Source: Cephalotus follicularis
Lineage: Eukaryota; Streptophyta; Magnoliopsida; Oxalidales; Cephalotaceae
Direction of reading: 5' to 3'
NCBI GenBank assembly: GCA_001972305.1
Contig: BDDD01002869.1
Span: 62,001 to 126,000 of the forward strand
Length of the DNA: 64,000 bases
Every line of letters starts with the position of its first letter. The stretch's first letter is position 1. This document shows positions 1 to 64,000 of this stretch, piece by piece. The notes beneath the pieces are model-generated. The model worked only from the letters and a program-made list of their open reading frames with translations, had not been told where the DNA came from and ran no database searches. The translations under genes and the position numbers were made by a program.

Positions 1-492
1 AGGGAGTTTCTGATGACCAGAAAGAAGGAAGGTGAATCTGTTACCGAGTTTTTAGCCCGATTTACCAGATTGACGGGTTTTGCGGGACCTGCAGCGGGGT
101 CAGCACCGGAATAGGCAGAGAAGTTTAAATTGAAGTTGCATTACCAGCTTAGGGGTAAGCTAATTAACTCGAGGTTTGCGGATGTGTTAGAGGTTGCAAA
201 CACTGCAAAGAACATAGAAATGGAAAGGTTGGATTTTCAGGCTGCTCGTTTAGAAGGAGAAAAGAAGAGAAATAGGGGAGACTCTCAGGGCCAAAATTCG
301 GAAAAGCAGAGTAAGGGCCGAAATGGTAAGCAGCAAAAGAAAAATACTGGTGGGGGTAACCCCAATGTTCAGATTACGCAGTGCAAGACTTGTGGGAAGA
401 GGCATCCGGTTGGGACTTGTTACAAAGCTATGGGGGCATGCTTTGTGGGCGGACAGCAGGGCCATCGTTTTATGGATTGCACAGACCCTTAA
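1..492 (+). pseudogene. gag C-terminal part of element A, broken
   Basis: This encodes the end of the capsid and the nucleocapsid of a gypsy Gag, which packages element RNA in cytoplasmic particles. The first 37 codons include a retrotransposon-gag stretch (EFLARFTRLTGFAG), then TAG at 112-114 interrupts it. After a basic linker come CKTCGKRHPVGTC and CFVGGQQGHRFMDC. The second is the CCHC zinc knuckle, but its second cysteine is glycine, so metal binding should fail. TAA at 490-492 ends the frame, yet the same frame continues into protease. The start of gag lies left of the window. Confidence 0.82.
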
Positions 493-951
493 GCAAAGGA
501 GAGGAAAGGTCATGGCAGAGAGGCGGGACAACGCAATGTAGGTGGCCAAGTCTTTGCTTTAACCACTCATCAAGCAGCAAGTGCTCCAGGTACTATTTCG
601 GGTTATGTCTCTATTTGTTGTAGTATGGCTTATGTTTTGTATGATACTGGATCGACTCACTCTGTAGTAGCGAGATCTTTTGTTCGGCAACTTGGGGTGC
701 CATCTCTATCTCTGGATCCAGCTTTGGTTCTTTCGACCCCTATGGGGACATCTATTGTGATATCTGAATGTTTTCTTGCTTGTCCTATCGTTTTTGATGA
801 TCGCATTCGAGATGCGGATCTTTTCCCAATAGATATGCATGACTTTGACATGATTCTTGGCATGGATTGGTTAGATCGCCATCGTGCCATGATTGACTGT
901 CACACTCTGAGGGTTTTGTTTGGGGATGTGGATAGGCCTGATTTTGTTTAA
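493..951 (+). pseudogene. Retropepsin-like aspartic protease of element A
   Basis: The protease cuts the Gag-Pol polyprotein. It lies in the same frame as gag and RT, as in single-ORF chromoviruses. A linker with VFALTTHQAA precedes it. The active site DTGSTHS starts at 643 and is intact. The second conserved block, ILGMDWLDRH, lies near 850-880 and is also intact. TAA at 949-951 separates it from RT, although the downstream frame is unchanged, so a point mutation is the likely cause. The catalytic residues survive but the polyprotein cannot be made without readthrough. Confidence 0.87.
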
Positions 952-2720
952 CAGGGTTCACAGCCGAGAAAAGAAGTTAAGGTTATTTCTGCTTTGAAGG
1001 CTCGAAAATTGGTAGCTAAGGGTGCTGAGGGTTACCTAGCTGTTGTGAAAGACGTCTCAAAGGATAAGCCTCGCCTTGAGGACTATCCGGTCATGAGAGA
1101 GTTTTCAGATGTGTTTCCGGATGAGTTACCAGGTTTGCCACCGCAACGGGAAGTGGAGTTTACCATTGAGCTCATTACCGGAGCGACACCGATATCTAAA
1201 ACACCTTACAGAATGGCACCATTAGAATTGCAAGAACTGAAAGAGCAATTGCAAGAATTGTTGGATCGGGGTTTTATCCGGCCTAGTGTTTCACCGTGGG
1301 GAGCTCCGGTTCTTTTTGTCAGGAAGAAGGATGGGTCTATGAGGTTGTGCATAGACTACAGAGAACTGAACAGGATTACTATTAGAAATAAATACCCTTT
1401 GCCTAGGATTGATGATCTTTTTGATCAACTCCAAGGTGCACAGTATTTTTCTAAGATCGATTTGAGATTGGGTTATCATCAGCTACGGGTGAAAGATGAA
1501 GACATAGCTAAGACTGCTTTTCGTACACGGTACGGACATTATGAATTTCTGGTGATGCCATTTGGACTTACAAACGCACCGGCAGTCTTTATGGATCTGA
1601 TGAATCGGATGTTTCATGAATACTTGGACAAGTTTGTGATCATGTTTATTGATGACATTCTTGTGTATTCCATGTCGAGAGAAGAACATGAAGCTCAACT
1701 TCGGATAGTGCTAGGTATTTTGAGGAAGAATCATCTTTATGCGAAGTTTTTGAAATGTGAATTCTGGTTGGAGCAGGTGACATTTTTAGGCCATGTGGTC
1801 ACGGAAGATGGTATTAGTGCGAATCCTGCAAAGGTTGAGGCTATTACCAAATGGCCGAGGCCTACTACAGTAACGGAAGTTAGGAGCTTTTTGGGTCTGG
1901 CTGGCTACTATCGATGGTTTGTGGAAGGCTTCTCCTCCATAGCCTTGCCACTGACACAACTTTTAAGAAAAGGAGCCAAGTTTGTATGGAACGAAGAAAG
2001 GGAAGCAAGTTTTGAGAAATTGATGAATGGTCTGGTGTCTGCACCAATTCTTCGGTTACCGTCTGGGTCAGGGGGATACCAGATATACAGTGATGCTTCC
2101 AAGAAGGGTTTGGGATGTGTTCTTATGCAGCACGGTCATGTGATAGCTTATGCTTCAAGACAGTTGACGCCTTATGAAGTGAACTACCCTACTCATGATC
2201 TGGAGTTAGCAGCTGTGGTTTTTGCGTTGAAAATCTGGAGGTACTATTTGTACGGAGAAACTTGTGATGTTTTCACTGATCACAAGAGTCTCAACTACAT
2301 CTTCATGCAAAAGGAGTTGAACATTCGATAGAGGAGATGGTTGGAGCTTTTGAAGGACTATGACCTGAATATTCAGTACCATCCCGGTAAAGCAAATGTG
2401 GTAGCTGATGCTTTGAGTAGAAAGAGTTCTGGAAGTGTAGCGGCTTTGCTTACTCAGCCGCAGTTGATAGCAGATATGGAGCATTTGGATTTGAATTTGT
2501 TTGTTCGGAGTTCTGGAGGTTATATGGCTAGTATGAGTATAGAGCCTACCCTTATATCTCGGATTAAGGCGGCTCATAGTGATGATGGTGAACTATGGGC
2601 GTTAGTCCAGGATGTTGATAAGGGTAAAAAGTCAGACTTTCGTGTAGATGAACATGGAGTGATCTTGTTGGGTAGTCGATTGTGTGTGCCGGCAGATACT
2701 ACTATCAGAGATGTTGTTTG
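952..2720 (+). pseudogene. Reverse transcriptase and RNase H of element A
   Basis: RT copies element RNA to DNA and RNase H removes the RNA strand. The conserved order is visible: a linker with [18 protein letters not shown], then the RT entry [45 protein letters not shown], the catalytic FIDD at about 1645-1656 and KCEFWL near 1755. RNase H begins around 2085 with [13 protein letters not shown] and includes the [10 protein letters not shown] block. TAG at 2329-2331 replaces a glutamine codon usual before RRWLELL. The linker [15 protein letters not shown] follows. A frameshift near 2715-2730 moves the rest of pol into another frame. All catalytic motifs are present, so decay looks limited to a few lesions. 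Confidence 0.9.
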
Positions 2721-3977
2721 TCTGAGGCGCACAGTTCTCCGTTCTCTATACATCCAGGTTCTACAAAAATGTATAGGGACTTGAAGCAAAATTTCTGGTG
2801 GAATGGAATGAAGAGGCATGTAGCAGAGTAGGTTGGGAGGTGTTTGATCTGTCAGGAGGTTAAGATTGAGCACCAACAAGCCAGTGGTTTGTTACAGCCC
2901 TTGGAGGTTCCAGTTTGGAAATGGGAGAGCATAGCAATGGACTTTGTTATAAGATTGCCAAGGACGTTCAAGAGAAATCATACCATCTGGGTAGTGGTGG
3001 ATCGTTTGACTAAATCAGCACATTTCTTGGCTATCACGGAGACCTTTTCTGTAGACCGGTTGGCGGAAGTTTTCCAGCGAGAGATTGTGAGACTACATGG
3101 GACACCTGTATCCATTGTTTTGGATAGGGATCCTCGTTTCACGTCTAGATTTTGGAAGGGATTCCAGAAAGCTTGGGGAACATGTCTCAATTACAGTACA
3201 GCTTTTCACCCACAGACAGATGGACAGTCGGAGAGGACGATCCAGACTTTAGAGGATATGCCGAGGTCCTGTGCATTAGAGTGGGCTGGAAACTGGGATG
3301 AGTATTTGAGCTTGGTGGAGTTTGCATATAATAATAGTTTGCATACTAGCCTTCGGATGACTCCGTATGAGGCACTGTGTGGGAGGAAATGTCGATCTCC
3401 GACATGTTGGGATGAGGTTGGAGAGAGGGCTATCGAAGGACCTGAGCTAGTTCAGATCACTACTGAAAAAGTGACTGTAGCTAGGGAAAGATTGAAAGCA
3501 GCTGAATCCCGACAAAAGAGTTATGCAGACAAACATCGGAGGGATTTGGAGTTTAGAGTTGGTGAACATGTATTTCTGAGAGTTTCACCATGGAAAGGAG
3601 TTCGAAGGTTTGGACTGAAGGGAAATTTGAGTCCACGGTTTATTGGACCATTTGAAATTCTGGAAAAGATTGGAGCGGTTGCTTACCGGTTAGCTTTGCC
3701 TCCACAGTTATATCATATTCATAACGTGTTCCATGTGTCTATGTTAAGGGGTTACCAGTACCATCCCTTGCACGTGGTTCACTATCCTTTTGATAGCGTT
3801 CGCAAGGACTTGTCTTGCGATGAGGAGGCTGAGGCTATTTTGGATAGACAAGAGAGGGTTACTCGTAGTAAGACCATCCCTTTTGTAAAAGTCTTGTGGA
3901 AGAATCATCCCAAAAGCGAAGCTACTTGGGAGTCAGAGGAACATATTCGCGAGGAATATCCTCGCCTGTTTGAATAA
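2721..3977 (+). pseudogene. Integrase with C-terminal chromodomain, element A
   Basis: Integrase inserts the cDNA, and the chromodomain guides insertion to marked chromatin. The N-terminal zinc-binding part is damaged: TAG at 2829-2831 sits just before CLICQEVK. The catalytic core is complete, with Asp in MDFVIRLP, Asp in VLDRDPRF and Glu in DGQSERTIQTLE. The C-terminal part has the EFRVGEHVFLRVSPWKG block and PRFIGPFEILEKIG. A chromodomain occupies the last 50 or so residues (AEAILDRQERV ... KVLWKNHPKSEATWE ... EYPRLFE). The open stretch starting at 2844 runs to TAA at 3975-3977. This chromodomain is the main reason for calling A a chromovirus. Confidence 0.9.
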
Positions 3978-4019
3978 GGTATGTGTATGGTCATGATTTC
4001 GGGACGAAATCTTTTTTTT

Positions 4020-4031
4020 AGGGGGGGTGGA
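4020..4031 (+). promoter_or_regulatory. Polypurine tract of element A
   Basis: The purine run AGGGGGGGTGGA lies directly before the LTR start TGTAATATCCCG. This is the standard primer site for plus-strand DNA synthesis in LTR retrotransposons. Confidence 0.85.
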
Positions 4032-4650
4032 TGTAATATCCCGTTTCTATGCTTACATGTTATTGATGGTTTTTTACCTTTTGATATATGCTAAGGTTTG
4101 TGAACGATTTGATTTATAGTTTGAAATTCTTTTATTTCTGTTTTCTGGGCACAAAGCGCCGACGCTCTTATTAGAACCGCCGACGCTTTGGGTGCTGTGT
4201 GACACGTTGACGCTTAAACGTGTGACATTGATGCGTTTTGTATTTAAGTGTTTAACCGTCGACGCTTTAAGTAAACAGTCGACGCTTTGGTCGGCTTTCC
4301 ATACCAGTTTGGATGGTGGGCTGTTTAGGGAAAAAAGGGGGTTTTGCCATTTTTGTTTATCTGATTTTCCTTCTTTGTTTGGAACCGAATCTGCAAGAAA
4401 GGAAACTCATTAGTTGCACGATTTCATCATGAATTTTACACGTTTTGTTTATTTATAAACTGATTATATTATTTGAGAAAGAACATCTACACATTTTTAA
4501 CAAACGCGAACAGCAACTTTGCAAGAATTTTTCTACACTGATTTTGACGTCTTTTGAAGGTAATTTCTAAACAAAAAATTGTAGCTTGTATTATGTAGTT
4601 TCTATACCACCCATTAATTCATATTGAAATAGGCTAGAATTCATAATGAG
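4032..4650 (+). mobile_element. 3' LTR of element A, first part only
   Basis: The LTR starts with TGTAATATCCCG right after the purine tract. It matches the reverse complement of the right end of the solo LTR at 15372-17916, including the GCGTCGACGCTT-type sites and the TTGACGTCTTTTGAAGGTAA region near 4540. Similarity fades near 4650. The rest of the LTR (about 1.9 kb in the other copy) is missing or replaced by segment E. The phased TCGA array at 4157-4290 lies inside it. Confidence 0.78.
4157..4290 (+). repeat. Phased TCGA-core palindrome array, LTR A
   Basis: Six sites of the form CGYCGACGCTT or CGTTGACGCTT have core tetramers at 4159, 4180, 4207, 4228, 4259 and 4279. The intervals are 21, 27, 21, 31 and 20 bp. 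The DNA between sites differs, so this is not a plain tandem repeat. Confidence 0.75.
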
Positions 4651-5387
4651 CAACATGAATGAATGCATTGTGATGCAGTACAATATATATATCGCAGTAT
4701 ATATATATCACATTATATACATGTATATGTATATGCATGTTCACAATACAGGTATAACCTCATAAGGCTATATCAACACAAGTAGCAAGTATGTCCCCAA
4801 AAGGAACCAGACAAACAAGTCGTCATGACCGTCGCCACCTCCTGGCCCCAACGTCATGCACTCTTACTCCAATCCCCGTTTGCGAACGGTTTGAAGAAAT
4901 TATTCCGTACAGGTTGCTTAGCACGAAGGCTAAACAATCAAAAGGTTATTAGCACAGCCGCCAATAATCAACAAGCACAAACACCGTACAGTACAAGTCA
5001 AGCAATAAATATAATTACTTGATCAAATATATTTGTTTAAAATATAAAACTCTGTTCTCAGGTTGTAATAAGTTATAAAACTTAAAACAATACGATTTGA
5101 TTGTATAACCAATCCTTTAAACATTTCTCTGTCTTTGGAAAATACTTTCACCAGTCATATCGAAAATATATACGTATTTGACAAATATACATTTTCGTGC
5201 AAATAATGATTTTTGGAATCATGCAAGCTTTTCAAAATGGTTAACACTTTTTAGCAATCAACCACAATGCAATCCACAATACAGTAATAATGCAAACACA
5301 TGCTCATAATGCATCTAGGATCGTTCCTAGAGTCGTTTCAGGTCTAACGGGTCCCACTCGAGTGAAACTCTTCCAAACAAGGGGATA

Positions 5388-5900
5388 AGCATCGATGTTT
5401 ATCCCAAAGGCATCGACGTCTTTTACCCTAAGGCGCCAACATTGCGTGCAGTCATTCCCAGGCATTTTTGGACCAAAGACATCGATGCTTTTCCAAAGAC
5501 GCCGATGTCTTTATGATACCAGGAAGTATCAGATCGCGAAGCTTGATTCTAGAGGTTAGAATCCGACCCTTTAATCCTTCGTATAAACAAACCTCACTCT
5601 CTCAAAGTGTAAGGCATGCTACTGGTTAACAGGGGATGTAACCATAACTTTATTTCATGGATAAAACATGCAATCACCAAGGGCAGTTCACCAACAACAG
5701 TAAGCACTACTGTTCTGCAATACCCAGAAAAGGCGTCGATGTCTCCCCAAAGACATCGATGTCTTTCGCATTCTCACACGAAGGCATAACACTACTGTTC
5801 TATAATGCCCAGAAAAGGCATCGATGTCTTTACTCAATCATCGATGTCTTCCACATTTTCACACGAAGGCATCGATGTCTTCGTGTAGACGTCGATGTCT
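5388..5900. repeat. Phased TCGA-core array, segment E (first block)
   Basis: Sites such as GCATCGATGTCTT, ACATCGATGCTTT and GCGTCGATGTC occur in groups. Core positions are 5392/5413, 5482/5502, 5736/5756, 5821/5841 and 5872/5892. Intervals within pairs are 20-21 bp, and 5841 to 5872 is 31 bp. Confidence 0.75.
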
Positions 5901-6659
5901 ATCCAACCCAGAACGTTTTCTCCATAGTTTTAACACACCAAGCCATTATCAAATCCATCCTTTACACAACCAGTTCACATATTTATGTAATCACACATGC
6001 ATGGTTACTCCATATTTCACAGTAATCATCACAGAAGTCCAGAGATTACAATTCACCCATTAACATGCAATTCATCAATGGCATTCATTATCTTAAAACT
6101 CAAAATGCATGTATAAGAATCATCACTTTCCCCTACCTTGTTGTTCCACGTTATGAACTGGAAAGTCCACCCCTTTAAGTTCCAAACTGGTTACAGCAGC
6201 CTCTAGGTCCTTCCCGTTGCTGTAAGCCACTAGCTCCAAGTTCCAAGCTCCAACCAAGCTCAACAATGGTGTCTCTCTCTTTCTCCCACTCACTGGTTTC
6301 CTCCTCTTCCTTTCCTTTGGTGTTTTAAACGAGAGAGAGAGGTGGGGAGGGGGTTGTTCTGACGCAGATGGCTCCCTATCCCTCTTTCTCCCTGCATTCA
6401 ATGAGCACTCTCGTGCTCTCTCCCTCTTTCCTAGTGAGTTTCTGCCTTTTTATTTTCTTCTCATGTTTTTTATTTGCAGGTTGCATGCATGGTAACACTT
6501 GCTACCTTCTTCATCCTTCTTCAGTCATGCAGGTCAGGAGGCCATTATGCATGATCAACACGTCTCCTTCTCGTGCCTCAAGGCGCCTGCAAGGATCCTA
6601 ATTCCTTCCCTCTTGCATGTTACTCTGTCAGTCCATAACATGACTGATGTTCTTTTCAA

Positions 6660-6810
6660 AGACGCAGACGTCTTCCATAGACATCGATGTCCTTTCCCTT
6701 TTCACACGAGGGAGTCGATGTCTTTGCCTACATCGACGTGCATGTAAATGCATCCACGTACGCCTTTGCTCCCATAGGCGTCGACGTCTTTCCAAAGACA
6801 TCGACGCATT
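6660..6810. repeat. Phased TCGA-core array, segment E (second block)
   Basis: Cores at 6684, 6715, 6733, 6781 and 6801, with arms like ACATCGATGTCC and GCGTCGACGTCTTT. Several intervals fit the 20 or 31 bp spacing of the other arrays, though 6715-6733 is shorter at 18 bp. Confidence 0.65.
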
Positions 6811-6981
6811 TATCCCAAAACTGCACCGTTTTGGTTTAAACACACACATTCCTTTCTCCCAAAGCAATAATTAGGGTTTGGTAACATTCTTGAGGTGAAA
6901 TCTCCAACATTTTCATTAATCCAAGCATCCGATTACATTTTAAAATGAAATATTACAAAAACGAAAATACCGGGCGTTACA

Positions 6982-7127
6982 ACATTATTGATGGAAGTGT
7001 TATGACAATGTTATGGGCTTGAGAAAGCCACATGGAACATGATGTTGAAGTGGTTGAAACATTTCCTCATTTATTTGGAATTTGAAAGTTAATTTCGAGG
7101 ACAAAATTTCTTTGAAGGAGTAGGGAA
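6982..7127 (+). pseudogene. 3' tail of a B-family internal region (integrase end, purine tract)
   Basis: These 146 bases nearly match 13159-13304. Both hold a decayed chromodomain end (residues readable as LEKATWN), a stretch like FRG or EDEISF, and a short purine run before the LTR. Here they lead directly into the B LTR at 7128. The rest of this internal region lies to the left of segment E or outside the window. Confidence 0.75.
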
Positions 7128-10033
7128 TGTAACGCCCGGATTTTTTCACAAAATGTAATATTTCAATTTTAATGTAATCTTATTATGGAATTAATGAGAA
7201 TAGTAAAATTTCCGACTTTGATGATGTTTTCCCTTTTATAACATCGAGTTTTAAAAAAGGAATGATAAGGAAATTTTCAAGACATTGCGCATTGAAGGCG
7301 CAATTATGTTGCCCAAAACGGCTAATAAAGCCTATTTTTTTATGCGCGACAATGATGCCCAATGTTTGCATTTTTAATACGGTTATTTTCATGGCGGCTG
7401 GATTAATTAATATCATAATTTCCAGAATGGATGGGACCCAGACATTAGTATTTGCCAGTAAATACTAAAGAGGAAGCAAAAGATAAAATGAGGGAGAGAG
7501 GGACCACGAGTGCTTCACACACCCGTCTAAAGAAAACATAGCAGGAACGCAACAGAGAGAGAAGGCAAGAGAGTGGGAGAGAAAGCGAGAGAGGGCGTCA
7601 AAGACGACACCAAAGCCAGCCGCCAGACCAGGAGAGGACGGTGTGTAGTTTTTCGACGCCGTTAGTGTCGCGGATGGAGCGTGTATTCATCTAGGAGACC
7701 AGCTCTACCCGTTTTTACCACCGTTTTCTCAGCTTGAATTTTTTGGAATCAGGTACCGCCTAAGACCGTGCATTTGGGCGACCAGTCTTGGATAGTGGTG
7801 GATAGAACTGATGGTTGTGTGGCATTTTTAGGTGGTGGCAGAAGTGGTGGAAGTCGGGCGATTCGACTCAGTGAGTCGCAACTCGCTGCCGCCGATGACA
7901 CGGCTTTCGGCACCGATTGATGGCAAGCCTTGAGCGGTTTTGATTAGATCGCTCAATGTGGAACCTGTTTAAGGGTGTTTCACAAGCTGGGTAAGTTGGC
8001 CGGAATCTGGCCGGCGCTCAGGTGACGGTAATGTTGATTTATGTGTGTTGCTCGTAACAAAAATGTATTATATGTGCAGCGAGTGAGTTGGTAATTTGGT
8101 TCGACAGTGAAGGGAAGTGATAATTTGTAGTTGGCAGCAACTTCGAAGTGTTCGGCAGTTGAACCTGCAGCTCGACTGTATTGTTGCTATTGTTAACAGG
8201 TAGGGTGTATGACTTGTTTATGAACATATAGCATGCATATCATGTTTGATAAATGCTATGCATGTGTGTTTTGGACTGAATCACATGTATTTTTGTGTTA
8301 GTTTTGCTGTTGGGTATGGTTTCGATGAAGAAACCATGTTCTGGTTTCATACACGTCAATGCCATTCGTAAGCGTCGACGCCCAAACCAGCAAACATGCA
8401 CAACAGCTAGTTTTTGGTGCAGAGGGAGACTTCATTTTTTTAATTAATGGACACATGTCAAGCTAGGGAGTGAGGACTTAAGATATTTTTGAGGTTGGCT
8501 AGGATGAATCATGGGAGAGAAGGAGATTAAAGCAAAGTAAGGATTTCTAATCTTTTTCCAAAGTATTTTATGTTTGCAAGGATTCTGCTCTTTTCCTAAA
8601 GTATCAAATATTCTGTTTTATTCTGTTATGTTTTGTATGTTTCAAAATTCTGTCAACTTATTGACGAAAGACTATGTTCAAAATTATTTTTAAGTTTTCT
8701 CTGGAAATGATTATTTCTATATGTTGTGGAATGCTGTTTTATGAATGCCTTGAGCTGATCACTCAAAGTATTAAGAAATGTTTTATGAAATTGTTTTACG
8801 AAATGGGAAAAAGTAACGAATTCAGATGAACAACTCTTGGATTGCGATCCAAGGAGGATTAATCTAGTAAAGATTAATGTTATGGAGCAAGATGCTCACG
8901 GACATGCATGTGATGTAAGGGTAGTAATCGGGGGAGTGCACAATGCCCGGATGAAGAATGGTTCAACTAAGTTATGTATGAAATATTCAGATTCATGAGA
9001 TATGATCAGAAAAAGGAAAGGAATGTGAAATGTTCTGATTCATGAGATATGATCATAAAAAGAAATAAAATGTTCTGATTCATGAGATATGATCAGAAAA
9101 GAGGAATGAATGTGAAATGTGCTGGTGTTTATACCAGAAAAGGATTTTAAAGGATGTTTCGATTTCAAGTATGGTTGTGCTATATACCAGAAAATGTATG
9201 AGTTTAGAAATGTTCAATTTTATGAAAATTATCAAAAAAAGGGAATTCGATGGTGAAATGTTCTTGTTTTATAAAACTAGAAGATTATTTTCAATGATGT
9301 TTTTAAATGTATGATTTGGAAACATTTTGGTAAAGATTATCAAAAACAATGTATTTCAATAATGTTTTATGACTATGATTCTTACTGAGCTATTTGAGCT
9401 CACTCCTTTCAACGTTTTGTTTTCAAAAAAACTTTTCCAGGAAATGGTTGAACGTGAAAGTGCGAGCTTTAGAGGAAGTTCGCAAAAGAAGTGTTGGAAA
9501 TGAAGTATGTTATGCAATAACGTTTTGTACAACTACTTTTGATGTAATGAGTTATATGACAGATGATGTATAAATGTAAACATATAGAAATGAAGGTTAT
9601 AATATATGATGTTTTCAAATAAGTACATGATGTTTTGATGTTAGTGTTGAAAGTGTAAAGCATAATTGAGATTATGAGAAGCATGATGATTTTAACGCTT
9701 AATGTTCAACGTTGCAAGCATATTTCGGTCCTGTGAAGCTATTGAATATGATGTGATGTTTCCGCTGAGTAATGATGTTATGTTTTGAGGAGAATCTAAG
9801 CTAAGATCAATTGTTGTAATAAAGGTTAGCCATGATGAGTACAAGAAAATTTGAATTCTTCATATTTTTGAATTATGAGGTTATCAAATACAATATAACA
9901 TAGAGATGATTAAATGGTTAATAGATCGTTAAATGACTAAATGATTTTATAGTTAATGGGTCACCCCACGTAACGCATCGATTCCTCGAGGCTCTCTTTA
10001 AGCATAAAGCGGACTCGGATCGGGGACGTTATC
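7128..10033 (+). mobile_element. B-family LTR, left copy, shared by two internal regions
   Basis: The LTR starts TGTAACGCCCGGATTTTTTC and ends near GGGGACGTTATC, just before a PBS. It is about 2.9 kb and strongly similar to the right copy at 13305-22043. The 8750-8940 stretch is almost identical to 15010-15240. Because a B internal tail lies on its left and a PBS plus gag on its right, it serves as 3' LTR of one unit and 5' LTR of the next. It contains a short tandem repeat (8985-9115) and a pair of TCGA-type sites near 8356 and 8375. No protein is encoded. Confidence 0.83.
8985..9115 (+). repeat. Short tandem repeat with palindromic unit in B LTR
   Basis: About three copies of a unit containing TTCTGATTCATGAGATATGA followed by TCAGAA. 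The ends TTCTGAT and ATCAGAA are inverted, so each unit can fold. The right B LTR has two copies at about 15265-15360. Confidence 0.72.
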
Positions 10034-10037
10034 GTAA

Positions 10038-10048
10038 TGGTATCAGAG
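10038..10048 (+). promoter_or_regulatory. Primer-binding site for initiator tRNA-Met
   Basis: TGGTATCAGAG follows the LTR end by about four bases. This is the usual plant LTR-retrotransposon PBS. It shows that the LTR at 7128-10033 also acts as a 5' LTR. Confidence 0.87.
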
Positions 10049-10452
10049 AATTGATTTTGTTATATTTGAGGATATGAACTGTGTGGAGATATTTCCTGAT
10101 CTGATTTCTGTAGATGTCATCAAAGAGTGAGTGGACAAGTACAAGATTTAATATCTAGGAATCAAAAACTTGCGAAGAGAGAATTTTATACTTGCATATG
10201 TCAAATGGAAGAAGTGTATAGACAGAAGTTAGCAAGAAAGGATGAATGATTTAGAGAAGTTAAGTCAGGTCGAAAAGTTCTTTTGAGGTATATTTTGGGA
10301 GACGATGGAATAGTTAGTCGAAGGGTTAGAGAAAATCTGAGGATGTGGATAAGGTATATTCTAGAAGAGATACCAGATAATGTAGCGTTAACAAGATGAC
10401 TTAAAGGAGTAGAATTGTCTAAGGCCGAGGTTAACTCGTAAGTAGTAACAAG

Positions 10453-11085
10453 ATGGCTGATGTAAGAAGAGATCGTGGTCAAAGAAGGAATGGGAATGCA
10501 CAAGAGGATAGAGAAGATAATTCTCTGAACGCAATATTGAATCGATTAGATCGAGTTATTGCTGATAATAACGATAATGACCATCAAGCGCTTCGCCAGT
10601 AAGGCCAACCCTTGAGCAACTCGTGAAGCAGATCTGAAGACCTTTTCCAGAGAAGTAGATCTTACAAAAGTGAAAGCATAGATTCAAGGAAACGAAAAGA
10701 TCTTTTGAGCCTTCAATTGTACGGATCGTCAGGAGGTAGAGTTTTTGATTTACAAGCTAGAAAGAGAAGCGGATCAATGGTAGAACATGATCGAGAGGAC
10801 GAAGACACGTCAGGTGTTAGATGCGATGACATGGGAAAGGTTTAAGGAAATATTTATGGGAAAATATTTTCCTCAGATGATGAAGAACAAAATGGAAGAA
10901 GATTTTCCTTCGATTGGAACAAAGTAAGTCTAAATCGGTAGCTCGATACGATGCGAATTTTAGGAGGTTGTCTCGATACGCTACTCACGTGCTGTCGACG
11001 GAACAAAGAAGATTGAATAGGTTTTCCAAGGGTTTAAAACCTAACGTTCGAGGATTGTTGAGTAATTGTATTGTTGCTGATTAAA
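10453..11085 (+). pseudogene. Decayed gag of B element
   Basis: An ATG at 10453 begins a 49-codon frame (MADVRRDRGQRRNGNAQ ... NAILNRLDRVIADN) typical of a chromovirus Gag N-terminus, ended by TAA near 10600. The retrotransposon-gag domain can be followed in shifting frames to about 11080. Recognisable blocks include FNCTDRQEVEFLIYKLEREA, LDAMTWERFKEIFMGKYFP and RLNRFSKGLKPNVRGLLS. At least one stop replaces the second of two conserved tryptophans after EADQW, and there are several frameshifts. It cannot encode a working Gag. Confidence 0.78.
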
Positions 11086-11196
11086 AGTGCCATTAATTGG
11101 TTGGATTGGCGGTGATTATGTTTAGGTGCATGACTGAGGTATGATTGAATGAATGACTGAAGGAATGATTCATTGAACTATTGAGTGAATGGTTGA

Positions 11197-11480
11197 ATGA
11201 TTTTTGTAGAAGGTACCATCATCGTATCTGGCGTATTAGTCATGTACTTATCAACCCTAGTGCTACGCAGTCATTCATTGCATCATGTTTTGTGTGACTT
11301 GCATTGTGTTACTGCTTGTTTGCCTTACGTGTTGGAACTGAATACTCCAACGGATATCTATTTACTGACTGGTACTAGGATACATAACTGTGAGACCACG
11401 ATAGTTGGAGTTCAGCTATTCGCTGATCTGATTATCTTTCTGATCCAAGATTTCATCGTTATCTTTTGAATGGACTGGCT
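11197..11480 (+). pseudogene. Decayed protease remnant of B element
   Basis: A frame near 11247-11300 reads LINPSATQSFIASCFV, matching the protease active-site region, but the catalytic aspartate of D-S/T-G-A is lost (NPSAT). Near 11460-11485 a MDWLYTYR stretch corresponds to the second conserved block. The two blocks lie in different frames. RT, RNase H and the integrase core do not follow, so a large deletion or replacement removed most of pol. Confidence 0.62.
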
Positions 11481-12229
11481 CTACACTTATCGAACTTGTG
11501 TAGGCTATTACAATAAGGATGGTGTTGACGCCAATAGCCCTGTTTTAGTGAAACTGCGTGGTTTTGTGTGGATTTGATTCCGATTGAGATCAAGCTAGTG
11601 TTTGAGCCTCCAAAATAGCGCCTAAGGCTGCCAAGTAGTCTAGACTTGCCCGGAAGGCAGACCTCCCAAAATCCTATGGGATATACCAAATGAGGTGACA
11701 GTGAGGGCTATGAACTGTATAGCGGCTAAGTGACCGACTGAGTAAGCCGAAATGTCTAAGCGATCGATCGAATGGGCTGGAAGGCATAAGTGTTGTCTGA
11801 ATAGCTTTCGTATCGAGTAGTGGTTGATCGAGATAGAATATGAATGGTCACTGTGAATGAATTGTTTGTGAATGGCCAGTGTATCATCATCGATCGTTTG
11901 TATTGTTATCAATCATATCGTATAGTTATGAACCGTTGTTGAATGGCTAGTGATCGAATGGACCTTTATTGAATGATTAGGGATCGGATGGACTGTTATC
12001 GAATGGATGGGCATTGCATGGATACTCGAAATAGATTGTGAATGAGCTGATAGGATGGTCAACTACTTATAAATGCTAGTATGGACAGCATATGTATTTA
12101 GTCAACCACTCATGTCAACTACATATGGAGTTTACCTTTAGGTCCCTAGAGTGTTGAACGGATATGGATTGTAAACGATTATGGACCGTAAATGGCTATG
12201 AAATGACATCGTTCATATCTTTTATGTTA
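11481..12229 (+). other. Unassigned stretch inside B internal region
   Basis: No conserved protein is readable. Between about 11830 and 12030 there are loose repeats of GAATGG followed by variable bases, somewhat like the repeats of D-family LTRs read in the other direction. It may be the decayed left part of the D-like fragment that follows. Confidence 0.35.
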
Positions 12230-12244
12230 GGTATGCATCTCACA

Positions 12245-12282
<38 letters not shown>

Positions 12283-12975
12283 CTGTTACACCTCTGTTCA
12301 CACTCATTATTTATGATAATGGATATGGATTTGTTTATATGAGTTGTAATTAGGGCCTTTTGTTTATAAACTGAACTGTATAGAGTTATGAGACTTGTTA
12401 TGTATAAAAGATAACTAGGAGATTTGTGTATTCAGTTATTGACCGGCCGACATGTGGCAGTGCTTATGAGATATGTGTGTTGATGTATTGGATATGCATG
12501 GGTACATCACTTGAGATATTGGAATGATAATTCGGATTTAAATTGTGGTCACTGAGGGCTGCGCCCATTTATAACTGTTGGTTCCTCCTTTAGGAGTGTG
12601 GATATAAATTGTATTTTCTTTATAGGGGGCATGGGTCTGATAAACGAATCCTGCATGCCCAATTTTCGAGAGATTATAAGAGTTAGAATGTATTCAATTG
12701 ATTATTCCATTGATATGATTATCTTTCACATGCGTATGATATTATTGAATATGATCAAGCCTGTCATTGAGAGTATTGAAAGGATTGTCCTTCACATGCA
12801 AATTATAAATTTGATTTAGTTTGATGTAGTCTGGTGCGGGCTGAGCCCCAGTATATAAATTGTGATGAGATATGAGGGTTGTTCCCCAAACATATAAACT
12901 ATGGTTTATCAGGTGGCATGGAGTCCGATAAACGAATACTTCATGCCCGATTTTCAGGAAACCCAAGAGTATGAT
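12230..12975 (+). mobile_element. D-family LTR fragment, forward, partly duplicated
   Basis: Sequence near 12430-12520 (dinucleotide-rich, with GTTGATGTATTGGATATG) matches the reverse complement of D1 around 28370-28450. The stretch 12625-12690 (GTCTGATAAACGAATC ... GCATGCCCAATTTTC) matches the reverse complement of D1 near 28220-28270. A second, diverged copy of the last part lies at 12880-12960. The fragment sits where RT and integrase of the B element should be. It includes an (AT)n run at 12247-12279. Confidence 0.65.
12247..12279. repeat. (AT)n microsatellite
   Basis: About 16 uninterrupted AT units at the start of the D-like fragment. Confidence 0.95.
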
Positions 12976-13019
12976 TGTTAATGGGTATCCATGCTGATTT
13001 TATATATTGTTTGAGGTTT

Positions 13020-13304
13020 CCGCTAGGATAATCTGATTGATCAGAGTTTTTGATTATAGCGCTTTGAGGAATACGATTTATATGAGTTAAGGACAGATAC
13101 GAGCTTGATAAGATACCTATCGGGGTGATCGTTCATCGAATCAAACAGTTGAGAAAGGACATTATTGATGGAAGTGTTATGACAATGTTATGGGCTTGAG
13201 AAAGCCACATGGAACGTGAAGTTGAAGTGGTTGAAACATTTCCTCATTTATTTGGAATGTGAAAGTTAATTTCGAGGATGAAATTTCTTTTAAGGATGGG
13301 TGAA
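13020..13304 (+). pseudogene. Integrase C-terminus/chromodomain relic of B element
   Basis: Frames in this stretch give LLMEVL-stop-QCYGLEKATW, which corresponds to the chromodomain core KVLW...EATWE of related elements. A degenerate PHLF-type end and a short purine run follow, directly before the LTR at 13305. It is nearly identical to 6982-7127 over the last 146 bases. Confidence 0.7.
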
Positions 13305-15371
13305 TGTAACGCCTGGATTTTTTCACAAAATATAATATTACAATTTTAATGTAATCTTATTATGGAATTAATGAGAATAGTGAAATTCCCGACTTTGATG
13401 ATGTTTTCCCTTTTATAACGTCGAGTTTTGAAAAAGGAATGATAAGGAAATGCTCAAGACATTCTGGATTGAAGCCACAATTATATTTCCCAAAACGGCT
13501 AATAAAGCCTATTTTTCTATGCCCGACAGTGAGGCCCAATGCTCGCATTTTTACTACGGTTATTTTCGTGGGGGGTTGGATTAATTAATATCGTAATTTG
13601 CTGAATAAACGGGACCTGGACATTAGTATTTGCTGGTAAATACTAAAAAGGAAGCAAAAGATAAAAGGAGGGAGAGAGGGATCGCGGGCGCTTCACGGGG
13701 CCATGTAAAGAAAACATAGCGGGCGCTGAACAGAGAGAGAAGGCGAGAGAGTGGGAGAGAAAGCGGGAGAGGGCGCCGGAGACGACGCCGAAGCCAGCCG
13801 ACAGACCAGGAGAGGACGGCGAGCAACCCAGGCTCCTCAACCGACGGTAACCCTTCTCTCTTCTCCTCCTTTTCTCTTTTCTTTTCTTCTCTTCCCAGTC
13901 ACTGTGCGCCTCTGCCGTCTGTTTTGCAACGCCGTTAGCATCGCGGATGGAGCGTGTCTTCATCTAGGAGACCAGCTCTACCCGTTTTTACCACCGTTGA
14001 GGTGTTTCTAGGCTTGAATCGGCCAATATAAGCAGCCACCTGAGACCGTGCATCTGGCGCCGAGTCTTAGACAGTGGTGGGTAGAACTGATGGTTGTGTG
14101 GCATTTTTAGGTGTTGACCGAAGTGGTGGAAGTCGGGCTAGTCGACTCAGTGAGTCACAACTCGCTGCCGCCAGTGACATGGTGTTCGACGCCGATTCAC
14201 GACGAGTCTTGAGCAGTTTTGAGTAGATCGCTCAATGTGGAACCTGTTTATAGGTGTTTCAACAGTTGAGTGAGTTAGTAGGAATCTGGCCGACGCTCTG
14301 GTGACAGCAATGTTGATTTATGTGCGTTGATTGTAATGGAAATGTGTCGTATGTGCAGTGAGCTAGTTGGTAATTTGGTTCGATAGTGAAGGGAAGTGAT
14401 AATTGACAGTTGGAAGGAACTTGGAAATGTTCGGCAGTTGAACCTACAGCTCTACTGTATTGTTGCTATTGTTAACATGTAGGGTATATGACTTGTTTAT
14501 GAACGTATAGCATGCATATAGTGTTTGATAAATGCTATGCATGTGTGTTTTGCATTGAATCGCATGTATTGTTGTGTTAGTTTTACTACTGGGTGTGGTT
14601 TCGATGAAGAAACCATGTTCTGGTTTCATACACGTCAACGCCATTCGTAAGCGTCGACGCCCAAACCAGCAGACATAAACAACAGCTAGTTTCCGGTGCA
14701 GAGGGAGACTTCATTTTTTTTTAATTAATTGACACATGTCAAGCTAGGGAGTGAGGACTTAAAATATTTTTGAGGTTGTCTAGGATGAATCATGGGAGAG
14801 AATGAGAGAAGGAGATTAAAGAAAAGTAAGGATTTCTAATTTTTTTCAAAGTTTTTTATGTTTGTAAGGATTCTGCTCTTTTCCTAAAGTGTCAAATATT
14901 ATGTTTTATTCTGTTATGTTTTGTATGTTTGAAATTCTGTCCACTTATTGAAGAAAGACTATGTTCAAAGGTATTTTTAAGTTTTCTCTGGAAATGATTA
15001 TTTCTATATGGTGTGGAATGCTGTTTTATGAATGCCTTGAGCTGATCACTCAAAGTATTAAGAAATGTTTTATGAAATTGTTTTACGAAATGGGAAAAAG
15101 TAACGAATTCAGATGAACAACTCTTGGATTGCGATCCAAGGAGGATTAATCTAGTAAAGATTAATGTTATGGAGCAAGATGCTCACGGACATGCATGTGA
15201 TGTAAGGGTAGTAATCGGGGGAGTGCACAATGCCCCGGATAAGAATGGTTCAACTTTGTTATGTATGAAATGTTTTGATTCATGAGATATGATCAGAAAA
15301 AAGGAAAGGAATGTGAAATGTTCTGATTCATGAGATATGATCAGAAAAGAGGAATGAATGTGAAATGTGCT

Positions 15372-17916
15372 TGTAACTCCCCCGATGATGGGAGCCCTTA
15401 CAGGTCATAATACCAAACTGAAACATAACGGAATACCTAAACAATAGACTGATGCGAAACGGATGTGGTGGTCTAATATCATAAATTATAGCAAATTGAT
15501 ATAAGATAGTGGCAGAAAATTTAACCAATCATAAATAAAAACAAACCATAATCCGATATCCAAATACTGTTTAAGATGAAAACATAACTAGAACAAAACC
15601 AAAATCTGAAACTGTTTTTACTGAAAACTAATCTGATTCTACTGGAAAACACAAGGACCAACTCCTAGATGATCCTCTGACAAGTGGGTAACTCTCATCA
15701 CACGTTTCCCCCATGCTCCTGAAAACCTGCCGCATAGAAACAAAAACGCAGCTGAGCAAACCTCAGTATGGATAAGGAATTAAAACAGTAAACGGTAGAT
15801 AGGATAACTTGAACTTTGAATTCAGTAAAGTAACATAGTAAATATTCTTTAAAATGTAAAGTAGAATATTTAAAAATGAGCAGTCATAGAATCATCATAA
15901 CTTTATGAAAACATAACATCATAATTCAAAACATTATCTGATTTCATAATTCCATAACAGAGAATTTCTGACATACATACATATATAGGTGCAAGGGGTT
16001 CGCGAGGCCTACATGCTCTGACGGAAAAGTCATGTATGGCACTACACAAACAATCCCAAATACTGAATTTCTGAATTCTGACAATAACTAGAGTATACTC
16101 ATACGCCTCGAAAGGATCCATATCCTACTCTCAGGATACATATTTAAAAGAGACGCCGTAGACCAATCACACCGCCATGGTAGGTGTCATGTCCTCCGTG
16201 CCAAAGAACATGCCTATGATACCTCATAGGTAGGGTTTTTCTCTGTATGTTATTATGCTAAAACTTTGTTTTATTCTAAAACAATTCTAAAATGTACTTA
16301 GGTAATCTGTCTCCACACATATCTGAAATTATTTAAAAAGAATCGTAAACGTACTTTCATACCAAAATCAAAATCAAAATCTTATCTGTATCTGAAATTT
16401 CAACATACTTCCTAAAGTGGAAGCCATGTCAAAAATAATAACACATTTACGATAATAGAAAATATGCATATCCATATCCGATGTAATAAAATTCATTTTA
16501 ATAAGACTATTATCAAAACGAGAATATCTGTATCAAAATACAAGTTTTATTTCTAATAAAACCAGGAACATAAATCCATTCAATAAAACGTACAAAATCA
16601 TCAATTAATGAAAGTTTAATCGAAGGAGTACCAAAGAACGAAGAATTCGTACCTTAGCAGGTCGAAAACCTAAGCAATCTAAAATACCGGACAAAAGCAC
16701 CCTATAAGTGTCCTAAACTCCTCCACGAATGATATTAGGGCCTAAACATATGAGTCCAAACATCACATAACATAAAAAGATCAAAACTGCCATAAAGCGT
16801 CGACAGTTTAAACTTAGGCATCGACGGTTTCGCTGTATAAAAGGACAAAGCGTCGAGCAAGGAGTCGACTGACCACAGCACAAAACAGTACAAAGCGACG
16901 ACGCTCAAGGAATAAGCATCGACGGTTTGCGTCGAGCAAAGAATTCCAGTTGCAGAAAATAGTTTCAAATCCATGGCTACATCTGATTTTTCTTAAACAC
17001 AAAGCATAATTACCGACATGCAGGTTCTTAAGACGTTGTTTTTAAGTTCAAAACGCCAGATATACATATGACTACATACAAAAAGTAAAACACATTTTGA
17101 AACATAATTTTCTGGTATATAAACAGTTTATGCAAACCTAACTTCAATCCGAATTTTTTTGTGTATAAATCCAAAAATCAGTGACATATATATATCTATA
17201 ACATGAATTCGTTGCTTTAAACACCGGTGTATCAATTTAAACATGTAAGGATAAGAAATACATAATGAGTTCAAACAGCATAAATTTATTTCAACGGGCC
17301 TCTAAAAACATGATCAAAACAAATTCTAGCATGTTTGCATTCGAAACTAATAGTTGATACATAAACTACATAATACATACTACAACTTTCGTTTAGAAAT
17401 TACCTTCAAAAGACGTCAAAAACAATGCAGAGAAGGACTTGCAAAGTTGTTGTTCGTGTTTGATAAAAATGTGCAGAAATGAGTTTTGAGTTTTAAAAAC
17501 AAATTGTCTGATTAATGCACAAATCCGTGTGTTTAATGGAAATATAAGTGTTTTAAGACATTACCAAATAAACCAAAACGCGTCAGATACATAAGGAAGA
17601 TCGGATAGCCAAAGGAAGGAAAGAATCCAACATTCCAAAAACACTGTCACCGTCCAAAACAATTAAGGAAGATGACCAAAGCGTCGACGGTTAAACACTT
17701 AAATAAAAAACGCGTCGATGTCACACGTTTTGGCATCAACGTGTCACTCAGCACCCAAAGCGTCGGCGGTTCTAATAAGAGCGTCGGCTCTTTTTGCCCA
17801 GAAATCAAACATAAAGGAGTGTTCAAACTAAAAATCAAAGCGTTCACAAACCATAGCATATATCAAAAGGTATAAACCCAACAATAAACATGTAAGCATA
17901 GAAACGGTATATTACA
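15372..17916 (-). mobile_element. Solo LTR of A family, reverse, TSD GTGCT
   Basis: The insert begins TGTAACTCCCCCGATG and ends GGTATATTACA. It is flanked by the 5-bp duplication GTGCT (15367-15371 and 17917-17921). Reverse complemented, its first 600 bases match the 3' LTR of element A. It contains no gag, pol, PBS or purine tract, so it is a solo LTR left by recombination between two LTRs. Phased TCGA sites lie at 17684-17787 and, less regularly, at 16800-16925. Confidence 0.9.
17684..17787. repeat. Phased TCGA-core array in reverse A solo LTR
   Basis: Core positions are 17684, 17715, 17736, 17763 and 17784, giving intervals of 31, 21, 27 and 21 bp. These are the counterparts of the array at 4157-4290 in the forward A LTR. 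A second, looser group (16800, 16821, 16853, 16865, 16919) lies further inside. Confidence 0.7.
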
Positions 17917-17938
17917 GTGCTGGTGTTTATACCAGAAA

Positions 17939-20900
17939 TGTAATATCCCGTTTTTCCGTAAAGAATTTTTGGGTTTTTCGATTTGTTTCGTGTGGGCTAC
18001 CGATTGTTTTTCGGTTTGTGGACTGCCCATTTTTCGGTTTGTTTTACTTTTGGCTTGGCTAAGTGGGTTTTAGTCTTAGCCATTGGGTTTTGATTTTGAG
18101 TCTATGAAATAATAAAATAAATTTTTTGGCTTTTTATTTTTGTGTTAAAAACCATTTTCAGCAATTTTAACAAAAGAAACCCCATTTTGTGTTAAAAATT
18201 GTATTTCTCTCCCACACTCTCTCTCTCCCTCTCTCTCTCCCTCTCTCTCCCGACCATCTCTTTCTCTCTCCCGTTCTCTCTCCTCCTCTCACCTGCTGCC
18301 TTCACCGTCAGTGCCGATATGGCACCGGCGAAGACACCGGTCGAACCCCCGTGACGCCCTGAGTCCACCGCACCCAACCCCTGCACCGGCCGACGTCTCC
18401 TCCGGCGTGCGCGACGTCTTCTCTTCCCGGAACTGTTTGGCGTCGATTCTCCCTCTCCGCTGATCGGCACGACAAGGAAACCACAGATTCGGCATCTTGA
18501 CGATGAGATGAAGCAAACCCGACCGGCCTCGACCCTTGACGACGTCGGAAAAGCAGATCGGCGCAATGACAAGCCGCGGTCAAAAGCTTCTGTTCCGGCC
18601 AAATGCGGCGGTTTCAAGCCAAACTCGCCCCAGATATGATATCACCGGCCTCAAACGGTCCAGATCGGCTCTTTTTGGTGACTGACCGACGACGCGTGAC
18701 AGACACGCGCCGGACAGCGGGGCTCACGCGCCGGCGACCCTCCGGCGAGAAATTTTTTTGGACAGTTTCCGACTTTGCTCTTCGCGTAGGTGTGATCCAT
18801 TCCAGTTCCGCGATGTGATTATGGCTCTGTGCTCTGTTTCGAATGCTTTTGGTAAACTTTGAACCCTACTCCGTTACATTCTATTTTCGATTGATTTATG
18901 TATTTATGTAATCGTTTTAAGATATTATGAGCTGAACTAGTATTATGATTCGAAATTGGATGAATTGGACAAATTGGACTTACCTTAATGGATTCAAAAA
19001 TATGTTTAGATGAGACTTCTACGAATTGGACTTAATAAACCTATCATTATGTTATATGGTCCTGATTAGTGTACAATGACCCATGAGTTGAGGTCTGATT
19101 TTATTTCAAGTCCTTATGAGAACGATTTTATTTCTGTTAGATGTTTGCAACAACCGAGGAGTGGTCTAGAGAAGTCTTGATATATGTTCTCGAGGTTGTT
19201 TTTGGTGATCGCATGAGGTACGGATCTTCGTTTCTCTGATACCGTCCTACTGTTTTTATAGTAAAAAGATAGTTTTACTTTATGGATAACGTACGGATTT
19301 CTATCGTTCTTTGGCTATCTGGTTATCAAACTAAAATCAGTTTTATGTTATGTTCTCGTTTTATAGACTTTGTTATGTTTTATGATATGTTTCGGAAATA
19401 AAGTACGGATGCTTTCGTTCTTTGGCTATCCTTTTGGTTTGATCGTAATAAATTCAGTTTCTGTTTTGGAAGTGCAGATTTTATTGTTTTTGGGCTATCC
19501 AATTTATTTGAAATAAACCCAGTTTTATAAGTATGTTCCTTTGGATTTTATGAATGTTGTTATGTTTCAGGTTTTGACACGTTCTGGAACTAAAGTCGGT
19601 TTTGATATTTTTACGAAATTAAATGTTCTGACTTTATATATGCTCATTTATGATTTGTTTATGAAATGCTATGCGATCATCTCTTTTATGGTGAATTAAA
19701 ATGAGTTGATTTCTGATTGTGAAAACGTTTGGATTTCTTCGTTTTTGGATCATTATCCTCCGATTTTATTGAAATGAATTCAGATATGTTTTCCGTATGG
19801 ATTCTTCGTTTTGACTATTATATTTCGATATGATTCGAATAAAATCCGATTTATTACTTTGTGAATATAGTTAAAGATTAATGGTTTTATTTTTGGACAT
19901 GAGCATGACTTTCACTATCGAGAGTATGTTAAATGGGCATGACTTTCCCTATCGAAAGTATGCTGATTTTATGAAATGATATGTATATGTTTTGAATTAG
20001 TTTTGGAGTAAACCAATATATGAAATGATTTTGATAAATCATTATTTTTGAAATACTAAGTTTTTGATATGGAGATATACTGAGCTTTTATAACCACCTA
20101 TGGGGGTACCATAGGCATGCTGTGAGCCTGGCACTGGGGCATGACACTTTCTGTAATGGTGTGATTTGTTTACGGCGTCTCTCTGTGATATCTGTAGATC
20201 GGATTTGTGATAGAGGCGTATGGATCGCTCCTAGTTATGTGTTTTTGGGATATGTTATGATATGGGAATTGTATGTGTAGTGCCGTACACTGCAATTCTA
20301 TTTGCAATGTGGAATTAGCTACTCCCTTGCTACTATGTGTTTCTGATATGTTATGTGCTCAGTTATGGAACCTATGTTTTGGGAAAGATATGCTTTATAC
20401 TTTCAAAGTATGGAACTTATGTTTTGAAAGTTTTCGTGTATGTTTTGAAAGTTATGATCCGTTGTTTTGAAAAGGTACACTTTACGGTTTCAAGTTATGG
20501 ACTTGTTTTATATATTTTGCCGTGGGCAATTGCAAAGTAAGTTTAAACTATTTTATTGCTTCAGATTTCTGTTTTGAGCTAACTTTGAAATCTTACTGCT
20601 TTTAAATTATCGTTTAACGTTTTCTGCTTTGTTTTGTTCCGTAATCTGTTTGTTTTGTACTGATCAGAAACTGTTTTCTTTTGTTTCGCAAAATGTTCTA
20701 CTATATTTCGTAAAGTGTTTCGTTTCATAAAATGTTTTGTATCATATTGTGTTGTTTCAGATACTGTAATGAACATGATATTGTTTTTTTTCGGATACTG
20801 TGTCGTTTTAGTAAACTGCTTTATTTTGGATACAGTTTTGTTTCGTTCTGTTATGATTCGTAACTGATCTGTTTTGATTCGTATCTGTTTTGATCAGTAT

Positions 20901-21373
20901 CTGTTTTGATTCGTATTTATGTTGTTTCGTTACTGATTTGTTTCATAAACTGTTCGTAAACTGTTTTATGATTCTATATCTGTACTGAGGTTTGCTCAGC
21001 CGCGTTTTTGTTTTCCATGCGGCATGTTTTCAGGGACAGCCTGGGCAAGTGTGATGAGAGAGTTACCCTATGTCAGAGGATCATCTAGGAGTTTGATCCG
21101 TTATGCTTTTAGTAGTGTTATGGTTGTGTATAGGCCAGTTATCTAAACAGTATGATGATTTTTGGATTATGATATTTTGGGTTATGATAAAGATTTCAGA
21201 TTATGTTTCAGATTCAGTTTATGTTTCATGATGATACATGTTTTCAGATTTTTAGAACCACCACGTATTGATGATGATTAAGATTAAGATCTTGATATGT
21301 TTTTAGTTCAGTTTTGTGTGACACACCGATCCCGAATCGGGAGTGATTCCGGTTCCGAATCGGGGGTGTTACA
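17939..21373 (+). mobile_element. Solo LTR H, forward, TSD AGAAA
   Basis: The insert begins TGTAATATCCCGTTTTTCCG and ends AATCGGGGGTGTTACA, with the 5-bp duplication AGAAA on both sides (17934-17938 and 21374-21378). At 3.4 kb it is long, but no gag-pol frame is present. A CT-rich run (18205-18290) and a GC-rich leader (18295-18760) follow the promoter region. Near 20985-21100 it shares sequence with A-family LTRs (CTGAGGTTTGCTCAGC; CAGAGGATCATCTAGGAG), so it is a relative. It lacks the phased TCGA arrays. The open frames at 18192-18617 are in the GC-rich leader and are not convincing genes. Confidence 0.88.
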
Positions 21374-22043
21374 AGAAAAGTATTTAAAATGATGTTTCGA
21401 TTTCAAGTATGGTTGGGCTATATACCATAAAATGTATGAGTTTAGAAATGTTCTAATTTTATGAAAATTATCAGAAAAACAGAATTCGATGGTGAAATGT
21501 TATGGTTTTATAAAACTACAAGATGATTTTTAATGATGTTTTGAAATGTATGGTTTGGAAACATTTTGGTAAAGATTATCAAAAACAATGTATTTCAATA
21601 ACGTTTTATGACTATGATTCTTACTGGGCTATTTGAGCTCACTCCTTTCAATGTCTTATTTTCAAATAAACTTTTCCAGGAAATGGTTGAACATGAAAGT
21701 GCGAGCTTTAGAGGAAGTTTGCAAAAGAAGTGTTGGAAAGGAAGTATATTATGCAATAATGTTTTGTACAACTACTTTTGATGTAATGAGTTAATGTTTT
21801 TCGCTGTGTAAGGTATTATGACAGATGATGCATAAATGTAAACGTATAGAAATGAAGGTTATAATATATGATGTTTTCAAATAAGAACATGATGTTTTGA
21901 TGTTAGTGTTGAAAGTGTAAAGTATAATTGAGATTATGAGAAGCATGATGATTTTAACGCTTAGTGTTCAAAGTTGTAAGCATATTTTTGTCCCGTGAAG
22001 GCTCGCTTTGAGCATAAAGCATACTTGGATCGAGGGTGTTATA

Positions 22044-22500
22044 ACGAGGAAGTTTCCAGCAAGGTTGCCCTAGCACAAGTTCATGAGGAGATCGTGGAAA
22101 GCAGCTGATGGCGTCAACATCGATAGTGCAAGGCAGAGTTTATGCCATGGGTCAGAGGGCTGTCGCGGGATTGGCCTCCGTAATTGGAGGTACGGTATAT
22201 ATATATCAGCTTTTGGCATGGACTCTCATAGATTCAGGCGCATCCCATTCATATATTGCATCACATTTTATAGATGACATGGATGTGGAGCCAGAGCCAT
22301 TACCTTTTGTGATAGAGGTCAGCATACCAGTTGGAGAGTCTATTACCTCCAAGTGGGTATGTAAGTCTTGTGCCATTGAGATTACTTGTCACGTTATTCA
22401 AACAGGCCTCATAGTATTGCCAATGGGAGATCTTGGCATAATCCTCAGAATGGATTGGTTATCGGCACACTATGCTTAAATGGATTGCAACAGGAAGGTT
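22044..22500 (+). pseudogene. gag end and aspartic protease of element C
   Basis: An open stretch from about 22108 encodes VQGRVYAMGQRAVAG, the usual link between Gag and protease, then the active site DSGASHS at 22231-22251. The second block reads ILRMDWLSAHYA, with Arg in place of the usual Gly, which may disturb folding. TAA at 22477-22479 follows immediately. The frame continues afterwards with FHMPGQSPFYFIGTLEHMS, so the stop is a point change. Confidence 0.8.
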
Positions 22501-22639
22501 GTAACCTTCCATATGCCAGGCCAATCTCCATTCTATTTCATTGGAACCTTAGAACATATGTCAGCCCCTATAATATCTGCCATTCATGTTGACAAACTCT
22601 TGAGATAGGGCTGTGATGCTTATCAAGCGCATGTAATGA

Positions 22640-24010
22640 ATGACAGCAGATGGGTGCCAAAGTTGGAAGATGTCCCGTTTGTTTGTGAATACCCGAATGT
22701 GTTTCCAGAAGAATTAATATACTTACCTCCTGAGAGAGATGTGGACTTTACTATAGTCCTTTTACCAGGGACAGTACCTATGCTGAATTAAAGGAATTAA
22801 AAATACAGTTACAGGAGTTACTCGATAAAGGTTTCATCAGGCCAAGTGTATCCCCGTGGGGAGCACCGGTCTTATTTGTCAAGAAGAAAGATGGATCATT
22901 TCGAATGTGTATTGATTATCAGTAGCTCAATAAGGTTACGGTTAAGAATAAGTATCCGCTGCTGTATATTGATGAATTATTTGACCAACTGAAGGGATCT
23001 TCAGTATTTTCTAAGTTGGATCTAAGATCAGGATATCATCAACTCATAGTAAAGGCAGAGGACATTCCCAAGATAGCATTCTGATCATGATATGGGCATT
23101 AAAAATTTGTAGTAATGCCATTCGGGGTGACTAATGCCCCTGCTGCATTTATGAGTTTAATGAATCAGATATTCAGTCCATACCTCGACCAGTTGATAGT
23201 GGTTTTTATCGATGATATCCTAATATATTCTAAGACCATGGAGGAACATGGAGAACACCTGCACTTGGCATTGCAAATCTTGAGAGATCATCAGTTATAT
23301 GCCAAGTTTAGCAAATGTGAATTCTAGTTGTCAGAGGACACTTTCCTTGGTCATGTCATATCCAATGCTGGATTGTCAGTAGACCTATCCAAGATCGAAG
23401 CAGTAAATGATTGGAAACGACCAACAAATGTGACGGAAATCCGAAGCTTTTTAGGCTTGGAAGGATATTACCGACGGTTTGTTGATGGGTTTTCTCGTAT
23501 AGCCATACCTTTGACCCGATTGACGCAGAAGAATACAACATTCGTATGGGATGATAAGTGCGAATAGAGCTTTCAAGAGTTGAAGCAGCGCTTGATTTCT
23601 GCGCCAATCTTGGCCTTGCCAAAAGGCAGTGAAGGTTTTGTGATATATAGTGATGCATCAGGCAATGGCTTGGGATGTGTACTGATGCAGAATGGGAAAG
23701 TGATCGCATACACCTCAAGGAAGTTAAAGCCCTATGAAGAGAATTATCCGACTCATGACCTTGAGTTAGCAGCAATAGTTTTTGCGTTGCGTATATGGAG
23801 GCACTATCTATATGGCACGAAGTTTGAGGTATATACCGATAATAAAAGTTTGAAGTATTTATTCTCTCAAAAATACCTGAATATGAGACAAAGAAGATGG
23901 ATGTAGTTTCTTAACGACTATAATTTTGAAATACAATACCATCCAGGCAAAGCTAATGTGGTTGCAGATGCCTTGAGTCGTCGATTGGCTTGCCTAACGA
24001 TTGCTCATAT
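22640..24010 (+). pseudogene. Reverse transcriptase and RNase H of element C
   Basis: RT blocks are clear: [48 protein letters not shown] and the catalytic FIDD near 23204-23215. RNase H has [19 protein letters not shown] and [10 protein letters not shown]. The connecting [15 protein letters not shown] ends near 23980. Stops replace conserved residues: Trp of CEFW (TAG 23325-23327), Glu of YRELN (TAG 22923-22925) and several arginines before and around YGH. A short deletion near 22780 removes the block before AELKELK. Catalytic residues remain, but the gene is dead. Confidence 0.87.
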
Positions 24011-24179
24011 TCAGGCACGCCCTTGGTTAATGGACTGAATCCGAGCAGTTCAAAGAAATGATGGAGAATTGCTCAAACTAGCTTTGAGCAGGCATGGAGA
24101 ATAGAAACCCCATTTCTCTGTACAGGGTGACGAATTGATCCGATACCAGGACAGAATCTGTGTTCTGAATGATAAAGAA

Positions 24180-25424
24180 CTGTTGTCATAAGCACATCGC
24201 TTTAGCTTCTCCGTACATCTGGGAGTACCAAGATGTATCGAGACTAGAAGCTAAATTATTTGTGGAGCAATATGAAAAGAGAGATCGGCGAGTATGTCGC
24301 TTCCTGCTTGACATGTCAACAGGTTAAAGCAGAACATCAGCGGCCAGTAGGATCGCTACAACCGTTGCCTGTCGCACAGTGGAAGTGGGAACACATTACA
24401 ATGGATTTTGTGACTGGTCTACCCAGAACGAACACTAACCGTGATCCTATATGGGTGATCGTCGATCACTTTGCCAAATCAGCCCATTTTCTTGCGATGC
24501 AGACGACTTATTCTCTTGCACGGTTAGCAAGTTTGTAGATTTCAGAAATTGTGAGACTCCATGGAGTACCAATTAGTGTAGTGTCCGATAGGGACCCTCG
24601 ATTCACATCGCTATTTTGGAGAAAACTACAAGAAGCTTTTGGTACTCAGCTAAATTTCAGCATAGCTTTTCATCCCCAGACTGATGGTCAGTCTTAGAGG
24701 ACTATCCAAACTTTGGAAGACTGCTACGAGCAAGCATTTTAGATTAGGGTGGTAGTTGGGATGACCACTTACCACTAGTAGAGTTCTCATACAGTAACAA
24801 TTATCATGCCAGTATCGGAATGACACCATTCGAGGCTCTCTATGGACGAAAATGTAGAACCCCAATCCGTTGGTTTGAATTTGGTGAACAGAGTGTACTG
24901 GGACCTAAGCTTGTACAAGAAACCACTGAGAAGGTGAATATCATCAGAGAAGGACTTCTTACAGCACAAAGCAGGCAGAAAAGCTATGCAGATCACCATA
25001 GGTGAGAATTGGAGTTCGCCGTGGGCGATCATGTATTCCTTAAAGTCTCTCCGACTAAAGGAATTATGAGGTTTGGAAAGAAAGAAAATCTAGCCCCTCG
25101 ATTTATAGGACCTTTTGAGATCCTTGAGAGAGTGGGTGACGTCGCCTACCGACTTGCCTTACCACCTTGCCTAGCAGATATATACAATGTGTTTCATGTC
25201 TCATCATCCTAACACTTCTCTTGTTTTACAATGGGAACCATTGGAGTTAAGGACATATATGAGTTATGAAGAAGTACCTATCCAGATCCTCGACCGTCAG
25301 ACTAACAGCTGAGAAGCAAAACCGTTCCATTGCTGAAAGTGCTATGGCAATACCATGGGCTAGAGGAAGCCACTTGGGAAATAGAAGAAGATATGAAGGC
25401 CTCATATCCTAATTTGTTCTAACC
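24180..25424 (+). pseudogene. Integrase and chromodomain relic of element C
   Basis: The zinc-binding end reads SCLTCQQVKAEHQRP. The core has Asp in MDFVTGLPRT and Asp in [10 protein letters not shown]. The catalytic Glu of GQSERT is a TAG at 24695-24697, so even readthrough would lose activity. A frameshift follows near 24740. The C-terminal part is readable from 24820 (MTPFEALYGRKCRTPIRW), through FAVGDHVFLKVSPTKG and PRFIGPFEILERVGDVAYRL. A decayed chromodomain (VLWQYHGLEEATWEIEED, PNLF) ends near 25424. Confidence 0.86.
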
Positions 25425-25452
25425 TTAGGGAATCTCCGGACGAGATTTCTCT

Positions 25453-25465
25453 AAGGAGGGGATGA
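25453..25465 (+). promoter_or_regulatory. Polypurine tract of element C
   Basis: AAGGAGGGGATGA stands just before the LTR start TGTAATGCCCC. Confidence 0.78.
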
Positions 25466-25635
25466 TGTAATGCCCCTTAATATTATAAAGAACCATTTTA
25501 TTTTTGGGCCTTGAGGCCGGATTTGAATTTAGTTTTGGAAAGGATTGGTTTGGGCTTGTAAGAGAAGTCAGCCCATAATGCTTTTGGAAAGGTGGCAGGA
25601 GTGTGTTGCGCATTCTATATTCTTCTCCTTACTGT

Positions 25636-25643
25636 TATAAAAG
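25636..25643 (+). promoter_or_regulatory. TATA box in LTR C
   Basis: TATAAAAG followed by a purine-rich leader, at the usual U3/R position for a plant LTR. Confidence 0.6.
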
Positions 25644-26275
25644 ATGAGAGATGCCTGGGAGACATGCTTTAGACATTCTTCCTCACTTCCATTCTAGAGA
25701 AATCGGGAGAATGGAGAGTCAGTGGGAATCAGAGCCTAGTGTCACGAGAAAGAAGAAGAAGGAGACAAAAAAAGGGGGAACTATCTTGGGAAAGTTCGAA
25801 GTCTCCTGTGGTCTAGTATAAATTCCCTCCTCCTAGAGTCGAGGAAGTAGCGGAAGAGTGAGGAAAAGAAGAAATCCGAGGCGTGCAGCGATTGCTTTCG
25901 AAGGAAGTCCAGAATCAAAGGAGTCAAGAGATCTCCATTTTCAACCAATTCCAGGTAGGGTGGTATATGTCTAAGCACCTACTGACATGTATGTGTGTGT
26001 TTTTTATTTTTTTTATGTGTGATTGTATTGTATATGTTGTGTGTGTAATGCTTGTATTATTGTGATTATGTTGTGTTTGTTAGATTAGGATTCTTGTTGT
26101 TTCTGTGCCAGTTTTGTGTATAGAATCGTTGTATTGATGATATGGTAAAGCTCAGTATTTGAAAAGTACTTAGAGCTGAATCCCGGCGTTGAGCCAGACT
26201 AGTCTCCAAAGGACCCAGAGCTTCCTTCCTCGATGTTGGATTTGTCCTAAGCATGCCAAGCAGACCATTCCATTT

Positions 26276-26660
26276 GGTTGCTGAGCATGACTTGCTCATG
26301 CGTGCCGAGTAGACCAGTCCATTTGGTTGCCGAGCATAACTTGGTCATGCGTGCAGAGCAGACCAGTCCATTTGGTCGCCGAGCATTACTTGATCATGCT
26401 TGCCAAGCAGACCAGTCCATTTGGTCGTCGAGCATGACTTGCTCATGCGTGCCGAGTAGACCAGTCCACTTTATCGTCGAGCATGACAAGTCCACGCATG
26501 TCGAGCAGACCTGTCCATAAGGTCGTCAAGCATACAAGTCATGCGTTCCGAGCAATCAGTGCTCTAGTATGGACCAGCCCACACATGCCGAGAAAACCAG
26601 TCCTTATGGTCTCCAAGCATATTCATTCTATGTGTGCCGAGTAGACCAGTCCTAATAATA
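26276..26660 (+). repeat. Minisatellite in LTR C, unit about 60 bp
   Basis: About six imperfect units contain GCCGAGCATGACTTGCTCATG and GTGCCGAGTAGACCAGTCC or variants. The first four are the most alike, and later units lose length. The units are contiguous, without unique spacers. An open frame across them is a by-product of the repeat. Confidence 0.85.
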
Positions 26661-26699
26661 TAGTGCCTAAAGAGCATCGAGCAGACTATTTTCTCTGCC

Positions 26700-27045
26700 T
26701 AAGTTATGCATAGAATTGTAGTGGTAAGTCCTATAGTAGGTGAACTTAACTAGTGAATTCCGCATAGAGACTATCCTTTAGCTGGTGAGCCCAATAGGGT
26801 GAATTCTGCCAGAGCAGGTGAACCTAATGGTGAATTCGGCATGGCAGGTGAACCTCGGGCGAATCCTGCTTAATAGGTGAACCTAAGGATTAATTCCACC
26901 AGAGTAGGTGAACATAAGGGTGAATCCCACATGGCAGGTGAACCTAAAGGTGAATTCCATAGGCACGTGAATCTAAGGGTGAACCTTACGTAGAAATCAG
27001 ACAAATTCAGGTGAACCTAAGGGTGAACCTTACATAGTAGTCAAA
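26700..27045 (+). repeat. Second minisatellite in LTR C, unit about 30-35 bp
   Basis: Eight or so imperfect units built on AGGTGAACCTAAGGGTGAAT followed by TCC and a short variable end. It lies straight after the first minisatellite and is unrelated to it. Confidence 0.8.
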
Positions 27046-27603
27046 CCAGCCCTATGATTATTATATCGATGATTAGTGGTCTGCCCCTAGTGTGAAGAAG
27101 CCGAGATGGATGATATATGTAATTGGTATGATGGTTGTTCACTATGGATTGTAATTATGGTATCGCATGCATGCACTGTTCCTGGTTGCTTTGTATCTCC
27201 TCTATTAGTGTGTCTCTGCATGTGGTAGCCTACACAACCTTCGGGTTGCTAACCCATTCATTGCAATGGGCCAGGTTCAGGAACAGGTGAAGCGTCGCAA
27301 CAATCCAAAAGATAGAAGCGCAGTGCAAGTCCTCCTTCTCAGCAGCGCATTGGAGACTTGATTATCAAGTAAGAACTATGTATTAATCAATATGACCTGC
27401 CGGCTTATGGCAGAGTTTCCTTGAGATGTTATTGTATTAATTTTGGGCATTATCCACATGTTTATTGGAAATTATATCCGCATATAAGATTATGAATTAA
27501 AGTTTTAAATTGTTATGATGGCTGGACTTATGAATTGGTAATTACTTGTACGGAAGGCCACGTGTCGAATCGTGGGACCTAACCCACGATTCGGGGCGTG
27601 ACA

Positions 27604-28035
27604 ATATATCATCATTAAGCAACCTATACCATTCTGTAACCACCGTACCATCCTGTAACTGTACCGTTCCTTAACCGTGCTATTCCATAACCGTACCATC
27701 AGGCCATACCATAAAACCATGAGACTAGGTCAATTTGCCTGTCCTTCGTTGCTCCCTTCCTTTTACCTTCCATATCTACTTGTATAAGAGACAAAATAAT
27801 CAACTACCGATTTCCATAATCATAATCCAAGACAATTATAGAACCACAATTCATCATTATCACTCAATTCCATTAAGAGCAAACGTATCCATATCACTTA
27901 ACCTCTAAGAACTCAACACAACACTTATTATTGTTCCGCAACTTCAAATAGCTCCAAATAGCACTTTTATTCAATTAATCACCTTCAATTCCAATCAGTA
28001 AGGATCCTATACTGTTATATCCAGTATAGTTCAGT
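27604..28035 (-). mobile_element. Internal remnant of element D1
   Basis: The stretch lies between the end of LTR C and the PBS of D1. It has loose repeats of CCATAACCGTACCATC (27625-27720) and no readable gag or pol. Because C interrupts it, the rest of the D1 interior would lie left of C. Confidence 0.55.
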
Positions 28036-28046
28036 CTCTGATACCA
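28036..28046 (-). promoter_or_regulatory. Primer-binding site of D1 (initiator tRNA-Met)
   Basis: CTCTGATACCA on the plus strand is the inverse of TGGTATCAGAG. It sits three bases from the LTR edge at 28050, which fixes D1 as reverse-oriented. Confidence 0.85.
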
Positions 28047-29009
28047 AACTGTCATGCCCCGAACCACGGGGAAACACTCACTACCCACACGTGATCACCA
28101 TCCCTTCAATCTATGCAAACTTATATATAAATTATACTCCAAAAGTGCTATAAATTTAAAGTTTTAATCAATCATATTACATCAGCAGAATAATCAATCA
28201 TATATATTCTAACTCTTATAATTTTATGAAAATTGGGCATGTAGTATCCGTTTATCAGACTATACCCCCTGCAAAAGAAAACACACTTTATATATTGGGC
28301 TCAGCCCTCAGCAAACCACACTCCTGTAAGAGGAAATCATAATTATATCGTTGTAATATCTCAAATGATGAACCTGTCCATATCCAATACATCAACACAC
28401 ATATATATCTTAAGCACTGTCACAAGTCGGTAGGTCAATAGCTGAAATAAAACATGTATATTATACATCAAGGTCTTATGCCAACTCATACAAGCAAAAC
28501 CATATACAAGATTAATAACAAAATCTAATTACTATCCAAAGTCTGCCTTAGATATCCCTTCCGTCTCGGTCTATCTCATTGCAATCCATCACCTGTACCT
28601 AACCCATTACAACGAATGGGTCAGCGACCTATGGTCATATAGGCTATACTATATTCCATATAGTGCAACACATATAACGGTAAGCCATGTATGAAACAGA
28701 TATATAACAACATGTCATGCGATGTAACAGATATATAATAATGTGCCATGCTATGCAACATATATAACAATATGTATGGCATGTCATATGTATGAATGAC
28801 AATTACGGACAGCTTCAATATACCAATCGTCCCTAAGCGGTGATATACTTGGCTGATCCTAATCATATCAAAGGTTGTAAGCCTGCCGACACCCCATATC
28901 AACCAATAAGGATCCATGGGTCAAACAATCCATAAGATCCATCTCCACAATCTACACACTTTCCGTGCCATATATGAGTAGGGTTGAGATAACACTAACC
29001 ACGCCATTC

Positions 29010-29152
29010 ATACCATACGGCTTGTTCACAACAGTCCTAGCCATTCATATCAAAGGCTTGTTCACAATGGTCCCAACCAATAATACCATAAGGCTTGTTC
29101 ACTAAGGTCCCGACTCGTGCAATGATAGAGCTTGTTCACAATGGTCCTAACT
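29010..29152. repeat. Minisatellite in D1 LTR, unit about 36 bp
   Basis: Four imperfect units contain GGCTTGTTCACAATGGTCC with 15-20 variable bases between. D2 lacks this expansion and instead has another one at 46190-46445 in the matching part of the LTR. Confidence 0.8.
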
Positions 29153-29750
29153 TATCATTCCTTTTGTTCTCCCACAATGCGGTGGTACCAATAGTGGGGT
29201 TCTACCATTTTCATATAATGTGGTTTAACACTCATAATCCTCATGAGGGAATGAAGATTATGAATGGGTTATCTCGTTAAGTCGCAACCAATAGCACACA
29301 TACCCGTACCCATAACCATATTTTCCATTTAAAAGATAGGGACTTGTTATAAATGATCGCATAAGAACCATTCGTCAAAACCATTTTAAAAATGCATTCC
29401 ATAACCATTTTCCATATTCATAAACCATTTTGTTAGTCCATATCGGAGTTGTAAAACAATGGAGAGGAAGTCCAACTAGGATATCCACGTCCAGATGCCA
29501 CAATCAAGCTATCCTAACCATTTATTGAAAACCATTTCAAAATCTATTTGAATGTTAAAAACCCTTTTCTTAAACTTCTCTCTAAAGATCTATTTGAAAA
29601 TTGATCTAGAGATTAAAATTGTCAAAAAAGGATTTCCATAGGTTACAAGGCCGTAGAGAGGCTTCACAAGAAATCCATTTGAAGATAGAACTGTTTAGGA
29701 TTGAAAACAGTGAAAACCAGTGCGTTTTGGGCTAAACAGGACGTTAAGCG

Positions 29751-29941
29751 TCGACGCATACGTGCTAGGAATCAACGCTTAGTGCCTAAGCGTTGACTCC
29801 TCTGTACTAGGTGTCGAAGGTTAAGGTGTTATACCTTAAGCGTCGACCTATAGCCGTTTGTAATGCATAAGCGTCGATCAATTGCGCATGAGTGTTGACC
29901 AATCAACACAAAGCGTCGATGGATCAACCCCAAGGCGTCAA
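29751..29941. repeat. Phased TCGA-core array in D1 LTR
   Basis: Nine sites (AGCGTCGACGC, AATCAACGCTT, GCGTTGACTC and others) have cores at 29751, 29772, 29793, 29814, 29843, 29874, 29895, 29916 and 29938. Intervals are 21, 21, 21, 29, 31, 21, 21 and 22 bp. This is one of the most regular arrays in the window. Confidence 0.8.
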
Positions 29942-31159
29942 CGGTTTGTCAACAAATGGGCAGTTCATCAACAATTCAAGAAAGCTAGATGAAAATCCGT
30001 TTCAAGTTAGTTTACAATTTGTTTAAAAAAAGATATAATCTCCAAACATAAATTGAAACTCAAAACCAGTTTCAAAGACCATTAAAATCAATTTTATATC
30101 CCTTGAATTGAGAGAAGGCATAATTCAACTTCTCTTAATTCTCCATTCAGTCCATTATACTCGTTCGCAGTTCCCTAAGCCATGAAATCATCAATCATGC
30201 ATAACCGTAACTATCCATTTAGCACACAATCATCAATTAACAGCCATATCAGTCCATACAATCCATTCAAAATGAATGAATGCAAGCAAAATAGTATAAC
30301 CTACTTGTTAATAACAGCAACTGAGCTTTGATGATTAGAAGGATTTGCAGCAGAATCGACGAACTGCTACTTCCTCCAAGCTTCTCTCAGTGTCACGAGC
30401 ACAACTCTTTCTTGTGCCAACAGAGCTTCCACTTTCTCTCTCAATATCATTGCAATAACTATCATACTTTCGATACGACCTACGCACCCAAAACAACATA
30501 CTGTCGTCACCGGAGCTCCGGCCAACACATCGAAGCTCCGACCAATCCATCAATAGGCTATACTTTGGTCGATCAATACAATGCTACTGGAGACAAGCCG
30601 AGAATCGCCACACAACGCGCTGTCATGGGCGACAGTGAGTCTAGCTCACTGAGTTGACTCGCCGAACTTCAACAACTCAGGCCACTTCACAAAAGTGCCA
30701 CAAAACCCTCGGTTCTATGCCTCTCTGCCCGAGACTAGCTGAGAATCGGCACTGGTATGCCTTGTTGGAGCTCTGGCTAGTACGTTGGGCTCCGGTCATG
30801 CCACAACCGGCCTCAGAAACCTTCGATCAACCCATTGGTGACAAAGACTCACCATGATTCGGCGCCAAACGCCAGCCACTAGAGACAGCAAGCCGAACTA
30901 GCTGAGTCAACTCAGCAACTATTTCTGGCCGAAATACGCCTCAGTCAACACCAAAATCGGTGTAGTAGATCTTCAAGGTGAAAAACAGCTCCATCCGCGA
31001 TGATATCGGCGGTGGAAGCAAGGACGACAGTGACCGTCAGTCGAAAGAGAAAAGAAGAGAAGAAGGAAGGAAAGAGGAGGAAGGGGAAGAAAAGAGCTTA
31101 CCGTTGGCAGTGAACTCCGACCGGCACTCTCCCTTTCTGGAGTCTCGTGCCACACCGGC

Positions 31160-31160
<1 letters not shown>

Positions 31161-31198
<38 letters not shown>
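31161..31198. repeat. (TC)n microsatellite
   Basis: About 19 TC units in the leader part of the D1 LTR, followed by CCCCC. Confidence 0.95.
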
Positions 31199-31200
<2 letters not shown>

Positions 31201-31453
31201 CCCGGCTCATGACTCCCTTTTCTTCTTTCTCTTCTATCCCTTTGGCCCTCTCCCTTTTCTTCTTTTTTTTTCTTTCCTTTGTCCATATATACCACTTGGT
31301 CCATTTGCCACAAAATATGTGGCTTATTTGAAGGAGAATTCAAAACTTGCCTCATTACCATCCATTTTACAATGTTCGGCCTAACGCTTAATTCCCAAAA
31401 TTTAAGTTTTGGCCCAAATGAGAAAACAATATCAAGCCCATATTTTCCATTGT

Positions 31454-31454
<1 letters not shown>

Positions 31455-31487
<33 letters not shown>
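31455..31487. repeat. (TAA)n microsatellite
   Basis: About 11 TAA units at the presumed right edge of the D1 LTR. Confidence 0.95.
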
Positions 31488-31488
<1 letters not shown>

Positions 31489-31490
31489 CA

Positions 31491-32115
31491 TTGCGGACTA
31501 GGGGAAACCTGGCCAGGTGCCGGGACTGGAAACTAGTTTTCTAGGGAGGCCTGTCAATAGTCGCAATGTGTTTATGGATTTATAGTCATCATGGCTACAT
31601 ATAGGGTTGACACATATCTTTATCCTAGGCCGCGGTCGAAGCCAAGGGTAACAACGGAATGCTACACGCAAACCAATGGCATGATAAAGTACCAATTAAC
31701 CGGAATCGATCGATTAACATGGAAATTAATTCCACGGATCTGGAGGGATATTGGATATCATACCGGGGCTATTTTGATAGTCTAGGACTATTTGGATGGT
31801 CGTACCAGAAACCTGGGATGTTCTGGGAATTTATCGTCGTACCGGATTTTAATCCAGACTTTCGGGTCCCACCCGATTATCAAAAAAGTGCGCATGCTGC
31901 ACACATGCCACTTGGTGGTAAATATAGTTTTGTGACAAGTATATAATAATTGGACATTAGTGGGATTTTTGGCACCACATAGATGTGGTTGCTTGTATTT
32001 TATCCTATTAGATGCATTATTTATATATAAATGGTAGTTGCAAAGTGAATTAGTGAGGAAACAGATGAGCTGGACGCATAAAAGAACAAAACAAGAGATA
32101 GACGGGTAGCGAGAC
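31491..32115. other. Unassigned stretch between D1 and D2
   Basis: No similarity to other parts of the window was seen. Two overlapping open frames (31591-31785 and 31659-31946) show no known domain. Near 32020 a TTTATATATAAATGG box precedes a purine-rich leader, as in an LTR promoter, so this may be the 5' part of another LTR cut off at 32115. It might instead be original flanking DNA. Confidence 0.35.
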
Positions 32116-32922
32116 TGTCACGCCCCGAACCGTGAAGGCGAACCCTCACGATCCGACGCATGATATATATCATCCGTTCAGTGATTTCATATCATATCCA
32201 TACCCAATAAGTGCTATAAGTATATAAAGCTTTAAATAAAGTCAAACAACATCAGCGGAATAATCAATTGGAATAAAAACTAACTCTTAAAATCTCCCAA
32301 AATTTCGGCATGAAGTATTCGTTTATCGGACTAAACCCACTGTAAAGAAAAACTCAATTTATATCTCCACTGTCCCGAAGGAGGAATCAACAGTTTGTAT
32401 ACATATATGGGCTCAACCCTCAGAACCACAACTTAACGCATAATTATATCATTCACATACAGAGGATAATTACTCAACTCCTCAACATGATGGGCCTGTC
32501 CATAGTCAATACATCAACACATAAATCAAGCACTGCCACATGCCGGCATGTCAATACAGAAGGAAAATATGTCTCTTATATAACATTTGTACATTTACAT
32601 TAATCACATTTATATAAGACAGGTCGGAGTAGTGTAGATCCTTACTGTGCGATTTAGCCCGGCTGATCATTGCTGTACGCCACCTGGACCTGAACCTGAC
32701 CCATTACATTACAATACAATGCAATGGGTCAGCAACCCGAAGGTTGTGTAGTATATACATATGCAATGAACATATAGAAGTGCAGCAGATATGTGTACAA
32801 TATGTGAGATATATGCATGAGAAGAGATGCATGAATGCCAATTCATAGCAATGTAACTCATAATATTAAGGTCATGCATCATAACCTAGAGACCAATAGA
32901 ACATGTAATCTACCATTCGTAT

Positions 32923-33093
32923 ACGACCGTCCCATACTGGTGTATAGGAATGAGATCAAATCAATCGTCACTCTTTAACAGGCCAATGCCAGACCCCAAA
33001 GGTTCTAGCCCACTACAACCATTCCCCCAGATTCATATACGTTAGTGATCTACCATTCGCATACAACCGTCCCATACCGGGGTATAAGAATAG
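32923..33093. repeat. Two decayed copies of a hairpin repeat in D2
   Basis: Copies start at 32923 and 33053 with CCATTCGTATACGACCGTCC or a variant. The right arms (GTATAGGAATG, GTATAAGAATAGG) no longer pair perfectly. The perfect copy is at 47233-47273. Confidence 0.7.
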
Positions 33094-34469
33094 GATCAAC
33101 AACAACCATCTAGGGATACATACCATGGTCCTATCGTAACCATAGTATAGCCAAACCATAACAATCAGGACCATCACGATCCATAACGATACGGTCCATA
33201 AACATATCGTATCCATCCATAGCCATAACTATTGCCCTTATCATTTAGCATCCATATCATTCCAAAATACTTTCAAGCGTATAGAAGCTCTTCTCGGCTT
33301 CCTCTGCCGAGGTAACAGACTAGGCACTCTTGGCGACCTAGGCAGAAGCCCTTATTCCACTGGATGATTAGATTAGGATCCGTAAGTAGAATAGGGGAGA
33401 GAAGATGGACAATCTCTAAAACTGGTCTCTCTAGCTACAGCCACCCTCCATATCCATATAACATCACAATTCGGCCATTATGACAAGTATCGACACGATT
33501 CGTAACCATATTGTATCTGTCCCATGGCGTACCATAACCATTTGGTATCCGTTCCATAATCGTTCGATCCATCGTCATACGAATCAAAGCCATACAATTC
33601 ATAACGTACAATCCATAGTCGTACAATCCGTATGGCGAAACCATACTATATGCCATAATGCAATAATATAAAGATATGCCATGCATGCCACAGGATAGTA
33701 AGGTGTTGTGCATGCATCAAGTGAAATCATAAGTCATGTGGTGAACAATATACATGTAACGACCCCGACCTGAGCTCGCTAATAGCTCAAAGTGAACTCC
33801 GAGGATCGGTTGCGTTACGTTGGGTGTGAAACGTTACATCCTTTGGTACTATTCTCTAAAAGTACACTACATCATAAACTCATGTCTTGCAACATCATAC
33901 ATAATCTTAAATTCAAACTTTACATATAATCATCTTATATAAATGAAATAAGCACTCTTGCAATATACAAGAGGGGGGGTGAATTGAATATTGATGTAAA
34001 TATCAGAAAATTAAAAACTTTAAAAGTAAATAGTGAAAGGAAAGAAAAACTTCTCCGATTTAGAGTGGTTTGGCTAACTCTTGGCTACGTCCACTTTTCC
34101 CAAGGGAACTCCTTGAGTTTCCACTATCTCAAATTGATTATGGTAGCAATTCGTTACACCTTACAACTTCGTGATTGACCTCAATCACAAGAGCTTGACC
34201 TCAAGACCTTAGAGGATTCTCCTCTTTAACAAGTGATTGTGAAATGTGTTTACAAGATAACCTCTCAAATAGGTTTGATATGGCTTATACAGAACACAAT
34301 ATGAATCTCAGAAGAACTCAAGATATGGAGCTTTGAAGCTTTTGAGAACACTATAGAGCACTTGAGATTTTTCACACTAGAATGCTTCAATTTGATTTCT
34401 CTCTTGATGTTGTGTAATTCTTGTTGAATTGACGTGAATTGTTGTATATTCTCTGAGGTTTGAATCTTC

Positions 34470-34477
34470 CTTTTATA
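34470..34477 (-). promoter_or_regulatory. TATA box, SIRE 3' LTR
   Basis: TATAAAAG on the minus strand. The same box is at 43091-43098 in the other LTR. It lies about 95 bases beyond the nearest site of the phased array. Confidence 0.65.
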
Positions 34478-34576
34478 GAAAAAAAAGTCTTTGTAGCTGT
34501 TGCATAAATCTTGGGAATTGAGATATATAAATGAGTTGATGCAACTCCTGTTTTTGTGCCTGCTGAGATAAAGACG

Positions 34577-35131
34577 TCGATGTCCTTCGAAAGGCGTCGA
34601 TGTCTTTGATTGTTACTAGCCATTGCAAGTGCGTTTACTAGCCGTTTCTTAATTCCCGGGTCAAAAAATTTGAAAAGACGCCGATGTCTTATAAAGGCGT
34701 CGATGTCTTTGCTGGGAATGTGTCCAGGCATTTGGAGTTATGTGCATCACATCGACTTCTTCTTTAAGGGTCGATGTCTTTTCTGGCTTAGGCAGATTGG
34801 TCTAGAAAGACGTCGATGTCTTAGGGAAAGGATCGATGTCTTTTGTTGGACATCGATGTCTTCTGAAACAAGGATCGATGTCTTCACTTAAATTCGACAT
34901 GTAACTTTGGAAGCTTAAGACGTCGATGTCTTCTTTAAAGGGATCGATGTCTTCTGGATAGACGTCGATGTATTTGCCTGTAAGGATCGATGTCTTTGTT
35001 CAATTTCGACCTATAACTTTGTGCACTAAAGACGTCGATGTCTTTCTTCAAAGGGATCGATGTCTTTCTCCAAATTTGGCCTGTAACTTTCGTAGCTTTA
35101 AGACGTCGATGTCTTCTTTAATGAGGATCGA
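34577..35131. repeat. Phased TCGA-core array in SIRE U3 (3' LTR)
   Basis: Sites read ACGTCGATGTCTT or GGATCGATGTCTT. Cores are at 34577/34597, 34681/34700, 34752/34771, 34813/34833/34853/34875, 34923/34944/34965/34987, 35035/35057 and 35106/35128. Intervals inside groups are 19-22 bp. The array lies in U3 upstream of the TATA box, the normal place for an LTR enhancer. Confidence 0.85.
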
Positions 35132-35255
35132 TGTCTTTCTCCTTGCAGTTGATTTTTGCCTTTTGTGAAGCTTTCTAATATCTTGCACATCAAGTAAACT
35201 TGTTAAATGCAAATATGTTATCATCAAAACTAGGATTGAGACTAAATTGTCAACA

Positions 35256-35650
35256 ATCTCCCCCTTTTTTATGATGACAAAAATTTGCTCAAAAAGGCAT
35301 AAATATAAGTGATACCAATTAAGTTATCTTTTAAAATAAGCAATGTTAATAAGAGAAAAGTTCCATTTGAAAGTGCAGTGCTATTTCCATTATAAGTAAT
35401 ATCAATTAGCTATCTCCCCCATAATAATATCAATGAGCAATGCTTTTGAGTTTCTTTCTCCCCATTAGTTATAGGATGAGCAATGCTTTTGAGTTCTCCC
35501 CCTTTAATTATAAAATCTAACTTTTTGAGCCCTTTATCCCCCTTTTTTGTATAGCATCAAAAAGATAGAAAACATTAGCTCCCCCTTAATAAATGAAAGG
35601 GTAAATGAAATATCAATAATATGAACAATTAATACTCCCCCTTACTAAAT
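35256..35650 (-). promoter_or_regulatory. Polypurine tract and repeated purine-tract-like runs
   Basis: The tract beside the LTR reads AAAAAAGGGGGAGAT on the minus strand (35256-35270). Similar runs rich in GGGGGAG recur near 35413, 35456, 35495, 35537, 35579 and 35635. Only the first touches the LTR; the others may be relics or extra plus-strand primers. Confidence 0.75.
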
Positions 35651-35829
35651 CAAGATATCAAAAACACATTCACAAAACATAATCAGAACATAACCACCAT
35701 AATGTATAAACACAATTTCATAAACAACCATCATATCATTAATAAAACACATGGTTCTTTCAAGAATTCATAAAAAATACATAAACATCAAGGTTCAAAA
35801 ACACAAAAAAACAAAAACAGCAACAAAGA

Positions 35830-36960
35830 TCATGCGGGAGGAGGATCCGAATCGGAGGAGGATTCATCGCCCAAAGTCTCTTCGCAAGTGTCAATAACCT
35901 TGGAAGCCACGAGTTTTCGTTCCAACCATTTGAGGCGTCGCTTGGTGACTTTTAGATAATAATATATAGTATCATCAACACCCTCAAAGACAGATCGAAT
36001 GGTCAAGTGATCCTTTTCCAAGTTATTGAGCCACGAGGTCACTTGCTCAAATTTTCCTTCAAGCGATGCTTGCATAGAATCGAATCTAGCACTCATAAAC
36101 TCCATCATCCTATCAAAATCAGTTGTGGATGAGGATCCTTGAGCTTGAGCAGGTTGAGGTTCTTCTTGGGCTTCCCATGGAGGGATCTCCTCTTGTTCTT
36201 CTCTTTCAATTCTTTGCCCTTGGTCACTCTTTGGGCAATAGGTCCAAACACCTCCTTGCTTCTTCCATCCCATCCTATTCAATGTGCTTTTATTGTAGGT
36301 GTCCTCCTTCTTGAGCTTTGTTCCAATCTCCCCTTCAAGCAGAATTTCGTGATGTCGAAAGATTTTTGTGAGAATGGATCCGAAAGGAAGAACGGATTTC
36401 TTTTGTGTAAAAGCTCTCACCATGGTGTGGAGCATAAGAAGGGGATAGCAAAATTCGACCTTTGAGATGATACACCACATAAGAAATGCTTGCATTCGTG
36501 AAAGTTTGGCATATCCTCCACCGGTGGGAAGAAGTTGATGCACAATGAGGTGATGGAGGAGTCTATGATCTACAGAGAGTTTATTGGTGCAAAGAGCCAT
36601 ATTGGGGTGGATGTTTGGATCATTGGGGTATAGAATGGACAAAATGTGGTTGGGGTGAAAACCCTCAACTTTAGGCCATTTTTTATATTCAAATATGTAA
36701 ATGTCGGTGTGTGGAATGTGAAGAATAGAAGCTAGAATCCTAGCATCTAGGAAAATACGCTGCCCTTTGAGAGTAGAGGAGAGAGCAAACTCCCCATGAG
36801 GGCTAGACACAATCCTAAGATTCATATAAAACTCTTTGACTAGTTTTACATAGAATTGGTCCTGAATTTGGACAAGAGGAAGGAGGTGAAGGTCATCAAG
36901 CCAGGAGACAAAAGAAAATTCATTAGAACAAAAAGCAAGGTCAATGTTTCTGCCTCCCAT
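35830..36960 (-). CDS. Extra sense ORF of SIRE element, putative plant transposon protein-like
   Basis: A 376-codon frame lies between pol and the 3' LTR, on the same strand as gag-pol. The first ATG at 36960 is used here. The same frame extends upstream to an ATG at 37140, with a basic stretch KKSDKKRKLN, broken only by TGA at 36988-36990, so the ancestral protein was probably about 436 residues. Residues 40-110 (YVKLVKEFYMNLRIV ... LKGQRIFLDARILASILHI) resemble the uncharacterised 'putative plant transposon protein' domain, recalled from memory. A Glu/Gln/Pro-rich linker follows at about 255-283, then a likely coiled coil (about 283-355). No signal peptide or membrane helix is seen, unlike the env-like ORFs described in some SIRE elements. 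Function unknown; nucleic-acid or particle binding is only a guess. Confidence 0.72.
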   Translation of the reverse strand: MGGRNIDLAFCSNEFSFVSWLDDLHLLPLVQIQDQFYVKLVKEFYMNLRIVSSPHGEFALSSTLKGQRIFLDARILASILHIPHTDIYIFEYKKWPKVEGFHPNHILSILYPNDPNIHPNMALCTNKLSVDHRLLHHLIVHQLLPTGGGYAKLSRMQAFLMWCIISKVEFCYPLLMLHTMVRAFTQKKSVLPFGSILTKIFRHHEILLEGEIGTKLKKEDTYNKSTLNRMGWKKQGGVWTYCPKSDQGQRIEREEQEEIPPWEAQEEPQPAQAQGSSSTTDFDRMMEFMSARFDSMQASLEGKFEQVTSWLNNLEKDHLTIRSVFEGVDDTIYYYLKVTKRRLKWLERKLVASKVIDTCEETLGDESSSDSDPPPA

Positions 36961-37347
36961 AACCCGTTTTTCCACAAAGGCTACATTTCAGAGGGGGACT
37001 TGTTCTTCGGATTTGGAATCCGATTGAAGAGCTGGGTCAGGGGAAGATTCCCTAATGTTAAGCTTTCGCTTTTTATCAGATTTCTTAGGCTGAGAAGAGG
37101 AGGCAGCCTTCTTAAAAGCAGTCGATTCTGTCCTAACCATTTTGACAAACAGTTGGTATGCACAACAGAGAGAGTTAGAGAATGAGAAAAACAGCTGAAA
37201 TGGAAGAGAGAAAAAAGATTTTTGAGGACGAAAAAGGATGGAGTAGATGATTTTCGAATGATTAGAATGATTTTTGAAAGAAAAAGAGAGAGAATTTTTT
37301 TTTTCGAAAAGTCCAGTATTAGGGTAAAGTGAGAGATGAGTGTGGAG

Positions 37348-37586
37348 TCGACGTTTTCATGAAAAAGTCGATAACAGGGTGAAAGACGTCGACGTGATTA
37401 CAAAGACGTCGACGCGTTCTTTAAAAAAGAACAGAAGGTATCGACCAAAAGAGCCAGAAAATGATGCGTTTTAAAAGGGATCAACGCGTTTATAAAGGAG
37501 TCGACGTGTTTCAAAGAAATTGATGTTTTGTAAAAGAGATCGACGTGTTTTCATAAAACATAAAATTTTTCAGAAAAGTGATCGAC
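37348..37586. repeat. Phased TCGA-core array upstream of the SIRE extra ORF
   Basis: Sites such as ACGTCGACGTG, GATCAACGCG and GATCGACGTG have cores at 37348, 37368, 37389, 37409, 37441, 37462, 37481, 37501, 37520, 37540 and 37582. Intervals are 20, 21, 20, 32, 21, 19, 20, 19, 20 and 42 bp. The array lies between the end of pol (37700) and the extra ORF (37140), not in an LTR. Confidence 0.82.
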
Positions 37587-37699
37587 GTGTTTTTGTAAAA
37601 AACAGAACAGTAACAAGCAAAAAAACACAACAATAACCAACAATCAATCATCACATCAAATGAGCATATAATTAAATCAATCATTCAAACAAATAAACA

Positions 37700-38161
37700 T
37701 TATTCAAGTTCACATAAACCTAATTCTCTTCTATACTTAGAAAAAGAATTTTCATCTAGAGGTTTAGTGAAAATATCCGCAACTTGTTTTTCGGGGGGAA
37801 TATACTCTAAAATAATGTCTCCACTTTCAACATGTTCTCTTAAAAAGTTATATCTAATATCAATGTGCTTTGTCCTAGAATGATGAACAGGGTTCTTAGC
37901 TAGACAAATGCTACTTGTATTATCACATTTAATAGAGACATATTTTACACAAACACCATAATCAATCAATTGTTGCTTTTGCCATAAGATTTGTGCACAA
38001 CAACTACCTACAGCAATATATTCAGCTTCGGTGGTAGATAAATCAACTGAATTTTGCTTTTTACTAAACCAAGAAATAAGCATGCTTCCATGAGCCACTA
38101 GTGCTTTTGCGGTCAACTTTATAACCACCAAAGTCGGCATCGGAGTAAGAATGTAAATCAA
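37700..38161 (-). pseudogene. RNase H of SIRE element
   Basis: Conserved copia RNase H blocks are present: [58 protein letters not shown] and QVADIFTKPL. It ends RELGLCELE with TGA or TAA at 37700. It is out of frame with RT by a small indel near 38090-38110, at the STSG block where the two frames overlap. Confidence 0.88.
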
Positions 38162-39059
38162 AATTAGAGTCTCGGGAATACCATAAGCCTAATGTAGGTG
38201 TGTATGCAAGATATTTAAAAATTTGTTTTAGAGCAAACAAATGAGATTCTTTTGGATTAGATTGAAATCGGGCACACAAGCACACACTAAACATAATATC
38301 GGGTCTACTCGTAGTTAAATACAATAAAGATCCTATCATACTTCTATAAAGCTTTTGATCGACATTTTTACCTTGTTCGTCTTTGTCAAGCTTTGTAGAG
38401 GTGCTCATAGGAGTATTACTTGTTTTAGCTTTCTCCATTCCAAACTTCTTGAGAATTTCCTTTACGTATTTTGTTTGGTTGATGAAGATTCCCTGTTTCG
38501 TTTGTGTTACTTGTAGTCCAAGAAAGAAGTTGAGTTCTCCCATTAAGCTCATTTCAAATTCGGACTTCATAGTGTTAGAAAATTCCTTGCACAAAGAGTC
38601 GTTAGTAGATCCAAAAATAATGTCATCAACATATATTTGAACAACAAGTAAATCATTTCCTTTAGATTTTGTAAAAAGAGTTATATCAACGTTTCCTCGT
38701 TTAAAATCATTTTCAATCAAAAATTTTGTTAATATCTCATACCAAGCACGAGGGGCTTGTTTGAGACCATATAAAGCTTTGTTTAATTTGAAAACATGAT
38801 TTGGAAAGAAAGGGTCCTCAAAACCTTGAGATTGTTCAACATACACTTCTTCTCTAATAAAACCATTTAAAAAGGCACTTTTTACATCCATTTGATATAA
38901 TTTGAAATTTTTAAAGCAAGCAAATGCAAGTAACAATTGAATGGATTCAAGTCTAGCAACGGGTGCATATGTTTCATCATAATCTATTCCTTCTTCTTGT
39001 GAATAGCCTTGTGAAACTAATCTAGCCTTGTTTCTAATTATTATTCCTTGATTATCCAT
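38064..39059 (-). pseudogene. Reverse transcriptase of SIRE element
   Basis: The frame holds the copia RT blocks in order: [63 protein letters not shown], the catalytic [19 protein letters not shown] and [12 protein letters not shown]. The catalytic aspartates are intact. A TGA at about 39084-39086 separates it from the integrase frame, which is otherwise the same frame. A small indel near 38100 breaks it from RNase H. Confidence 0.92.
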
Positions 39060-39083
39060 TTTATTTCTAAATACCCATTTAGT

Positions 39084-40535
39084 TCATATTACCGAATGAT
39101 CCTTTGGTCTAGGTACTAAAAACCAAACTTTGTTCCGTTCAAATTGGTTTAGCTCTTCTTGCATAGCTACTATCCAATTTTCATCCTTTTTGGCTTCTAC
39201 AAAGTTCTTGGGTTCTAAGTGAGAAAGGAATGCAACATAATTACAAGTGTTTGCTCTAGACCTAGTCCTAATACCTTGTTGAATATTACCAATGATAGCT
39301 TCATGAGGGTGATCTCTAACTACTTTGTATGTCTTATCTATAAGTTCTTTTTGGTAACTATCCTTAGGTTCTACATCTATGTCCTCCGAAGGTTCATGAA
39401 ATTCTATGTTATCATGTATATGTGAACTAGAATCACGTAACTCATCAAAAACAACATGCATAGATTCTTCTACTAGTAATGTACGTTTATTAAAACATCT
39501 ATATGCTTTACTAGTAAGGGAGTATCCAAGAAATATACCTTCATCCGCTTTCGAGTCAAACTTACCAAGTTGATCCTTTCCGTTGTTGTGTATGAAGCAT
39601 TTGCATCCGAAGGCACGGAAGTGACTAATGTTAGGCTTTCTCTCCTTCCATAACTCGTATGGAGTCTTTTTGAGAATTGGCCTTATTGATGTTCTATTTA
39701 AAATATAACATGCAACATAATTACAAGTGTTTGCTCTAGACCTAGTCCTAATACCTTGTTGAATATTACCAATGATAGCTTCATGTGGGTGATCTTTAAC
39801 TACTTTGTATGTCTTATCTACAAGTTCTTTTTGGTAATTATCTTGAGATTCTACATCTATGTCCTCTGAAGGTTCATGAAATTCTATACTATCATGTATA
39901 TGTGAACTAGAATCATGTAATTCATCAAAAACAACATGCCTAGATTCTTCTACTAGTAATGTTCGTTTATTAAAACATCTATAAGCTTTACTAGTAAGGG
40001 AGTATCCAAGAAATATACCTTCATCCGCTTTTGAGTCGAACTTACCAAGTTGATCCTTTCCGTTGTTGTGTATAAAACACTTGCATCCGAAGGCAAGAAA
40101 GTGACTAATGTTAGGCTTTCTTTCTTTCCATAACTCGTATGGAGTCTTTTTGAGAATTGGCTTTATTGATGTTCTATTCAAAATATAACATGCAGTGTTC
40201 GTGGCTTCGGCCCAAAAGTATTTTGGAAGATCATTTTCGCAAAGCATGGTTCTAGTCATTTCTTCTAAGGTTCTATTTCTCCTTTCAGCAACTCCATTTT
40301 GTTGAGGAGTCCTAGGGGTTGAAAATTCATGTTTAAAACCATTTTCAATGCAATAATTATCAAAAATATTATTTTCAAATTCTTTGCCTTGATCACTTCT
40401 AATTTTTAAAATAGAAAGTCCTTTTTCTTTTTGAACAATTTTACAAAAAATTGCAAAGAATGTAAAAGTTTCACTTTTATGTGCTAAAAAGTAAACCCAT
40501 GTGTACCTAGTGTAGTCATCAACAATAATATAGGC
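39084..40535 (-). pseudogene. Integrase core and C-terminus of SIRE element, with 480-bp in-frame duplication
   Basis: Starting after TAA at 40536-40538, the frame has IIVDDYTRYTWVYF, the second catalytic Asp in IRSDQGKEFEN (Gln where His is usual) and the Glu in QQNGVAERRNRTLEEM. The C-terminal region ACYILNRTS ... RANTCNY then occurs twice: 39231-39710 and 39711-40190 are direct repeats of exactly 480 bp (160 codons). They differ at about 26 positions and share ATGCA at each junction. The frame stays open through both copies and runs into the start of RT (KNFVEAKKDENW). Confidence 0.88.
39231..40190 (-). repeat. Tandem 2 x 480 bp duplication inside SIRE integrase
   Basis: ATGCA stands at 39230-39234, 39710-39714 and 40190-40194. 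The two units align without gaps, with about 26 mismatches (near 5 percent), by direct reading. Length is a multiple of three. Confidence 0.92.
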
Positions 40536-41192
40536 TTATGATTTACCACCTAAGCTTCTTATGTTTATTGGGCCAAAAAGATCCATATGAATTTGTTCGA
40601 GTGGCCTAGAAGTTGAGACAATGTTGGTTGATTTAAAACTTGCTCTTATTTGTTTTCCTTGTTGGCAAGCATTACATAATTTATCTTTTTGAAAGCTCAA
40701 TTTAGGAAGACCTTTTACGAAGTCATGTTTCAAAATTTTAGCAATAGTTCTCACACTCACATGATCGAACCTTCTATGCCACATCCAACTATCTTCATTT
40801 AAAGAGACAATGCATTTAACATTTTGATTTTGAAGATCATTTAAATTTATAACATATACATTGCCTTCTCTTTGTCCAATAAACTTAGTAGCATTATTGT
40901 TGTTGTCTACAACTCTACATGATGTATTTTCGAAAATAATTCTACAATTCTTGTGACACAATTGACTTATGCTCAAGAGATTGTGTTTGAGTCCTTTAAC
41001 ATGCAATACATTAGTAATAGTAATGTCTTTATTACCTATGGAGCCGGTTCCAACGATTTGTCCTTTAGTATTGTCTCCAAAGGTTACGTTTCCTCCGTCT
41101 TTTGGTTTCCAAGTCACAAATAGGCTTTTGTTACTCTTCATGTGTTTGGAGCATCCACTATCGAGGTACCAACAATTCCTTTTTGGTGACAT
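40536..41192 (-). pseudogene. Protease, pre-integrase and integrase N-terminus of SIRE element
   Basis: The copia protease motif WYLDSGCSKHM comes first, with catalytic Asp in DSG. HNLLSISQLCHKN follows, then the pre-integrase zinc module (WMWHRRFDHVSVRTI ... LCNACQQGKQIRASF). The first catalytic Asp of integrase is in IHMDLFGPI. TAA at 40536-40538 replaces a tyrosine codon usual before AYIIVDD. The frame is otherwise continuous with the next segment. Confidence 0.9.
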
Positions 41193-41209
41193 CTACAAAA
41201 CAAGAGAGT

Positions 41210-42476
41210 TTAAGTAGAGGACTTTGGTACCCAAGTCTTTTTAAGAGCATCAATTTCTACTTTTAGGGTCTCATTTTCCTTTTCAAGAGAGATAGTTTTA
41301 TCATCTAAGGACTTATTAGATAGACATTCTATTTCATGTTTTAAGGTAACATTTTCTCTATTAAGTGCTTTAATAGTCCATTTAAGGGATGTATTTTCTT
41401 GACTAAAATTTTCAAGTAATTCAAGAAGATCACTTACCTCGTTTTCATCTTCATCTTTATCGCTATTGTTGATTGCCATCAATGCTAGTTGTGCTACTTC
41501 TTGGTTCTCTTCCTATTCGGAGCTTGATTCATCACTATCCGACCATGTAACTAGCATTGCTTTCTTCTTTTTGATTGTATCTTTGGCCTTCTTCAACCTT
41601 GGATATTCACTTTTGTAGTGTCCGGGTTTGTTGCATTCGAAACAAATTATTTCTTCCTTCTTTGTTTCGGATTTTGAGGGTAATGTCTTCTTGAAGTGTT
41701 TGCTTCCAAACTTCTTCTTTGCTAGGTATTTCTTGAATCTTCTTGTGATCAAGGCCATTTCATCATCACTATCCTCTTCACTTGAGTCCGTTGTAGAAGA
41801 TTTGAATGCTATCACTTTCTTTTTCTTCTTGTCTTGTTCTTCATCATCCTCATGCTTTTTGATAGTCATTTCATGTGTCATGAGTGATCCTAGAAGTTCT
41901 TCAAGTGGCAAGGTGTTGAGGTCTTTTGCTTCCTCTATAGCCGTGACCTTAGGCATCCAACTTTTGGGTAGACACCTAAGTATCTTTCTTACCATCTCAC
42001 TATTAGTGTAGCATTTATTTAAAGATTGTAGAGAGTTAATAATATTTGTAAATCTAACAAACATACCAGAAATATTTTCATTTTCTTTCATGGAAAAAAT
42101 TTCGTATTCTCTTACAAGCATATTTATTTTAGCGTCTTTTACTTGATTGGTTCCTTCATAGGTAACCTCTAGTCTATCCCACATCTCCTTTGCGGTAGCG
42201 CATGATGATACTCTATTGAATTCAGTAGAGTTCAAAGCACATATAATAACATGTTTAGCTTTAGCATTTAATTGTACCTTCTTTCTATCATCATCCGTAT
42301 ACGAACTTCTCGGTTTGAGAGTTTTTATACCATCTTGTGAAATGATGTGAGGAAGTTCAGGGCCGTCAATGATGATGTCCCATAAGTTCAAGTCAAGAGC
42401 TTGAATAAATATTGTCATCTTTGCTTTCCAATGACTAGTTGTTTCTGTCGAAAAATGGAGGCTTTGAGATGGACAT
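41210..42476 (-). pseudogene. gag of SIRE element, with broken zinc knuckle
   Basis: The likely start is ATG at 42476 (MSISKPPFF). A one-base frameshift near 42430 joins it to the long frame from 42418 (MTIFIQALDLNLWDIIIDGP). The UBN2/copia Gag region includes EMWDRLEVTYEGTNQVKDAK and MVRKILRCLPKSWMPKVTAI. The zinc knuckle CFECNKPGHYKSEY ends in Tyr where Cys is expected. A TAG near 41513 interrupts the frame, which resumes unchanged at 41482 with a likely coiled coil (LLENFSQENTSLKWTI ... LKKTWVPKSS) ending at 41210. A frameshift leads into protease. Confidence 0.87.
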
Positions 42477-42551
42477 GCTTTCCTTGTTTGACATATTCAA
42501 TTCCATGAAGGATCTTTGTAACCTCTAACAATTAAGAAAAAAGGTTAACCT

Positions 42552-42562
42552 CTCTGATACCA
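42552..42562 (-). promoter_or_regulatory. Primer-binding site of SIRE element
   Basis: CTCTGATACCA on the plus strand, the inverse of TGGTATCAGAG, lies two bases from the 5' LTR edge at 42565. Confidence 0.88.
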
Positions 42563-42564
42563 AT

Positions 42565-43896
42565 TGAAATAAGAACTCTTGCAATATACAAGAGGGGGGG
42601 TGAATTGAATATTTATGTAAATATCAGAAAATTAAAAACTTTAAAAGTAAAGATTGAAAGGAAAGAAAAACTTCTCCGATTTAGAGTGGTTCGGCTAACT
42701 CTTGCCTACGTCCACTTTTCCCAAGGGAGCTCCTTGAGTTTCCACTATCTCGAATTGATTATGGTAGCAATTCGTTACACCTTACAAATTCGTGATTGAC
42801 CTCAATCACAAGACCTTGACCTCAAGACCTTAGAGGATTCTCCTCTTTTACAAGTGATTGTGAAATGAGTTTACAAGATAACCTCTCAAATAGGTTTGAT
42901 ATGGCTTATACAGAACACAGTATGAATCTCAGAAGAACTCAAGATATGGAGCTTTGAAGCTTTTGAGAACACTATAGAGCACTTGAGCTTTTTCACACTA
43001 GAATGCTTGAATTTGATTTCTCTCTTGATGTTTTGTAATTCTTGTTGAATTGATGTGAATTGTTGTATATTCTCTGAGGTTTGAATCTTCCTTTTATAGA
43101 CAAAAAAGTCTTTGTAGCCGTTGCATAAATCTTGGGAATTGAGATATATAAATGTGTTGATGCAACTCTTGTTTTTGTGCCTGCTGAGATAAAGACGTCG
43201 ATGTCCTTCGAAAGACGTCGATGTCCTTCGAAAGACGTCGATGTCTTTGACTGTTACTAGCCGTTACAAGTGCGTTTACTAGCCGTTGCTTAATTCCCAG
43301 GTCAAACAATTTTAAAAGATGTCGATGTCCTTTAAAGGCGTTGATGTCTTTGCTGGGAATGTGTCCAGGCATTTGGAGTTATGTGCATCACATCGACTTC
43401 TTCTTCAAGCGTCGATGTCTTTTCTGGCTTTGGCAGATTGGTCTAGAAAGACGTCGATGTCTTAGGGAAGGGATCGATGTCTTTTGTTGGACATCAATGT
43501 CTTCTAAAACAAGGATCGATGTCTTCACTTAAATTCGACCTGTAACTTTGGAAGCTTAAGACGTCGATGTCTTCTTTAAAGGGATCGATGTCTTCTGGAT
43601 AGACGTCGATGTCTTTGCCTGTAAGGATCGATGTCTTTGTTCAATTTCGACCTGTAACTTTGTGCACTAAAGACGCCGATTTCTTTCTTCAAAGGGATCG
43701 ATGTCTTTCTCCAAATTTGGCCAGTAACTTTCGTAGCTCTAAGACGTCGATGTCTTCTTCAATGAGGATCGATGTCTTTCTCCTTGCAGTTGATTTTTGC
43801 CTTTTGTGAAGCTTTCTAATATCTTGCACATCAAGTAAACTTGTTAAATTCAAATATGTTATCATCAAAACTAGGATTGAGACTAAATCGTCAACA
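42565..43896 (-). mobile_element. 5' LTR of SIRE element
   Basis: It corresponds base for base to 33944-35255 with scattered differences. The TATA box is at 43091-43098 (minus). The phased TCGA array is at about 43197-43765. One extra site block (AAAGACGTCGATGTCCTTCG) near 43200-43220 is absent from the other LTR. Confidence 0.9.
43197..43765. repeat. Phased TCGA-core array in SIRE U3 (5' LTR)
   Basis: Same organisation as 34577-35131, with one extra 20-bp unit at its start (three sites in a row at 43197, 43217 and 43237). Gain of a unit between the LTRs of one element shows that the array changes by single steps. Confidence 0.8.
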
Positions 43897-45504
43897 ATAA
43901 AGATGTCATAACCATATCGTTGGTCTACATTACACAGGATCATTCTTCTACATAAACATATATTACAGCGGAAAAACTTTATTCTTATTACACAACAAAA
44001 CATTAATGCAAACATCATTGCATAGTCTTTCTTTCTCAAAAACTCCTTCTTAAGAGCTTCCTCTAAGCTCGCATTCTCCATTCATTCATTTCCTGAAAAC
44101 ATTTTATTTGAAAACAAGACATTGAAAGGAATGAGCTCAAAATAGCTCAGTAAGGTGCTTTTATAGTAAACACATTTCATCATAACATTTTTCTAGTCAA
44201 TACATATAACTAGAACATTTCAAAAAACATATTACTTTTCTAGTTAATATCATAACAAGATCATTTCGTAAACATGAAATTCATAAAAACCTTAATGAAC
44301 CCTTTACACCGCTTCACCGGGGCATTGTGCACTCCCCGACTACTATCCTTACATCACATGCATGTCCGTGAGCACGCTCGGCACCATTAACTTTGAACAT
44401 CTCGCTCCATTCCCCTTTGATCGCAATCCAAGGGCGGTTCATTCATCATATACTTTGAGTGATCAGCTCAAAGCATTCATAAAAATCATTTCATAACATT
44501 TCTTTCACAATTCATAACCTTTCTCTTCATTTGAGTTATTGACTCAAATGAGTTCATAAAACAGTTTTGCATAGCTTTACAAAAACTTATAATTCGTATA
44601 GAAATAAGCATTTTCAGAGAAAACTTAAAACTTAAACATTAAAGTAGACATCTTTAAGAATTCAGAAAGCTCAAGATCATAACAATTGGTTGAGAATTGA
44701 ATCCACTATGAATTTTTGAAAGTGGCTGGTTGCATAAGAAAACATGGCATGAGCAGTAAAATGAATCATTGATTCTCATCAAGAATTTGACATAATTTCG
44801 AGATACATGAAACATAACAGTTGAAGAAGACATTTTAAGGTTTTCAAAACATCCAACCATTTAATTTTTCATCAAGAAACGATCAAGATATGATTTAAAG
44901 AAGTTGTTACATAATCCAGGGATAAAACATTACCCAAACAGCAATTTAAAACATTGATTTTCATCAAGAAATCGATAGAATCTTGAAAAATGAAAAGCAT
45001 AACAGTTAAAGAGGAAATCCTAACGTTTCCATAACATCCAACCATTCGAAATTTCATCAACAATCGAGCAAGATATGAATAGAACAATCTGCTATAAAAT
45101 TTGAAAACAAAACAGGGGATGCTTTGTAGAAAATAGGTATATGATTTCCTTACTTTGCTTTAGAATTTCTTTCTCTCTTTCTATCTTGCTCTCCACGAAT
45201 TCTCCACTTCACTCTCAGCAGGAACACTTTCTTTCTCAGCCCAAATTGACTGAGTTCAACCCTCTTTGCCATTAAATAGAGGGATTGCTTGGGAGGTAAG
45301 TTTTCCCCCCTCTCACATGACTCAATTCCCTCTCATAGCAGCCCATGTGTTTAATTTTAACCAATCCAAGTGTTTACCCCTGTTAGATTACCAGGTAACA
45401 TCTCATATCATCCTTCCCCGGCCTGCCACGTGTCCAAAATTAAAGATTTTCACTCACAAAATTCCAAAAAGTCAGATTTTGCATTTTGTCTGTAGCTCAA
45501 AGCG

Positions 45505-45790
45505 TTGACGTTTTCTTTCTAAGCGTCGGCGGTTACGGCCTTGACCTGAGCTTTTCACCTCTATCCCGACTAAAGCGCTGATGCTTTCTTACAAAGCATC
45601 GCCGCTTTAAGTCTTCGTCCAGGTCAACTAACACACTTGACTTCAAAGCGTCGACATTTACATTTAGAGCGTCGACCGTTGACCAAAGCGTCGACTCTTT
45701 ATCCCTAAGCGTCGACGGTGTGAGGGCTTTGTCCAATTTATCCTTGCGCTGGTTTAAAGCGCAGATAGAAGGGGTCTAAGCATCGACGCT
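45505..45790. repeat. Phased TCGA-core array in B-like solo LTR
   Basis: Pairs at 45505/45526, 45578/45599 and a run 45651, 45672, 45691, 45712. Intervals are 21, 21, 21, 19 and 21 bp. Arms are of the GCGTCGACGCTT type. GCATCGACGCTT near 45780 belongs to the same group. Confidence 0.78.
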
Positions 45791-46189
45791 TGAAGCGGAA
45801 CCCCTGAAACCCCCGACCATAGGGTCATACTACGGGTCCCTTGAACTATTTGCCAATTTACACAATAGCAATCATTTTCCATAAGTAATATCTTTTAATG
45901 GAAATTTGGGTCATTACTATACATATATGTGTATCAGTATGCCAAGTGATGTCATATGTATAAATGACAATCGTGGACAGCTTCAATATACCAGCCGTCC
46001 CTAAGTGGGGTATATTTAGCTAGTCCTAATCACATCGAGTCCATAGGCCTGTCGACAATCCATATAACAATTCATATCGATCATAGGGACAATCAGTCCA
46101 TAGGGTCCATCCCACCCTCGATGCACTTTTGGTGTCGTGGGGGAGTAAGGAATGAGATAACACTGACCACGTCGTTTATTTCATGATTT

Positions 46190-46445
46190 GTATGGGTCCT
46201 CCCAATATGTGGGGTCCACGCAATGTATATGGGTCCTCCCAACATATGGGGTCCACGTATCATATCGGTCCACCCACAATAGTGGGGTCCACATATCATA
46301 TCGGTCCTCCCACAATAGTGGGGTCCACGTATTGGTCCTCCTACAATAGTGGGGTCCACATATCGTATCGGTCCTCCCACAATAGCGGGGTCCACGTATC
46401 GTATCGATCCTCCCACAATAGTGGGGTCCACGTATTGGTCCATAA
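46190..46445. repeat. Minisatellite in D2 LTR, unit 38-46 bp
   Basis: About seven units contain GGTCCTCCCACAATAGTGGG and GTCCACGTATCGTATC or shorter variants. Units of about 38 and 46 bp alternate. Open frames on both strands here are products of the repeat. D1 has only one diverged unit near 29165-29200. Confidence 0.88.
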
Positions 46446-47090
46446 TCACAATGTGGTGTAAACTGTGGTCTAACATTCATGACGTTCATGACGGAAATGA
46501 AAGTCAGGAATGGGTCATCTCTATAGCCTCATACAGTACAATCAATAATCCATCCAGTAGTTGTGACCCAAAATCATGTATGCTTTTAAGTAATAGGGAC
46601 CATTTGTAAAGGATCTCAAGGAACCACATCCGTCAAACCATTTAGAATCATTTCCCTAATCATAAGTCATATTTCATATCCATGAAACATTTCCATAGCC
46701 ATAGGATAATTTCCATATCCATAAGCCCTTTCCATAGTAATCTGTAACCATATCCATGTCCATCCGTTATCATATCCATGGCCTTCGTAATCATATTCAT
46801 CCATGATCGTATGATCCATTCCATAACGATCCACCTCTATGTCGGTCCTTAACTATACCATTCATCTAATAACAATCAAGAGGTTAGCTAGATATATACA
46901 TTGTCCCATACCAGCATATATAAGTAGTTAATCACATACCACTTTCAATTCATAACCTTGAAAATCATTCCAAGACATATATGAGTTACCCTCGACCACT
47001 TGGGCTCGAGGTAGAAGAGAAACATACCTCGACCTCTTCGGCACGAGGTAGCATAGAAACATTGCATAACAATACTATTTCGTATACTCG

Positions 47091-47130
<40 letters not shown>
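47091..47130. repeat. (TA)n(CA)n microsatellite
   Basis: About 10 TA units followed by about 10 CA units. Confidence 0.95.
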
Positions 47131-47132
<2 letters not shown>

Positions 47133-47232
47133 CATGCATCCATATAATTATAACTCGTACACATACCAATTCATATAACCATTTAGAAAGCATGAATGCA
47201 TTGCAAGTAGTATAACCTACTCTAGTGAGCTA

Positions 47233-47273
47233 CCATTCGTATACTACCGTCCCATACCGGCGTATACGAATGG
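47233..47273. repeat. Perfect hairpin repeat in D2 LTR
   Basis: CCATTCGTATAC and GTATACGAATGG form a perfect 12-bp inverted repeat around a 17-base loop (TACCGTCCCATACCGGC). Two decayed copies lie at 32923 and 33053 in the same LTR. Confidence 0.88.
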
Positions 47274-47837
47274 GATCAAGTCAACACCCATCTGAGCACG
47301 TACCATCGGAACATATGTATACCTACCTGTTAACGGTTGAGCTTGCGACTCGGGAGGACTTGCAGCAGAATCCACGAACTGCCACCTCCTCTAAGCTTCA
47401 CTTGCTGTCACGAGCACAGCTCCATATTTTGTCAACGGAGTTCTCTTTCTCTCCTCGTATCACTGCAATAACCATCACACATTCTGTTACGACTTGCACA
47501 AATGTAGCAATTACACATTGTCGTCACCGGAGTTCCGACCAATTTTCGGCCAACACATCGAAACTCCAGCCACGCCATAAACAGGCTACAAATTGGCCAA
47601 TCTATGCACTGGTAGTCGTGACTTGCCGTGAATCGCAGTCACAGCCAGCAGTGAGTCAACTCGCCGGTCAACCACAACTTCGGTCACCACCTGAAATCGC
47701 CACACAATCATCAATTCTACGCGTCACTGCCAGAGACTCACCGTGACTCGCCGTAGAACGCGTTGTAACAGCCGGCCAGTGAGTTCAACTCACTGAGTTG
47801 ACTCGCCGGTCGTCCACAACTCCGGCCACCACCATAG

Positions 47838-49665
47838 TGGGTGTCACTCATCACACGTTTCCCGAATGCTGTATCAGAATACCTGCCGCATGGAAACAAA
47901 AATGCGACTGAGCAAACCTCAGTACGGATATAGAGTCATAAAACATAAAACGATACTTTAAAGAATAGAAAATACCTGAACCTTTAAAATATCACGTATC
48001 TCATGTATAAAATAATTCAACATTAATTCAGAAATGAAGGGGAGTACTCACATAGACAATTCTATCAATTCGAAACCAATATGAAAATTTCAAAGCGTTA
48101 ACAACTTTTCAAAACAATAACTGAAAACAAAATCTAATTTTCAAAGCATAATCTCAGTTTCAATGCAAATCTAAAATTCCAAAACAGTAACCAAAACAAT
48201 ATTCAAAATTTCTTTAACGTTATCCGAGTTAAAGATTCCAAAACAAAAACTTATCCGATTCCATAATCTCATCATAGAGATCCAAAACATATAACAGAGA
48301 TTTATCCGATTCCGAAATCTCATCATAGAGATCCAAAGTACATACACATATGCATAAGTGCAAGGGGTCTGCAAGGCCCACATGCTCCGATGGAAAGACG
48401 TGTACGACACTACACAATCAATCCCCAAAATCCGAATCCTTAACATATCCTAGGATCGACCCATACGCCTCTATCATACATAACAGATTCATAAATCTAC
48501 CTCATGGGATTTATTCAAAACATAGAGAGACGTTGTAGTCTAATCACACCGCTACGGAAGTGTCATGTCCCCGTGCCAGGCCTACGACATGCCTATGGTA
48601 CGCCCCATACGTGAGAAATATCTCTGTATATCCTTATTCAAAGTAAACATACTTCCTAATGTGAAAGTCATGTTCGTTTAACACACTTCGATAGTAGAAG
48701 TCATGTTCCTTATCAAAATCATTATACTTTCATAAATGGAAAATCATCTTAGTTATTTTCAAAATAAAGAGACGATTGCATAATATTTCGTAAATATTTC
48801 AGAATCGAATTATAAAGCCAGAAATATTCATTTTCACAAAAATATCATACCGACTTTATTTATAAACATATCAAAATTCAGAGCATAACGGGGTTCATAA
48901 AATCGAAGGAATCATATTCATAAAACAAAACTGAATTTATCGAAGAGGGTGTCAAAGAATGAAGTATTCATACATTATTCATGAAGTACAACTATCTTTT
49001 TACTATAATAAAACCAATAGGAGGGTATCAAGGAACGAAAAATCCGTACCTTAAGCGATCACCGAAATGACTTACAAATTGATCGACAAATTTCTAATTG
49101 TCCCTCGTAGCACAAAAATCTAAAAGATACAATATCATACACATAAGGGTTCAAAAACTACTTTCGAATATCAAAACCGAAGTTAAACAGTATTTAAAAC
49201 AAGTTCCGATTCATTAGAAGGACAAACGAATAACAAAACTTGAAACCATGATTTTACTGGGCAAAACTAGTTGACTGTTACAAAATCCAGTAGACTGTCT
49301 GGGGCATGGCAGTCGACTGTATCACATGACCAGCCGACTACTCAAACAAAACTACAGCCAGCCGACTGTGACAGGGGTTCAATCAACTGTGCAAGACAAA
49401 ATAGCCGACTGTTTTACAAGGCATTCGACTACTCAAGGCCTAACAGTTGACTGTTTACATAGACATCTGACTGTTCTGGGTGACAGAGAAACAAAATATG
49501 ACAGTTCAATGCAATTGTGCTGTCAAAACCCAAATATTACAATACCAGAGTGCCATAAACACCTAAAGGGACTCTATGTGGTATTTAAAACAGTAATATA
49601 ACACTGAATCTTAAAAGAGAGTACTGACAGTGGTTTTACTTGTAAAGAGAGATGACTTCTAAACA

Positions 49666-49698
<33 letters not shown>

Positions 49699-50612
49699 GC
49701 CCAATTTTTCTGTCAAAATCAAAATACCACATTACCAGGAGACCAAAACTACAATTTCAGGGACATATGTGACACACCAGTTGTATAAGAACACAAGGAA
49801 GTAGGAACAATATGCAATTGGTAAACATACTTTAAAGAGAATCATGGAACTCTAACTCTACGCATAAAATCCAATTTTATCAAGGCATTACGACAGGGTC
49901 ATCATACCAGATTAAACAATTCAAATTAGATGACCTAAAGCTATTGTCAGGAATTTACAAAGCAAAGGAACATAAACCAGCAAGATGGCCATATTTATAT
50001 TCAAAGATGGTTCTCAACCAAATAGACATAAAACCGGGATTGATAACAAAGCAAATTCAAGAGGACAAACTTGATTGGGATGACAAAGCTGCAAGAATAA
50101 CGCAACGAGTCCAGAAATTAAACCAGCCGTGATTTCTCCAAGCAAAAGGGTAAGAGATAACTTAAAACAATGGCAATAACTTACATATATAGAATGGAGA
50201 AGAAAAAACACGTGAGAGATAGGGAAAGAGGCATAAAATTCAGGATTAAGGGAGAGAATTGGGGAGAGAATTGGGGAGAGAATCGGTGAGATAAGGAGAG
50301 AAAGAGAGAAGCATACGGGATTTAGGATAGAGAGCATACAGAATAATTAAGTTTTGAACAAAATAGCTTATTTTGTTTCCGAGTAAAACAATTTTACCAT
50401 TTTTATAATAAAAACGGATTAAAAACTGCATTAAAATATAATACAATTAATTTTTAATTATACATATACATCCTCTAACAATTTTCTAAAAGCCCAAAGA
50501 TGGTATCATTTAACCCAAAACATAAAAGCCCAAAAATTTAAAATGGACCAACAATATAACAAAACAAAAATAAAAGCCCGAAAATGTGCACATGAACAAA
50601 CGGGGTATTACA
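47838..50612 (-). mobile_element. A-like LTR fragment, reverse, 3' end missing
   Basis: The left part (CTCATCACACGTTTCCCGAA, CTGCCGCATGGAAACAAAAA) aligns with the solo LTR at 15690-15780. The right edge GAACAAACGGGGTATTACA is the inverse of an LTR start TGTAATACCCCG. Compared with 15372-17916, about 315 bases of the left end are missing, so the join at 47838 is a deletion or rearrangement. No coding region. It carries the CAGTCGACTG-type array at 49273-49472. Confidence 0.75.
49273..49472. repeat. Phased array with changed arms (CAGTCGACTGT type)
   Basis: Ten sites such as AGTTGACTGTT, CAGTCGACTGT and AGCCGACTGTG have GACT-type cores at 49273, 49293, 49315, 49335, 49362, 49385, 49407, 49427, 49448 and 49469. 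Intervals are 20, 22, 20, 27, 23, 22, 20, 21 and 21 bp. Other LTRs have GCGTCGACGC arms at the same period. Confidence 0.83.
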
Positions 50613-51480
50613 GAGACACATAATATATAAAAAGGAGAGACGTTGGGCGTTATCTTCTTCAAGGCATCGGGCACAAAAACGTAACAGAGGGAGAGAGAGT
50701 GAGGTGGTAGCAGCCTGCCTTCACTGTCGTTGTCGCCATCACCACTGTTTTCCATACAACTATTCTCTCCTTCTTCTCCATATACGTCGAAGCTTGGAGC
50801 TTCGATTTCCGGCGTCACCCTTTCCACCTCCATGATCACTATAGGTGGAGCTGAGCTTCGCATTGAAGTTCAGCTTTACCCATGTCTATTTTTGCTTGAT
50901 TTTGCCGGTGAATCGGTGGGTTTTTTTCTAACTGAGTCAACTCACCGAGTTCGGCGCGGTGAAGGCTATTGCTTGGGGTAGTGGACCGAGTCACGACGTG
51001 CCATTTACGGATAAGAGCATATCAAAAGTTTTGAAGGCTGGAAGTGATGTGAATGGAGCTCTGGCGACATGGCTGGAGCTTCGGCGGGGTGACCCAGTGA
51101 CGAGTTCTGGCAAGTCTCAGGTGGAGATGCATAGATCTGAAGGTATTGTGGCCCAGTGATTTTTCTGTGGGAGTTGTGAATGTCGAACGAGCCAACTCAG
51201 TGAGTTTGACTTGGCACCGGTTATGGCTACCCATTCTATGGCGAGTCACAGTGGGTTTTGGCAACCATCGTGAGGATCGGAGGTTTTGGCGACCTGTATT
51301 GTCGCGGCTGGTCCCATAGCGAGTTGACCGAAACTCGTTGAGTTCAACTCAGGGAGTTTCCATCGCTGTCGGCTGTGCTTGTGCGTTCTGTGGAGCTTCC
51401 CGATGGTTGTCCAGTGGCAGTGGGTAGATCGGCAAATTTGGCTACCAACGGTGCTGTGGTCGGAGCTCCGGCGAGCTGGC
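50613..51480 (+). mobile_element. Forward LTR-like leader fragment
   Basis: A TATATAAAAAGG box near 50626 is followed by a purine-rich stretch with GAGAGAGAGTGAGG and a GC-rich leader containing CTGAGTCAACTCACCGAGTT. The last resembles the leaders of D LTRs read forward. It abuts the A-like LTR fragment on the left and the Tat element on the right. No credible gene is present. Confidence 0.5.
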
Positions 51481-53050
51481 TGTTCATGAATTTTGAATGT
51501 TTTAAATTTATACCGCAAGTGCACGGTTGTGCAGTAACAGGTCAAACACTAGGAAATCAAGTTAAATTAATTTTAATCTATTTAACATAGGTATAGTATG
51601 CAAAACAGAAGATTATTATCAAAATCTACTCCTAAACATGCAAAATAAACTAATTAATTAAAATAGGAACTGAAGCGTCGACGCTTTGTCAAGGCGTCAA
51701 TGTGAATAGAATTAAAGCAAGAAAGCGCTGACGCTTACAAGGTAGGCATTGACGGTTAACGCACTAATGCGACAATAAACAGAAATTAAAGCAGGAAAAC
51801 AATTAAATATCAAAGCAATAAGTAAAAGAGAATAAAATATGCAAGAAAAAGTCGGTTTTAGGGTATAGAAACTCACCATAGATTTTATTGAACAATTCAC
51901 TTACTTGAACGATCAAACCCAGATAACCAACGGCAGCTAGGTCGATACAGAGTACAACTGTGATGACAAATCATATGAGTAGTCATGCTATGTCTATATG
52001 GAGTATGACAGCAGCGACAAATCGTATTAGTAGACATGCTAGGTCTATACGGAGTGTGTTCGGCGTGACAAACTATATGAGTAGACTCCATTGATTACAT
52101 TAAAAACCATCCATTCAACAACCTTCTTATTCACCGACAAGATGTTTGTGGATTTTAATCAAACAAGTAAAGTGTGTGTGAAGGCAGAAATTTGAAGAAC
52201 AAATCGAATATTCAAGGATTTTATTGATGGAATTGAAGCAATACAATCTAATGGCTTGTTCTTACCCTTAAAACCTTAAAGGTAGCTACTAAACATTTTT
52301 AATAAACTAAAAATTGAATTGAAGAAGAAAAGAGAGTAAGAGGGTGGCTACACACTATTTATGGCCGGCCACTAATGTATTTACATTTACAAATATGCTA
52401 AAAATGGAAAGAAAATGACCTAGTTACAAAACTGACAAAAATCTGAACTTTCCATATTTGCTATCAGCAGTCGTAAGTGTCGACGCTTTTGTATGTTGAA
52501 TGCGCTAAACGTCAACGTAACTCTTGCGATATGGGGCATACTTGAGCGTTAAGCGTCGACGCTTACAAGCAAGGCGTCGACCCTTAACTAGTGAAGGCAG
52601 GAAGCGTTGATGTCTTGATCATTACACGTTAACGTTTAAGCTACTGTTTGATTTGTGCATTTTTGGCGTTGACGTCTTGATCATGCCGTTGACGCCTAAG
52701 CATTGAATTCCCATCACGTTGATGCCAAACTGACTAGTGTTGACGAAAATCATGAAACTGCAGATTTGTTTATCCTAAAGTGCGAAGCGTCGATGCTTTA
52801 TATTTTACCATCAGCGCTTAAGAGTTAGGCATCGATGCTTAAAGTCTAGGCATCGACGCTTAGCTCTGTTTTCTACAGCATTTTGTCCAAGTTGAACCAT
52901 TCTTCATGCACTTTGGTCTTTTTAGCTTTGTACCTGAAAATCAACATAACACAACCAAAGTAGTCTATTCCAAGCATAAAAATATCACAAATAAATCATT
53001 AAAAACAACACATTTTTATGCTAAACAAATACCCTCATACCTAAACTTTG
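51481..53050 (-). mobile_element. Probable LTR of Tat element
   Basis: The ACCGCAAGTGCACGG stretch at about 51520 is a sequence I associate with LTRs of this branch in many plants. Arrays of TCGA-type sites lie at 51675-51760 and 52480-52856. Ends and target duplication were not resolved, so the limits are approximate. 53050-53800 has no coding content. Confidence 0.5.
52480..52856. repeat. Phased TCGA-core array in Tat LTR
   Basis: Cores at 52480, 52512, 52556, 52577, 52607, 52629, 52669, 52689, 52719, 52740, 52790, 52811, 52832 and 52853. Most intervals are 20-22 or 30-32 bp; the last four sites are exactly 21 apart. Arms are of the GCGTCGACGCTT or GTTGACGCC type. Confidence 0.78.
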
Positions 53051-53466
53051 CTTGTTCTCAAGAAAACCAAATGGAAAGCTAAAACAAGAAAACAAACACA
53101 AAAACAGAAAATAGAAAACAGAAAACACGAACAAAAACCTAACTCACTTTCGTATGAATCACGATTGCATTCAGTGTATGCAACAAGCCTTTAAACCCCT
53201 AGGTGGCCCTAGTGGACGAGTTTTAGTCTCGTGAGTGTTTTGAAGCTAATAAACACACAAAATTCAGTTTATTCAACCTTGCTAATAAGTTAAATGTATC
53301 TCTACTTAAAAATTAATAGGCAACCCCCAAACTTGAATTTTATTATCTCATTCCAAGTTCTACAATCAAAACACATCTCAATTACAGAGTTTTACCAAAT
53401 TTTTCTGTTATTCCTCTTTTTTTTAGCGAATCAAGATATGCATTTTTAGCAAAAGAACTTTTAGCA

Positions 53467-53467
<1 letters not shown>

Positions 53468-53521
<54 letters not shown>
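53468..53521. repeat. (CA)n(TA)n microsatellite
   Basis: About 21 CA units followed by five or six TA units, in the 3' non-coding part of the Tat element. Confidence 0.95.
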
Positions 53522-53805
53522 CATTTCTTTTGCTTTATTCAAACTCATTCCTCCACTACCTTTCCATCTGAATTGTCATGGATGGAGCAAACACCAGACA
53601 TCCAAAGTACTAAGTAGCTTAAGAATTTACAATTCGCACATGCAACAACTAAAACTTTACCAAATTAAATTCGTGCAATGTCTTGGCCTTTTAAGCTTTC
53701 TAAAAGACCCATGTAGAGAGCTTTCGACCAGTTACTCTCAAACTAGTTGGCTTTAAGGAACTAGGGGTAGAACACCGCTAAGGCTTAATTACTCGAATCA
53801 ATTAG

Positions 53806-54937
53806 GCTTTAACAATCAAAATTGAATTGCTTAATTGCCCAAAAGGCTCGATGTTCCAATTCCACCAGAAGATGACAAGCTTTACCATATACGAGCCGGT
53901 AAGGAGATTGACCAAGGCCAATCTTGAAAGTGGTCCGATAAGCCCAATGAGCATCCATAAGTCGCGTGGACCAATCCTTTCTACTAGGGTTGACTGTTTT
54001 TTTCTAAGATTTGCTTTATTTGGCAATTGGATACCTCAACTTTCCCACTAGTTTGCGGATGGTAAGGCATTGCATGTTTGTGAGTGATCCCATATTTTTT
54101 CATGAGAGCTTCGAAATAATGATTGCAAAAGTGGGTACCCCTATCACTAATGATGGCACGTGGGGTACCAAAACAAGAAAAGATATGTTCCTTGAGAAAC
54201 TTGACAACAACCGAGTTGTCATTGGTTCGACAATGTATCACCTCTATCCATTTCAAAACATAGTCTAAAGCCAAACAGATATATAAATTTCCAAATGAAT
54301 TGGGAAAAAGACCCATGAAATCAATGCCCCAAACATCAAAAATCTCTACTGTCAAAATAGGAGTTAAGGGCATCATATTTCTCTTAGTCACATGGCCTAG
54401 AGATTGACATGATGGACAAACCCTACAGTACTAAAGAGCATCTTTAAAAAGGGCCAGCAAATAAAAACCACACTGTAAAACCTTGGCTATTGTCTTGGTT
54501 GTGCCGAAATGGCCACCACACACTTGATCATGACAAAAAGATAGAATTGAACGATGTTCATCATCAGGAACACACCGATGCATTATTTGGTCTGGACATG
54601 CTTTGAAAAGATAAGGGTCATCCCAGAAAAAGTGTTTCACTTGCGAGAGAAATCGATGCTTTTCTTCAGCAGACCACATGGATGGTGCGATTCCTGCAAC
54701 TAGATAATTAACTATGTCCGCATACCATGGTTCACACTCAATGCGCACAAGCTGCTCATCCAGAAAATTCCCATTGATCGGACCATTGCCCTTGGGTGCA
54801 TTGGAAAGTTGGGAAAAGTGATCGGCAACCAAATTCTCCATCCCTTTCTTATCTCTAATTTCCATGTCAAATTCTTGAAGTAGTAGAACGCATCGGATAA
54901 GACGCGCTTTCACATCCTTTTCCGCACTAGATACCAA
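53806..54937 (-). pseudogene. Integrase of Tat element (with RNase H end)
   Basis: From 54937 the frame gives the RNase H end (RLIRCVLLLQEFDMEIRD, LVADHFSQL), a spacer, then the zinc module with HDQVCGGHFG. A TAG near 54431 precedes CRVCPSCQ. The core frame (54391-53984) has Asp in GIDFMGLFPNS, Asp in IISDRGTHFCN and Glu in SGKVEVSN. After two or more stops and a frameshift near 53990, the C-terminal part is readable in another frame (DAHWAYRTTFKIG, SPYRLVYGKACHL, ELEHRAFWAIKQFNFD) and ends near 53806. The catalytic residues remain but the gene is broken. Confidence 0.87.
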
Positions 54938-55700
54938 ATCGCAGCATGATCAGTATAAACAATGACATGTGATCTTAAAAGATACGATCTGAATTTTTCA
55001 AGTGCAAAAACCACAGCTAAAAACTCCTTCTCCGTGGTATGTAATTTAATAGCGAATCGGAAAGGGTCATACTTGCATAATAAATGACGTGAGGCAATTT
55101 ATTTAATCTTTGACCGAGAATAGCTCCTATTGCACTATCAGATGCATCACACATGATCTCAAAAGGCTCAGTCCAGATCGGTGCCTGAATGATAGGAGCA
55201 GAGGTGAGATCCTTTTTTAAGCGGTTAAAAGCATCAAGTCACTCATCAGAAAATACAAAATCTTGATCTTTTGCTAGGAGCGATGTCAAGGGTCGAGCCA
55301 CCTTGCTAAAATCCTTGATGAACCCAAGATAAAAAATAGCATGTCCGAGGAATGATCAGATGTCTTCTATATTTCGAGGTGGAGGCAAATGCTTGATGAC
55401 TTCAATTTTTGCTTTATCAGCTTAAATTCCCTCTTTTGACACAATATGTCCAACAACGATCCCCGTATTCACCATAAAATTGTACTTCTCCATATTAAGC
55501 ATCAAATTCTTCTCCTGACTTCTTTCGAGTACTAATTTCAGACGATGAGGGCATTCACAAAACGTGTAACCATGAACAGATAAGTCATACATAAATAGTT
55601 TAAGAAAGTCCTCCACCATATCAGAGAAGATACTCATCATGCATTGCTGGAAAGTGGCGAGAGCATTGCAGAGGCTGAATGGCATGCGTGAATATGCAAA
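54938..55700 (-). pseudogene. Reverse transcriptase/RNase H remnant of Tat element
   Basis: RT reads FAYSRMPFSLCNALATFQQC, then MYDLSVHG where the catalytic FMDDFSVHG is usual, so one aspartate is lost. NLMLNMEKYNFMVNTGIVVG and HIVSKEGI follow. Further on, in other frames, FIKDFSKVARPLTSLLAKDQ and APIWTEPFEIMCDASDSAIG mark the RT end and RNase H start. The remainder of RT is separated by element G. Confidence 0.83.
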
Positions 55701-57776
55701 TGTAGCGCCCCCGACCTGAGTCCGCTTTAAGCTCAAAGCGAGCTCCGAAGATCGGTGCGTTACGTGTGTGTAACCTTTGACCGTTAAATCGTTTAATCAT
55801 TTAACGATCCATTTCATATCATAAAATCTTGGCTTAGATTTAAAACCTAACATTATTACTTCATAACTTCACAGGATCGCATGTGCTTACATCTTTGAAA
55901 CACCAATTTCAAAATGTCATATTCTCATTATCATGATCGTTTCTAAGATCCTTCATTCTAACTTTTCTTAACATGTAACCTTTCACAGTGGAAAATATAA
56001 ACTTATCACATCATAAAACAATCATAATCTCACCTTTATCATTAACTTCTCATAATCTCAAAAATGTTCAATAACTTTCAACACAGTTTCTAAACATCGT
56101 CATCTTATTCGAAAACGTCATAAACTATAACATTCACTTCTATACTTTAACATCTATACGTCGTTTATCATAACACATTACACAGCGGAAAACATTAACA
56201 CATGACATTAAAACATAACTTCATAGCATATCCTACTTTCTTTCCTTACTCTTCCTTCGCGAACTTCCACTAAAGCTCGCAACTTCACGTTCAACGTTTC
56301 CTGGAAGATTAATTTGAAAACAAGACATTGAAAGGAGTGAGATTTTAAGAGCCCAGTAAGAATCATAGTTATAAAACGTTATCGAAATCAGTTATTTTTG
56401 ATAATATTTATCAAAACATTTCAAAATCATAAATTTCATAATATCTTTGAAAATCATTTTCTAGCTTTATAAAACCAGAACATTTCTAAAATCATACATT
56501 TTCTGGTACATATAACCAGCATACTTGAAAACAATCAAAAACGTTTTCCAATCATACTTTCTTTTGGCTTGTATCACGGCCATACTTGAAAACATCAGTA
56601 AAAAATCATTTTCTTCACATTCATAAGCAAAACATCTTTAAAATACTTTTTCTATTCGTATATCATGAAACACAAAATTTTATAAAACTTGGTGGTCGTG
56701 AACCTCTTGTGAACCCATTTACACCGTTTCACCGGGGCATTGTGCACTCCCCGATTACTATCCTTACATCACATGCATGTCCATGAGCACTTTACGCTCC
56801 ATTAACATTGAGCCTTCACTCCATTTACATTGAGCCTTCGCTCCATTCCCCTTGGAAGATCGCAATCCAAGGGCAGTTCATTTTTAATCTTTATGAGATT
56901 AATCCTCACTGGATCGCAATTCAGTAGTTGTTCATATAAATTCATTTTGTAAAACATTTCATAAAACATTTCTTATAAAACATTTCTATGCTTTGAGTGA
57001 CCAGCTCAAAGCATTCATAACACATTTCTCTTCATTTGAATAATTAACTCAAATGCATTCATAAAACATTTTCATAAAACATTTCTCTTCATTTGAGTAG
57101 TTAACTCAAATGCATTCATAAAACATTTTCTAAAACTGGTTTCTCATGTAGAAACCTTCACTTCATTTCATTTCACAATCATAAAACATTTCTCATCACT
57201 CTGAGTAATTAACTCAAAAACCTTTATAAAACAGTTTTGCATCACTTTACTAAAATAGATATTTCATATAGAAATAATCACTTTCATAGAAAACTTAAAA
57301 CATAGAAGTTAAATTAGACATCTCAATGAATCTGTGGATATACAAATCATAAAATTCCATTGAGAAACGAAGCTGCAATGAATTTTTAAAGTTGCAGTTT
57401 CCTTTTGAAAACAGGACCTGAGCAGTAGAAGAAAACATAGTTTTTCATCAAGACTTTGACAGAATTTCAAGATGCATAAAACATAAAAGCTAAAGTAGAC
57501 ATCTTGAGGTTTTCAAAACATTAAACCATTTGAAATTTCATCAAGAACTCAGAAAGATATGAATTAAAGTATCTACTGCATAATTTTGAATCAAAACAGA
57601 GGAAAACTTTGATGAAATGGGTATAGAATCTCCTTACCTCACTTGATCTCCTTCTCTCCTTCTCTCCCACGAATCTCCCTCTTCAATAACATCAGAAAGC
57701 AACCCTTTATTAAGCTTTAGAAGGCACACATATATAAAGGGAAAGGGAGACTTGGAGGTTAAGTCTTGCACATGCC

Positions 57777-57905
57777 ATAAAGACTTGGGGTCAAAGTCTC
57801 CTTGCCATAAAGACTTGGGGTCAAAGTCACATTCCATAAAGACTTGGGGTCAAAGTCTTCTTAGTCTTGCACATGCCATAAAGACTTGAGGTCAAAGTCT
57901 CCTTA
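57777..57905. repeat. Minisatellite in G LTR (left), unit about 30-56 bp
   Basis: Repeats of AAGACTTGGGGTCAAAGTCT with short spacers, about four units. The right LTR has six or so at 63290-63510. Confidence 0.87.
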
Positions 57906-58020
57906 TTAGCAAAATATCATAATTCATCCATCCCTTGCTTGACATGTGTCCTACAATTCATTTAATTCCTCCGAAATGGGGTAAAAAGCTAGAATTCTTC
58001 ACCTGACACAGGGCAAAGCG

Positions 58021-58231
58021 TCGACTCTTTTCCTTTAAGCGTCGACTGTCACAGCCTTTACCTGAGTTTTTCACCTCTATCCCGACTAAAGCGCTGACGC
58101 TTTCTTACAAAGCGTCGACGCTTTAAGTCTTCATCCAAGTCAACTGACACATTAATCTTCAACGCGTCGACGTCTTAAATTAGGACATCGACCGTTGTCC
58201 AAAGCGGCGACGCTTTAAATAAGTCCGTCGG
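58021..58231. repeat. Phased TCGA-core array in G LTR
   Basis: Four pairs, 58021/58042, 58094/58115, 58167/58188 and 58207/58228, each exactly 21 bp apart. Arms are GCGTCGACGCTT and close variants. The right LTR repeats it at about 63628-63840. Confidence 0.83.
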
Positions 58232-58515
58232 CGCTTTAGACAGTTTTGTCAACTTTAGCCTTTTAGATCGATGTTTTCAGCATGACATTCATCCAAAACA
58301 AATATCCAAATAAAATTTTCTTTCGGGGGTGCTGCCCCCCAAACCCCTGCCCGCTGTCCGGGGAGCGGGACCCCCCGTCGGCTCACCGGGGAGCGGAACC
58401 CCCGTACTCCCCGAGCGTAGGGTCATACTACAGGTCCCTTGAAATATTTGGCAACTACACAATAGCAATCATCTTTCCATAATTAATATCTTTACTGGAA
58501 ATTCGGGTCATTACA

Positions 58516-58870
58516 ATCTACCCTCCTTATAAAAATTTTGTCCTCAAAATTTTTTATACCTTATTCTCAAAAGACGAGGGTATTTATGTCTCACTACTTC
58601 CTCCAATATCCAAGTGACTTTGTAGACTTCATTATTCCTTCACAACACCTCCACTAATGGAATCGTCTTGGTTCACAGAACTTGTTCTTTAGAATCCCAA
58701 AATCTCCAATAGTCCAATGTATCATAGACTAATTTTTCCCCTTTTTGCCAAATCTCTTTTAAGTCCTTTCCAAGGCGATACCTTTAAGAGAAACATAATT
58801 TCCCACCTCAAACTGTAATTCCCTTTGTTTCTTATCGACATAACTCTTTTATTCATTTTGGGCTGCTAGA
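58516..58870 (-). pseudogene. Purine tract and integrase C-terminus relic of element G
   Basis: Beside the LTR the minus strand reads AAGGAGGGTAGAT, the purine tract. Further in, KVTWILEEVVRHKYPRLL is a chromodomain end, and ELQFEVGNYVSLKGIALE with KRFGKKGK is the integrase C-terminal block. Stops and frameshifts separate the pieces. Integrase zinc and catalytic domains are not found. Confidence 0.72.
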
Positions 58871-59039
58871 AGATGCTTCCTTACTTACTTTTTCTGTTTC
58901 CAATAATTTCCTTCTTCTTTCTTCTTCCCATACATAAGCGTTCAACATCTCCGTCCGCTATCTCCTTGAGCATCCGAATCATCAACTTGATGCATCTTAA
59001 CTCTTTTCACTAAAGATGGTTGAGATATGACTTGACATA

Positions 59040-59470
59040 ATTAATCTTCTTTTCTTTTCCTTTTAAGTTCCAAACTCAACCTTTTAAAATACCTTGATAA
59101 CTCCTCTTGTGTGGAACTCATCGTTGCCAACTTTCCCATGCTCTCGTGACTTAAAACAGCTGTCATGATGTTCATTTTCTCCCGATATATAGACATTCAA
59201 CATCTCTGCCCATTATCTTCTTTAAACTTCGGATCATCAAACTAACACTACTTGATTCGTTCAACTAAAGACAGTCAAACTACAACTTCAGATAAGAATG
59301 CTATTTCTCCCTGCTTTCTAACTTCCAAGTTCAAACTTTGGAAATCCCTTAATAACTTCTCTTGTGTGATAATCATTACTGTCAAAACCTTTATGCTCCT
59401 ATGGCTCAAAACATCCGCCAAAACGTTCTCTTTTCCTGGATGGTTCACTCATAATCCTTAAGACTCCAAG
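59040..59470 (-). pseudogene. Duplicated RNase H-integrase linker relics of element G
   Basis: Two related scraps occur on the minus strand. One (about 59330-59460) reads HPGKENVLADVLSHRS and then LLRDFQSLNLEVRKQG. The other (about 59060-59190) reads VLSHESMGKLATMSSTQEEL and SRYFKRLSLEL. Both correspond to the ADALSRK linker at the end of RNase H, so this part was duplicated while the integrase core was lost. Confidence 0.62.
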
Positions 59471-59689
59471 AAACTCTCTTCGCATTGATCAGACCATTCG
59501 AACTTAACATTCTTCCTTGTCACCCTTGTATGAGGGTTCGCAATGCGAGATGAACTTTAAATAAACCTTTGGTAGTAGCATATCAATCAAAGAAAACTTC
59601 ATATTTCAGCTTTCAACATTGGTCTTTACCATTCCTTTATTGTCATAGTCTTATCAGGGACCATTAAAATAACTCATTTTGAAATTACA

Positions 59690-60420
59690 TGGCCCAACAA
59701 TTGTTGAACACTCTCTTCATCAATTCCATAAAAGCAGTTGGAGTATTTGTCAATCCAAATGACATTACCAAAACTCGAGGTGTCCATATCTTGTCCGAAA
59801 AGCAGTTTTCGGTACATCCCACTTCTTGACCTTTAAGTAATGATAACCTGATCCAAGGTCAAACCTTAAGAAATATCGAGCCTTCTAAAACTGATCAAAC
59901 AGATCGTCGATCCTTGACAATGGATACAAAATCTCATTGTCCCATCTTTCTTCCTTATAAACAACATCGGTGCATTGCACTATGTCGGAAAAATCCTTTA
60001 TCCAAAATCTCTTGCAACTGATTCTTTAATCCTTTTAACTTGGTCCGCGCCACACGATAGGGACCCTTTGAAATCGGAGTCGTCCTGGTTACTAAATCCA
60101 TTGCAAACTTTATCTCTCGATCAAGTGGTATGTCTGGTATATCTGCGGGAAACATACCCGTAAAGTGAACATCTTCTATTTTCACCTTTTCTTCCTTAGT
60201 GTTCACCGCATAAGTGAGGTAACCTTCACAGTCGTTTTCCAATAATCGTCTAGCTTGGATTGCTGATATGAAACTTAGGGGTTTACTGACTTTTGCACTT
60301 CGGTAACCAAACTCCGATTGATTGGTTATCGAAACTCATCCTTCTTCTTATACCAACCAACAAAAACATGATTCGCCGAAAGTCAATCCATGCTTGTTGC
60401 AACATCATTAGAATTCTTTC
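59690..60420 (-). pseudogene. Protease end and reverse transcriptase relic of element G
   Basis: From the right: GMD-stop-LSANHVFVGW marks the protease end (about 60380). The linker with AIQ-type repeats and ENDCEGYLTYAV follows, then an open frame at 60242-59955 with FTGMFPADIPDIPLDREIKF and LKGLKNQLQEILDKGF, the RT entry. Further frames give DDLFDQF and MSFGLTNTPTAFMELMKRVF near 59700-59770. The YxDD region is not found. Between 60420 and 61080 nothing conserved was recognised. Confidence 0.72.
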
Positions 60421-61079
60421 ACATCTTTAGCTTTTATGGCGTATGTACTAACTGATGCTCAAAATGCTTTCGGATGTTGTTTTGTAAACTGTTCTTCTTC
60501 GTTGACCAGTACGTCCCTTCTTTGACCGCGACTTCGTCATAAGTCGGTCATCTCTTTAACTTACGAGTTATCCCTTTACCTTAGACGATTCTATTCAAGA
60601 CCTTACAAGGAACTAACATCTACACCTCTATGCACATGTCTTACATTCACTATTCATTTCTTACATAAAGCTTCTTCATAATCATTATAGTCTTCATCGC
60701 TAGACTCGTCATCACCGGGTATCTCCTCTTAGATACTGCTTAACATTATTAGCAAGTTTTCTCTAACTTCTCGTATAACTATTCCATTCATTCCCATATA
60801 AACTTCAAAAGAACATCCATACTTAACTTAGCTTCTCTAAAGCGTTCACCTTTTCATTCTAACTTTTGACTATACATTTCTTCCATAAGCGAATATACAA
60901 TTCATCTCAATTCTTCTCTATGATCATTCTTAAAATTTCTTTCTCTTTGTGCAGTTTCTGATTCCTAACTATTGAATCATGTACTAGTCTCCAAATGATC
61001 TGGCTCAATCTTCAATGACATCTAAAGATATCAGATCGGAAAATATTTTCACACATCTTATATCCTCAATTATAACAAA

Positions 61080-61466
61080 ATCGACTCTCTGATATAATAA
61101 TATCAAACTCTTCATATTCCATAATAATATCAAACTCTCTGATAAAATCTCTGTAATACCATTACTGTAAAATATTCACATATAATAATCTCCAAAATCT
61201 TCTGATACCATTACTGTCCTCAAATACCATAAAATCAATTCTCTAACATCATTCTCGATAATCCAAAGAATTCAGATCAACAATTATCTCCACATAGTTT
61301 GAAATCAATTCTCTGATACCATTCTTGGTATCAATGCTAGTCACCAAAATCTACTAATCACCAAAATCTCTCTGATAAAATTTCTCTGCAAATATCTCTC
61401 TGATACCATTCTTGGTATCAACATTAATCACAATGCTAGTCACCAAAAATTATAACAAAATCAACT
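61080..61466 (-). repeat. Array of PBS-like repeats, two in hairpins
   Basis: CTCTGATACCA occurs at 61311-61321 and 61398-61408, with a 10/11 match at 61200-61210 and weaker ones near 61083, 61132 and 61369. Two copies are followed by the inverse: TGATACCATTCTTGGTATCA at 61314-61333 and 61401-61420, a perfect 8-bp stem with a 4-base loop. The flanks (CAATGCTAGTCACCAAAA) are repeated too. The true PBS is at 61467-61477. Confidence 0.85.
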
Positions 61467-61477
61467 CTCTGATACCA
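61467..61477 (-). promoter_or_regulatory. Primer-binding site of element G
   Basis: CTCTGATACCA on plus, the inverse of TGGTATCAGAG, four bases from the LTR edge at 61482. Confidence 0.87.
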
Positions 61478-62804
61478 TTCCTGTAGCACCCCCGACCCGA
61501 GTCCGCTTTAAGCTCAAAGCGAACTCCGAAGATCGGTGCGTTACGTGTGTGTAACCTTTGACCGTTAAATCATTTAATCATTTAACGATCCATTTCATAT
61601 CATAAAATCTTGGCTTAGATTTAAAACCTAACATTATTACTTAATAACTTCACAGGATCGCATGTGCTTACATCTTTGAAACACCAATTTCAAAATGTCA
61701 TATTCTCATTATCATGATCGTTTCTAAGATCCTTCATTCTAACTTTTCTTAACATGTAACCTTTCACAGCGGAAAATATAAACTTATCACATCATAAAAG
61801 AATCATAATCTCACCTTTATCATTAACTTCTCATAATCTCAAGTATGTTCAATAACTTTCAACACAGTTTCTAAACATCGTCATCTTATTCGAAAACGTC
61901 ATAAACTATAACATTCACTTCTATACTTTAACATCTATACATCGTTTATCATAACACATTACACAGCGGAAAACATTAACACATGACATTAAAACATAAC
62001 TTCATAGCATATCCTACTTTCTTTCCTTACTCTTCCTTCGCGAACTTCCACTAAAGCTCGCAACTTCACGTTCAACGTTTCCTGGAAGATTAATTTGAAA
62101 ACAAGACATTGAAAGGAGTGAGATTTTAAGAGCCCAGTAAGAATCATAGTTATAAAACGTTATCGAAATCCGTTATTTTTGATAATATTTATCAAAACAT
62201 TTCAAAATCATAAATTTCATAATATCTTTGAAAATCATTTTCTAGCTTTATAAAACCAGAACATTTCTAAAATCATACATTTTCTGGTACATATAACCAG
62301 CATACTTGAAAACAATCAAAAACGTTTTCCAATCATACTTTCTTTTGGCTTGTATCACGGCCATACTTGAAAACATCAGTAAAAAATCATTTTCTTCACA
62401 TTCATAAGCAAAACATCTTTAAAATACTTTTTCTATTCGTATATCATGAAACACAAAATTTTATAAAACTTGGTGGTCGTGAACCTCTTGTGAACCCATT
62501 TACACCGTTTCACCGGGGCATTGTGCACTCCCCGATTACTATCCTTACATCACATGCATGTCCATGAGCACTTTACGCTCCATTAACATTGAGCCTTCAC
62601 TCCATTTACATTGAGCCTTCGCTCCATTCCCCTTGGAAGATCGCAATCCAAGGGCAGTTCATTTTTAATCTTTATGAGATTAATCCTCACTGGATCGCAA
62701 TTCAGTAGTTGTTCATATAAATTCATTTTGTAAAACATTTCATAAAACATTTCTTATAAAACATTTCTATGCTTTGAGTGACCAGCTCAAAGCATTCATA
62801 ACAC

Positions 62805-62965
62805 ATTTCTCTTCATTTGAATAATTAACTCAAATGCATTCATAAAACATTTTCATAAAACATTTCTCTTCATTTGAGTAGTTAACTCAAATGCATTCAT
62901 AAAACATTTTCATAAAACATTTCTCTTCATTTGAGTAGTTAACTCAAATGCATTCATAAAACATT
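62805..62965. repeat. 58-bp tandem repeat in G LTR (three units; two in other LTR)
   Basis: Units contain TTCTCTTCATTTGAGTAGTT and AACTCAAATGCATTCATAAA. The matching place in the left LTR (57025-57130) has two units. ACTCAAAT and ATTTGAGT are inverted within each unit. Confidence 0.87.
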
Positions 62966-63289
62966 TTCTAAAACTGGTTTCTCATGTAGAAACCTTCACT
63001 TCATTTCATTTCACAATCATAAAACATTTCTCATCACTCTGAGTAATTAACTCAAAAACCTTTATAAAACAGTTTTGCATCACTTTACTAAAATAGATAT
63101 TTCATATAGAAATAATCACTTTCATAGAAAACTTAAAACATAGAAGTTAAATTAGACATCTCAATGAATCTGTGGATATACAAATCATAAAATTCCATTG
63201 AGAAACGAAGCTGCAATGAATTTTTAAAGTTGCAGTTTCCTTTTGAAAACAGGACCTGAGCAGTAGAAGAAAACATAGTTTTTCATCAA

Positions 63290-63510
63290 GAAGACTTGGG
63301 GTCAAAGTCTCCTTGCCATAAAGACTTGGGGTCAAAGTCTCCTTACCCTTGCACATGCCATAAAGACTTGGGGTCAAAGTCTCCTTAGTCTTGCACATTA
63401 CATAAAGACTTGGGGTCAAAGTCTTCTTAGTCTTGCACATTCCATAAAGACTTGGGGTCAAAGTCTTCTTAGTCTTGCACATGCCATAAAGACTTGAGGT
63501 CAAAGTCTCC
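63290..63510. repeat. Minisatellite in G LTR (right)
   Basis: About six repeats of AAGACTTGGGGTCAAAGTCT with spacers such as CCTTGCCATA or TCTTAGTCTTGCACATGCCA. A 118-codon open frame across it on the minus strand is repeat translation. Confidence 0.87.
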
Positions 63511-64000
63511 TTATTAGCAAAATATCATAATTCATCCATCCCTTGCTTGACATGTGTCCTAAAATTCATTTAATTCCTCCGAAATGGGGTAAAAAGCTAG
63601 AATTCTTCACCTGACACAGGGCAAAGCGTCGACTCTTTTCCTTTAAGCGTCGACTGTCACAGCCTTTACCTGAGTTTTTCACCTCTATCCTGACTAAAGT
63701 GCTGACGCTTTCTTACAAAGCGTCGATGCTTTAAGTCTTCATCCAAGTCAACTGACACATTAATCTTCAACGCGTAGACGTCTTAAATTAGGACATCGAC
63801 CGTTGTCCAAAGCGGCGACGCTTTAAATAAGACCGTCGGCGCTTTAGACAGTTTTGTCAACTTTAGCCTTTTAGATCGATGTTTTCAGCATGACATTCAT
63901 CCAAAACAAATATCCAAATAAAATTTTCTTTCGGGGGTGCTGCCCCCCGAACCCCTGCCCGCTGTCCGGGCAGCGGGACCCCCCGTCCGCTCACCGGGGA

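Follow-up and report, generated by a model that had tools for sequence, protein, structure and literature searches.

Helically phased arrays of TCGA-centred palindromes in copia and gypsy retrotransposons of Cephalotus follicularis as candidate binding platforms

Arrays and the elements that carry them

The window, i.e. the whole stretch of 64,000 nucleotides (64 kb) of Cephalotus follicularis DNA analysed here, contains a complete Ty1/copia Sirevirus insertion on the minus strand (33944-43896) with LTRs at 33944-35255 and 42565-43896 and the target duplication ATAAA. It displays the Ty1/copia gag-pol order with RVT_2, an AT|TG junction at the attachment site, four AGGGGGAG polypurine tracts close to the 3' LTR (at 35258, 35496, 35579 and 35635) and the primer site TGGTATCAGAG, which we take to be of the initiator-Met type. 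An ORF at 35833-36987, in env position after pol, matches PF20167 (plant transposon protein) and is, from its place, putatively env-like. The 3' LTR harbours an array of 18 short near-palindromes with a core of about RCRTCGAYGY (34570-35137, minus strand), located 125-680 bp into the LTR and stopping some 90 bp short of the TATA box CTATAAAA (34471-34478), and the 5' LTR has its counterpart with 19 sites (43191-43778, minus strand). A second cluster, with 8 listed sites, lies between pol and the putative env-like ORF (37341-37591, minus strand).

The flanks of such sites form three dialects which cut across element ancestry. Dialect 1 (about AAAGRCRTCGATGTCTTT) is that of the Sirevirus LTRs and also of LTR S2 (start at 6981, minus strand), which carries a first array of 5 sites (6658-6810) and a second one of 10 sites (5385-5901), with intervals of 21, 20, 20, 20, 31 and 20 bp inside groups that are separated by longer gaps (69, 234 and 65 bp). 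The start of LTR S2 is homologous to that of the gypsy LTR C (E = 2.8e-6), and its sites resemble the Sirevirus sites at 0.70, equal to the level within the Sirevirus LTR itself. Dialect 2 (about AAGCGTCGACGCTT) is common to six arrays or groups of arrays: the chromovirus LTR A (start at 4032; array at 4152-4288, plus strand; 21, 27, 21, 31, 20), the solo LTR A' (15372-17916, minus strand, target duplication GTGCT; sites at 16800-16919 and 17684-17715), array F (29744-29925, strand left unassigned; 21, 21, 21, 29, 31, 21, 21 over 29751-29916), the Athila/Tat-like gypsy element T (51671-52862, minus strand, with pol at about 53.8-55.7 kb), LTR B (about 55703-58517; array at 58014-58277, minus strand; 21, 52, 21, 52, 21, 19, 21) and its sister, the solo LTR D (45498-45792, minus strand; TCGA-site intervals 21, 19, 21). 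A second copy of LTR B with the same array is cut by the window end (63622-63850, minus strand). Dialect 3 (about CAG-YYGA-CTG) is found in array E49 (49264-49476, strand left unassigned), the 9 sites of which are spaced 20, 22, 21, 28, 43, 20, 22 and 20 bp apart and have a palindrome that differs from that of the other arrays.

The second arrays of S2 and A' sit about 1 kb into the LTR. Among eight LTRs examined for TATA-like sites, one follows directly after the array in two (Sirevirus and B), the sole matches in A', C and D lie far downstream, and none was found in A, S2 and T. In the scan with Sirevirus-trained sites, LTRs H, G2 and X are devoid of arrays, and LTR C has a single pair of sites 19 bp apart (8349-8384, plus strand), which indicates that an array is not required by an LTR.

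When labels were matched to arrays by interval list, most interval series of the original prediction were read again, namely those of LTR A, of array F (its D1), of LTR B (its G, four pairs at 21 bp) and of LTR S2 (its segment E), together with the groups at 19-22 bp in the Sirevirus LTR, while array E49 seems to be absent from it. For its B-like solo LTR, probably D, 21, 19, 21 was read for TCGA sites instead of 21, 21, 21, 19, 21, and the series 21, 21, 21 given for the Tat-type element appears as 42, 21 in the site list. It had further stated that LTRs C and H lack arrays; this is true of H, where none of 11 TCGA intervals falls at 19-22 bp, but not entirely of C, if the same LTR is meant, given the pair just described.

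Helical phase and independent origin of the arrays

When one copy of each LTR pair, the second, is masked (4 stretches), the window contains 238 TCGA against 169 expected (sd 11.7) from 200 dinucleotide shuffles. Pairs of TCGA are in excess at 19-22 bp (30 vs 2.6 expected), 29-32 bp (12 vs 2.7) and 40-43 bp (20 vs 2.3), where the original prediction had placed peaks at 20-22, 31 and 42 bp. In each case 0 of 200 shuffles reach the observed number, and the preferred distances between sites are thus whole helical turns. In a control which preserves the clustering of sites and jitters their positions (2000 replicates), the excess persists at 19-22 bp (0/2000) and 40-43 bp (4/2000) and is weak at 60-65 bp (67/2000) and 69-75 bp (47/2000), and there is none at 29-32 bp (416/2000) or 48-54 bp (236/2000). 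Phasing weakens beyond about 60 bp.

A site model trained on the Ty1/copia Sirevirus alone and then scanned over the rest of the window finds 56 sites there where 8.8 are expected, and 49 of the 56 belong to arrays. All 29 pairs of these out-of-sample sites that are at most 60 bp apart lie at 19-21, 30-31, 40-42 or 50-52 bp, the best period being 10.4 bp, and none of 2000 jittered controls is as good. Even with the sister arrays D and A'1 removed, the phase up to 60 bp is reached by 0 of 1000 controls, and where neighbouring sites are 23-60 bp apart the distance is in phase in 6 of 6 cases (p = 0.0002). The prediction that unrelated families have phased TCGA arrays in common is thereby confirmed. 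Since the 31- and 52-bp intervals, which are odd multiples of roughly 10.4, match those of 21 bp in precision, the spacing points to helical turns, and a register of 21-nt small RNAs, which had also been proposed, is disfavoured. That the sites face one side of the DNA holds largely, as the 29 pairs show, but not throughout, because out-of-phase intervals of 27, 28, 48, 49, 65, 66, 69, 76, 98 and 100 bp are present as well. Taken segment by segment, strict TCGA sites show a significant 10.5-bp phase (p < 0.05) in 6 of 11 cases (A', Sirevirus LTR, Sirevirus pre-env cluster, D, T and B) and none in the other five (A, S2, C, H and E49); when variant cores are admitted, three segments are phased individually (Sirevirus LTR, pre-env cluster and D).

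By inspection in sense orientation, the better-conserved half-site points to the left in the Sirevirus LTR and to the right in A/A' and B/D, and hence orientation seems not to matter; the half-sites of T are almost symmetric. Flanks of the form AAAG...CTTT repeat in step with the helix. Between the twin Sirevirus LTRs transitions occur in 10 of 90 CpG columns vs 15 of 1204 other columns, and TTGA/TCAA variants may therefore be methylation decay of TCGA. The sites presumably resemble NAC/VOZ-like GCGT..ACGC and WRKY-like TTGAC elements; no name for a binder is supported by the analysis.

With respect to their origin, a comparison of 14 array stretches with the sites masked confines alignments longer than 41 bp to the sister pairs A/A' and B/D. 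What remains is short (41 bp within B/D; 15-mers between A' and T and between B and T, E 0.003-0.005). Block transfer or one shared insertion as a source of the arrays of different families is thus rejected. Among the contigs of viral_contigs, relatives of two pol proteins were sought and none was found, and the many matches to a two-site pattern there were judged to be coincidental. An insertion preference for palindromes is slight in the available portion of its description (PMC6911290) and does not explain the arrays.

A platform for host proteins and its alternatives

Taken together, we consider it slightly more probable than not (roughly 0.53) that the LTR arrays are cis-regulatory platforms for the same-face cooperative binding of one or more host proteins, gained by convergence. 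Each near-palindrome would bind a dimeric sequence-specific protein, and a spacing of 2, 3, 4 or 5 helical turns would bring neighbouring dimers onto one face of the DNA, where they might contact each other or together bring a coactivator to the promoter. Such platforms would mostly be enhancer-like; in the Sirevirus, the LTR array would drive the LTR and the second array may drive the env-like gene. Unrelated families would have arrived at the same platform by point-wise convergence on the specificity of one or more shared host factors and not by descent from one insertion. The host-factor platform of the original prediction fits the one-face arrays in non-homologous copia and gypsy families, while the binding itself is deduced from sequence.

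The three flank dialects suggest related factors. A more tentative extension, which we hold to be less likely than not, assumes a host with few related TCGA-core factors, one for each flank dialect, to which three unrelated retrotransposon lineages independently tuned helically phased platforms, switching dialect at U3 turnover, such that dialect and not ancestry would set co-activation or co-silencing.

An improbable alternative is that the arrays act as RNA, i.e. that transcript hairpins give rise to small RNAs and the arrays are silencing hotspots, either tolerated or imposed. In 11 arrays the predicted folding surpasses that of dinucleotide shuffles (z between -1.9 and -8.3 for the sense strand, between -0.9 and -8.8 for the other), in contrast to four control stretches (-1.3 to 1.0 for the sense strand, -1.3 to 1.3 over both strands), and LTR palindromes of maize Sireviruses are small-RNA mapping hotspots (Bousios et al. 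2016, as cited in the available portions of PMC5311732 and PMC10760457). However, folding is common to all palindromes, and the z-scores therefore do not separate this reading from the others. On the sense strand, A.C (38) outnumbers G.U (22; besides 116 Watson-Crick and 55 other pairs) at the three inner pairs, and in the absence of a G.U preference selection for RNA pairing was rejected; the orientation of F and E49 was assumed to be plus in this count and minus in folding, with too few sites to flip the sign. In addition, RNA offers no obvious cause for a phase of the DNA helix that includes odd multiples.

Less probable still is a neutral origin, in which units of about 20-21 bp were multiplied by slippage and then decayed, leaving the spacing as a trace of duplication. 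The Sirevirus array indeed includes tandemly duplicated stretches of 112 and 70 bp, its 5' copy contains identical 20-bp units at 43191-43245, and when sister LTRs are compared the site columns are not conserved above the remaining ones (B/D 0.80 vs 0.81; A/A' 0.70 vs 0.87). However, within a family the similarity of adjacent sites does not exceed that of distant ones (0.655 vs 0.665), the 31- and 52-bp intervals keep the phase of the 21-bp intervals, and the same sites occur in families that lack other homology.

Even less likely is a factor encoded by one of the elements, comparable to VANC of VANDAL, with a target that the other families have exploited or imitated. Diverging arrays and dialects recall VANC targets, and VANC6 motifs occur also in an element unrelated to VANDAL, but VANC21 motifs have one orientation within tandem repeats and are not phased palindromes (PMC5735166, as far as the available text goes). 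Moreover, the sites are common to lineages of differing coding content, and the sole extra ORF recognised, with most pol regions examined in part, is the putative env-like one of the Sirevirus. Finally, a role of the 10.4-bp phase in nucleosome rotation or DNA bending through A-tracts beside TCGA, and not in protein-protein contact, is very unlikely, for although AAAG...CTTT flanks recur with the helix, specific letters are common over up to 18 bp, which would exceed the needs of bending.

Relation to described palindrome and motif arrays

Sirevirus palindrome arrays upstream of TATA and env were known already (PMC2829016, available portion), and palindrome arrays have so far been described as a Sirevirus trait without a named binder. 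New with respect to the literature searched are the presence of such sites also in Ty3/gypsy elements of the chromovirus and Athila/Tat-like types, their helical phase and the three dialects; that unrelated gypsy LTRs bear these sites in phase suggests that a binder is shared. The joint response of elements would then follow a testable rule, whereby whole helical turns and the dialect decide. If this is true, copia and gypsy regulation are linked within one genome, and the arrays are ready probes for the binder.

According to the portion of Bousios 2010 (PMC2829016) at hand, the palindromic 'repeated motif' (RM) boxes of Sireviruses lie in the upper LTR before the TATA box, where 8 or more copies of the palindrome are expected, and form a further cluster that precedes the env-like gene. 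The Sirevirus described here is alike, with 18 and 19 upper-LTR palindromes, a TATA box some 90 bp further on, high CpG and an extra cluster of 8 listed sites before the ORF in env place. Unlike most RM boxes it has no CGG-CCG core, which is present in 12 of 13 published RMs with Tnd-1 as the exception; two published RMs, Vitis CGGTCGACCG and Tnd-1 ACAATCGATTGT, are TCGA-centred. RMs were termed specific to Sireviruses and were missing from the 'classic' Ty1/copia elements compared there, whereas here arrays occur also in LTRs of the gypsy chromovirus type and next to an Athila/Tat-like pol; helical spacing of the boxes finds no mention in the available part of that description.

In line with the palindromes of maize Sireviruses, the arrays are clustered in the cis-region of the LTR and have a strong predicted RNA structure, and in maize one palindrome is common to the superfamilies Copia and Helitron (PMC5311732 and PMC10760457, in part). 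Maize Ty3/gypsy elements are generally without a structure peak in the available text of PMC10760457, in contrast to the gypsy LTRs bearing arrays here. As in the target arrays of VANC, dense short motifs lie in noncoding parts of transposons and diverge between relatives; the VANC targets, as far as PMC5735166 was accessible, are non-palindromic motifs of one orientation within tandem repeats, with an element-encoded binder in DNA transposons, whereas the sites of the present window are near-palindromic and belong to retrotransposons.

Elements of the window and placement of the sites

Nested LTR retrotransposons make up most of the 64-kb window. Arrays, i.e. groups of short near-palindromes centred on TCGA or variant cores, are absent from the elements H, G2 and X. 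The other elements include a complete Sirevirus (33944-43896, target duplication ATAAA), the chromovirus LTR A (starting at 4032, with a chromodomain in its pol), the solo chromovirus LTR A' (15372-17916, target duplication GTGCT), the chromovirus-type LTR S2 (starting at 6981 on the minus strand), LTR B with its sister LTR D, and LTR C. S2, F, E49, H and X are classed as chromovirus-type solely on partial LTR homology. Element T is taken, by its proteins, to be Athila/Tat-like; its reverse transcriptase and integrase have 28-29% identity with those of A, as compared to 57-69% for G2. Of note, the second copy of LTR C contains two solo LTR insertions 22 bp apart (15367-21378), A' and H (17939-21373, target duplication AGAAA).

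The env-like ORF of the Sirevirus (35833-36987) matches PF20167 (putative plant transposon protein) and has 395 database matches, the 120 best listed all coming from Cephalotus follicularis (top 93% identical); judging by these matches it is a large family in this species. In the pol ORF (39084-40535), the integrase/SH3 part carries a 480-bp direct tandem duplication (39230-40194) with copies 94.6% identical and, at 160 codons, in frame. Tandem repeats also occur in LTR G2 (26254-26554; 49-bp unit with inverted repeats such as GACCAGTCCATTTGGTC), an LTR with no TCGA intervals at 19-22 bp, and beside LTR D (46191-46435; nested 36/67/103-bp repeat of inverted symmetry, unit about GGTCCTCCCACAATAGTGGGGTCCAC).

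The Sirevirus array occupies the stretch 125-680 bp from the LTR start and stops some 90 bp upstream of CTATAAAA, and a second cluster follows pol ahead of the env-like ORF. The sites of LTR B are 247-494 bp from its start and its TATA-like site is at 781, and in S2 and A' a first array is close to the LTR start and another about 1 kb in. TATA-pattern matches in A', C and D are 1.7-2.1 kb into the LTR, and the scan of A (part), S2 and T gave none. A TATA-like site just after the array is found in two of eight LTRs, and it is mainly this result that slightly lowers confidence in the best explanation of the arrays.

Abundance and helical spacing of TCGA sites

With four duplicated stretches masked beforehand, TCGA occurs 238 times in the window as compared to 169 in dinucleotide shuffles, and pair distances exceed the shuffles at 19-22, 29-32, 40-43, 48-54, 60-65 and 69-75 bp (0/200 each). 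Under a jitter control that preserves clustering and moves positions (2000 controls), the excess is significant at 19-22 bp (0/2000) and 40-43 bp (4/2000), weak at 60-65 bp (67/2000) and 69-75 bp (47/2000), and not significant at 29-32 bp (416/2000) and 48-54 bp (236/2000). Among 252 tetramers surveyed with duplicated stretches unmasked, the top eight by excess at 19-22 bp are without exception pieces of the TCGA motif. The best period of pooled TCGA, 10.1-10.2 bp, is mostly owed to the Sirevirus; tested singly, six of 11 segments are phased for strict TCGA and three of 11 when variant cores are included.

A symmetric 18-bp model built from 22 Sirevirus sites (threshold 8) and run on the remaining window, duplicates removed, gave 56 matches (null mean 8.8, maximum 16), distributed over S2 (15), T (10), B (7), A' and D (5 each), A, C and F (3 each) and other places (5). 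All 29 match pairs up to 60 bp apart are spaced at 19-21, 30-31, 40-42 or 50-52 bp, and the 49 array matches, seven scattered ones being excluded, have a best period of 10.4 bp (0/2000 controls). Of 36 neighbour distances between 12 and 110 bp, 26 deviate by no more than 1.6 bp from a multiple of 10.35 (30% expected by chance) and 10 are off. When the sister arrays D and A'1 (one array of A') are dropped, 26 pairs up to 60 bp remain with a best period of 10.35 bp (0/1000), and all six neighbour distances of 23-60 bp are in phase. Removal of five further arrays one by one gives 0/1000 in every case. Extension of the range to 110 bp weakens the signal (3/1000), the best period moving to 11 without B or without F. 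The TCGA-array observation is real and strong within this one window.

Relationships among the arrays

With sites masked, long alignments between arrays are limited to the sister pairs A/A' and B/D; the Sirevirus array includes duplications of 112 and 70 bp. Within a family, neighbouring sites are about as similar (0.655, n = 30) as distant ones (0.665, n = 470); similarity across families is 0.549 (n = 1778), and that of random 18-mers 0.328.

By mean similarity over 14 flank positions, the sites form three dialects: the Sirevirus LTR, its pre-env cluster and S2 (0.62-0.70 among each other); A, A', F, T, B and D (0.53-0.67); and E49 (0.30-0.44 to every other). Similarity between the first two is 0.41-0.52 and, the gap from 0.52 to 0.53 being narrow, they intergrade for T and F without a sharp split. 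The start of S2 resembles LTR C (75 bp, 76%, E = 2.8e-6), whose downstream LTR is common to B and D; A', E49 and H likewise have downstream LTR parts in common, yet carry the second dialect, the third and no array, respectively. Since these homologies cross dialect lines, dialect does not track LTR ancestry.

Level of function and relation to known elements

CpG observed/expected ratios in 14 array stretches are 0.89-1.98, except for E49 (0.48), the whole window having 0.76. Between the Sirevirus LTRs (33960-35253 and 42581-43894), transitions affect 10 of 90 CpG columns and 15 of 1204 columns elsewhere, the pattern expected if the element is methylated. Predicted RNA structure is strong over the arrays and may be their cause or a by-product. 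A function at the DNA level is favoured over one of the RNA because of the helical phase, because the sense strand has no G.U preference (A.C 38, G.U 22), and because the stronger half-site has opposite polarity in the Sirevirus as compared to A/A' and B/D.

According to one study, 13 Sireviruses have palindromic 'repeated motif' boxes upstream of the TATA and of env, termed Sirevirus-specific; no mention of inter-box spacing was found in the sections consulted (PMC2829016). A literature search of titles and abstract openings, with most subscription journals outside its reach, found neither helically phased LTR palindromes nor LTR palindromes common to copia and gypsy elements. The array architecture is therefore already known for Sireviruses, and the spread of the sites across superfamilies, their helical phase and their dialects are apparently novel with respect to the literature searched.
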